A DNA stretch of 64,000 nt from Asterochloris sp. CNOR1 (lineage: Eukaryota; Chlorophyta; Trebouxiophyceae; Trebouxiales; Trebouxiaceae): NCBI GenBank assembly GCA_963969365.1, contig OZ017759.1:1240001-1304000 (forward strand), in the 5' to 3' direction. Shown here one piece after another: positions 1-64,000 of the stretch. The notes under the pieces are model-generated. The model had not been told where the DNA came from. It saw only the letters and a program-made list of their open reading frames with translations, and did not search any database. A program made the position numbers and the translations under genes. Every line of letters starts with the position of its first letter. The first letter of the stretch is position 1.

Positions 1-3000
1 GCTCATGTAGATTTGATGTCTCAGATGGGGACCGCCGGCCCGATGACTGCAGCTGGTCAGAATGGCAGTGTGGGTTGCAGAGGCAGAGCAGTGCATGCAG
101 CCGCTCACTTGGCAGTGGTCTGGCCAGCCTCCATCTTGGGAAGGGCGAGTGCCAGCAGCCCAGTGACAGCCTGAGCTGCAGGCTCAGACTCCCATCGCAG
201 GCTGGCGGTGACCAGCCAGGCCATCGCGTTGTCTGCAAACATGGACAGACTCAATTTGAGTGAGGAAGACGTCAAGTGTTCTGCAGTCACAACGGTACCC
301 ACTATGTGTCTTTCGGCATCAGGTCGGCAGTGGCCAGTCAGGCCATTGTGTTGTCTTCAGACATGACCAACCTGTTCGCACAGGCCGAGCAGACAGGCGA
401 TGGCCAGCTAGGCCCTTGCTTTGTCTGGAATCAACAGCACCTGCTACGAAGCCACCATGACAATGCGAGACCAAGCGGCCTGCTGTCTGCCTGCAGCGGC
501 CTGACCTCAAGGTCCCAGCTGATGATGATGATTGATGCAGGCATCAGGCAGACAGAACGCCTGCGCCCAGCAGGCTTATGAGCTGTGAACTTGCAGAAAC
601 AGCAGTGCATATCATCATGCAGAAGGCAGCTGAAGCGTTACAGTCGCATCAAGGGTTTGTGATGGTTGTCACCTGAGTCAGCGTCTGCCAGCCACTGTTC
701 ACAGTACTAGGGCTTCACGAGTTCACCCACCTGGGGCACCCTCCTGATCCAGCAGAAACCTGATCCAGGTCTGCACCCTGCCCTCTGCAACCTCCAGCAA
801 TCCTGCAGCGGCCTCAGTCAGCTGGGCTTGCAGCCTGTAGGTGCCGGGCTGCTCCGTCAGGGCAGCATCCAAGTGTCGGATGACCTGCACCAGCAGGCAA
901 GAAGCTGTGAACTGCCCCTGGCTGCTTCCGTCAGCAGCGGCTGAAGTCTTCAGGTGCCAGGCTGCTCCTGCAGCGCAGCTTTTGAGTGCCTGATGACTGA
1001 AGGTGATCGCAGCAGCTTTTGCATTGTGAGCCAATACAGGTGCATTGCAAGACACTGCAGATTGCATGCTTATGGGGGGCAGTGTCAGGAGGCTGCTTGG
1101 CCAAACATGCAGGAAAGAAGTGGCAGGCAAGAATGGGGCACTGCCCTCAAGCACTGATAGAGTGAGCCAAGATGCCGGTGCATGTGTGTCAAGAGGCGGC
1201 AAGGGGTGCTGGCCTACCAGGTCATGATGCCCTTTTAAGTGGTGCAGCCAATCTGGCGCGTCTATCATTTGGGCGGGATGTGAGCAATGATGACAACACA
1301 CCTGCAGGATTCTGATCAACAGCCCTGATCAACACATGAGGAGGTCTAACCTGCAGCTTCTGCTGGATGCGGAACATCGTCTTGGCATTGCGGTACCCGC
1401 TGTGGCGCCCACACAGGGCGTTCAGCAGCTTGCGGCAGGGCTTGCGTGCCTTGCTCAGAGCGTCACAGTGCAGCACCTTGAACAGAGCCTGCTCCCAGGC
1501 GACACGCTCAGTGTCTGCAGAAACAGGAGTTGCTCAGATGGGGCACAGTGCAGCACTTTAGCCACAGCCTCTAGCTTCTGGGTGGCTGCGCTCAGCCTAT
1601 ACATGCAGCAGCAACCCCGTGCTCAAGCACGATAGTGCAGCATTTCTCTGGCAATATGTGCTCAGAGTCCATGCAGCAGACTGAGAGACTCGAAGTGTGA
1701 CTTTTGGCATGTGAAAGCAGTGAAAGCTGTGATTCACTGGCACACAAAGCATAGTTGCATTAATCTTTTATGCATTGCTGCCTAAAGCACAACAGGAGAA
1801 GAGCATACAAGTATTACGTCAGGCCTATCTGCACTGCTGATCAAGCCAGATTTGCAATGTTTGAACACCCACCGCTGAGCAGCTGGCCGCCCAAGGAGTC
1901 AGCAATGCATGCTGCAACGTGCAGCGCCGCTGTGACGGCCACCAACGGCTGCCCTTGAGCACCGCCTGGACTGGCCAGCAGGTGATCCTTCTCCAACTTG
2001 ACCATCCTGCAAGCAAAGGTGAGGGCCTTGCTAGACTCTGACAATAGTTGCTTGAATCTGCCAGGACTGGCCAGCACTGAATCTCCTTCAACCTTCAGGT
2101 CTGACGAGAGAGGTGTCGCTTCCTGATCACCTGCAAAAGGCCTGCACCTTCCTGCAGTGTGAGCCAAGCTAGTCAGTCATTTGCTTGAGAACAGCGCGAG
2201 GCTAGCAGGCAGGCCATGGTAGCCTCCATGCAGCAAGCCGCTTGACCAGTCTCGGTGAGATCTGAGGCCACGCACAGCCTTGCTTCCAGCTCATGCACCG
2301 AGGAACAGGGGCCGCCAGTCTACTGAGCGTGACATGACAACACAATGCACAATGTTGACTGAAACCGGCACACCGGAAGCAGGGCCGTCTCAAGCATGGG
2401 TGCAGCCAGCAAGCCGAAGTGGTCAATGCTTGTGCCCGCTTTGCTTCCCACAAGCCATGCAAACCTCCACACACAGGTCCAGGCAAGCAGTCTGCTCCCC
2501 TTCTGACTTCCAGCAGGCCGCACCTGGCAAGGCCGACATCATGCACAGGTCCTGCCAGCAGAGATCCGCAGCCAGGCGCCTTGCCGGCAGCAGCCTGTGG
2601 CAAGTCAGTGTCCTCCGTCCCAGCACCAACAGGTGCCAAAACGTCCTCAAGCGTCTTCAGGACTGTGGTGAGAAGCAGCGGGAGCAGGCGCTTGGCTGCC
2701 TCCAGGAATGCGGCCTGCACCTTGCCTGCACGTGTAGCAATAATGCATGTTGAGTGAGCCTGTGTCACGCACTGTGGCCAGGCACCTACTGCTTGTAGGT
2801 TGCTCCCATGGATGCACTGCGGCATCGGGGGGCCATGTGGGTTGCAGTGGTGTCCAGCGTGGTGCTCCACAGAGGGATCTTGGGGGACATGGGGGCTCCC
2901 CTGAAGCAGCCAGGTGCTGCTGGCAAGTAAGATGCTGTATGACAAGGCCTGGAGACAACACCGCTACCAAACATGTTTGTCCCTCAAGATGAGGCTGTCA

Positions 3001-6000
3001 TGGAAGTGTTTGGAGTGCTGCAGCACAACAGCCTCAAGGTGGAGGGGTGAGGGCCGGGATGGTACAGATAAATCGATGGCAAAAGAAGGCACAAGGAGTA
3101 GCAAATGAGAATCAGAAGATGCAGTGCACACTGGTAGCCAACCATCGTGCAGCCTGCCAGGTGCTGGGGTTCAGAAGTTAGGGTCCTGACCTGCTGCAGC
3201 CACATCAGCCTCTTTCTCATGGGCGTCCTCTGCAGCTGCACCAATCTGCCCCGCCAGCGCCAGGCCGAGTACCAGGTGCTCGCCTGTCTCCCCATCGTGC
3301 TCTGCCAGGTGCCCAATCTGATGCTGCAGCATGAGGGATCCCATTTCAGGATGTTCCTGCGTGCACATGACATCAGAGATGCCGCTGCAGGGAGCACAAT
3401 CTGCTCAGGCCTCATGTCACTGAGTGCTCTCACCTGCTGGCAGCAGCATGCATGCATGGCAGAGGAGCTTGGGTGCCAGATACGCCTTTGAGGGTTGCAA
3501 CGTTGAGACCATGCCTTTGCTTGCGCATTCTCACCAGTAGAGCAGCAATGATCCCAGCTGCAAAGTTGCCAGCGTCAGCCTGCTTGCTGAGCAGGTCCTT
3601 GGCTGCGAGCTGGGACAGAAGCCTGAAGGCATCTGTCTGTTCCAGCCCATGCCCTTTGCCACCCCCCAGCCGCCCCATGCTGGCATGCAGAACACTGCCA
3701 GCCAGCTCTTGCTGCTGCTGGGAATTCAGCTTTACAGGGCTCACCAGCAGCCTGCAGTCAGGGACAGCCGTGTTGTTGCATACGCGCTGGGCTTGCTGCA
3801 TGAGCTTGCAGCTCCAGAGCACCTCAGCTTGTCTGGCCTGGGCACCCCCTCACTCGCACATCAGGACACTACTGATAACCTCAACCAGACCCGCCACAGC
3901 AAGCAGGCGCTGCAAGACGTCAAGCACTCAGAGGGCACTGTGCACCCTAGAAACAAGGTGTGGCCACCCTTGCAAAGGCAGGGAACAGTTTGCAGTTGAG
4001 CCCTGCCAGGCAGGACTGACCTCTCCTGTGAGCTGGGTGCCAGCGCAGCCATGAGCACCTCAGCAGCACAGGTGCCAATGCCAGACAGGGGGCACTCCAT
4101 CAGATCCACTGCCAGACAGGCTGCCAGGTGGCCCTGTACAGAGTCTCCTTCACCACCTGCAGCCAGCATGCAACTGAGGCAGGGACAGGCGGCAACACTG
4201 CAGATAAGCAGTCTGGTGGACCTGCTGAGGATCTCCTCCACCGTGTGCAGCTAAGGCAGTGCCTCGAGGCAGCAGTGCGCCAGCACTGCCACACCAATTG
4301 GGCAAGTGGACTTGTTGAGAGTCCCTTGCACCACCTGTGACCGGCTTGCATCTAAGGCAGAGGAAGGAGCCAACATTGTCAGTTGAGCCGTCAGGGGGAC
4401 CATTCGACTCACCACCTGCACCCACTTTGCAGCTAAAGGACTGCCATGAGGCAGAGATGCACTGGCACTGCCAGACGACAGAGCATGTGGAGCTGGTTAA
4501 GTTTTCTACGGAATTACCAGCAGCCCAAGCAGAGATTCAGGCAGCAGTATATCAAGGGGTGCCTGCATCACATGGCTGATGTTCTGAAGAATCCATGCCC
4601 AGCTTATCGAGCAGCATCTTGGGCACGGTACCCAAGCAAGCAGCCTGCCGACAATGGACAACAGGTGGGAGCGATCCTGGCAGCAGGGTGTCTGCTTGTC
4701 GCATGCAGACACAGGGGGCCTCATCTGTATTGTTTGACCTGTGACATCAAGGGCTATGCCCCACGGGCGCTTGAACAGCCTGCCTCCTCACCTGTTCCAG
4801 AGGCGGTCAGAGCCAACACCAGCCCCACTGCCATCTGGGCCATCCGGCCAACAAAGGCTGCGTGTAGCCGCGCCATGCCTGCACGCTGCTGCAGCGCGTG
4901 CAGCACTGCAGCCATGCTGCCCACCACTGCCTGAGCCAGCTGCGCTGCAGGCCCCTGCGCAGTGGGTGCAGGGCCAGCAGCCAGCAAGTCCAAGCCAGCC
5001 TGCCCAGCCCCACTGCCATCAGGGCTGGCTGAGGCGTCTGGCGCAGGTGCAGCCTCAGCACTGTTGGCCCGCTGCTGAGCCACCTCAGAGGAAGAGTGCA
5101 AGGCAGGCATCCGGGAGAACTCCACCAGGCTTCCTGGCCGCTTGTCTGTGATGAACATGACCTGCAGGATTGTAAAGGCAGCTTTGGCAGGAGCATCTAG
5201 GGGCAGACTGAGCTTGTCTGCATGCCTTTGTTGGGGAGACGCTTCACTGGTAGGCAACTTTGATGTAATATCTGACCACATTCTAAGTCCTGGCGATGGA
5301 GGCGTTCCCTGTCAAAGGCATGAGGGCACAAAGAGGAGGGCGTCTGCTCGAAGCGGTGCGGCTGGCACCCAAGACGCCAGCAATGAACAGCCAGAGATGT
5401 CTCAGCCATGAGGGTGCAGCAGCAGCAACGCACTATGCCGGGACACACCTATCCCTGGACCAGCAGGGCCAGCAGCAGCAGCCACTCAAGCTGGCTGAGA
5501 CACAGAGAACTTGCTGGATACAAGAACTCATGCAAGCCAAGTCACACAAGAACTGTTGCAGGTGGGCATCAGGCAACAGGGGGCAGGGCTATAGCATCCT
5601 GGCAGCACTTCTGCAACAGAGACTCACATGGGCCAGCACACACAGGAGTTGCTGCAGGTGGGCATCAGGCCACAAGGGCCAGGGCTCCTTATCCTGGCAG
5701 CATGCCTCCACACTGGCAGCTGCAGCCAGCAAAGCTGAGATGTCCACACCCTGTGCCAGCTCAGGCAGCTTGGGCGTACCTGCAGGCAGACAGTGATGGT
5801 ACCTTGCGGAGGCGAGGTTGCACACCTGAACAACAGCACCAGCTGGAATTGTATGCTTGTGAGCTGTTGCCTTCAAAAGCTCACAGGGCATTAAGGCAGC
5901 GGGTGGACCTGCCCCCTGAGCTTGCCTCAGACAGCCTGCTGTACATCGTGCTCTGGTTTGGTTCGCCATGGCACAGGAAGGGCAGGCGGACCCCACCTGG

Positions 6001-9000
6001 GCCAAAGTTTCCAAAGTTTGCGAGCAGCGTCCACGCCGCGCAGTTCAGTGCGCTGTTGGGCTGCCACTCAGGCGCTGTCTCCTGTGCGCACTGCAGCAGG
6101 ACCTGCCTGGCAGCAGCAGGCCCCAGCTCTGCCAAGTCTGCTGCGACCGGTGAGGCGCCCTCAAGCTCTGGAGCCGATGTACCTGCCAAGATAACCTGAG
6201 GTGACGCAATGCTGCAGGGGTGCCACCTGGTGACTGATACAGATGTAGCCTGGCAGGGCATCACTCACTGCTGCAGGGGCTGGTCTGGCGATGCATTGAC
6301 GCAAGGCAGGTCACTACCTGTGTGCACTGCAGCCACGCATACATCTGGAGACAGAACTGATCTGCACCATCAGCAGGATGCAGCACACGTCATTGCAGGG
6401 CGCAGCCAACCTTGCAGTGTATCCCACAGGCTCTGCGCAGTCAGCAGGGCCTGGCTCAGCAGGTACTCCATCCCTGTCCAGTCTGATGGCGTGGGGCTGA
6501 TCAGGGACGGCACGCTGGTCGCAGCAGCCCGCAGCATGGTCTCTGTGCTGATCTGGGCTGCGGCTGGCGGCCTGCTCTCGGCGGCCGCTGAGGCTGCCAC
6601 ATCGGCCCGTGGCTTGCCATACACTTCCAAAGAGTCCAGGTGAGGCTTAGCACTGCCAGAAGCAACAGGGCCAATCTGCACCACACAGAGACCGCATATG
6701 GCCAGGGCTGAGGTGGATACACTGGGCAGGCTGCTGTTCAAGCACAGTAAGGATTGGCGCTGCCAGCAGCCACCATTGCTAGGAAGGCACGGGCATCGTC
6801 CCTAAATTTGGCAGATAATGCAAACTGCGGTGCAAGGGCACATGATCGAGGCTGCCAGCTACCAATGAGCCATGTGCTGGAGCCTCGACGATGTGACTGA
6901 CAATGGCTGCAACCTACTCGCAGCGTGCTATGCCAGCCCATGAGGCCAGCACCATGAGATACGCAAATGCCAAGAGCCAAGTCAGTGCTTCAGGTGCGTT
7001 CCGGGCCTCAGAGATAGCTCAGACACATTGGCAGTGCGTGTGATGCTTGTGATGCTTGCCTCCAAGATGACTTCAGGGTGGGTGGCCAATGCCTCAGCAT
7101 CGGTCAGGGGAATGCTGTGCCACCGGCGCTGGCCTGCCTGCTTCAAGCGCACCGTCCTGCCCGCCACCTGCACCTCTTTAGGGACATGAGCAGCGCCAGA
7201 GCTGCCAGTGAACAACCTGAAGCCTGCAGCAGGGACAGCAGTCGTAATGTTTGAGGAACAGGCAGAATTACAGTCACAGGGGAGCCTCCTGGATCCTTCA
7301 GCAGGAGCATCGCTGGCATTGAATGGCATGCTCATAGTTCAGTCTTGGGGCTGAGGCCAACACATGGGGGGTCCCAGGTCACTGTGACTCATGGTTGCCA
7401 TCCTGGTGTGCACAGCCCTGCTTCGCATACCGTGTCTGGCTTGAGGAAGCACACAGATGCAAAAGCACAGCAGCAGGAGTGACCTCGTCCCACATGTGGA
7501 TACGTACAGCATCCTGTGCCACTCAGTGCCTCATGCTGCGAGAACCGTGCTGGCAGCCACAGAATGCAGCCTGGGAGCACACAGGCATGGTTGAGATCTG
7601 TGGAGCACTTGCAGGCTTCACCATTACAGGGAGCACTGCAGCAGACACCATGCTGGCAGCTTCTGCCTGCAGCCTGGGGATGAGCAGCACACAGACGCAC
7701 CGACAATGGCCATGGAAGCGTCTGCAGGCTTCACTGTCAACAGGAGCCCTGCAGCAGATGGGGCCTCCAAGTAGCTGCTGGGGCTGCTGAGGGCTCTCCT
7801 GGCACCCTCCCCGCCACCTGCACAGCAGCAAGCAGCTCACAGGCTGCCTCGGAAAAGGTGACATTCAGTTTGGCGCTACGTGCATGCCAGCAACATCACA
7901 GCCCAGCCTCACAGAAGGGATCTGTCACCCCCCACACCCCACACACAGCCTCGTTGCAGCCTTTGCGGCATGAAACTGTTCAATCGCTGAAGCAAGGCAG
8001 TAAGCAGCCCTCATTATGCTTCAGGGGTTGCACAGGCCACCACCCTGCAACAGCTGCAGCAGGACTTCGCTCAGTGGGTCATCAAGCATGCCCCATCTAG
8101 CCAAGGCATGGCCGCGTCTCCGCAGAAAGACTCACGTGTATGGTAAAAACCCCCACTTTAGCATGCAAGCATGGGGCCTGCTCCCTGACTGCTAAGGCAA
8201 ACCCACCTGCGTCTGGGGGGGGGGGGGAGGGTGGGGGTGGGGGTTGGAGTTGCAGCAGACTCGAGGCCAGCATGTGCATTGGAGGCTGTTGCACACAGCA
8301 GCAAAGCAACCTCCCACCACCTGACTGCAGGCACAACTCACCTGCATGGACGATATCTCCAGCCAGGCGCACTTCCGCGGTGATGCAGCGCACATTCTCG
8401 AAAAAGTCCACAGGGAATTTAGGGTCGTCTGTGCCCCCTGCAGGCACCCTCATCAAGTCAAAACCTGAGTGATGGCTGCTGCTGCCTCCACAGATTGATG
8501 ACAGTCAGCAGCATCCCTGTCTGCAGAGGTGACAATGTGAATTTTAGGCCTCCATGGCCTGAGTGTCTCATGTGTGTGGACAAGGCAGTGCCAAGCTTGT
8601 GGTAGAGGGTCGCATGGGGGAAGGCGCTCAGGCACCGCTGCATCAGGCAACACGAAGTGTGCTGGCAGCACAAGCAGCAGTGACACCAATGCTGCTGTGC
8701 AAGCAGCTGGTAGCTTCCAAGCTGGTTGCCATGGGATGGCATGACTGACCTGCAGCAGCCTCAGTGGCGGCCACACTGTCCCCCGTGCTGCCAGCTGCGC
8801 CTGCAACGCTGCCGCCCTCAGATGCTGCCAGCACGGCGTGGCTGAGCAGGCGGTCCCGGCGAAGCCGCGCTGCAGCTGCAGACATGGCAGAGGACAGGTC
8901 AAGTCAGGATGCAAGGCAGATGAGAGCCTGCGAATAGCGCCGGATGTACTTGATACAGCCAGCACGACTTGGGTGAGCGAGCATCGACACTGCAGCTGCC

Positions 9001-12000
9001 TGCATGACACAGGACAGCTCAGCGTGATCTGGAGGGACGGCGTCAGGCTGCCTGGAACCGCATGGTGCAAGCAAACCTGACAGCAAGGCACTGCAGGTGT
9101 GGGTGCAATCAGAGGGACCCCAGCACTGGTGCTGAAGGAGTGGCTGTGGGCTGGGACGTGCGCAGTGATGGCCATCGATATTTCGGTGCTGGCAGCTGGG
9201 CGCATTGAGGCTGTGCCTGCCAGTGGCTGGTGCCCAAGGGCTTCACAACACTTGCACGCAGTCCATGGGTTGCCACTCACCATAGACAACCTAGGGTGTT
9301 TCTGCACTGGCCCCAAGCAGAGCTAACCTGCCTGCGCCTGGCTGCAGATGCAGAGGAGATCACCCAGCATGGGTCGCGGCAGGGAGGCTATCCACCGGGG
9401 CAATGGCAAAAGAATGCACTGCTTGCCAGAGGCAATTGCCTGCAGCCCAAGGGTGCCACCCAGCATGGGCAACCCTGACAGATGCCCCACTGGCCCCGGA
9501 CAATCTGACTGGACTGCACTCAACTAGGTAACCCTGCAAGTCACCACATTGGCGCTGAGCAGAGGCAACTGCACAGCACCCTCTACACCCAAGAAATAAC
9601 CTGCAGCCCCGGGTGTGACACCTGGCATCGGCGAGCCTGGAAGCTCCCCGGGCTGGTCCTGGGCAAAAGCTACTGCATAGCGCCGGTCACGTCTCCTCAC
9701 TGTTGGGGTGCCTGCAGCACAAGAATGCACATCTGATTTTCTCCAGCATGCAAAAGCCAGACACAGCTCCACAACCAAAGGCGAAGTCTGAGCAAAGGTG
9801 CAATGAACTCAGCCGCTTGCAGGCAAAGCAATCACCACGCAGTAGATTTCCGGTTGCAAAGGTGACCTGCTCTGCAATGCAGCAGCTCAGCAGCATGATC
9901 CAGTGAAGCAGCGCTTCTGACAAACAGCAGCACGAAGCAATCTGCAGCACAGCAGCATGGCAGCAGCAGCAGCAGCAGCAGACAAAGCCAGTCAGCACCT
10001 GTGTCCTCGCGGGCTTGGCCACCTTCTGCTGCCCCTGCCTGAGTGCTGCCAGTGGCTGTCAATGCTGCAGCCTCAGCAGGAGCTGCAGCAGCAGCCACGC
10101 CCTCGTCGATGGGACCACACCCAGGCAGCGCCAGCACACTGACATGCCCGCTGCTGTCCAGAAGCACCACCAGAGCAGTTGTCATCAGCGGCAGCTGAAC
10201 GCCTGCAGCCCCCGACACATAGCTCCCTGATGCAACCTGAAGGAAGCAGCAGCACAGTCAGGTGGCATGCTGAGGTCTTGCTGGTCAATGATGGGGCCCC
10301 CACTTGCTATTCATGTGGGACTCTGTCTGAGTAGGTACCTTGAAGCAGCTGGGCAACGTTCTTGCAAGCGCATTGGGCACAAGAGCCTCAGCGGCCTGAA
10401 GCCTAGCTGGGCTGACAAAGCGGTGCCCTTTCCTCAGCTGACGGCCTGAGAGGACCACTGCACCCAGCAAGTGCTTGAGGTGCAGCTTCGCCTGACCTGA
10501 GCCTCCAAGCTCTGCGCAACCACTGTGCAGCCGCTGGTGGCCTGGGCACCGAGGTTGGCATTTGATGCGGCGCACCCTTTCTCTAGTACCAGAGCATGTG
10601 CTGAGCCGGCAGACGGCCCACTTTGAGGCCCCAGGCCCAGCAGCAGAGAGGGGCCACGCAAGGCACGCCTTGCTGGCGGCAGCACCTGCACCTGCACCAG
10701 CACAGCACATGTGGACGTCAGGTACACACAGGCAGCCGCAGGGAAGGCTGCGCGGGGCACCTCTTGCCGGCGGGCGCAGCTGTGGGTGCAACGGCGCACA
10801 TTAGTTATTGTCAAGCTTGCTCATACAGGCAGCAGCAAAGAAGGGCTGCACTGAGCACCCCAGGCAGCAGCAGCTGCTTCGGCATAGTAAGGTTCAATAT
10901 GCAAACAAGCAGCCAACAGCTGGCAGTCCCTTCCTCCACTACCAGCAGCTGAAGACGCACTGAAGTTACAAGAGAGGTCAAGAGCATCACAACAGTTGGG
11001 AGTTCAGTGAGCAAGGTTACTGTCACTGATCTAAAAATGGCTTACAAACTGCAATGCAGGGGCACACCTTGCAAACACAGCAGACTGCTTGAAGGCCCTG
11101 CAGATACTTAAGATGCTGATAGGTTGCCCAAAGCCACCTGTGACTGTGATGTGATGAAGTGCAATGTGTACCGACGGCTTCTGGGCCTAGCTCATGGCGC
11201 CCACGTGATGCTGATCCAGAGCCACCTAACATGCGCAATGCAAGCAGGCCGATGTCCAGCATACACACAATCAGGCTGTAGGCCTGGCCCCTCTTCCGCA
11301 TGCACATGCCGCTGGTATGGCTGGCGGCCCCAACATATTCCGCAATAAGGATGCACATGCAGCATGTAATGTACAACGCGGCCCACCTCCTGCAGACAGC
11401 ATCAGCGCTAACAGTCCCTGTGCAGGTGCATGCCGCTGTGATGAGGCCGCCTTCCAAGTGCAGTGTGGCTTGTGCAGACGCCGCACACTGCGGTCCCACC
11501 TGGATGCATGTGCTGCTGCTGCAGAACAGCCTTTCACATGTAGTGCATGCCCACCTCCTGAAAACGGCAAATTGCCTGCAGGCCTCCAGGCCTGCGCCTG
11601 TTGCTGGTCTGGGAGTCTGCTTCGCTCTCCTCCCCAGTCTCTGCTTCCTCCATGCTCTCTGCACTGTCACTGTCTGCAGATACCTCCTCAGCTTCGGTAT
11701 TTTCAGGTGCCCCTGCAGATATGCTGCACAGGTGAGTGATGCAGCCTTGACAAAATGGAAGCTGCAGTGCTGCCGCCAGGCATGCAACGCCTGATGTGCA
11801 AGTGTCTGTGCACGCATTGGACACAGAGGCTTTGCTTGGAGACCGTGGTCTCTTTCTTGGCATAGTCAACACAAGCTGTCAGGCCGACTTGTTGCGTGCT
11901 TTGGTGCACAGCTTGCTCAGAGCCACCATTGCAAAGCTGCTGATTCTCCTGCTTGTGCAACTGGCTGTGGTTCCAGCTCAGGTCATGCAGGTTTGTGTGC

Positions 12001-15000
12001 TAGCTCACCCTGTGCATCTGCGTCGGCATGCTGCAGCCTTGACACTGCAGCCACACTGCCGTCCCCAGACAGGGCCACCAGCAGCTGCATGTCCAATGCC
12101 CTTTTGCCACTGCTGCCCAGGCAGACTGCGAACAAGCTCGCAGCTGGGCACCAGGCAATGCTCTTGCCATACAGCGCCTCCTGGACGTCTTCAGCTGCAG
12201 GCTGAGCTGCTGGAGGCGCTTGCATTGACAGCACCTCAAGCGGCTGGCTGGTGGAGGCATGGTCAGCCTCGGCAGACGTACTGCCTGCCAGAGCAGCCTT
12301 GCCTGGAGCTGGCGCTGCACCTGCCTCAGCACAGGCAGGTTGGGGTTGGCTGTCAGCTGCCATAGCCAGCCCTGGACTGGCTTGCACAGCCAGCAGGTGT
12401 GCTGTGCCGCCAGTTGGAAGTGGAGCCACCGCCAGCCTGGCTGTGAAGAGGTCTCCCTGACGAGTAAGGAGCGCAGCAATCAGCTGCGTGTGGCCCTGCA
12501 AAGGCACACAGGGGCCAAATGGCAATGCTCACTGGAGCAGCTTGGCTGTAAGCCAGAGACTTCGGACCCCTTCTCAGTGCAGCACAAAGGGACAGGCAAC
12601 AAGACTGACAGCTGGCCAGGGCCAGGACCGTGCAGGCATTGCCACAGCGCAGGTGCTGGCACATTGCCAATGGAGGTCAAAGCCCAGTACATGAGGGCAA
12701 GCAAAGCGCGCTGGCCATCGTGGACATGCGTACAAAGCTCGCCTGCACCAGCAGTTCGCCCACAGCAGCAGATGCCAGAAGCTTGGCCGCCGGACCGGCA
12801 GTGACCCTCAAGATGGACTGCCTGGCATCTGTGCTAAGATCATATACATACAGGCCATGTGGCAGGGTGACTGCCACACGCGTGCTGCTGCCTGGCAGCC
12901 ATTGGGCCTGGAGGACAATGTCCTCGTATGCGCCAGGTGGGGCGCCCTCATTAGGTTCTGCAGCACCCTGCTCCGGGAGTTTCACAGGCAAGCGGTCACT
13001 GATGGCCCCGCCTGGTTTCACGGTCCAAACCTGCATGGCACAGCGATCTGCTGCGCTGGGGTCAACTTGGGCCAAGGCGAACTGGCTGGTAGCGCTCAAG
13101 TCTGTCCTGCTTGTCAATGTCCAGAGTCCTAGCACCTGCCCCAATTCACAGGCAGCTACCATAGTGTTTCTAGCTCAGAGGATGCAAAAATGCTCCACAG
13201 GCGACATGATTACAGCGACTTGCATGCTCAAAATATTGATCTCCAGCTGACACTGTTTTCCATGCTGATGCCAGCGCACATGGCATCAGTGATACATCAA
13301 AACAACTTATCTGTAGTGTGTGCACGCATAAGTCTGTTGGCCACCAGTGTCAAAGGAGACATCTGTGCACGGCACAAGGCCTGGGCAGGGACAGCCAGGC
13401 TGGCAACCACCAGCCTCTGTCATATGTAACCAATAGCGCCAGAGGAACCTCCCCCCTCTCATCCACTCATCCAGGCAGACACAAAAAGCATCTATACCCT
13501 GCTAGCCGGCACTGCGCACAGGCCAGCCATCAGCAGCCTCTGCATTCCACCGGCATCACAACAGACGCGCTTGTCTGCGGAGCACAGATGGCACATGCAG
13601 GAAGGCTCACCTGCACTACACGCAGGCCAGCCACCAGCAACCTTTGTCCTGCGCAAGCGTCAAAGACCAGGCTGACCACATCAAATCGTGCGCTGTGCCG
13701 AGAGGAGCACTGCAGACGCCCATCCCCTGTGCTGTGCAGGCCCTCCCCATCTGCAAGGCAGCACACAGCTGTGAGTCATTGGGCGGTGTGCTGAGAGGAG
13801 CACAGCACAAGCCGGTCCCCTGTGCTGCACTGGCCCTCTCCATCTGAGGGCAAAATTCAGGTTTGCAATAGCTGGCAGATTATTGTTTGGCTTTGAATGG
13901 GGCGATCTGGTGGCTCTCACGGCACGGTCGTGCTATCCCTGAGGGGCGCACAGCAGCTGACAAGATCTCCTGCTGCAGCCATCTGGCCAGCACGGCTGCC
14001 TTCTTCAGTCCATCATGAAGAATGGCCTAGCCTGCAGGACTGCACCTTGCAAACGCGAATGCTGCAGCCTCCTCCTGTAGCTTACACTGTGCCAGCCTGC
14101 ATCATGCCTCCAATAACGTGCTCCTGCCTTGTGGCCTCTGGCTAAAGCTCTACGGACCCCAATGATGCACATCAGTCTTCAGCTCACCTTCATCAACTTC
14201 GAGGGTAGCAGCATAGGCTGCAACATCCACCATGAACACCTGCCTGCCGCGTGCAGCCGCCAGCAGTCCCAGGGGGGAGGAACCCGCCACTGCCTGCTGA
14301 TGCACCAGACCTAGGCTGACTGCATCTTTGATCTCACGGCCCTGCAGCATGGGTGTCACCCAATCCAACTGGGCCACTTGCTGCTGAAATGAAGTGTGGA
14401 TCAGCATGCAACTCACTCACGGCTGCCATCTGCGGCTGAGCCAGCAGGGCTGCCTGCAGACAAGTTTGGGCCGACACGCGCCAACCACAAGCGGTGTGCC
14501 TCCGCGCTGGTCACTGTTATTCACTCACTCACTGACAGGGAGGCTACTGAGCAAGCAGGTGCATGCATAGCTCACCGGCACGGTCTCTGCCTCAGCCCCA
14601 GCAGAGCTGCGTGCGCACATGGAGCTGAGCTTCTGCTGGTGCAGCACCTGAAGCAGCTCTGGGGCCTCCACAAAGGAGACAGGTGCCTGCACGGAGGTGC
14701 ACGGAGCTATGTGCGCGTGAGTGGCCACCCCCCTGGTAATCGCAGATCATCATTGCGTGTGTGCCAAGCCCAGACAGAAAATGAGTGAGCGGCCTTGCCA
14801 GGGGCAGAGCATGGCAGGCATGTTGACACATGACTCCCTCAGCCATGCAATAAGCATAGCACATCCCTCATGCGGCCTTGCCTTTGGCCAGGCATGGCCC
14901 AACACTGCCTCACCTGCGGACAGAGTGTGGCAGGCCCATCGCACTGCCGCGCCTGTGCCTGAGCCTCCTGCGCGGCACTGCGCAGGCGGTCCATCAGAAT

Positions 15001-18000
15001 GGTGCTGCTGTGCAGGACAGCTTGCAGGCATGCAACCAGCTGCCCTGCCACCGCAGGGTCCTGCTGCAGCAGGCTGTGCAGCAGCCCTGCTGTGCGATCC
15101 ACCAGGTTCTGACCAAACAAGTCCTCATCAGCAGCTGCAGGGGTCACAGCACAGACATGAGTCTTGTTGCGCCATGCAGGTGCAGGGGGCACATAGGCAG
15201 AGGGGCAGCTGGAGCAGGCAGCTTTAGATGGTGTCAATATGCAGAAGCATGCCCAGCACACCTCTCAGCGTGTCTGCAAGGAGCACATAGGACAGGCATA
15301 AGCATTCTGAAGGGCATCCTCAATGGAAGGCCTGCCACAAGACCTTGAGCACGCGCAATTCCGCCCTGCTGCGGCTCCAGTTGCTGAGCAGGGATCCCAC
15401 AGCGAGTGGCCTGTGCAGCTTGCAGCCTTGCCCAAGGAGGCCCTGGGCCCCTTCACCCAACAGAGAGGACGTGCAATGCTCAGGTGCATAACACACCTGG
15501 TGGGATCTGCCACAGGTCCTCCAGGACCAACGACTCCTCCATGCTGTGGTCCCAGTCGTTCAGCAGCGTAAATGGGTCACCAGCTGCCAGGATGTCATCA
15601 CCTCCCCGCAGCCCTGCACACAAGCACAGGGTCCCCCACAGGCTGGTGGCTGTGCTGCAAGGGGTCGCCCCTGCAGCCCTACATGGACTTGCGCGAACAG
15701 TGCCTTGTGCAGCACCACGCCGTGCAGCAGAGTACTGCAGGGGGGCAGGCCTCATACAGGCAAGGGCGGCCAGTGCATTGAGAAGGTGCCCCTGCACCCC
15801 TGCAGACGGCCACAGAGGGTCTCTTGCACAGCTTTACAATGGAACATGACCTTGCAGGTGTCTCTCTGACAGACATCTGAAGGAGTGCAGCCCTTCAGCT
15901 GCTTCTCTCACTAGCGCAATATGTGGATGCCAAACCGGCAGGTCAATACAGGTGGTAGGCACTCTGCAACTTGTGGTGCTCAAGGCCTCACCATGATCCC
16001 TAGCACTGGGTCCGAGGTTTGCAAACTGCTTGCTTGTGCTATGTATGTCAGCAACATATCAACACTGGAGCTTTGAGGTTGGGGCAGACAGATCTGCAGC
16101 ATCACCTGGAGACGTGCTCTCCCCAGAGGCCTCTGGTGGTGTCTGAGTTGGGTCTTCAGAGAGGGGGACCGGCTGCAGACACTTGCAGGCGACACACCTG
16201 CAAGCAGGTTGAGACGGTGGCTCAGCACATGCGTGACAACACCTGCAGTGGAGACGTGCCCAGCATGCCTGGCAGAGGGCTGAAGCTGATGCCCACTGCA
16301 GGGCTGCTGTGGCATGTTGGCTCCAGCGCAGCTTGCACTGCAGTCACTCTGCTGCCAACCCCACCGGACCATGATGTCGGTGGCTGTGGCAATGAGGCCG
16401 TCAAGCTTGATGTTGCAGCTGTGAACATGGGCAGCAGGTGGACCCCTGTGGCTTGCGGCATAGTCCATGGTCGCGCAACACCCTGCCAGCCAAGTCACAC
16501 AGCAGGAGTCAGGTCTGCCACAAGCTGGCAAGCTGGGTGGGCAGCCCCAGCCCGCCTTCTAGCCAGCCTGTGGCCTCACCTGGGCGCTCCCGCTCCACAG
16601 TCACAGAAGAAGCGGGAGCGGCTTGAGTACACCACATCATGGCCAGCATGGCACATGGCCGCGCATGCCCCACAGCAGCCACGGCTGTCCACCAGGTTGC
16701 ACGTGTAGCAGTAGTACCTGCAAGTGGGTGCGCAAAACATGGTCTTGTGAAAGGCTGCGACACACCTCCAGGTTCCTTGTGTAGGTTGCAACCCATGCTC
16801 CTGCGCAAAGATCTTGCTTCCATGGCAGCCGGACCACCTGCTACTCAGGTTGATGTGGACGCGCCAAGCTCTGATTAACTCCATCGCTCAGCAGGATAGA
16901 GCTGCAGATAACAGCCTCACCAGTGCTGCTGCACAAAGCTCTCCCCACTGCGGCTGAAGCTGCACTGCAGCAGTCCGTCCTCGTTCCTCACGGCCACCAG
17001 CTCCACTGGAGCACCATTGTTGCCCCCGCCGCTGAGGGGTGATGCCGCCACTGCAGCAGCAGCGCTGCCGCGGCCACGCCCACCTGAGATGAGGGCTCGC
17101 CTGCATACATCAGCATGGCGGGTGTCAGTGTGGTGGACTCCAGAACCTGCCTATGTGTGCTCTGAGCCCACTCCTTGCCGCATGTGAGGTGTAACACCCT
17201 GCGCAGGGCAAGCAGTCGCCATGAAGCTGGGAGACCCTGCAGTATAATGGTGCAGCCTACCTCAGCGCTGGGTCTTCATCGACCAGCTCCATCATGGCTG
17301 CCACCATGTCTGCATCAGCACCGCTGATGAAGGCTCGCCCAGCAGCACCCCTGCCTCCGCCTCTGCCCCTGCCCCGACCATGCCTGGCTGCAAATCCAGC
17401 GCCACCGTTCTGCAGGTGTTAAGAGGTGATGGGAGCCATTGGGCTCGGGGCAGACAGCCTCCTCAATCATGTGGCGAGATTCTGGAAGATTGCCTGCCTC
17501 ATGGGCTTGTTGCTGGAGTCAATCCCAGCTGGAAAGCCAGCTGCCACTCACACCAGGCCGGACTGCTGCAACTCAATCTGCCTTGTGGGCAAGCAGGCAC
17601 AGCTCTCAAAGCAGCTTGTGCCCAGAATGAAGTAGCCCACTTCAGTGGCTCCCCAAGCACAAAGCAACACAGGCCGCGCTTAGTCGGCACATCATGGCTG
17701 GTAGACTCACCGGCATGGCGGGGATGCCGGCGACCTCCAGCCCCTGCAGCTGACCCTCAATCAGTTGGTTCATGGTCAGCTCATCCAGTGCAGCCTCCTC
17801 TGCAGCAGTGGCAGTGGCCGCAGCTGCAGCAGCTGCCTGTGCTGCAGGCAGTGCACGCGGCGGCAGCGCTCCTGCACCTGCTCCTGCAGTGGCCAGTGGA
17901 GCCTGTAACTGTGATTGAAAGATGGCATGCAGCAAGGGCCCCTGACTTCCCCCGCTGCGCCGCCACAGGGGCTCCTGCGTCAAGGCTGGCTCTGCCCTTG

Positions 18001-21000
18001 GAGGGATGGCAACACGCTGCCTGCAAACAAGCTGGCCAGGCTGGGCAGCATGTGTCAGGTCACCTCTTCCACCACCACAGCTCACTGCACTGATTCGGCT
18101 GTTGGAGCTTAGAGCAGGTCAGCCACGTAACCCCCTGCCGCAGACCGACAAGCATAGTTTGTGATGCGAGGGTCCCATGCAGTCACAACGAGGCGCACCA
18201 GTGCACCTGAAGCGTCCCTGTCCAGTTTGCAGCAATAGCCAGGCAAAACGCTTTACCAACAGCAAGCACAGTGCAGGGTGCTGCAGCACAGCTGGGCTAG
18301 TGCGGTCCTGTGCAGCATTGAGGGATTGAGTCAAGCCAGTCGGCCACAGCCTGCTTATCCTCGCAGCAATTGCTGTGGAGCGACATGCTGACCTTACAGT
18401 CCAGGCGAAACCCTCCCGTCCCCACCCCACATGGGCTCCCTGCGCATGCTGCCCTGCCATCCTTTCCAGCTGGCAACACCTTGCAGCTCCCAGCTTGTGG
18501 TTCAAGCTCGGGGTACAGCCCAAAGCAGGGTCTGCAAGCAGTCAGGGCTGGCCGGACACAGCAGTCAAGCCAGCTGTGCAAGCTCACCAAGCCAGGAAGA
18601 CATCAGCACCTCAAGGCCCCTTCATGTTAAACCCCATTTGCGGACCCCACAAACCTGCAAAAGGCTAACAGAAGCTTACCTGCCCCCCCCCAGTCCAGGG
18701 CAGCAACTTCATCCTCCAGGCGAGCCAGCTCAGCCTCCAAGCTCACCTCCTGCTCCTGGAGGCACAGAAAATGCACTGTCATCACATGCATGCCAGCCCT
18801 GCCAGGATGGCAGGCCCAAGGAGCTTCTCCTGTTCCTGTTGCACACAAGTTGCGTTTCCCTGAGCGCCAAGGTGTGTTGCTGCCATGATGCAGGGCAACC
18901 TGCTCTTGGTGTGCATGGTTTACTATCATCTTGCATCCATACCTGGCAGCGGATGCACAGGTGAGGCGCCAAGAGACTGTGCAGCAGATCGCCATACGCA
19001 AAGCGAGTGCCACTGGGCACTCAAGGAAGAGAGTCCCTGTGCACATGGCAGGCACATCGCAGCCAGAAGCAGAGAACTTTCAACACGATCAAGATTAGAC
19101 CAGGCGGCTAATGCTCGCGCCTGAACAGGGGTCCCCACGTCAGTGGAGACCTCCCCTATGAAGGCATTGCAAGGACATGGGCCTCAACAGGCGCAAGCTA
19201 GGCAGGGTTGCTGATGCCTGCACCTGACCAGAGGCCTCCTCGTCGCCGGAGGCCTGGCTGCCAGGCGCCGGCTCAGCGCCAGCCTCAGTGCCCGCCTGAG
19301 CAGCGCGGGCTGCCTGCTCCTGCTGCCCAGGTGCAGCAACAGCCTCTGCCGCCTGGGCACCAGCCGCATCTGACGCAGCTTTCTGGGCGCCGCCTGAGGC
19401 AGCGCCCTCCACGCTGGGTGCAGGGGCTGCCCCCTCCCGGGGGGAGACCTCTGCAGCCTGGTCAGGCTCCTCCGGGCCTCTGCCCTGAGCTGCTGTGGCA
19501 GCAGGTCCCCGCTGCCAGGCCTGGTGCACCACCGCCTGGACAAACCGCAGGACCGGCAGCAGGTGCGCTGCCGTTGCCATGCCCTGCAGCACGGCGTGTG
19601 GCCTTCTGCAGGATGACCGCGCCCAAACAAGGCAGCAGGTTGGCTGACTCACGGCCCGCCAGCACACTGGCCACAGCACAACAGTTTCTGGGCTTGTACA
19701 AGGCACCAGGACAGCCATTTTACCTGTTCGGCTGTCAGGTATCTGCAAGTTGGCCTGCCACCTGGACATCTCGTCCACCAGCAGGACAGTACAGCATCAA
19801 GCCTGGGCCGCCAGCACACCCCGTCTCAGCTGGTCAAGTCTGTGAATCTTCTGCAGGCTGGCCTGCCAGCAGCTCCAGCAGCAAAATACACAGCACAAGC
19901 CACACCACTCACCCCCCCACCCCCCCCCCTCCCTCACCTGCTCAGGCTTGAGGATCTCTGCAAGCTGGCCTGCCACCTGACAGGGTAGGTCCAGCAGCAG
20001 GCGCAGGCCTGCGACGCCCTGCTGCCCCACGCAGCTCAGGATCAGGGTCAGCAAGGCGGTCATAGGCTCGTTCGCCAGTGGGGCCCGGCTCTCTGGCAGC
20101 TGGGTGTCCAGGGACGACTCGCTCCTCAGGCCGGCCAGGCCCAGGGAACTGCCGCTGGGCTGGCCGCCCATGCCCTCAGAAGCCATGCTGCTGGTGCCTG
20201 AGGCGCCTGATGGCTGGCTTGGCTCCTCGCCTGGGCCTGCGGCTGCTGCTGCTGCCAGGCGCAGCAGCTTGGGCAGGGCCTGCAGGAGGGCCTGAAGCAG
20301 GGCCGGCTGTTGCTGCTGATGATGGGGCGGGGGCACCTGCTGGTCTGCCCCTGGTGCGTCTGCCTCAGCGAGGGGCGAGTCCTCTGGCTGCTGAGGGGCG
20401 TTGGTTGTGATGCGCAGTCCGCGATCCGCTGCTGTGACGAGAGGGTCGCCAAAATTTGCCACCGTCCTCGCCTCCGGCAGGTCTGACGCGTCCTGTGCTG
20501 TTGCCGGTGCCAGGGAAGCCTGCTCCTCTAGCTGAGCACCGGCCTGCTGAGGGCCTGCTGGGCCCCCAAGATGCAGCAACACTGCCAGCAAATGCCTGGC
20601 TGCGGTGCTGAGGCGCGCGGGCACCTGCAAGGAGGCAGTGCTGAGCCGCCAAAGGTAGGCTGAACAAGCACGTCCAGAGGTCCAGACCAGACGACTGCGC
20701 CTGCCAGCAGCCGGCCAGCCAGGTCCAGCAAGCAAACAATGAGTCAGGCACGTCCCCAAAGTAGCCATGTTGCCTCTAGCAGAGGCCTCCAGCAAATGTT
20801 GCACGGAGCGCTGATGTCCAGCGATCGCATGCTGAAGTAATGCGTCCCGTCAGCGATCTAGTGACGCCCACTGCCCTGTCAAGACAGAAGGTGGCGCCAG
20901 ACCTCTGCACTTTCACAGCTGGTGGGAACAGACTGCCCTACTGCCTGCAGTCTTTGTGAAGCCCGACTTCCCATGCAATGTGTGCAGCATGTGCGCACCT

Positions 21001-24000
21001 GTGGCCCTGCCATGCTGGCAAACAGCCACTGGGCCAGCTTCTCTGCATCATGACCAAGCACAGCTGCGAGGTGGGCCCTGGCTCCAGAGGGTCCTTCAGC
21101 CCCTGCAGGCCACCACAGCTCGGCAAGGGTAGGACTGACTGACTGCAGACCAAGCACTTCTTGCAGGGTAGCACGTAGAAGCAAGCTGCAATCGAAAACT
21201 GCGAACACCCAGCCCCTCAAATGACTTGTCATGTGCAGCAAATCGTACACCCAATCCCACTCAAAATTTGTGTGCTGAAAAGCTTGGCTACATTGGTGGC
21301 GCCTGGCAGTGAAGAGTGTGCCGTGGTGTGCCTGGCAGCTGTTGCTGACACTTTTGGAGCCCAGTGTTGCAGCCTGGTCTTGGAGCTCACACACCTGCTT
21401 GTGCAAGCTCTGTGAGGTGCTCCATCACGACGGCTGCAGCCGTGCAACTGCCTGTGCCTCTTACGTCCAGCAGTGAGTCCAGCAGCGAAAGGTCTGGCTC
21501 CTGCTGGGCACTCAGCAGGTTGCCCAGGCTGCAGAAACAGGCAGCCAGCAGGGCGCTGGCAGCCTGCTCGTTGTGTGTCCCCTGCAGTCAGATTGTCTCC
21601 ACTCATTGGAGCAGCCTATGAGTACCAGCTTGAGCTCTTTCACATCAGGCACTTTGCAGCAAAGTGTGACCTGACAGCAAGGTAGAGATGCTGATGAGTC
21701 ACAAGACAACACAATGCGAGAGCAACTGCAGCTTGGCAGGAATCTGACCATACAGAAGAGCATGGGAGGACTGCGGACCTCCTGGCCTCACCAGAGCGGC
21801 CTTCAGGTGGCTCTGTGTCCGCGAGGCTTCTGCCGCATGCAGTTCCTGCAGGCTCTGTGCAACCCTGGTATCATCGAAAGGGCTGACGGAACCCAGCACC
21901 TGGCTTGCGACTGCATGGGCGTCTGGGTGCAGCAGGGGCCGGCCAGCTACTTCATAAAGTCGCGAAGCCAGAGGGACCAGCTTGTCCTGCACCAGGAGGA
22001 GCGCAGGCAGTTTGACAGGACCTTGCCTGCCACTCTGATCGGCTGTAACTGCCAGGCACACTCCTTGTGCCTCGCTCGGTCAAATAGCTACTCACCTCAG
22101 CTGCTTCAAACGGGCTCCAGCCATACCGCACCGCTGACTGCAGCATGCGCAGCAGCGCTGCCTGGCAGCCTGCAGAGCGCCGAGCTGCCACCGCTGTCGG
22201 GTACCACCTGGCCCTCCCCTGGCCTGCCGGGTGCAGACCACCCAGGGCTGGCTGCGAGGCAGGCCATGCCTGGCTGGGCAGCTCTGGGAGCGCGGTGGCG
22301 TCCTCCAGCGCGTGCAGGACAGGCAGCAGCTGCCCACAACCCTCCAGGGCAGCCACCTGCATGCAGTGGGTCCACACGTTACAGCTGAGATGAGCTCTGG
22401 TGTAGCAAGGACTGGCAGGGGACCACCTGACAAGCGCTGCAGGCAACAGCTTGTAACATGAGCAGCCGGTGGCAATGTGTCCAGCCAAAGAATTTGCAGC
22501 TGACTGCTTTAGGTGCTGTGTGAGCCTGCATCCCACCTGCTCCTGCCTGATGCGCAGCTGGAAGAGCTTTTGAAGCTGCTCAGGGCTGAGCAGCCCGCTG
22601 CTGTCACCCTCAGCCAGCAGCTCTTGCAACAGAGCCTCTGTCGTGCTGCGAGCCACTGGCCCAACCGCACACAGCAGGCTAGCAGCCAGAGAGGCAGCCT
22701 GCGCCACACTGCCTGGCTCCTGCGCTGCCAGGGCAGCGGCCTGAGCCCACAGGTGCACGGCCTGACTCAGCAGGGCGGCGTCAGCTGCCTGCGCTAAGCT
22801 GCCGCCGCCCTGTGCTGCGACAGCCGCTGCGGCTACTGCCAGCCCATCTGCCAGCTGCTCAAGGCCCAGCAGCATGCTCTGCCTCCCCTCTGGGGCTGGG
22901 CTGCTGCTTTGGGCCTGCTGCAACATCACAGCTGCAGCATGCCGCAGCCGCAACAGGGTCCCTTGCGGGACATGGGATGCTGACAACTGCCCCTGCACCT
23001 GTGCTGGATGCTGGTGCCAACCGGTCTGCAGCATCTGGAAGTGCAGCAGAGCCTGCTCAGCAGCAGCGCAGGCCTGCATGAGGCCTGCCTGAGACCTGTC
23101 ACCCGCCAGCCCCTGCTGGCACTGCAACAGCAGCACAGCAGTCACATGCTGGAAACTGGCAGCCACATCCCTGTCTGCAGTGTCACACTCCTGAGCGCCA
23201 GCCAAGCCAGAGAGGAAGCCAGAGGCCGCAGCCCAAGTCTCGGCATGTGTGGCACCTGCCAGCGCAGTCTTGGCCACCTGCCTTTGCTGATCCTGCTCCT
23301 CTGACCCTGCCTCAATGTCAGCCTGGACACAAGCCCACAGGAACCCCCAGCCATTTTCTTCTGCGGCAGCGCTGCCCTCTCGGTCAGCCTGCAGCAGTTG
23401 ATGTCTCTCAAGGGACTTGACGTGGATGACAGGAGGCATGACCAGTGGGGTGAGCGGCAGGACTGGCACCAGATGAGTACCAGGGCGCCGTGCAAGCCTG
23501 TGCTGAAGGCAGGTCAATGGATGGGTGGGAGACGGGCAAGGAGGGGGTTCAGGTCTGGCAAGCACTGCTGGTGGTCTCACAAGTGTTTCTGAGAGCAGCT
23601 CAGACCTGCTCCTCTCTTGCCAATGCATGATGTAGACCTCCTGTGATGAGGAGGCATGTTCCGTACCTGCACAGCTCTCTGTATCTGCGCTGTGACACAT
23701 GGCTGGGGTTGCCCACCGCCAGCCACTGCTGCCACATAAGTGGTACACGACAGCAGGCTGGCCAGGCCCGCAGCCCACACCTGCTGAAGGGCAGCACTGC
23801 CGCTGCTGGTTGCCTGCTGCTGAGGCAGGCTCTCCTGTGCGGCAGCACTCTGCTGCATGCATGTGGTGGCCTGCATCAGAGCTGCCAGCAGGACTGCTCG
23901 GTCAGCAGAGTCCAGCGTGTGGGCAGCCAGGCGAAGCAGAGCCGCCCTGCAGCATTGGCAGGCAAATGTCAGGCGCAAGCGCGGCACGCAGGCACCCCTG

Positions 24001-27000
24001 CATGTAGTCTTGCATGGCACATGTGCTGCTGGACCATGCAAGCACATGCAGCCAGCACCACCTGCTTGAGTTCCTACACCCATGCAGGAGCGCTTTGGCA
24101 TGCCACGTGTGCAGCACCATACACGGCCGGAGCACACAAGGCTGGAGATTTGCCAGCCAGGAGGCGGCATGATCCATTGCGTGCACGCGCAGCAGGGACT
24201 GACCTGGTTGGTGCAAGGCGCGCCCGTTGTTGCAGGATGGACTGACCTGGGTGGTCTCAGGGCTTGCATGCTGCTGCAGTCAGGACTGACCTGGTCGGGT
24301 GCAGGGCTTGTTGCATGAGCTCCCCAGGCTGCAGAGGTCCAGACAGAGATGAGTACGACCCATTCCGCAGCCCAAGGATGACCTCCACATGATCCAGCCA
24401 CAGCTGCAGTGCAAAGGGAGGCCCTGCACAAGCCAGGAGCACCTCAGCATGTCATGTCAGCAGGTCTGCCAGCCCAGGTTGTGCTAGCTGCTGAGCCAAG
24501 CGCCTGTCCCGGTGCAGGCTGCCAGGCTGAGTATTCCTGCGAACACCTACTGCCGCGTCCGGCATCACAACTGCAGAAGAGCAAGCGCGCTCCACTGGGG
24601 CATTAATGCATATGAAGCTGCTGCAGCAAGGGGACTGCTCAAGTGTGGTGCCACGCACCTGAAGAGGGCTGTTTCCGGCTGGCCTGCATGAGACTTTCAT
24701 CCAACGCCTGCAGCACCAGCGTGCCACCAGGCTGGCCCAGGCCACACCCAGGATTGCAGGGCAGTGGCCCTAGCCCCCTGGCGGCTGCCTGCCATGGGCT
24801 CATGACTGCCCGGCCCAGCGCCTGCCGTGTGCCAGGCGGCAGTGGCCCCCCTTGCACCAATGCACGCAGGTCTGACAGCGCCTGCAGCCCCATGCCTGCA
24901 CAGCATGCACACAGGACGGTGCTGCCCCTGACAACGCCTGCATTTGCGTCTGCCAAGTGCAAGTCAGCAGTGGCTCTTGTTGCACCACTCCGTGCAGGTC
25001 AGACGGTGCCGGCAACCTTGTGCCTGCAGGGAACTGCGCACAGGACAGTGGCTCCCCCTGTATCACCTGACCCCGCCCGCATCCTCACCCTTGCAGGGCA
25101 TGCATTGCACACAGGACAACAGCCCTCCCTGCGCCAGATTGGATCTCAGCAGAGCAGACAGCAAGAGGCTGAAGTGATGGGGAACCCTGCGGCAGAGCAG
25201 GGTGCCCAGCATCAATAGCCTGCCCAGCATCACTAGCCTTGCAACCTGCCGTCTGGAATGCACCCTCAGTCCTACTTCCATGCATTGCCTGCAGCTGTGC
25301 ACGTGTCCACACAAAGAGGCTCACTAGAAGGCCCCTCACACGCATCGAGGTCCCTCACAAGCATAGGGGCTCAGAATCCCTGACAAGCATAGAGGCTCAC
25401 CAGAAGGCACCTCGGACGTCCAGGACAGCCATGGACCCGTCCTCAGCTCCTCCCAGGCAGGGCCATCTGCAGTGCAACCCTCCTGCAGCTGGGTGCCTGC
25501 CTGCGCCAGCAGCCGCACCAGTATGTGGGCCTGGAGGGGCGGCAGGTGAGTTGCCTGCCCCTGCAGTTGGGCATGATCCTGCCTCAGCAGGGCAGCCAGC
25601 TTTGCCAGCACCTTGCCCAGGGCTGCACTCCAGTGCAACTGTTGCAGCTGCGCTGCGGAGTTGTGGGAGCGCTCGGGCAAAGCGGCGCTGCTGGCCCCCG
25701 ATCCTGCTGCTGCCTGCGCTGCCTCGTCAAACAGCTCCCCAAACATGCTGCCCTCCGTGCTGGCCAGTGGACCTTCAATCTGTGGCAGACACACACACTG
25801 TGAAATTAATGAACATTGGACAGGCCCTAAGACTGCTGCCCTCTAGGCTGGAAGTGGTTCCCTGACTCATGTGAGGCAAGTGAGAATTCAGAGATCCACA
25901 TGCATCAGATGCCAGTCGCCACAGATGCCGCAGCTAGATCACGAGCATCAACAGCAGCTCCAGCTACTCTCCTGGCAGCAGAGTGGCCACCTCCACGCTG
26001 CACCACGAGACCAGCCCATCAGCCCAGGCAGCTGCAGTTTCAAGGCACCCAACCCCACCTGAGATGCCGCAGAAGCAGCTGGGGCCTCAGCTGGTGGCTC
26101 TGCCCTGGCCCCTGCTGCTGCCTCCACTGGCTCACTGCCTGCCTCCAGGCGAGCTACTGCTGCCAGGCCGATGCCCAGCAGCCAGCTCATGTAGGGGGTT
26201 GAGGCTGGGCCATGCCCGTCAGCAGGCGCTGATGGCCACGGCAGCTCTGACAAGCCTGGCAGGCTAAGAGCTGCCACCAGCAGCAGAGGGTCCGTCCCAA
26301 GGGCGGCATCGATGTGGGCTGTGGCGCTGCCTGCAGCTGTGTCTGCAGCTGCAGCTGCGCCGCCATTGGGGGTCCTCTGCTGGGAGAGCAAGCCCCCTAG
26401 CAGGGTGAGCTTGAGCGGGCTGCCCTGTAAAAGAAGCCAACACATCCAATGAGCCCTGGACACTGGCTTGTCCCGTGCATGACGTCCCTGTTGTGTAACC
26501 GCATTTTGATACAGCACGCTCTGCTTGGTGTCATATAGCCCATGCTTGGCTGGAGCATGATTGGGGGCAGCTGAGCTGCGGGGCAGAGTCAGATGCAGAG
26601 GAAGCTCTCACCTGTGGAAGGCCCTCCTGCTGCAGCCTGCCGGCCAGCAGGGTGGCTGCTGAGATGAGGGCAGTGGCATCTCTGGCCGCTGTGACATACT
26701 GATCTCCACTGCAGGCTGTCAGCGCCCTGCCAGCAAGCACAACAAGTCACATCACTCCAGGCTGTGCCCATGCTGCCAAGCAAAGGCATGCCGGCCTGCT
26801 GCAGGCTGTGAGCGCCTCGCCAGCAGGACCAAGCAATGTCGATTCAGGGCAAGGATCCGGCTAGCTCCGCTCATTGAGGGCTGGCCGTGCGACAACATGG
26901 AGCCTCAGCACCTTGTGGTGCCTTGTGAGACAGCACTGGAGGATGTAGGCTCAAGCAGACAAGAGTAGCAGCTGCACACAGTTAGCTCCCTCACTGGGCG

Positions 27001-28731
27001 CAGTCTAGACTGTCCATTCAAGGCGCCAGTTTGCAGACAGGCAGCAGCAGCCTCAACACCCACAGGACATCACACCTGAGGCAGGCTGGCCCTACTCCCC
27101 CCAGCGCTTTTCGAGCATCAGTCATCAAATGCTGCTGTAGCGCCTCTGTTTCTGACTGCTCCGCAACCTGCCCATCACTTAATGGGTCAGAGCTGGCAGC
27201 ACAACTCATCGCAGCGCCAGCTGCGCCCAGGCGCTCCAGCAGCACAACAGGGTCACAGGGGCCAGCATCAGGCGCAGGGTCTGCCTGTATCCCACCGCTG
27301 CTGCCACTGCCAGGCTGCTCATCACTGGCCTCACCAGCCAGCAGCAGCCTGGCAGCCTTGACCAGCTTTGGCATGACACCCTGCAGCTGACTCTTGACTA
27401 CGACAGCAACGCTCTGGGAATGAGTTGCGACCCTGGCAACTCTGCTGCCTGGCTGGAATTGGCTGCCTCCACGCTCGCCAAGTGGGACTGGCAGCCCTTT
27501 AAGCAGGCTCTGAATGGTCGAGTGAATGCCATCTGGACCAGCAGGTCCCTCGGCTGAGGGTGATAACTGCCTGTCCTGGGCTTGAGCCAGCTGGGCAGCC
27601 AGCATGTCATTGATGCAGGGCACCAGTCGGGACCTGCAGGCACAGCAGAGCGCTGAAAAGTGAGCCAATAATCTGCAGGAGGGCATCAGCTGGCTGTGGG
27701 GAGGGATTAGGGAGGGAGAAGGATCGGGGTTTGGGGTCGTGCAAGCACAGCACAATGTTGATGTTGTCCCAGGAGTGGGTGGGCTGCAGCCTGCAGGTGG
27801 CTGGTTCAATACGGGAATAGCTGATCTGGCTGGGTTACCTGATAGCGTGCAACTGATTTGCCTGCTGTGACTCGGACAGCCGCAGCACCTGCTCTGTGAA
27901 GAGGGTGAGGATTTGCGCCACAGTCCTGGCCTGCAGGCCTGCAGCAAGACAACTCAGGAGCTGCAGCCGTTGCCCAGCACAACAGTCTGTGCTAGGCCTG
28001 GCATGGAATGAGTGCATGCCCAACAGCAGATGCCGCTCTTGGGGCTTGCAGCTGTCAGTGCATATCAACACAACCAGCCGTGGTGAAGTGCACTGTTCAG
28101 GCATTCCAGCCATGCTGCCTTGGCTGGCAATACTGAGGCAGTGGAGCATCCGCACTCAGCTGCCATGTTTGAATGCATGCTAGAGACACTTGGCACAGCA
28201 GGCTAAAAGCTTGGCAGGCTACAATGCACCACACCCACTTGGCCCTCCATCAGTGTCAGTTGTTGCGTTGTCCAGAACCTCAAGCGCCTGGCGCCTGACA
28301 TCTGCCAGGGCATCCTGTCCAACATCCTCGGCAGGCCTCTCCGTGCCCAAGGCGTTGAGCAAGTGCGCTCTCAAATTGCTGCAGGTAGAGTCAACCAGCC
28401 AATCCTTTGCCCCCACGGCCTGCAGCCACATGCCGTGATTTGCAAATGACAGCTTGAAGCGTGGTGAGTGAGGAGAGGGAAACCTGCATTGGGCTGCCAT
28501 AGCTGCTTAAACAATACATGAGCGCACATTACACCACGACTCACTGCAGCCCGGATGTCTGATGGACAGATCACCTCGGGATCCTGGTCCTGCTTGCCAC
28601 TGGTCATGGGTGGGAAGTTTGCCAGGGTGCACAGGGTCGTGTGATCTGGAGGAACAATGCTTGAAATGTTTCTGTGAGTGCTTTGATCCAGCCCCACAAT
28701 TTGAATGTGCAATGCGTTGTCGGCAGCTCAG
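1..28731 (-). CDS. BIG: BIG/UBR4-family giant E3 ubiquitin ligase component, N-terminal half (partial)
   Basis: This gene fills the left 28.7 kb and continues past base 1. Known of the family: UBR4/BIG are proteins of about 5,000 residues that recognise N-degrons through a UBR box and act in ubiquitination; the plant member affects auxin transport. Seen here: a complete UBR box (16580-17083), a propeller-like region (about 9.8-14.4 kb) and the central region with FPVDFFENV and PHLDSLEVYG (6.4-8.4 kb). Well-supported exons, high to low coordinate: 28545-28731, 28229-28452, 27839-27930, 27076-27633, 26612-26726, 26059-26424, 25401-25779, 24659-24881, 23667-23946, 22537-23388, 22096-22356, 19938-20624 and 19224-19583. 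They encode helical, Ala/Gln-rich sequence. The first exon found has no in-frame ATG, so the start lies in an unresolved upstream exon (an ATG at 28965 is one candidate). The C-terminal catalytic part is outside the window. Confidence 0.92.
1960..2105. repeat. Degenerate duplicated segment in BIG
   Basis: About 1966-2000 and 2060-2100 share a GACTGGCCAGCA core followed by a similar CTCCTTCAAC-type stretch, about 95 bases apart. On the minus strand the copies read as related peptides (HLLASPGG and SVLASPGR). One is probably exon and the other an echo. Confidence 0.5.
4140..4470. repeat. Four-copy degenerate tandem repeat, about 88-base period
   Basis: Copies begin near 4141, 4229, 4319 and 4407. 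Each has a CTC-CACC-CCTG-like block followed by an AANGCAG/AAGGCAG block. They lie in BIG where I cannot assign a clear exon. The divergence is too great for recent slippage. Confidence 0.55.
5543..5703. repeat. Direct repeat of about 65 bases, two copies 96 bases apart
   Basis: 5543-5607 and 5639-5703 align without large gaps. Both contain TTGCAGGTGGGCATCAGGC or its close variant, then a CAGGGCT block and an ATCCTGGCAGCA end. They flank the edge of a BIG exon on the minus strand. Confidence 0.8.
6412..8437 (-). other. UBR4/BIG central domain (DFFE...SLEVYG region)
   Basis: Exons 8342-8437 (FPVDFFENVRCITAEV), 8136-8212 (GFALAV...VFTIH), about 7825-7885, about 7016-7225 (RRWHSIPLTDAEALATHPEV) and about 6412-6685 (PHLDSLEVYGKPRADV) follow in order on the minus strand. 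The order and motifs match the conserved central region of UBR4 and plant BIG, where a PPDFFE-like segment is followed by an IP-T-EA motif and an ID-LE-VYG motif. The C-rich tract at 8213-8245 (read on the minus strand) is the polypyrimidine tract before exon 8136-8212. Exon ends marked 'about' were not fixed. Confidence 0.85.
9335..9660. repeat. Degenerate duplicated exon-edge segments in BIG
   Basis: Blocks near 9360-9400, 9440-9500 and 9590-9650 share the pattern CCTGCAG-CCC...GGTG-ACCCAGCATGGG or CACCTGGCATCGG. The minus-strand exon around 9540-9710 (TPTVRRRDRRYAVAF and onward) contains the last copy. Confidence 0.5.
9832..14400 (-). other. Beta-propeller-like region of BIG/UBR4
   Basis: Minus-strand exons between about 14.4 and 9.8 kb carry WD-like strands: GLLAAARGRQVFMVDVAA (near 14230-14300), DVVSLVFDACAGQRLLVAGL (near 13615-13690), WLPGSSTRVAVTLPHGLYVY (near 12840-12910), SIAWCPAASLFAVCLGSSGK (near 12090-12160) and LVVLLDSSGHVSVLAL (near 10120-10180). 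UBR4 and BIG have an incomplete propeller of this kind after the UBR box. An acidic Glu/Asp/Ser-rich stretch lies near 11580-11700. Exon boundaries were not all resolved. Confidence 0.7.
13505..13850. repeat. Two interleaved degenerate duplications around a BIG exon
   Basis: GCAGGCCAGCCACCAGCAACC near 13620-13640 echoes a near match at 13520-13540. A second pair, 13696-13760 and 13780-13845, shares GAGAGGAGCAC, CCCCTGTGCTG and GCCCTC-CCATCTG blocks. The minus-strand exon near 13609-13715 lies between the copies. Confidence 0.6.
16580..17083 (-). other. UBR-box zinc finger of BIG/UBR4 (two exons)
   Basis: Two exons (16921-17083 and 16580-16717) join in frame through a Trp codon split by the intron. 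The first ends CSFSRSGESFVQQHW. The second begins YYCYTCNLVDSRGCCG and ends with SRFFCDCGAGAPR. The Cys and His spacing, the CxxC pair, the MCHAGHDV segment and the final FFCDCGAG match the UBR box of plant BIG and animal UBR4, the zinc-binding domain that recognises basic or bulky N-terminal residues. The lead-in is Arg/Gly-rich (GGRGRG in this exon, a longer RG run in the preceding exon near 17330-17370). This is the strongest family identifier in the left third of the window. Confidence 0.95.
24845..25135. repeat. Echoes of a BIG exon start
   Basis: The first coding bases of minus-strand exon 24659-24881 (LSDLRALVQGGPLPPG) are echoed upstream at about 24973-25018 (PSDLHGVVQQEP). A second motif, GCACACAGGAC, recurs near 24906, 25035 and 25103 with similar flanks. 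The echoes lie in the intron before the exon. Confidence 0.6.
25315..25415. repeat. Duplicated donor-edge segment in BIG
   Basis: GGCTCACTAGAAGGC at about 25318 repeats GGCTCACCAGAAGGC at about 25394, which on the minus strand is the end of exon 25401-25779 and its GTGAGCC donor. CCCTCACAAGCAT and CCCTGACAAGCAT between them form another pair. Confidence 0.65.
26705..26840. repeat. Echo of the start of BIG exon 26612-26726
   Basis: CACTGCAGGCTGTCAGCGCC at about 26706 is repeated as TGCTGCAGGCTGTGAGCGCC at about 26798, each followed by a CGCCAGCA-type acceptor and AAGCA. The second copy sits in the upstream intron (minus strand). Confidence 0.7.
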
Positions 28732-29149
28732 CTGAGCTGTCTACATGCAGAACTTCAACACTTTAAAGTTTGCCTTCTATGTTATGTCCTCTGTCGCACT
28801 TTCCAAGGGCTGGGGGCACCAGCTCGTTGAGTCAGAGCGACATTGAATGGAGCTGCATGTGTCAGCAATGTATAGGCTCCACTGCTGAGCAGTGCATGAT
28901 GCAAAACCAGCTCGTGACATCCTGGCGACCAGAAGCATGGCATGTACAGAGAGTGCTGGCACCATTCAGGATGGACGGCTGCAGCTGGCGACAGCTTGAC
29001 CTTTCGTGAAAGACATGGGATGCAGATCCTCCCACCCTGTAGCCTCAGCGGAGGTGACCTTGAGGATTCAAGCCAATGCAGTTGCCCTCCGTCCCAGACA
29101 ATCTGAGTATGACTCAGTGCCCTGCAGCAAATCGGAGCCTGCTCTGCAG
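28732..29149. promoter_or_regulatory. Intergenic or first-exon region between BIG and the kinase gene (divergent)
   Basis: The first resolved BIG exon (minus) and the first resolved kinase exon (plus) are divergent and about 420 bases apart. Both start codons probably lie in this interval as small first exons: an ATG at 28965 on the minus strand, and an ATG at 29015 on the plus strand that would begin MGC. Neither could be joined in frame with certainty. I see no clear TATA box. Confidence 0.35.
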
Positions 29150-32100
29150 CGGCTGACGACGGCTTGGATGATGCTGTGAAGGCAGTGCCTGTAAAGCCCT
29201 CGACAGCAGATCAGGCAGTGCAACAGAAGCAAGCAGGGGCCTCAATCAATGGCATGGGACACGCTGGCGTACCCCAGGCTGGGCCCACCAGCTATCCAGC
29301 GAAGGATACTGCCCTGTCAGAGCGCAGGAGGTCGCCCTTTGCAGCTGCGCCCGCACCTGGCACAGGCAGCAGTCAGGCCTCCATTTCTGCCAGGCTGCCT
29401 GCGCCCCTAGCTGCAGCTGCACCCGGGGCTGCCCTCAACCCACCTTTGGGCTCAGATGAAGTGCTGCAACCTGCCAACCACAGCAGGCTGCCAGAAGAGA
29501 ACCCCGCCAGTCAGACGGCTGGTGGGGCTGGTGACAGCCCAGGCGCAGACAGCATCAAGGCAGAACCTCTCAGCGGCCTGCTGGTGCAGCCCTCAGCACA
29601 AACGCAGCAAGTTGGCGTCGCACAGGGCACGCCAGCCACCTCCTTGTCACAGATTGCCGTCGACACGTACAGTGCAGAGAGCCGGGGGCGCCACTGTCAG
29701 CCGGGGACCATTGTCCCAGCCGTGCTGGCTGGGGAAGCTGCGAGTCTGGGCCAGCAGCAGGACCACGTGGCTGTTGCCCTCACACAGCTGCAGAGGAGCC
29801 AGGGGCACCACCAGGAGGTTCCTGCTCCACCCCAGCTGCCAGTGGCGTGGGATGGTGCTGAGTGTAGAGATGACCACCAGTCTCACAGTGAGGGTGCCTG
29901 CCTGCCCCAGCCTGCCGCTGCAAGCGGTGCCCTCCCGGACTCAGTGCTGGTGGCTTGCAGGCGCACCCATACTCCTTGCCCCATCTCCGCTGGCGCCCGA
30001 GAATGCAGTGGGCACCGATGACCCACGCTGTGCAGACGAGGACGCCCGCATCGCCACGCTGCACGCCCTGGACGTGCTGCAGAAGCCTGCCTCAGGTGCA
30101 AGGTGCCAGCAGCTGCGTAGCCTGGGATGATGCTGCCTCTGGTCGGGTGTTGTTCAGGGATGGAACTGCCTCAGGTGCACGGGAACAGTGCTGCAGGTGT
30201 TGCACGCTGTGCAGAAGCCTGCTTTCGGGTCCAATGGTTGTGGAGAGCACGCAGGCATGCCTTGTTAGCTCTTGCCGCAGGGCCTGCCTGCAGCTAGAGT
30301 CGCCCCATTCACATTTGCCAGCAGCGCCTCTGGCGGCAGATGTTATCAGCGACTCAGCCTGTCTCTGGCGCTGCAGAGCACTCCAAAAGCTGGCATGTTG
30401 GGCACATCCTCCAAGCCTGTCAGTTGCGATGGTGTCACGACTTGCCTTGTCTGCAGAGAAGCGATGATGACAGATTTTGGGTTTGGCTGACACCCAGGCT
30501 CTCACTTGCTTTGCAGAAAACATCCTGCAAATCCTGAGACTGGTGGAGACCATCTTCACCACCAATACGGCTGGACTGACATACTTGGACCGTGCCCAGA
30601 TGTGGACAATTGGCGCTGCCAAGTGAGTCCCCGCAATTTCTGGCTGACCGTGTGCTTGAATATCGATTGTGAGCTTGCACATGCATTGGGCGCCAGCAAG
30701 TGTTGCGTCTGATCCTGGAAAATGTTACCTTGCTGCCTGCATCCCACCTCTCCCACCAGAGCCATCACGGTTTGCTCTGCTGTGTGGTTTGCTGTGTGCC
30801 TCGAGGCTGACAAGTGCGCAGGGAAGACTGCAATCCCCAGCTCCTTGTGAGTACATGCCTCACCTGCTGGCTTGAGCAGCCATGCTGTGCACCGCATGTG
30901 CCCTGCAGCAGGCGCCCTCTGTGCAAGTCAAGGGGTACCCCATGGCAGCACCCCAACAGCAATCGGGTCCCAAACCAGCAGGGAGCCCAAAAAACATCTG
31001 GCCCAGCCTGAGCTGCTGCCGCGTATCTTGCAGAGCCATCATGCTGAAGTCTCACCGCCGTGAGAGCACCTTTACCTACTGGACGCTGCGCCCGAAACGT
31101 CCTGAAGTCCTGGTTGTGGAGGATGCTCACTTGGATCCTCGTTTCAAGGACAATGTCATAGTCGCCAACCCGCCCCACGTCCGCTTCTTTGCAGGCAAAG
31201 TGGCTGGGCAGACTGGCTGGCTGGGCTGTGTGGTGGTGTGCAGTTCTGGGCTGTACACCTCTGGCAGCTGTGCATTTGCATGAGCTTGGCTGCCTCACAC
31301 AGCGTGGCCAACCTGCGTTGGGCAGGCTGGCTGGCTGGAGTGTGTGATGCTGCAGCAAGCTGTGCTTCATGCGTAGTGACCTCCTGCTTCATGCCCAGTG
31401 CAACCCACCCCACATCTCTTTTCAGCAGGCAAGCTGGCTGGGCAGGCTGGCTGGCTAAGACGTGTCATGCCTCAGCAAAGCTTGTGTTTGGGCTGTGCAC
31501 CTGTGGCAGCTGTGCATTGCGCAGACCTTGCCACGTCACACGTTTCCGGCTGCTCTTGCTGGCTGTACGTGTTGAAGAGTACACGTCTGCTGACCCTGTC
31601 CTGGGAAAAATCCATAATGCTTTGGTTTTCGCAGGTGTTGACCTTTGCTGCCGGATGCCAAAGACTGTAAGTTGTTTATGCAGATCATGGCGGTTCGAGC
31701 TCTGTCTGCTGCGTTTGCAGGCGCACCACTGGTTGCCCAGAATGGTCACAGGATTGGCATACTGTGAGTTGGCTGCACCTGCCTGCCTGCCTCTGCCCTG
31801 CATGCTTTGTCGTCTCCATGAAGTTGTGGGCACTTGTCTACTACAGATCCCCTGTAAGCCTGCAGGTGATCTGCCTGCAGGGGCTTCTGGGATGTCAAGC
31901 CACGCACATTGGATGCAGATTCCTGCAATTTGCTTGTGAAGTGAGTCTTGGCTGCTGCCCATTACGTAGCATCCCGCCCCCAATTTCTTGGTCATCCGGC
32001 CAAGGGGGGCAACATACAAGCCTCAGGCAGGCTGTGGCCAATGCTGCGTCATGGCTGTTACCTCAATGATGGCCCCGCAATGACTGTCCCTGTGTAATCC

Positions 32101-35100
32101 AAGCAGATGGCAGTAGAGTCACAGCAATGCCTGCCTGCCTGTTGCCTGATGTGTGAACCATGCACTGCAGCTTTGCTGAAATGGTCATGAGGGAGCTTGA
32201 GTGCGATGCAGCCACAACAAGAAAATCTCCACTCCAAGTGGTGCCTGGCATGGTGAGGTTCAGGGCACTGCGCTTTGCAACTCATGGCATCCCTGCTGCT
32301 GCGCTTCAGGCCTGGCACTGCGGCCAGCTGCATTCCGCTTGCAGTCCAGCAGGCCTGTGCAAGAAGAGTCCATGACTGGCAGTTGCCTGCAGCTTGATCA
32401 CTGTTTGGAGACCTGCCTGGATGCAGGACGACCCTGTGGGCAGAGCACAGCTCAAATCGAGCCTCACACATAAGCTGAAGGGATTTCAGGAGTCCATCAT
32501 GCTCTGCGATGCCCGGACTGAGCAGCTCCTTGTGGTCTTTGCAAACCATGCAGCACAGAAGCTTCTTGGTGGGTCATCTGCTGCCAGGCACTCCTGGCTT
32601 AATCAGTTTCAAGCTGACTGGAGAGCCAAGCCTCCCCGCTGCCCAGCTTGTCCTTCTAGTATGCAGCCTGACTGCACTGGTTGCTTTCACACTGGATGCC
32701 GTCACAGCAGGAGGGCACCACCGCTGCAGGCCAGACGGGCGAAGCACTGTTGCAGCTGCCTATGTGGAAGGCAGTCAGAGCTGACTCGGCAACCCAGGAG
32801 CAGATGAAGCGCACTGCGCAGCTGGCTGTGGGGAGCCAGCAGGGGTTTGCCCTGGAGATACCCTCCGTGGAGGGCGCCAGAGCAATCACAATGATTTTCA
32901 GGTCAGGTGCCAGCCAGGCAATGCTTGCGGAGCCCTGCTGGCTGGCTGCTCAAGCTCACGGCAGTGCAGCCAATGCCAGGCCACCTGCTTGCCTTCATGC
33001 ATGCTGAGTGCACTCCCCAAGCCTGCTCAGCAGCCACATGGCACCAGCTGAGGAGGTCCCAATGCTGAATGTTGAGGCTGCCCCCAAGCTACAGGCACAT
33101 CCATTCCCCTATAGGAGCGGCACAGAGGTGCTAAGGGCCCCTTTTCTATCTGGCTTGCTTGGAGGAATAGCTCTGACTGCTGGCAGCTCGGACGTGCTAG
33201 CAGCCTGGGCTGGCTGAACGACGCGTGCTTCCTGCCACACAGGCCTGCTGATGCGGACATGCCAGGCAAGCGGCACCTGGTGGGCATCAGTCCTGTGGAT
33301 GCAGCGCAGCGCCGCCAGCAGCCGCAGCAGTTCTTCTTTGTGCTGCTGCAGGAGCACAAGTGAGGTCACACTGCTGGGTCATACTTGGATTGCTACTGCC
33401 CAGTTTTGACACCCCGCTGACCCCTTGTTGAGGAATGTTGCATTTTCAAGCTCCATGGGGCTCTGTAGAGCAGTTGCTGTTCTGTACCATGGGTCACTTC
33501 TGCCCCCATCAGTGAGGTGTCAAAAGCTGCATTGGAACATGCCGAGCTGCCTGTGCGCTTCTCTGATTTTTGGCAGAGCTGCACCATACCCGAGCTGCTG
33601 GCCTATTCCTGAGAGCACTGCATTGATGCACCAGTTAGTGGATGCTGATCTTCTCCACATCCGCGATGTGCTCCTGCTTTTGCAGTCGGCGCTGAGCACT
33701 GCTGCATGCAACAGCCCACCAAATCGCTGCCTGACTACAGCTGGTGTGCGCGCCTGGCTTCGCCGCTGATGGCCACCCTGGCCCCAGCCATGAAGCTTGC
33801 AAATCATGGACCCTTTAATGAAGTGACTCTTGGGCCCCTGCTGGGGCAAGGCTCCTTCGGGAGGGTTTACAGGGCCATCTGGCAGGGCATTGATGTGGCA
33901 GTCAAGGTCAGCTATGTTGAGACCAGAAGTGCGCCAACACGACTTGGCCACAGCAGCCCTACATCCTCATGACAAGCTGTGGAGCCGGCTTCAACTCACG
34001 TGACTATGGTGCTGCATGCCGCTTTGCACCTTCATATCACAGTCTGCTTCAACGTACAGCTGTACTGACTCCTGCTGGTGGCCTGCAGGTGGTTGAGCTT
34101 CAGGATCCCAGCACTGCAAAGCAGTCCATGGAGGGTATGCTGGGCATGAGTCTCTGGCACTTCAATGTCGTGCAGCTGTGAGTCACCAGCTGACAGATGT
34201 TGGTCGCTGCCTGATGGCTCAGCACACTGCATGATGATGCTGATTACAGCTCAAAACACGATATGTAGGCTGCAGCTCCTGACAGCTGTCTTGAATGCTT
34301 GCAGGTTCAAGTGGGCTGTCTGGGAAAATGAGGTGTGTGTGCCTGCATATAGAGACTCAGCATGTCACACGCGAGAGCCTGCGCAATTGACTCTGTGGCA
34401 GGACAGACACTGCCTTGCGCACTATCTTGCCACAGTAGGACTCACGCATGAACCTTGATGCTGGAGCTGTGCCCCACATGTGCAGGGCTATCCTGAGCTG
34501 TGGATGGTCCAGGAGCAGTGTGGCCAGGGGTCACTGCAGGTGAGAAGTTTGTGGCAAGCACTGCTTCACAGACGCAGTGCTAAGCCCCTCTCTGCTCTGA
34601 GTGGCAGTTTGCAGTACACAGCGACAGGCTTTGCCAGCAAACAGGCAGTGGGCAAGCAGCAACCTACTTCTTGGGTGCACAGCTGCCGCTCCTTGTGCGT
34701 AAGCACTGAGCTGGCTGCCTTTCCTTTGGCTGTGCCCAACGCACCACGCCAGAGCGTGCACCTTGCCTCCTGCAATAGGCGGTCCTGCTCCTTCTCTGAG
34801 CACCTTGCCTGCCAGTGTCTTCCGTCCCCTGCAGCACACAAAGGCATGCCCCTGTAGCTGGCCCTGCCTGCTGAGACCTGTCTTGCTCTTGCAGCACGCA
34901 ATCTTGTGCGGGAGGGTCAGCCCCACGGGCAGCCTGGACGCACAGTTTGCGGGCATTCAGACCGTGCTGAAAATAGCCCTGGACATAGCTGAAGGCATGA
35001 GCTACTTGCACAGCAAGGGGGTCCTGCATGGGGTGAGCTGCCTTGACACCCACATGTCACTGGATCAGCTCGTTGCCAAGTGTCACTGGATTTGCTTGTC

Positions 35101-36293
35101 ACGCCCTGAGGTGCCTCCCATCGTTTGCAGCAACCTGGTTGCATGGTGTGGCGTGCCTACATCTGCTCTCTGTCTTGTTGGGCGGCTCTGTGTGGCCTGA
35201 TTGCACTTGCTGTGCCTGCCTCACAGCCTAGGCTGCTGGTGGCAACTCATTGAATGATTCTACCAACCACCAACATGATGCTGTAAGTGGTGCAGGACTT
35301 GACTGGTGGCAATGTGCTCTTGGTGGAGGGAGACACAGAGCTGAGCCCCGACAGATTGCGAGCCAAGGTGCATCTGCTGCCACACTACAGCTGCTCACGC
35401 CGCTTATTTATGGGACGCAATACAGTGATCAACCCTGCAGTGATTCTGCCAGCACGTGTGCCACAATGTGCTTGTCGATGCGGTCGTCTTGCCTGCAATC
35501 ATGGGGAGCTTGCCATTGGGAATCTGCCTCGTATGCAGGTGGCAGACTTCGGCCTCAGTCGGAGCCTGCAGGTGGCCAGCAGGCTGGAGACTGAGACTTA
35601 TGGCACCGTCACACACATGTGAGCACTGCTGGTGTGCTTGTTGGCCTTGTGCTGGCAATAATGTTGCTGGTCAGGAACATTCTGCACAGCCGGTATCGCA
35701 GCTGCAGAGACTCCCGACAGTTCAGGCAGTGCCGAAGAACTCCCTCAGGGTATCTGCAGCGCCACATTACCAATGCCTGTTGTGTGCAGGCCCCCGGAGC
35801 TGCTTGTGGACGGCATAATGAGCAAGGCAGGGGATGTCTTTGCGTTTGGTGTGCTGCTCTGGTGGGTTGATGCACCATTGTCTAGGGCATCGCTGCTTAA
35901 GCATGCTGGCGACCATCTTGTGCAGCTCTGGTGCAGCTCTACTACTGCTCTGTCTTGGCTGCTGTAGGGAGATGTACACTGGACAACATCCTTGGGATGA
36001 GTACCGCCAGGCTCAGATAATTTACAGGGTCAGCAGGCCTGCCCAGCAGCCCTGCACATGCGCTTCTCTGTCAACACATTCATCCAGAAGAGCTGAGGCT
36101 GCACTATGTCATGCAGATAGCTACTTTGAAGGAGACGCTACAGTGCACAGACGAGACACCTGCTGGGTACAAGGAGCTTGTATCATGGTGCTTTGAGTAT
36201 GACCGTCATGACAGACCCACCTTTGAGCAGGTTGCCACCGCCCTGACAGGGCTGCTGAAGGATGGCCCCCACTCCTCATTGAAAAGGGGATAA
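29150..36293 (+). CDS. GAF-PAS-domain protein kinase, Raf/MAPKKK-like
   Basis: A Ser/Thr (or dual-specificity) kinase with N-terminal sensory modules. Exons with agreeing frame: about 29150-29893 (Ala/Gln/Pro-rich), 29961-30095 (GAF start, DEDARIATLHALDVLQKP), 30517-30622, 31034-31194 (ERPEVLVV-like GAF core), 31721-31763, then an exon ending DADSCNLLV near 31937, 32171-32252 (FAEMVMRELE), 32427-32568 (PAS start, SIMLCDARTEQLLVVFANHA), 32730-32901, 33243-33359, about 33513-33600, about 33690-33906 (GQGSFGRVYRA loop and VAVK lysine), 34089-34177, 34305-34332, 34486-34539, 34895-35032, 35296-35367, 35539-35618 (DFG), 35790-35861, 35968-36028 and 36117-36293. The catalytic loop reads HGDLTGGN, not HRD, and the APE motif is PPE. 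The family is common in green algae; the ligand or partner is not visible. Start codon unresolved. Confidence 0.9.
30070..30240. repeat. Echo of the GAF exon end
   Basis: The end of exon 29961-30095 (ctgcag then AAGCCTGCCTCAGGTGCA) is echoed near 30160-30180 (ACTGCCTCAGGTGCA) and again at about 30196-30225 (GTGCAGAAGCCTGCTTTCGGG). The copies lie in the following intron and keep the donor-like GGTGCA. Confidence 0.55.
31191..31515. repeat. Three degenerate copies after the GAF core exon
   Basis: GGCTGGGCAGACTGGCTGGCT near 31203, GGGCAGGCTGGCTGGCTG near 31319 and GGCTGGGCAGGCTGGCTGGC near 31436 begin similar blocks. The first and third continue with a shared TGGGCTGT-CACCT-TGGCAGCTGTGCAT run. 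They fill most of the intron after exon 31034-31194. Confidence 0.65.
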
Positions 36294-37750
36294 GCCCTCA
36301 CTGCAATCCAAAATGAGCTGCTGCCCCTGGACTCTTGGGGCTTCCTGTCTTGAGTGTGTTTGATGATTGTTTGTCCTTCATTCACCACATCTTCTCATAT
36401 TTTTGGCCACAAGGCTGGTACTGCATGAACCCCATTGTATGAGGAGTCGGCCTTGGGCCATCACATGTCACAACATGTGCAGTGATTGATGTAGCTTGAG
36501 ACCCAGACTGTCTTCTGTCCCCATTCTTTGTTTGCAGGGCACAGGTGTCTATTGCACCTCCAACCGGCCTAATCATTTCATGCATCGCGCATAAATCGTT
36601 GACACTGTCCTGATGTCATGCTAATTCTTGTCTAAGGCTTTTCTTCAAGTAAACATCCACCCATGGGCGTGTTCCTCAAACACCTGCAGAAGTGGCCATC
36701 CCGCAGAGGTTGCCAATGTGTGCAGCAGCCAGCAGCAGCACAGGCAAGACATCTTACATTCAGAAGCAGGGCAAGGTGTCGCATTGTCATGCACATTCAT
36801 GCAGTCTCGACAAAGAGCCATCAGAATTCCTTCCCTTGCGGCCAACAAAAGGCCAGATCCATGCCAGAGCTGTAGGCTTTGTCCCACCACCTTGCCAGGA
36901 CCTTGACCTGATGAGAAACAGGTACAGCCCCCTGCACGCAGCCTGACATGCCAAATAGGGCGCAGCCAACACAGAACAACACAAGCCTTCCTTTGTCCTG
37001 GGGAGTACAGGCGCTGCCCGGTGGTCATCAGATGCGTGAGATGAGACTCTGCCCAGGGCACCGTCAGTAAACGAAGAGCTTGGTCTGCATCTCTTGTGCG
37101 GGGTTTGAAAGCTGTTCCCTCTGCATGGCTGTGATGAAGTGCGCATCTCTGCAGCAAGAGGGCTGCAGGGGGCTGGGACACCACACTTCCGCTGTCACTT
37201 GGGAGTTTGCGTGGCACAAGTAAGATCCTTGAAGACAGTGTAGTCTCCCAAGTTGTATCAAGATCATGAAAAGCGTGTTGTCAGTGAAGTGTAATGCACA
37301 CTTGCCTGCTTCAGTGCCGCTGGTTGCAAGCAATAATAGCAGTGCAGTTCAAGGGGTCTCAGCCCATCAACTGGCACACTCAGTACGTGCTTGCTGCACG
37401 CTCTTGCATCAGCTTGTCAAGAAATGAGATCCTGCTCGACATTTTCCCTTTTTGCGGCAGTCGTAGGTCCAACATTGCAAAATGAGGTGTGCGGCATTCC
37501 ATGGTGAGTCTGTGCGCAAGCTTTCTGACTCTGGGCTTTGTTTGCTGTCCTTGACAGTGGTGCTGGATCTGGCAAGCCTGGATGCTTCTGAATTGTCTGT
37601 GCAGGCAGCAGGGGCATCCTGCTTCACACATCAAGGAGCTCGCCTGTCATCACTGCCAGGCTCAGCCTGCATGCTGGTCGCAGCTCAGGGCGTGCAAATT
37701 TTGGGGGCGTGCTGTCCTCCAGCAGAAGACTGGTGAGCAGGCCATCTCTG
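36294..37750. other. Gene-free stretch between the kinase and glutathione reductase genes
   Basis: This 1.46-kb interval should hold the kinase 3' UTR and the glutathione reductase promoter and 5' UTR. No exon chain with family conservation was found on either strand. A minus-strand open frame at 36645-37217 has no recognisable motif, and its opposite strand is also open in parts. The sequence is somewhat AT-richer than the exons. Confidence 0.6.
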
Positions 37751-44781
<7,031 letters not shown>

Positions 44782-44845
44782 CCTCAGCATGTTCAGTCTG
44801 CCCCCTGCCCATTGAGCTGCAGCTTGTGATTGGAGCCCAGCTCAA

Positions 44846-44850
44846 TGTAA
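44846..44850 (+). terminator. Candidate polyadenylation signal TGTAA
   Basis: TGTAA lies 65 bases after the glutathione reductase stop codon. TGTAA is the usual poly(A) signal of chlorophyte nuclear genes. I saw no such motif close behind the kinase, FKBP2 or PIG-V stop codons, so its role here is only suggested. Confidence 0.35.
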
Positions 44851-45030
44851 GTGTCTGTCCCCGCCAAGTCAGCACTGCCCCCAGTCAAACAAATAGTACA
44901 GGTTCAGCACAGCACTGGCAAACAGTTTCTGTTGGGCCTCGATTTTGAAAAAAAGCAGTGACTGCAGTGTGACTTTGACAGCATTTGCTCTCTCGCTCAG
45001 TTCCATCCTGATTGCACCTGTTGGGGGCTT

Positions 45031-48000
45031 TCACAGTGGCTCAAGAGCCTTTCTACGGCCTGTCAGGAGAGCCCACCTGCTTTCTGTGTAAATCTCCCAT
45101 TCACAAAAGTAGGGGTCAAACACTTCTTGGAGCTCAGGAACCTGGTGCTCAAGAATGCCACTCATGGCTAATCGGCCGCCTGGGTGAACATACGAGGCCA
45201 GCCTGGGAGCCAGCTCTGTGAGCGGTCCTTTCAGGATGTTGGCCACCAGAACGTCAAAAGTTGCAAAGGCCGAGGCTGTGTTCAGGCACTCCAAAGGGTC
45301 CTTTCCCTGCACAGCATTGCAGATAAACTCAGCTTGTTTCACAGCAACCCCAAGCTTGACCATCATCTGAAGAGCAGTACCCAGCCACAGCATGGCATCC
45401 TCATTGCTAAACTGGCTTCAGGCCTGGCGGGAGCATGAGGTGGGCATGCCTTACCTGCAAGGGTGTCTCAACACAATGTACAGCCAGAGAGGGAGACTTC
45501 CATGCGTACGAATGTGGCCTGATGGGCTCCTCAGCAATGAGCCAGGATACCTGACATTGTCCACTCACCACAAGCTTTGCTGTGGTCGGGAGCACTGTCA
45601 TGCTCTCCTGCACTCCATTCAACGCTGCGTTGTCCTCAGATGCCTTGAGAGCAAAAGGGTCAATGTCCAAGCCCACCTGCAGACACACAGTTGCCTCAGA
45701 GGCTGCATGCAAGGCATGATTGAGCAGGTCTGAGGCTGTGCTGAGTGTCACATCCTTGTGCAGAGCATGCCCGCTGTTTCCCTTGGAGACACCCCTAGCA
45801 AGCAGCATGGTCAGCACATCAAGTGTAGTTTGCGCAGCTTTGGCAGGGTGGCAAAGGTGAAGCCAGGTGGACAGACCTTGCCTCTGCTGCCATCTGAGGT
45901 CAATGTGGTCAGCAGGTTCACCGCTGTCTCAGCATCCATCAGCAAGGCCTTGATGCCCACATACCTGCTGCAGCACGGACGTCGGTGCCCACATATCTGC
46001 TGCAGCTCCTCAGCAGGCAGCTCATGTCACAACAGTGCCCCGTGGCGATCGGCTCACCGCCTTTCCGGCGCCCATCAGCAGGGCTGCGATGGCAAGGACG
46101 CCGCTCCCACAGCCATAATCGCACACAGTGCGCTTGCTTAGGTTGCAGTCCTTGAGCCACTTCAGGCAGAGGCGGGTGGTGGCATGCTCGCCTGTACCCA
46201 CAAACAATAACCACCTCATGCACAGATGGGTAGTGGCGTGTTTGCTACTTGCAGCCAGCAAGAGGCCACTACTGCAGGGGCAGCGGGGACCCCAACTGTG
46301 CCCGCACGCACACACACACAACCAGAACATCACATCAGGCAGCCCACCGCAGCAGTTATCAGTCCAGATACACTGAACATGATGGGGAGGCCTGCTCTGT
46401 CTGACAGGATGGACAGGCAAACTATTGCACGTGCAATCTGACAATTGCTGCTGGTTTGTTCTGAACGGCTGGAAGGGAACCTCTCTTCCCTCCCTCCTCT
46501 CCCACCCTCCACGCTCCAGTGCAATTGGCATAGGCACGTGACAGGCCTGTGTGCTGACACACAGAGTGCCAGCAGTTGCATGTCGGGCTGCCAATGCTCA
46601 GAGGCCAAGCTTTTCAGAGATGCACTTCATGGCTCAGCATCACCACCAGATTCTGTACATGCCCCACCAGCACCTCCAAGCCAGAGCCAAGCATATGCAC
46701 TCACTCGCCAGCCTGCCCTGGGGAGCTGGCCTGCATATGGGCGCCCCTTCCCCTAAAGGACAAGACTGACACTTGGCCTCCCAAGCTATCACGAACAGGT
46801 TGCACCACACGCTGCCCTCCAGGTAATGCATGCAGCTCAGGCATTTGTAACCGGCTGCAGCGGCCTTTGAGGCGCCCACCTGTTCCAAAGGCCAGGCCTG
46901 GCACCAGGCGGATGTTGATTGCCTCTGGGTCCTCCAGCTCACACCAGTCGGGCACAATCCAAATGCCGTCGTCCACCCTGACAGGCTTGTAGCTGGCCTG
47001 CAGCGCCAAAATACAATCCAGGCAGGTGGCTGTGCAGACTGCCCGATTCGTGGTATAGCAGGTGCTGATCAGACTGCCTCAGAAATGGCGATACGATGTC
47101 ATTGGCACAGTGTCATTGGCAATTGCCTCAGAGATAGTGCTGCAGTAGGTCCCTCAGAGGCTGCTTTACAAGAACTGCCTGCCTCGGCTGTAGCCGTGCA
47201 GCAGCTGCCATTGCAAGCTATCACAGCTGAGCAGGCTGTAAACTACTGGAACAAGCATGCATCACAGGGTGAGGCATTACCAGTGGAGAGCACCTTGATA
47301 GCAGCCTCCCATTCCTCGTCCACTACAGGTTCCACTTCATACTGCCAACCCTGCAGCAGGCGTCAGGCAACTGAATTGATGGTGTCCTGCTGCTAGTCGT
47401 CTTGCAGCAGGCATAAACTTCTGTGATGTGGTGTTTCCACAGCTGCCATCAGGACTGCTCAGATGCTCTTTGCTCCAGAGGCCGCCACTCTTGGCAGCTG
47501 AGACTGAGCTGCCTGTCTCTAAGACTGTGATCGCAGTGCACAGTTGCACAATGCTGACTTCCCGCTTCACTTGGCAGTGTGCCGATGATTGCATCATTGA
47601 CTGGAAGCGCTGCGCCAAGAGACTAACCTGTCAAGCAGTGTGACACTGCAGCGGTTACATCGAAAGGACACCATGGGAACAGCAGGAGGCGCTGCATGCG
47701 GTAGCAGTGCAGCAGATCTCAGGCAAAGGGCGGCACAGCAAAAGAGGGTGGCCACCAGTTCCTGAAGATCTGCTCTGCCCTGAGCAGGGGCTGCAGGCGC
47801 CTGGCGCATCCCACCTGGGCCCCAAGGATCCTCTGAGCATCCCTCAGGGTTCTGTGCACCTCGTGCCGTGGCTCAAACAACGCCACCACTGAGCAGTGGT
47901 GCCACAGGGAGCGCTCATCATTTGCTGCAAAAATTTCCTGCTCGCCCTCCTCTGGTAGCTGGTGCTCCTCGATCCTGTGGAAACAGCATCTGCTGTCAGC

Positions 48001-49435
48001 CGTGGCCAAGCCAGTCTGCACTGCACTGCTGCGCCTGATCAAGCGGCTGATGCTCCTCAACCCTGGCAGAGACAGAGAGTCAGCTCTAAAGCAAAGCAAT
48101 GCCATGAGCTCAGAAATGTCTTGCTGACTGGCTGCAAAGCAGCTGATCCTCAACTTTGCGGTGGTCCTAAAACTTGCACACATGACAGTCCAGGTGTCCT
48201 GCACCTCGGACTCTGGCGCCTGGCGTTCTGCAAGCCAGGCCGACTTGGCAGGCCTGGTCGTTGTCAGCCAATGCCGAGGGCCAGGCGCCAATGTGTGGCT
48301 ACCTGTTCAGTGATAGCCCATGCTACTCAACCCAGGCAAGGACAGCAGATTTGGTGTCATCTCTGATTGAATTGAATGCTCCCTCAGCTCTGATCATTGG
48401 TACTCCACTCCTGGCAAATATGGGGCAGTTGGCTGAGCGGCAGCAAAACAGGCACCCGCGCAGCTAAATGAGGGGCAGTGTCTGGGTGCTGAACTGTTGT
48501 TGGCGACAGGCAAGGAGCTTCAAACCTTGCACACCGCAAAGTGGTGGTCACCTTGGCACCCAGGGCGGCAGCCCCAAAGGTGCAGAAAGTCCAGCTGACA
48601 ATGAAGGCACAGGTCTGCAACCCCGGCAAGGACAGTCACAGGCACATTAGCAGGCAGCCAGCTTCGTCTATGCCAGCCAGCAGCAGCTGCGTTTGCGGGG
48701 GCAAGCTCTACACAGAATCATACTGTACAGCTCTATGCCACATATCCGCAGTATGTTGTGCAAGTCGGCAGCATCTGGAAGGCACAGGTGGGCAGAGACA
48801 CACTGTGAGAAAGCTGCCTGTGCAGCCCTAGGTTCAAAAGACTTGCTGGCGCCGGTGGTCCAGCAAAACGTGTACATGACTGGTAACGTGCTGCGTTGCA
48901 TGTATGCTCAGGGTGCATCGTTGCAAGCTCACGTGGCGCTCTGAGCTCCCAAAGCCAGCAGGACCTCTGTCATATCGTCTGCCTCGCTGCCAGAGATATC
49001 TCGGAGTGTGCATCGGATGTTGACGGGTGGCCTGCAGCATGGCGGCAGAATGTCGAGTGACTGACGCAGATTGCCTGCTGCAGGCATGACAGACACTCAT
49101 CAGCTGATGCAAGCTAGCAACTGCGGATGCTGCGGCAGGCACCGTCCAGGCCAGGACTGGCCCCAGACAGATTGACTGCTGCTGGCAGGATCCAAAACCC
49201 CAAGTAGTCAGTGTATTGCAGACGGCCACTGTGCAGCCACACCACTCACGATTGAATGGCGGCCTCCCCAGCAAATGCTTCAAGAGCCTGAATGGACACG
49301 CCAGCCTCCAGGAGGCTGGCTGCTGTGCCCAAGCTTGATTGCTCTGCCAGGTTCTGCTGCACCGTAGTCTCATCTATGGGTTGTGCAGCCAGCACATGAG
49401 TCTGTGACCCTGCAGCAGTCTCCTGATCTCTTCAT
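45031..49435 (-). CDS. prmA: Ribosomal protein L11 methyltransferase (PrmA-like), probably organellar
   Basis: SAM-dependent methylation of ribosomal protein L11, probably in plastid or mitochondrion (inference). Minus-strand exons: about 49410-49250 ([14 protein letters not shown]), 49031-48933 ([20 protein letters not shown]), 47974-47815 ([12 protein letters not shown]), 47350-47294, 46997-46880 ([10 protein letters not shown] and PGLAFGT), 46191-46058 (GEHATT and motif [14 protein letters not shown]), 45676-45569 ([17 protein letters not shown]) and 45306-45031 ([13 protein letters not shown], stop at 45031). From 49250 downward every exon joins in phase. The split FGT/GEHATT motif, motif I, the acidic LDIDP loop and VANIL are the PrmA signature. 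The N-terminal substrate-binding domain is present. The first coding exon and targeting peptide lie above about 49410 and are unresolved. Convergent with glutathione reductase, 249 bases between the stop codons. Confidence 0.92.
45955..46020. repeat. Short tandem copy before exon F of the L11 methyltransferase gene
   Basis: TGCCCACATACCTGCTGCAG at about 45955-45974 is followed by TGCCCACATATCTGCTGCAG at about 45987-46006, two differences or fewer, spacing about 32 bases. It lies in the intron between exons 46058-46191 and 45569-45676. Confidence 0.8.
46157..46250. repeat. Echo of the GEHATT exon start in the L11 methyltransferase gene
   Basis: 46211-46245 repeats 46157-46191 with 26 of 35 bases identical and no gaps (counted by eye). 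On the minus strand the copies read [11 protein letters not shown] (intron) and [12 protein letters not shown] (exon), in the same frame. Confidence 0.85.
47955..48165. repeat. Echoes of the EEHQLPEE exon start
   Basis: The exon start at 47955-47974 (minus: GATCGAGGAGCACCAGCT) is echoed at about 48037-48060 (GGTTGAGGAGCATCAGCCGC) and more weakly at about 48141-48157 (GTTGAGGATCAGCTGC). Both echoes lie in the preceding intron, and the nearer one retains a CAG-like acceptor context. Confidence 0.7.
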
Positions 49436-49790
49436 TCTGTCCTGCTGTCAGAAGTGAGTATGGAGCAATAATTCCAACCCAGGCATTGCCGGCAGAAGCA
49501 AGTGCTGAGTTTGCATGCTGATAAGACAGAGGCATGTGATGGTGGTCGGGGCTGTCCATCAGTCTACATGACAGTGGTCACCTGCCGGCAAAGCATTGCA
49601 GTGGAGCGAGAGGCAAGGCTTCCGACACCGGGCTGCCAGCCCTGACGACACACCATGGCATGATAGCCTTCGGATGCAGTTGATACTGTGCTGAAGAAGC
49701 ATGCAGGGAGGTGGCCGTGTGTCTGCTGTGGGTGTGTGCAGATGCAGAGCAGCTGTGGGAATCTAGATACAAGATATCTGGCATCAAAGC
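49436..49790. promoter_or_regulatory. Divergent 5' region of the L11 methyltransferase and SAM methyltransferase genes
   Basis: The two genes point away from each other across this interval, which should hold the unresolved first exon of the L11 methyltransferase (minus) and both promoters. Minus-strand ATG codons near 49799 and 49803 open frames that could encode a targeting peptide, but no splice join could be proved. No recognisable TATA box. Confidence 0.35.
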
Positions 49791-51806
49791 ATGCTGCAAT
49801 CAATGTCTAGACAGGAGATCCTGAGAGCTAGCTGGTCAGAGATTGCTCTAGCTTATGAGAGGTGTGTTGCATGGATCAATTCCCTGATCTTATTCTGTCA
49901 GTCCTGCTTTGCACAGTGTTCCTACCTTTCAGGTACCTGGTCCCCCGTTTCCAGCCATGGGCACAGCATGCGCTGACAGCATTCAAGCAGCACAGACTGC
50001 CTGCAGGCAGCATCATTGTGCCAGCATGTGGGCCAGGTAATCTTGCCTGGCAGCATGAATTGTGCATCAGACATTGAGCCTGCTGACTCGGCGATCAGGC
50101 TTTCCTTCGCATGGTGGCTGTAGGGCCTGAGCTGCTCATGCTGGCTGAGCACTTCCCAGAGCATGCTATTGTTGGCATCGACCTGGCCGAGGGCATGGTG
50201 GACCGGGCAAATCAGCTCTGCAGGGAGGCCGGAGCCAGGCAGGTACCCATCAGTCAGTTGGGTTCTGTGGGCAGCCAGCATTACATGTAGAAGAGGTGTG
50301 TAGGACGAGGCCTTGCCCCTCCTGCATGCATGCATACACACAAAAAGCCTGCCCCTCTGTTGTTTCCACTGTGGGGCTCTGCACAGACACTGCAGGGACC
50401 TCCTCCCTGGCTGCAGTGACAGGGCCAGGGCGGAAGCAGGGGATGCATGCGCCCTTCCCGCCAGCTTGCAGCCTGCGGCTGGCATCTTCAGCATGTTCGG
50501 CCTGCAGCAGCTGCCTGACCCCCATGTTGCTCTTGCCACCTGGGTTCACGCGCTGATGCCTGGTGAGGACTTCCAAGCTCTGAGCTGCACTTCCTGCCCC
50601 TGCGCTAAGAACCAGCTGGCTCCTGCCAGCTGGATGTGTGCCCCAGCGCCCCGATGCCTGTGAGGGCTCTTGGCTCTGGGCTGTGTGTCCTGCACAGGCG
50701 GTGAGCTGTGATTTGCAGAAGCAGCATGTGGCTGTTGCCAACTTGGTTTTCTGCCACATTGCCAGTGAGGGCGCTGTGCCGTGCATGCCGCACAGGCTCT
50801 GACCTTCAACGCCATGCATTACAATGTTGTCATTACCAGCCATGACTGCTATGTCGCCACGGGCCTGCTTGTTGATATTGCAGATGTCCAAGGCACCTGT
50901 TGCCTGCAGGAGGCATGTTGGCGGTAACATTCTGGCCGAGCACGATGGAAGGTCCAGAAGGTCCCTGGCAGAAACTCAATGATCTGAGCTTTGCCAAACG
51001 GGGTCTGCAGGAGAACATGCACAGCACTAAGGTTGGCTCCTCAAGCAGCTGTCTGCAACTAGGCATATGACAGTGTGCATCTGTGCTGACCTGCTGGCAC
51101 CATGCTTAGGCAGGGCACTGCAACTTGGCTGGCAGCTGCCTTGGCTGCTGGCACCATCACTGCAAGGAATGCAGAAGGCTGGCAAGCACCTAGAAGCACA
51201 AACTGAGCCCCAATGCTCCCTTCCTTGGGTGTCTGCAGATGGAGTGGGAGCTGAAAATTCCGCAGCTTGCTCTGGAGGCTGGGGCAGAGCTCATTTCGGA
51301 TGAGGAACCGGCCTTTGACATGCAGTGGAGGGATGTGACGGAATTTTGGGAGGTGCTCTGGGATTGCTGCTGATGTTGAATGCCTGCATGTAATTTCCAC
51401 AGATGCCGCTGCTTCCTGTGTACGCAGCAGTTGGCTGAATGGCATTACTGGATACCTGCATGCAGCGACAGGCTGGCCACCCACAGTGCAAGCAGCCATC
51501 TGTCTACGCGCAGCAGCACCGGTTGGGCTTTTAGACTGCTCTTAGTCAGGATGGCTGAGGGGCCTACTCAAGGTCTTGAGTGACCTGCCTAGCTAGGCCT
51601 AGAGCTATGTGCCCATCTAGTCTCTTATATTTCTGCAGGTGATGACGGAGGCTGGACCCTGGCATGCAAGAAGAGTGGCCCTGGGAACAAAGAAGCTGCA
51701 GGACCTGAAACGACAATACATGGCAACCACAAGCTGCCAGGGTCCCCTGCAACATCACCCACATGCAAGAATGGTTCTGCTGAGGAAGCCCCTGTCATGT
51801 TTGTGA
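49791..51806 (+). CDS. Class I SAM-dependent methyltransferase
   Basis: Substrate unknown. Exon 1 49791-49861 (SWSEIALAYER; a second in-frame ATG at 49803), exon 2 49933-50036, exon 3 50124-50242, an exon about 50425-50562, an exon from 50910 to about 51028, exon 51239-51352 and last exon 51639-51806 with the stop at 51804. Motif I is IIVPACGPGPELL, followed by the acidic end of strand 2 in AIVGIDLAEGMVDRA, then GIFSMFGLQQLPDPH (motif II region) and GGMLAVTFWP. The C-terminus ends with MVLLRK, typical of the last strand. This is the methyltransferase type 11/25 fold, similar to small-molecule methyltransferases of ubiquinone or arsenic type only at fold level. The join before the fourth exon is not resolved; a small exon may be missing. 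Convergent with the TPR gene, 121 bases apart. Confidence 0.85.
50520..50800. repeat. Echoes of an exon-donor edge in the SAM methyltransferase gene
   Basis: The exon end 50523-50562 plus donor (PHVALATWVHALMPG, then GTGAGG) is echoed at about 50727-50772 (HVAVANLVFCHIAS, then GTGAGG) and more weakly at about 50628-50668 (GCTGGATGTGTGCCCC...GCCTGTGAGGG). Both copies keep a GTGAGG donor. Confidence 0.75.
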
Positions 51807-51927
51807 CATTGCAAATGCTTGCCTTTGATCTTGAAGTGCACACCAATTTGAATGACATCTTCCCAGCCTTTTGGATGTGCTTCTGACATTCTGCTGATCA
51901 ATAGTCATGCATTGAAACCTCAAGCAG

Positions 51928-54900
51928 TCACATATGCTGAGGCATGGCATGCAGTGTCTGGAATGCCTTGGTCTTTCTGAAGTCCTCCAGGTCTGCGTCC
52001 TGAAGGAGCTCCTCCCACTGCACACCACCGGCGGCCAGCAGCTGCTGCAGCAGGTCACCAGCCTGCTGCGCATCCCCCTTGAGTGCCAGCACGCAGGCCA
52101 GGTTGTAGCGGATGCCGCAGCGCTCCTCAAAGCAGCCAAGTTTGTCAGGCCGCTCCAGGGCCTGCCTGAAGCTATTTGCACTCTGCTGCCAGTGTGCCTC
52201 TGCCTTTGCACCCTGCCCTGCATGCAGACGACAGCCAATGTTCAGTAAGGTGCCGGATGATTCACTCGCCAGCAGAATGTGAAAAGTCGAGCACCAACCT
52301 GTTAGGCCCTCCATATGCAACTGGGGGCTGCAAGACTGGGATTGGCTGCTGCACCATTTGCAGGCAAAAGCTGCCAGCAGCAGCTAAAGCACTTACCAGC
52401 AGTGGTCTTCAGGACCTGTCCTGGACATTGGCTCTGGCCAGCAGCAACCTCACTACATGCGACACTATGAGCTGCAATACGCACGCAAGCAGCTCCGCTG
52501 GCCATACATGCGGGGTGGCCCCCTCCTGACATATGCCCATCAGCTCATGTGGGCATCTGCAGGCACGGCCAGCTTGCCCAGCTGAGTGTACTCCTCTGCC
52601 ACACCGCACTTTACAAGTGCCTGTCATTGCATGCAGGCATATGAGACATGCACCCAGCCCACCTGCTGTGGTTGCCAGCTGCACCAGCAGGGCGTGCACC
52701 TCAGTCACCACCACCAAGGGCACCAGGATGGGTGCAAGTGTTCGGCAGTACAGAAAGGTCAAGCACGCTTGCAACCCACCTGCGGTGGCTGCCATCTTCC
52801 CCAGCAGGGCATGCACCTCAGCCACACCAACCAGGGCATCAGGGCAGGCACGGTCGATGCGCAGCGCAGCACCATAGCCCTGCTCCAGAGCAGCCTGCAG
52901 CTGTGCTGCGGCCCCAGCAGCGTCAGCACGATCCTGCTGCAGCCTGTGCTCCGCCTGCAGGCTGCACACCTCCCCCAGGGCGCACATGGGAGCTGGGTCA
53001 CCCCGTGCAAAGCTGATGGCGTGAAGCAGGCGACTCCTGGCCTCGTCAAGGTGGGCTGCTGCTTCACCCGGATCCTGCAGAGGCAGCGAGTTGCTGGCTG
53101 CAACTCACGGACTGCAAAAGTACCATGGCCTCTGTTGAGCATGAGATTGCTGCAGGGCCCCGTTAGGAGCCAGATAATCACTAGACAGGACAGAAGGCGG
53201 GTGCCTGGCCTCTTGGCATACAATCCACAAGGCACACAGGGAGGCTGCAGCCTCACTTGCACTCCATACGTGCAGGGAGCCAGGCCAGGACAAGGCAAAG
53301 CATGGCTCACACTGTGGCAGCTTGCCAAGTGCAACTTCATGCAGAACTCGCACATTATAGCCTGCTGGGTGAAGCCCAATGATGTTAGTTTTGCAGCGGG
53401 CAGGGAGGCAGCAGTTGTGCCTGGGAGCCTGCCCAAGCACAGCTTTAAGCCCCATCTGCACGGGGGAGTCTGCAGAGCATGGCTGCATCCTGTAACAGCT
53501 CAGCACAGAAGAAGTGGCCTGCACTTGGGAGCCTGCCAAGTCCAGCCTCACCTGCACATGGGAGTCTGCAGAGCATAGCCACATTGTGCACCTGTGTAGC
53601 AGGTAGGAACGGCCTGCATATGGGAGCCTGTCAAGTGCAGCCTCACCTGCACATGCGAGCCGGCCGAGTGCAGCCCAGAGCCCCAATTGTGCAGCAGGCC
53701 TGGAAGGTCATCCCCATTCTCGCTGCTGCTGAGGGAGCAGGCCCTGTTGTAGGCCTGCATGGCCTTCCGGTACAGGGTGGCTGCCTGCTCATGCTGTCCC
53801 AGGTCTGAGTGTGCTTCTGCAGCCGCCACCATTGCATCGGCCAGGTTGTTCAGCGTCTGCAGCACCAGGGCAGGCTCATCGGTTAGGGAGGGGGGCCTCC
53901 GCATGGGTGCTGCCTCCACTTGCTGCAGAGCGCTTACTCAGGCGTCTGCAGCACCAGGGTAGCCATGTCGGCCAGCAAAGCATTGCTTGGCGCTGTACAT
54001 CAGAGTTGGGGCTGAACACGGATGCAAACTTCTGTGGCTGTGCAGTAGACGCCCTGGAGGTGGGGTGCAGTGCTGACCAGCTGCACACATGAGGATGCTG
54101 GGCAAACCGTGCGCTGCATTGCACACGCTGCTGTGGGTTGAACACTGCCCCTGGGTCAGCCCAATAACCTGCCCCTGGGTCAGCCCAATAACCTGCCCCA
54201 GGCAACAGCAGCAGGTCCCTGCACTGAGACAGGTATGCTGGCAGCTTACTCGGCAGTTTCCTGGATAGCTTCGACCTCACCACTGCATCCTCCTCCTGCC
54301 TAAGCGCTTCTGAGTAGGATGCCACTGCAGACGCTAACAGCTTGGCTGCCTCAGCTGGTGCAGCAAGCTCTGCCCAGGACGCCAAAGTGTTGCCCCTGTC
54401 GACAGCTGCGTCTGCACGCATCTCCCCGGTCCCAGTTTTGACCTGCACAGATGCATGGAATATCTGCAAGCCAAGCAGGCTAGGGTGCTGGCCCCCTTGA
54501 AGAGCTGCATCTGCATGCCTCACCGGTCACCAGTCTCACCTGCACGGGCACAGAGACCCCTCATAAATGCGATCCAAGACGGCAAGGGTGCTGCCCCTGC
54601 CAAGAGATGTGTCTGCACCAGTCTCCCTGGGCCCTGTATGTACCTGCAGAGGGCATAAACCCCTCAAAATCCAGGTTGAGCAGCAGTCAGCAGCTGGATC
54701 TGTACACTACCCCCGGTGCGCAATCTGTCAAGCAAAGGCAGAGGCGCGATGTGCACTGGCTGTGGGATCACAATTGTGCGAGCCTGCCTGGCAATCTGCC
54801 TGCCCGTGTCACCAGGCACCAATGGCCAGCACATGATTCTGGCACTGTAGAGTAGCAACATGTCGGCAAGGCCTGCACACCTGCTCATATGCCTGCACTC

Positions 54901-55912
54901 CCCTCCTGAACAGGTCTCGTGCCTGTGCGGCAGCCTGGTCCTGCACTGTCTGGCTCAGCTGATCATCCTGCATGCCTGCAGCAGCGGCCACTACAGCCTC
55001 CCCACCCATCTGCAGCGTCTCAGCCTGCACAGCGAGGCAGGCTGCGGCTCTCAGCTGCAGATCTTCATGCCACAGCATAGTTCAGGCAGAGGTGCTACGC
55101 CCAGCATTGCAGCAGGAGGGGAGGGAAGGCCACCCACGACTTGTCAACATGGATGCATGGCAGCCTCCATCTTCAAAGTCAAGGCAATCACCATGCCATG
55201 ATCAGACTCGTCCTGTTGCCACAGCAGTCCAGCAACACTGCCCATGCAGTGGTGCAAGGCACAGCCCTTATGCCTGGAGCAGGGGCGATCCTCCGGATGC
55301 TCAGGACTACCGGATGCAGCAGCACCAGGGGCAGTGCAGCCTGAAGTTGTAGGCACCCACCAGGCCAAAGCAGGCGTCCATGTGGCGATCAAAGGGCATG
55401 GGCTGTTGCTGCTCCAGGCTGAGAGCTCCCTCAAACTTGCTCTGCAGCAGGAGGGACTGCAACCTTGAACGTTGCTGTCAGGAAGAGCTGTCAGGATGCT
55501 TGCCTCGTCAGCAAGCATTCCTGCAGCCAGCATGTCAACAGGAACCAGCCGCACTGGCAGCTTGCAGCTGCAAGCGGGGATGAAGTTTGCTGGCTGAGGC
55601 AGCACATGCCACACACCACATCGTCGTGACAATGCGTGGACATGTGAGGAGCTGGAACTTGCTGCTTACAGCGGCCAGAAGGAAGGCGTTGACGGCTTCT
55701 GGTGTGGCCCTGCGCTTCCTCTCTGCGCGCTGCTGCAGGTCCTCAGCCTCTGCAGTCACTGGACATATCAGCACAAGCTCATCTTAGACTCACTGGCCAT
55801 GCCTGCACTCCTGTGGCCCACCATCCAGTGCTTGCGCTGCAACATGCTGGGGTGGTGCAGATCTGACATCGTTGCCACTGCCGGCAGCCTTTCTTTTGTT
55901 AGGCAATGGCAT
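51928..55912 (-). CDS. Tetratricopeptide-repeat protein
   Basis: Function not assigned; TPR proteins act as co-chaperones or scaffolds. Probable start ATG at 55912 (MPLPNKRKAAGSG, a short basic patch), joining in phase to an exon near 55670-55760 (EAEDLQQRAERKRRATPEA). Further segments: near 54300-54420 (ASWAELAAPAEAAKLLASAV), near 53690-53850 (NNLADAMVAAAEAHSDLGQH, then a TPR-like QAATLYRKAMQAYNRAC), 52780 to about 53060 (GEVCSLQAEHRLQQ and RIDRACPDALVGVAEVHALLGK) and the last exon 52217-51928 (IRYNLACVLALKGDAQQA, then WEELLQDADLEDFR). The Ala/Leu spacing with NLAC and A-A-YRKA patterns fits at least three to four TPR units. Boundaries between the middle exons are not all fixed. A ribosomal-protein chaperone of the Acl4 type is possible but unproved. 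Confidence 0.75.
52556..52845. repeat. Three copies of a TPR-gene exon end
   Basis: 52770-52842 (exon end, minus-strand GVAEVHALLGKMAATAGG then GTGGG) is repeated at 52661-52733 (VVTEVHALLVQLATTAGG then GTGGG) with an open frame, and more weakly at about 52556-52612. Spacing is about 109 bases. The middle copy keeps frame and donor, so it could be an alternative exon. Confidence 0.85.
53455..53690. repeat. Echoes of the LHSAGSH exon end in the TPR gene
   Basis: CACCTGCACATG with GGGAG/CGAG-C flanks recurs near 53458, 53549 and 53645, and the longer block GGGAGCCTG(C/T)CAAGT(C/G)CAGCCTC occurs at about 53527-53548 and 53623-53644, 96 bases apart. On the minus strand the 53690 side is the exon (LLHNWGSGLHSAGSH). 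Confidence 0.75.
54145..54200. repeat. 24-base perfect tandem repeat, 2.3 copies
   Basis: A 24-base unit beginning CTGCCCCTGGGTCAGCCCAA at 54145 is repeated exactly at 54169, with a partial third copy from 54193. On the minus strand it would encode GYWADPGA twice in frame. It lies in the TPR gene, exon status unknown, and is the only recent-looking (undiverged) tandem repeat I noticed. Confidence 0.9.
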
Positions 55913-56030
55913 CTTGCAAATGCTGCTCAACAATCGAGACTGATCTGAGCTGATGGCATGCGTCAGGTGGCTGACCTAAAGTGCTTGCTTGTTCCCATTC
56001 TTGGAAATGGTGGCCACCCATCTCTCTACC
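55913..56030. promoter_or_regulatory. Shared head-to-head promoter region, TPR gene and FKBP2
   Basis: Only 118 bases separate the probable ATG of the TPR gene (55912, minus) from the ATG of the FKBP2 gene (56031, plus). Any promoters must overlap this interval or the first exons. No TATA box or obvious operator is visible. Confidence 0.45.
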
Positions 56031-57048
56031 ATGAGAATCTTATGTTTTGTGTTTCTGCTGCTGGCTGTCGTTGTGGCCAAGAAAGATCTCAAAAGGCTGC
56101 AGATTGGAGTGAAGGTGATGCATGCCTGGCTGGAATGCAGAGCTGTGCATGTGGCTGATGGGTGTGCTTTCTCAGCTCCCTGTGATGCTGCAGCACAAAC
56201 CTGAGGCATGCACAGTCAAGGCTGCCAATGGCGATAGGGTCGGTGAGCCATCTTGTGCTCCCTTTGCATGCATGCCTCATAGCTGGTCTCTGACCCTTCA
56301 GTGCTTGCCTTGCAGGTGTCCACTACACCGGGAAGCTGCTATCAGATGGCTCGGTGTTTGACAGTTCACTGGACAGAGGGCAGCCCATTGAGTTCCCCCT
56401 CGGGCAGGGCCAGGTGAGCTGGAGCTGCTTTTCAAGGTGCACTCAACAATTGCACTTACCCACTTCATGGCCTGCAGGTCATTGCCGGATGGGATCAAGG
56501 CATCCTTGGCATGTGGTAAGCGCCCTGCCCAGCAGACAGGCAATGTATCATTTTGCTGCCGCTACAGACTCCAAGTTCGCCTGCAACCATTGCTCAGCAA
56601 CCAAGCTACTACTCAACACAGCCAGGCACACTGCTGCGCCCTGCGGTGGTGATGGAAGTGCACATGCCTAGGATGTGCAGCACTCAATTGAACCCCAGGC
56701 CACACGCAGACTGCCATCCGGCCGCTGCCTGCGGGTGGCTTGAGTGCATTATTACGGTCAACCTGGCAATCTCCCTCGCCGGTATGACTGGGAAGTCGTG
56801 AGTGGCATTGATGTGCAGTGTTGGCGAGAAGCGCAAGCTGCGCATTCCAGCCCACCTTGGCTATGGAGAGAGGGCCATGGGCGACAAGATACCAGCAAAC
56901 TCTGCACTGGTAAGGCCGCATACCAGCAAAAATCCAGCTCATGGTCCTGCTCATAGACCTGCAATAATATTCTAACATCCTGATGCAATGCATTCAGGTG
57001 TTTGACACAGAGCTAGTCTCCATCAACGGGAACAAGGCGCAGGCCTGA
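56031..57048 (+). CDS. FKBP2: FKBP2-type peptidyl-prolyl cis-trans isomerase, 136 aa, 6 exons
   Basis: Catalyses proline isomerisation during protein folding in the endoplasmic reticulum. Exons 56031-56114, 56194-56242, 56316-56413, 56478-56515, 56819-56909 and 56998-57048 give 411 bases with every phase in agreement. Residues 1-16 ([16 protein letters not shown]) form a signal peptide. [12 protein letters not shown] and HKPEAC follow the FKBP2 pattern, including the conserved Cys. Active-site residues are present: Tyr in VHYTGKL, Asp in VFDSS, Trp in [10 protein letters not shown], Tyr in GYGERAMG and Phe in VFDTELVSI. The protein ends INGNKAQA with no KDEL/HDEL-type retention signal. An 18-base longer exon 2 (acceptor at 56175) is possible but less like the family. 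Its stop is 56 bases from the PIG-V stop. Confidence 0.95.
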
Positions 57049-57104
57049 GCCTTAAATAGCTCAGCTGGCAGTTCCATCAATCACTGATCCGTATGTGAAT
57101 GGGC

Positions 57105-59417
57105 TCACGTCCAAGGGTAAAAGTTGGGAAGCAGAACACAGCCAACGCTGAGATACAAGAGATACAATCTCCACAGCCATGCCTTTGCAGCTGGCCTCTC
57201 CACGGCCAAGTGGGCAGCGTACCAATGCATCACAGGCAGGCCTGACAGCATTCTTGTTGCCACCTGCACATGCATGAAGACTGCTGCAAAGATAGCAAGA
57301 AAAGCCCAGTGAAAAATGTGAGGAGCTACTGAGTCTGCCAAAAACCCACAGCTAAGGGTCTTGTTGTGCTGCAGAGCTGACTTCTGTGAAGAGCTCTTCT
57401 CTACATGCAGCTGCTCGTGAGTTACGTGGACCACTTCTGCAGGGCTGGCAGCCTGATCAGGTGCCAGAGCCTCATGTGTACCCTCAGAACTACTGTGCAT
57501 CTCCAGCGTGGGACGTTGCAAGGCCAGGCAGCGGCATCGATGCCAATCTGATGAACACCAGGTCCAGCAACCTGATGCTGCCAGGCCCAGCGTCGGGGCA
57601 GCAAGCAGGAAGTTGGGGACCTGCAAGGAGGACTGGACCTGGGAGTTGCAGTACATAATGAGGCAACCACTGCACAACAGTAGACGGTTGAAAAGCAGAT
57701 GACAGAGATAGCCTTAATTGGCTGGAGTGTGTCAGCCAGCACTTCTTGTTCAGCAACCCTGCCAGCAACCCTCTTTGTTCGCACCTGCTCAGGTCGCCAA
57801 TACCTGAACATGCCAAGGCCCCAATACTCAGATTGGACAAAGCCGTAAAGGTATGGCAGCTTGTTGGAGCACCATGGCCGTGGGGGCTGGTAGTTCCCTT
57901 TACAGAACGAGCGCCAGCCATACAGCTGCATGGCTAGGAGGGGGAAGACAATGATGATGCACTGCAGCAGAGCTCCCATCAGCGTCCTGCAGCACCCAGC
58001 CTGCAGGCAGACTGAACCATCAGCTGCCTCACCCGCCACAGGCATGGGCAGATCAGATCACCTTGTCGCCTTTCAAGTGCTGCACTACCCACTTCAAGCG
58101 AGGGTGCAGCACAAATCCCGCCAACATCACACCTGCAGGTAAGGAGCAGGGAAGGGCTACTATCGGACAGCCTAGTTGGGCAGGCACTGCAGCTGCAAAG
58201 AAGCAAGTGATTCATGAGGAGTGTGTGTTTTCCAGGGCGATGAGCTTGCACACTCCAAGCTGTGGCAGCACTCACCATTTGAACGCGTGGCACTGGCAGC
58301 AGCAAAGCTGACAGCAGACGTCCATGGCCACGAGGCCTGATAATACAGCCCCACCATGGTCAGGCCGGCAAACAGGCTCTCAGTGTAGGCAGCAGAGAAG
58401 AATGCTGAGGCAGGGTTGAAACAGAACAGCAGCGTGGCACTGGCTGCCAGCGCTGGGTCTGCCAGCACCTTCAGGCTGAGCCTGCACACATGATTTGTGT
58501 AGCATCATCATTACTGGTGCCACCTGGCTAGCGGGTTATGCGGAGCCACAAACAGTGCGACATCTGCGCAGTGAATGCCTGCATGTTGGGGTCGGTTACG
58601 GTTCAGCTTTGCGTGGCAGCCGGTGGTCCCGGCAAGCTCACTTTTGCATGTAGACAGCTGCTATTACAAAGGCCACATTTGACACCAGGACGCCGGCCAC
58701 CCATCTGGCGGTCTGTAGGCACAGGCCAGGCAACACCTGGATTACTGCATCCAGCAAATGCAGCAGTATTGCACAGGCAATTCACTGCCAGCAAGGCAGC
58801 TTGGATGCCGCTGCGCTGCACTCAGCACGCAAAGCTGTGACAGCAGAGCAGGCGGCAAAATAGGCAGTGTGAACAGATTGGTGTCATGGAATGCACGTGC
58901 AGCCGTACACCAGGCAGATCCTCCTGTGCCACAGGCTTCAAGGCTGCTGCAGGACAGTCTGCTTACAAGCACGGCTTCCCAAGCGCATCAGTCCTGCAGC
59001 AGCATACTGATCAGCATGTGCCATGGGCAGCAAAGATCTAGGCAGCTGCAGCAGCGGCCGACCTGGCAGGAGTGGGAAGAAGGCATGGTACTGCTCATAA
59101 TCGTAACCGCATGCTGCAATGCGCTCATAAAAGACAGTGTCCCAGATCAGCAGGCCTGGGGATCCTGCATGATGGCCACAACCGTGTCAAGGTGCGGCAG
59201 TGCATTGATTCCAGTGCAGTTGTTCAGGGATGACCAGAGAGCTCAGCAACTTGCTTTGCACAAAAAGTTCTGTCTCATCACTGCATCCAGCTGTTTGGAG
59301 GGAGGCTGAGGTGTCGTAGTCTGGGGCCCACTGATCACTGGCAAACATGAGCCCAAGGACCGCCACTCGACTGCAGCATGCCACAAGGCATGTCCTGCAG
59401 GATTGGCTGGTAAACAT
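57105..59417 (-). CDS. PIGV: GPI mannosyltransferase 2 (PIG-V/GPI18)
   Basis: An ER membrane enzyme that adds the second mannose of the GPI anchor from dolichol-phosphate-mannose. Exons: from 59417 (RVAVLGLMFASDQWAPDYDT; start ATG at 59417), 59155-59063 (IWDTVFYERIAACGYDYEQY, then HAFFPLLP), an unresolved exon between 59062 and 58713, 58712-58642 (WVAGVLVSNVAFVIAAVYMQ), 58481-58276 (LLFCFNPASAFFSAAYTESL), 58132-58062, 58000-57785 (RPWCSNKLPYLYGFVQSEYW, then GLGMFRYW), 57620-57482 (VPNFLLAAP) and 57334-57105 (PHIFHWAFLAIFAAVFMHVQ, ending VLLPNFYPWT). From 58712 on, all phases agree. WD near the N-terminus, HAFFP, NPASAFFSAAYTESLF, the Q-YWG-G-RYW motif and the HVQ loop are PIG-V hallmarks. Several hydrophobic segments fit a multi-pass protein. 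Confidence 0.93.
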
Positions 59418-59585
59418 GAGCTGATCAGTCTTGCTTGGCTACCTTTCTTTCTAGCTGCTCTGTGTTGCGCGCTCCTAAGCCCCGCTCTTGCAAACAAGCA
59501 ATCGCATCCACACCTTCTGGTGCTGTTGGTAGCACAAACTGCCCATAGCAGTTTGATAGTCCCACCTCAAGTCATCCTGGGTGGC
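59418..59585. promoter_or_regulatory. Shared head-to-head promoter region, PIG-V and the CH-domain gene
   Basis: The PIG-V start (59417, minus) and the proposed start of the calponin-homology gene (59586, plus) are 168 bases apart and divergent. No TATA box is evident. If the second start is wrong the interval would be longer. Confidence 0.4.
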
Positions 59586-62500
59586 ATGGATACCCTTGAG
59601 GACCATGATCTGGTGGTCACATCGTCTCCCAGACACGGTATGAGTGGCAACGAGTCCAGTCAAACACCCACAGCAGGGCAGCTCCAGGACGCGTCCTCAG
59701 CAAGCCAGCCAATGGCTGATAAGGTGCACAGGGCAGTCCTTCTAGATGCAGCTCGGCACTCAGGCTGCGCACGCTTTCCTGCAGATCCACATGCCCTGCT
59801 AACCCCACATTCCTCGAGCCTGCCATGCAACCTGGGCCAACATGAGCTGCCTTCTGACCGACCCAGGCTGTGACCTGTGCTCCCTCTCTACAGAAGGAGA
59901 ACCTGCCCCCAGGCAATGGCCTGGCTGTGCCGACAGCCTTCAAGCTTGCTGGCTACCCCCACTCAGTGGGGACACCACGCAGCCAGGTGCACTCTGCCCA
60001 GGCAAAGCAAGTGAGCTCACAACTGGCTACTACGTAGCCAATCATCCCCTTGTCCAATGATGAATGATCCAGCATAGCATCTTTCAGGGTGTCCTGCACT
60101 TATCACTGTGTGCATGCTGAACTGCATGGTCTTCAGGCAACACATCAGCTGCACTGAGCGACCCTTGGTAGTTGACTCGTATGTCAGATGCCTGGGCCTG
60201 CGTGGATGTGTGCCTGCGTGGACGTGTAAGCTGCAACGCTGCATAGCAGCAGGTTACATCTAGGTTCAAGGCCTGACATGCACAGCCCCTCTCATGCAGG
60301 TGCAGGCTGCAGCCTGGTGACGTGCAGCAGCAGACTGGGACCAGGGGCTGACATATGCACCCCTTGCTGTACGCAAACACAGGCTGCAGCCTGATGACCT
60401 GCAGAAGCAGGGTGTCTCCAGGGCATTGACATGCGCAGCCCCTCTTGTGCAGGTGCAGGCTGCAGCCAGGCGCCGCGCAGCAGCTGAGTGGGTTGAGGGG
60501 CTGACAGGCATTGCCCTGCCCACCAGCTCTGATCACGCATTCAGGGGGGCACTCCGGGACGGCGTGCTTCTGTGCCGCATCCTGGACCTGCTGCGACCTG
60601 GCATGCTGGCCAAGGTGGGTCCCTGTGTTGACATCTCCCAATGCAACACATGGAAGGGGCTGGCAGTGTCACCATCAGCCGCAATTTGAAGCCTTGACGT
60701 ACTTCAACTGTCACAGGAGGAGGCTGCAGCAGGTGCCTGCCATTGCAGTCTGGGAGTTCTCAACATCTGCCTGCTGCAGGTGGCAAGGGCTGAGGGCTGG
60801 AGCAGCAGCTGGCAAGGGGCTGCTGGCCTACTTTAGCAATCTCAGGATCTTGCTGCTGCAGGTGGCAAAGGAGGAAGCTTCTGCAGCAGTTGCCGACAGC
60901 GGCTGTGGGGAGGATTTCAGTGGGAACCAGACAGCAGTGCCAGCAGAAGAGGTTGATGGGAGCACTGCTGATGCTGGTCAGAGCCCAGAGGGGCTTGGTC
61001 TGGGCAGCCCTGCAGGCGGCATGCATGGCAGCAGGGCAGTGGATTCTGTGAGCAGGCCGGTGGAGTCAGCGGCCCACTTCATCTCAGCCATTCAGCTGCT
61101 CAGCCTCCCAGGCTCAGCCATCTTTTCTCTGGAAGACATAGAATGCACTGGCTGGGAGGAGAGGCCCAAGGTGACGCTGCCTGGCTAAGGGTGACAATCT
61201 CAGCCACAGCACTCCACTGGCTGCGGCACAAGCCACTGCATTTCCTGGCTGGGAAGGGCCACCAGGCTGACGCTGCCTGCAACATCCCATAGTGCCTTGC
61301 CACTTCCAAGGTTCACAAACTGGGCAGAGCGGCCAAAGGTCAAGAGTCCCGCCACAGCTTGGACTGCCTAGAAGGGTGACGCCACCTGCCACAGGTTGCA
61401 TCGCATTCCACTGGCTGGAGATTGCGGCCCATGTTGGTGTCACCTGTCACTTGTGCACTGTCCTGCCAGGGGTAGTCTTACCTGCCGCAACCTGCCAGGG
61501 TGCTGCCCCTTGCCCACAGCAATTCCACCACAGCTTGCAGTGCCAGACCAGGGGCTTCATCTGCAGGTCTTCATCTATAGAAGTAGCAGCCTCTGAGGTT
61601 GTCCTTGGGCCGGGCTGCAGGCAAGGACTTGGCCTTTGTTGACTACATGTGTAATCTGTCTGCAGGTGGTGGAGTGCCTGCTGACTCTCAAGCGGTATCA
61701 TGAGTCAGAGCAGCAGGGAGCTGCACCCATGGCAACTCCATACAGGTAGGCCTGGCGGCAGGTGGGACGTGGCGTGCTGCAAAAAACTACGCAATGTCGT
61801 GTTGGCGCAGCAGGGAATCCTGCCAATGCCATGCGTGTGCCTGCAGCATCTTGCGCCGCTTGAATACATGATGTGTGAGTTGCATACTCGGCTTGTGCAA
61901 GCATGGGGACAGCCTCCTTGGGGTGGTGCTCAATGCTTTGCTTGCAAACAGCCTGCTGCTTGCCCGCAGAGGTTGTTGCAATATTTCTCTGCAAGAAGAG
62001 TGTGGCAGTGTTGACTACAGTGTGCAACAGGCTTACAGGCACCATGACCTGAGCACAACGGGGTGTGGAAGCAAGAGAGGCATGATCTGATGCTTTTGTG
62101 CATGATGCAGTTTCCAGCAGCCTGCTAATGGGTTGCCAACGACTGGTTGGGTAGCTTGGAGTGCTGGCCTATGCCTTGAGCATAAGAGTTGGAGGCCTGG
62201 TGCCAGACTCCAGCACTGCAAACATGTCACGGTTCATACTGGCTGCAGGCCTTTCTCGTCCCCAGCAAAGTCGCCAGCCGAGTATAGGTTGTCTGCTGGT
62301 AGACACTATAGCCCATTGGCACTTGGGCTGTCCGGGGTACCATGCGGCACGCCTGGGCATGCTGCAACACCGGACTTTGACCAGGTTGGATGTGGCAAGC
62401 ACCTGCGCGGCAGCATCAGTGTAGAGGCTGCAGGCATGGGCAGACGTTCACAGGAGGCATCTGTTCATGAGCTGTTGGGGTCCACAGGCAGTGTTCTGCA

Positions 62501-64000
62501 CTGCATTTGGCTGCATTCTCCACCTACATGTGAAATGTCACCCTCTGCAGCCTGATGAGTACCTTGGCTACATTTGCAATCTGCCACTCAACAGCCAGGA
62601 CAACCTGAGAGCAGTAACACTGCAGTCCAGCCTCCACCTGCCACACATGGGTGATACATTGGCACCAAGCAGCCTCCCTGCAGCCCAGGGCACCCCAGCT
62701 GTACCTTCCAGGCGGCAGCAGCAGTGAATTCGCCATTGTTTCTTCCGCAGAAAGGCGCAGCAGGCCGCCGCAGGAATGCGGGGTTGCCAGGTACTCCCTG
62801 CAGCACACTTTGACCAGCAGCAGTTCAAATGGTGGCGGGTTGACTAATACAGGTGCCCTGCTGTGCAGGTCAACTCAGTGCTACACTGTGCAGGTCTCTC
62901 AGCGTAATGGTCATGTTAGCAGGAACAAGGTTGTCGTGGGTGTTTTGCCATGCAGGTCACTCAGCAGTATATCTCAGGTGGCAATAGCAGCCTGAAGTCA
63001 GCTGCGGGGAAGGGTGTGGCGGCCGCTGTGGGCGTGACGCGGCTCATGCAGCAGTGTACACAAATGCTGCGGGACAGGATGTGGAGCGAAGGTGGGCGAA
63101 AAGCATCTTGCTTGTTATGGAGCCAATGCAGCAGGCATGTAGATGCTGCAAGCAGGCTGCAAACCTGGTGAACAGGCATTTGATGAGCAGTAGGGCATGT
63201 GGATGTCGTCAACAGGGTGTAAAGCTGGGGCAACAGGCCAGCTGTCATTGTTCCTGTGCAAACTTCTGCAAGCACTGCTCATGCTAGCAAAGTGGCCCTT
63301 TGCTGTTCATCCTGCTGCACACCTCACCCTTCAATGGGAACAATGCTGCCTGTATGCATGCCCTGGTCTGCTTGGCAGATTGCTGTTGGTGCTGCTCATG
63401 AAAGGTCAGCATTAGCACTGGCCAGCAGCACAATGACGGGGAGGTTGTGAGGGCCTGTGCAGTGCCCACTCTGGGCAAGCCAGTGGTGCTGCTGCAGGCA
63501 CCCAAAGCAGTTGCCAGCAGCTCTGCCAGGCCAGCGGTGGTATGTGTTGGTGGTTTTGTCGCATTGTACTCAGGCATGCTGCAGTGAATGCTGACGCAGG
63601 CGGGCCCAACAGCCGACTGGCGACCCCGCCCGTGCAGCACCGCTTTGCAGCTTCTGGAGTGGCACCCTCGCCAGATAATGCACTGGAGGCAATGGGCCCG
63701 GTGCTGGAGTCCGTCCTGGGCAGCTTGACCCAGGTGGGTCCGTCTTCCTTAGTTGGAGGAGTTTTTGCTTTGTTGCAGAGCTTGAGCCCCAGTGCTGGAG
63801 TTTGCCTGGGTCAGCTGGCTCACGTATGTCAAAACCCTTGACCACCACTCAGCTCAAAGGTGTCTGCTCCTGGCAAAGCTGGGCCCGGTGGCCCCCCCCC
63901 CTCCTGGCCAGTCTGACTCAGGCGGGACAGTCTCTGGCATCACCTGGCTGCTGGAGCCTGTGCAAAATGGCAGAGCATGGGTGCAGCGCTCTCTCTTGGG
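59586..64000 (+). CDS. Calponin-homology-domain protein, probable kinesin-14 (KCH type), 5' part
   Basis: Probable start MDTLEDHDLVVTSSP at 59586. Exons: from 59586 to about 59721, 59894-60010 (KENLPPGNGLAVPTAFK), 60453-60614 (first half of a CH domain: AAEWVEGLTGIALPTS, then FRGALRDGVLLCRILDLLRP), 60862-61170 (acidic insert, then AAHFISAIQLLSLPGSAIF), 61666-61745 (VVECLLTLKRYHE, the end of the CH domain), 62956-63091 and 63600-63733 (EAMGPVLESVLGSLTQ). The CH domain followed by an LESVL segment before a coiled coil is the order in plant KCH kinesins, which link microtubules with actin; this is inference because the motor domain lies beyond base 64000. At least one exon between 61745 and 62956 is missing, since the phases do not match. 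A fimbrin or other CH protein cannot be excluded. Confidence 0.72.
60275..60475. repeat. Three copies of the CH-domain exon acceptor
   Basis: Copies at about 60275-60317, 60349-60398 and 60428-60470 share GACATGC-CAGCCCCTC, TGCAGGTGCAGGCTGCAGCC or close forms. The last is the true acceptor of exon 60453-60614. Spacing is about 75-80 bases. Confidence 0.85.
60762..60890. repeat. Echo of the exon 60862 acceptor
   Basis: CTGCTGCAGGTGGCAAGGGC at about 60771-60790 repeats TGCTGCAGGTGGCAAAGGAG at 60853-60872, the true acceptor and exon start. Confidence 0.7.
61140..61500. repeat. Echoes of the exon 60862-61170 end
   Basis: The exon end plus donor (CACTGGCTGGGAGGAGAGGC, then GTGACGCTGCCTGGC) is echoed near 61211-61280 (CCTGGCTGGGAAGGGCCACC, then CTGACGCTGCCTGC), near 61310-61390 (GAAGGGTGACGCCACCTGCC) and near 61405-61450 (CACTGGCTGGAGATTGCGGC, then a GTGTCACCTGTC end). 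Confidence 0.7.
62864..62980. repeat. Three acceptor-like copies before exon 62956
   Basis: TGTGCAGGTCAACTCAG (about 62864), TGTGCAGGTCTCTCAG (about 62887) and CATGCAGGTCACTCAG (about 62950) share an acceptor and the first codons of exon 62956-63091 (VTQQYISGG). The last copy is the one in frame. Confidence 0.7.

Follow-up and report, generated by a model that had tools for sequence, protein, structure and literature searches.

Decayed Tandem Copies of Exon Edges in the Introns of a Green Alga

Why should an intron resemble the edge of the exon beside it, and does such a likeness record how introns arose or how they grew? The question is raised by a 64,000-nucleotide stretch of the Asterochloris sp. 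CNOR1 genome (the whole of which we call the window). An earlier note, made from the sequence alone, had described introns that carry diverged copies of either the acceptor and the start of the next exon, or the end of the previous exon and the donor. We call these copies echoes, and refer to acceptor-type and donor-type echoes.

Gene Models, Samples, and Signal

The analysis covers the window and 19 further 10-kb loci of the same 56-Mb genome; another 21 three-kb segments served for repeat density only and contribute no intron counts. By its closest solved structures, which include 1gk8 (Chlamydomonas Rubisco), the plastid rbcL is green-type. Self-trained gene models gave 684 predicted exons, which were reduced to 341 (at least 40 bases, coding score of at least 8). 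There are 281 introns between kept exons, of which 233 (180–1200 bases) entered the test against other or reversed introns. Echo counts and the frame and dinucleotide tests use 258 introns (100–1500 bases), the ungapped in-register test 275 (at least 50 bases), and the gapped comparisons of donor with acceptor edges 252 (130–1500 bases). Homology supports most of the length of one model only, that of glutathione reductase, whose joined exons align over residues 22–494 to a PDB glutathione reductase; five other genes have domain hits, two of them below the Pfam cut-off. The 42-exon gene at 109–28419 is a predicted model, for which we keep the earlier, provisional name BIG.

The window repeats itself at short range. 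Exact 10-mer coincidence stands at 12 times background at lags of 80–90 bases, 22 times at 90–100, and 5.7 times at 170–200, and is at most 1.6 times background beyond 300. Ungapped segments scoring at least 16 number 85 at lags of 15–399 versus 2 at lags of 10015–10399, and Tandem Repeats Finder (TRF) returns 11 rows for the 64 kb. The 19 further loci give 241 near versus 12 far repeat pairs; together with the 21 segments (253 kb), there are 252 near pairs (lags 60–399) versus 13 far ones (1060–1399).

When same-length pieces of other introns, equally rich in CTGCAG, serve as the control, the 99% level is exceeded at 38 of 233 acceptor junctions and at 41 of 233 donor junctions; with each intron reversed as its own control, the figures are 1 of 233 and 0 of 233. 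Gapped scores of at least 110 are reached at 34 of 258 acceptor junctions (0.86 expected) and 36 of 258 donor junctions (0.63 expected); pooled, the 516 junctions give 70 hits where about 1.5 would be expected. At least one copy of its own exon edge is present in 74 of 258 introns (29%), for a total of 85 copies. Exon-edge echoes are real, and the claim that introns carry diverged copies of the neighboring exon edge stands, with controls near zero. Similarity no higher than at equal composition, the outcome that the earlier note had named as fatal to its claim, is not what the other-intron and reversed-intron controls give.

An artifact of composition might be suspected in a CTGCAG-rich genome: no 6-mer is more frequent in the window than CTGCAG, with 280 occurrences, and the density of repeat pairs increases with GC (rho 0.53, 40 segments). 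The signal is, however, absent from the other-intron, distant-lag, and reversed-intron controls, and the artifact is therefore refuted; we give it practically no chance.

Glutathione reductase, on the plus strand, has echoes scoring at least 105 in 6 of its 8 introns. A donor array begins with a template at 38801–38921 in the gene model, comprising the end of the exon at 38722–38881, the donor, and the start of the intron. Three decayed copies follow at 38931–39051 (score 196, 66% identity; the maximum of 300 control draws from other introns of 500–1000 bases is 136), 39099–39205 (score 194, 75% identity), and 39206–39295 (score 137, 68% identity). GT is kept in the latter two; the third abuts the second, and its score is one point over the best of 300 control draws. 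The modeled acceptor and start of the exon at 40685–40888 (40663–40767) is abutted by a decayed acceptor-type copy at 40560–40662 (lag 103, gap 0), and the edge at 38697–38813 by another at 38575–38696 (lag 122, gap 0, score 111), while a donor-type copy of the edge at 40828–40914 lies at 40970–41055 (lag 142, gap 55). On the same strand, the edge at 41757–41808 (exon 41781–42020) has an acceptor-type copy at 41479–41530 (score 119); a further copy of this edge can be read by eye near 41589–41615.

The same threshold is reached in 4 of 6 introns of the TPR gene, on the minus strand, with a donor-type copy at 52647–52755 of the edge at 52764–52871 (lag 116, gap 8) and an acceptor-type copy at 54574–54743 of the edge at 54374–54553 (lag 190, gap 20). 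In BIG (15 of 40 introns, minus strand), acceptor-type copies at 24924–25050 and 917–1019 match the edges at 24798–24921 (lag 129, gap 2) and 802–908 (lag 111, gap 8), and a donor-type copy at 7565–7665 matches the edge at 7668–7780 (lag 115, gap 2). The CH-domain gene (1 of 2 introns) has an acceptor-type copy at 60758–60826 on the plus strand (edge 60840–60909, lag 82, gap 13). The 29–36 kb region with the kinase exons (2 of 8 introns) has a donor-type copy at 31401–31502, also on the plus strand (edge 31166–31260, score 214). All of these had been named as echo-bearing, but the two methyltransferases named with them drop out at this threshold: the L11 methyltransferase has an echo in 0 of 3 introns (1 of 3 at a score of at least 90), and the SAM methyltransferase in 0 of 1 at either score.

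The echo rate differs between loci (chi-square 35.7, 19 df, p = 0.011), and five of the 20 loci have no echo in 42 introns. The first 19 loci show a gradient with chromosome size (rho −0.69, p 0.001) that does not reach significance when the 21 additional segments are taken by themselves (rho −0.26, p 0.26); over all 40 segments, it is rho −0.41 (p 0.009), and it should be treated as a lead only.

Layout and Decay of the Copies

The copies lie near head-to-tail and span the splice junction in 73 of 85 cases, with at least 8 bases each of exon and of intron. Their lag has a median of 131 bases (5th–95th percentile 74–408), with 28 of 85 at 80–119 and 39 of 85 at 80–139; the spacing of 80–110 bases described earlier holds as the mode but not as a rule. 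The gap between copies is at most 15 bases in 35% and at most 30 in 52%, and the aligned length has a median of 0.81 of the lag; half of the copies are at least 28 bases apart, so strict head-to-tail order is seen in part only. Echo-bearing junctions have one copy in 54 cases, two in 27, and three in 4, in agreement with the one to three first reported. Inverted matches, which tandem duplication leaves unexplained, number 10 of 516 versus 4.3 expected. Introns with echoes have a median length of 498 bases (n = 74) versus 324 for those without (n = 184), which is weak evidence of growth because a longer intron is more likely to contain a duplication, whether real or by chance.

The copies are dead and have lost coding constraint. 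A frameshift or in-frame stop is present in 74 of 85, and mismatches at codon positions 1, 2, and 3 amount to 0.277, 0.249, and 0.313. For pairs inside one exon, the lag modulo 3 (0:1:2) is 39:0:2, as opposed to 20:21:22 inside one intron and 29:28:24 for exon–intron echoes; when each exon or intron is counted once, the respective ratios are 9:0:2, 12:13:13, and 18:22:20. In-exon duplications thus survive almost only in frame, and junction-crossing ones in any frame.

The exon is the slow copy. Exon–copy identities in the relative-rate test are 0.739 and 0.706 versus 0.605 between copies, and in 31 of 37 triples the two copies are less alike than either is to the exon; an unchanged exon with independent copies would give 0.547, and the test leans toward exon-like copies because these were found through their similarity to the exon. 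The earlier note had splice dinucleotides as often kept, which is fair (48 of 73 copies), though the excess over other dinucleotides (53%) is only slight. Among acceptor copies, 21 of 37 retain a splice-grade site, one that scores no lower than the 10th percentile of real sites; among donor copies, 11 of 39 do.

Echo identities, in bins of 0.05 from 0.60 to 1.00, number 2, 20, 29, 21, 8, 4, 1, and 0 (n = 85), with a median of 0.73–0.74. In simulations of acceptor edges with 100-base units, the power to detect a copy is 1.0 at up to 15% substitution and falls to 0.69 at 35%; a scan that makes no use of gene models has 3 of 91 tandem pairs at 90% identity or more. A steady process should leave many more young pairs, and we therefore take most detected echoes to stem from an old wave. 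Aging at a constant rate is contradicted by this scarcity despite full power, though young copies may partly pass as exons.

Intron Growth, Intron Gain, and Other Readings

We consider it likely that short tandem duplications strike genes indiscriminately, and that those falling across splice sites lengthen introns and then decay. Such duplications would arise without regard to gene structure, possibly through fill-in repair of staggered breaks. One within an exon would survive almost only if the reading frame is kept, one within an intron would be neutral, and one straddling a junction would yield a gene with two donors or two acceptors. The outer site (the most upstream donor or the most downstream acceptor) is probably the one used, which would leave the protein unchanged. 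The inner copy, including its exon part, would become intron and be spliced away; it would then decay into an echo, with the exon template held by selection. Repeated rounds would yield arrays with two to four edges and make introns longer, a lengthening that is presumably neutral.

The Rogers model, in which introns are gained by tandem duplication of an exonic AGGT segment, predicts that the two edges of an intron, donor and acceptor, are in-register copies of each other (PMC3443670, PMC4974935). As in that model, tandem duplication supplies duplicated splice-site sequence here; unlike it, in-register copying is at chance in the alga. Without gaps, 3 of 275 introns exceed the 99% control level (power 0.79–1.0 at 20–35% substitution); with gaps and an offset of at most 8 bases, 1 of 252 scores at least 90 versus 0.92 expected (power 0.99–1.0 at 20–35% substitution). 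Rogers-type gain, which the earlier note had invoked, is not borne out by these counts, set against echoes in 74 of 258 introns. A small in-register surplus does appear among the 252 at the weakest cut-off of at least 80 (6 versus 2.9 expected), and 1 versus 0.2 expected is found at 105 or more, this sole match coming from the locus with the highest GC content among the 19 (L015). With register ignored, donor–acceptor likeness is found in 24 of 252 introns at a score of at least 80 (10.2 expected), 8 at 90 (2.7), 5 at 100 (0.8), and 2 at 105 (0.3). These surpluses, and the tandem, splice-site-bearing nature of the echoes, speak for introns that were gained in this way and grew afterward, but most of the surplus is out of register (18 versus 8.4 expected at 80 or more, 7 versus 2.5 at 90 or more), and we take it as presumably due to echoes reaching both intron ends. 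Nor are the duplicated units purely exonic, as the model requires: 73 of 85 hold at least 8 bases of exon and of intron each, and since they straddle junctions, we read them as lengthening existing introns, not founding them. Gain followed by growth is accordingly rated as extremely improbable.

The retained splice-grade sites and the excess of kept dinucleotides might suggest that the copies function as partial exons, either alternative or mutually exclusive; against this, a frameshift or stop breaks most of them, divergence is almost equal across codon positions, the lag modulo 3 is random, and only 5 of 85 copies run past the far exon edge. Functional duplicate exons are rejected by the frame and codon-position tests, and we hold this reading to be very unlikely. 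Another question is whether duplications prefer junctions, starting out from splice sites, their vicinity, or the CTGCAG acceptor motif. Random relocation of 225 pairs predicts 61 exon–intron pairs and 88 are observed, with 55 intron–intron (69 expected), 32 exon–exon (28.8), 36 "uncertain" on account of low-confidence exons (31.6), 9 other noncoding (22.4), and 5 mixed (12.3). In a stringent gapped scan of 91 pairs, 52 are exon–intron versus 17 intron–intron, more skewed than exon-blind placement predicts, and tiles above the 99% control level make up 12.8% at junctions, 10.5% in introns, 9.2% in exons, and 2.9% outside kept gene spans. The junction, intron, and exon rates are nonetheless close together, and a pair anchored in an exon diverges more slowly and stays detectable for longer; a preference for junctions is unlikely. 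The duplication process appears not far from exon-blind; the exon–intron surplus fits slower decay where one copy is exonic, which may also explain the 52 versus 17 skew.

Known Systems and Significance

Tandem duplication across a boundary is already known from a single case. In the potato RdRp gene, a short tandem duplication runs from an intron into the exon that follows and gave rise to a new intron in the ancestry of potato and its wild relative (PMC4974935). Acceptor and exon start are copied there, as in our acceptor-type echoes, and 73 of 85 copies likewise cross an existing exon–intron boundary; an example is the donor-type copy at 53527–53621 in the TPR gene (minus strand; lag 96, gap 0, TRF period of 95 bases), which abuts the edge at 53622–53717. 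Unlike the potato case, the alga has introns that we read as lengthened, strongly decayed copies, both donor and acceptor types, and echoes in 74 of 258 introns. Among open-licence papers, this is the one boundary-crossing case that we found, and we found none describing exon-edge echoes across a genome; the extent seen here is without a precedent that we could find.

Other systems share single features with the echoes. Introner elements, which share one sequence across genes, also change intron content genome-wide (PMC9860276), but genome-wide searches with two introns, one of them BIG 24920–25400, in which very common words were skipped, gave self matches only. An introner family is rejected for these two, in keeping with the earlier view that echoes are not introners. 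Minisatellite arrays are rejected as well, with only 1–3 copies per junction and a median identity of 0.73–0.74. Tandem exon duplication similarly places exon-like sequence elsewhere in the same gene (PMC9013439); the alga, unlike tandem or mutually exclusive exons, has partial, dead exon edges and not whole exons with an open frame. The same source gives exonic bases with a homologue of at least 80% identity as about 2% in human, 0.08% in fly, and 0.06% in worm; the algal value is 603 of 66314 (0.9%), lower than the human one though only roughly comparable as methods differ, and it rises to 4998 (7.5%) when every identity detected is counted. Small tandem duplications form via fill-in of complementary protruding ends where breaks are engineered in mammalian cells, with 43-base overhangs in one set-up (PMC8355091); unlike those, most algal copies are too decayed for breakpoint analysis.

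What matters in these results is that intron growth is separated from intron gain, and that growth leaves a readable record because one copy of each junction-straddling duplication stays in the exon. An old, mostly ended duplication wave might be the main cause of long introns here, and perhaps in other long-intron green algae, with introns being largely their own exon edges decayed, most of them below detection; we regard this broader proposal as doubtful. Chlamydomonas and its relatives have conspicuously long introns without the usual peak at 60–110 bases, and the driver of their length is likely ancient, according to PMC8226300. Counting echoes in that group would directly test the junction-duplication mechanism, and since echoes carry inherited decoy splice sites, they predict where mis-splicing should occur.

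Exon-edge copies within introns

Many introns of this genome hold diverged copies of the edge of an adjoining exon (echoes, of acceptor or donor type). Gene models were produced by a two-strand hidden Markov model, self-trained on the sequence (684 exons at convergence), from which 341 exons were retained, each 40 bases or longer and with a clear coding score. Each junction segment (25 bases of intron, at most 110 of exon) was then aligned to the remainder of its own intron, with equal lengths of other introns as the control. At scores of at least 110, echoes were found at 34 acceptor and 36 donor edges (258 each; expected 0.86 and 0.63), at 100 or more at 48 and 50 (expected 3.95 and 3.10), and at 90 or more at 64 and 65 (expected 13.4 and 11.5). 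A cut-off of 105 gives 85 echoes (39 acceptor, 46 donor) within 74 of 258 introns, far over the other-intron control, so that the earlier note's observation of introns carrying copies of their own exon edges holds. The copies cross the splice junction in 73 of the 85, have a median lag of 131, and are separated by 15 bases or fewer in 35% and by 30 or fewer in 52%. Inverted matches show a slight excess (10/516 vs 4.3 expected in the 258 introns).

The clearest case is the glutathione reductase intron at 38882-39938, in which the exon end and donor are repeated three times, at 38931-39051 (score 196), 39099-39205 (194), and 39206-39295 (137); with a maximum of 136 in 300 draws from other introns, the third is only just above the control. 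The joined exons of this gene match glutathione reductases of known structure in a single stretch covering residues 22-494 of 499 (E 5.7e-107); therefore, the echoes in its introns lie outside the protein. Domain matches back PrmA (L11 methyltransferase), CH, and kinase, and those for TPR and SAM methyltransferase fall under the Pfam cut-off. In an intron of the TPR gene, 24 bases are also repeated perfectly in tandem (2.3 copies, 54145-54199).

The model fuses adjacent genes in places (29150-44778 is one gene in its output). Its donor is CAG|GTGAGC and its acceptor a very sharp TGCAG|G, as before 38722, 40685, and 41781 in the window. In the genome sample this 3' splice site is near-invariant (positions -5 to -3: T 95%, G 95%, and C 97%) and has only a slight pyrimidine tract, a sharpness that may come partly from self-training.

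Extent across the genome

The genome comprises 56.4 Mb in 21 contigs, with the window on contig 14; the Rubisco large subunit lies on contig 21 (215 kb), its nearest solved structures being of the green type, which places the host among the green algae or near them. Exact 10-mers in the window recur at 80-100 bases at 12-22 times the distant-lag level, at 5.7 times for lags of 170-200, and at no more than 1.6 times past 300. Ungapped segments scoring at least 16 number 85 at lags 15-399 vs 2 at lags 10015-10399. Nineteen 10-kb loci, sampled at round coordinates on 16 contigs other than the window's, gave 241 near pairs (0 to 34 per locus), 12 far pairs, and none after local shuffling. Pooling these with 21 3-kb segments (253 kb) gives 252 pairs at lags 60-399 vs 13 far.

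The distribution is patchy. Introns with an echo make up 28/68 in the window vs 46/190 in the other loci (p=0.012), placing the window on the rich side of the sample, and five loci (L003, L004, L005, L007, and L011) have no echoes in 42 introns. Across all sampled pieces outside the window (L003-L042), local tandem-pair density increases with GC, and clusters per 10 kb number 2.6 on the three largest contigs vs 7.5 on contigs 10-18; within the 21 fresh 3-kb segments alone, the contig-size trend is not significant.

Origin and decay of the copies

If duplication were blind to genes, exon-internal duplications would be expected to persist only in frame, and all others irrespective of frame. The lags, taken modulo 3 (0:1:2), were 39:0:2 within exons, 20:21:22 within introns, and 29:28:24 for echoes (9:0:2, 12:13:13, and 18:22:20 when one is counted per exon or intron). 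Among 225 pairs, 88 were exon-intron vs 61 by random relocation, and 55 intron-intron vs 69. It is possible that duplication truly favours junctions, and the skew is indeed stronger in a stringent scan of 91 pairs (52 exon-intron vs 17 intron-intron); an echo surplus is, however, also expected under gene-blind duplication, because free drift affects one copy only.

A frame-shifting gap or in-frame stop occurs in 74 of the 85 echo copies, with mismatches of 27.7, 24.9, and 31.3% by codon position. At junctions with at least two copies, copy-copy identity is 0.605 vs 0.739 and 0.706 for exon-copy, the copies being the least alike pair in 31 of 37 triples; the exon is therefore a slow template from which copies decay independently, with the caveat that copies were found by their likeness to the exon. 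The identities of the 85 echoes cluster around 0.65-0.80, with no value of 0.95 or above, and only 3 of 91 tandem pairs from a scan without gene models are at least 90% identical. In simulations young copies are detected with full power, so their scarcity points to a duplication wave that is now largely over. Two young tandem duplications in one sampled locus, L008:8642-8850 (identity 95%, lag 130) and L008:9041-9205 (identity 99%, lag 96), are separated by about 190 bases and may mark a recent hot spot with readable breakpoints.

Intron gain or intron growth

The Rogers model, raised in the earlier note, has introns arise by tandem duplication of an exonic AG|GT segment, which makes both ends of one intron mutual copies. 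In-register likeness of donor and acceptor edges was at chance, both ungapped (3/275; simulated power 0.79-1.0 at 35-20% substitution) and gapped at scores of at least 90 (1/252 vs 0.92 expected; power 0.99-1.0); at 80 or more, a slight excess is seen in the 252 introns (6 vs 2.9 expected). Ignoring register, likeness rises to 24 vs 10.2 at scores of at least 80, 8 vs 2.7 at 90, and 5 vs 0.8 at 100; the surplus lies mostly out of register, and we take it to be ordinary echoes that would extend to both intron ends. Gain by the Rogers route is therefore at most rare in this genome, and the lengthening of existing introns by duplication is the better reading. Median intron length (498 with echoes vs 324 without) agrees weakly with growth, because longer introns have capacity for more echoes anyway.

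Small tandem duplications are reported as products of break repair (PMC8355091), tandem exon duplication has been surveyed in animals (PMC9013439), and tandem duplication is one of the recognized ways in which introns are gained (PMC3443670). In a potato gene, a duplication crossing the intron-exon boundary is reported to have given rise to a new intron (PMC4974935), whereas here we read such duplications as intron growth. Our open-access literature search found no genome in which about three in ten introns hold decayed copies of the exon edges that flank them, and no interpretation of such copies as growth; the rate was measured in this genome alone. In Chlamydomonas and its relatives, long introns are described as unexplained (PMC8226300), and the mechanism may be relevant to them.
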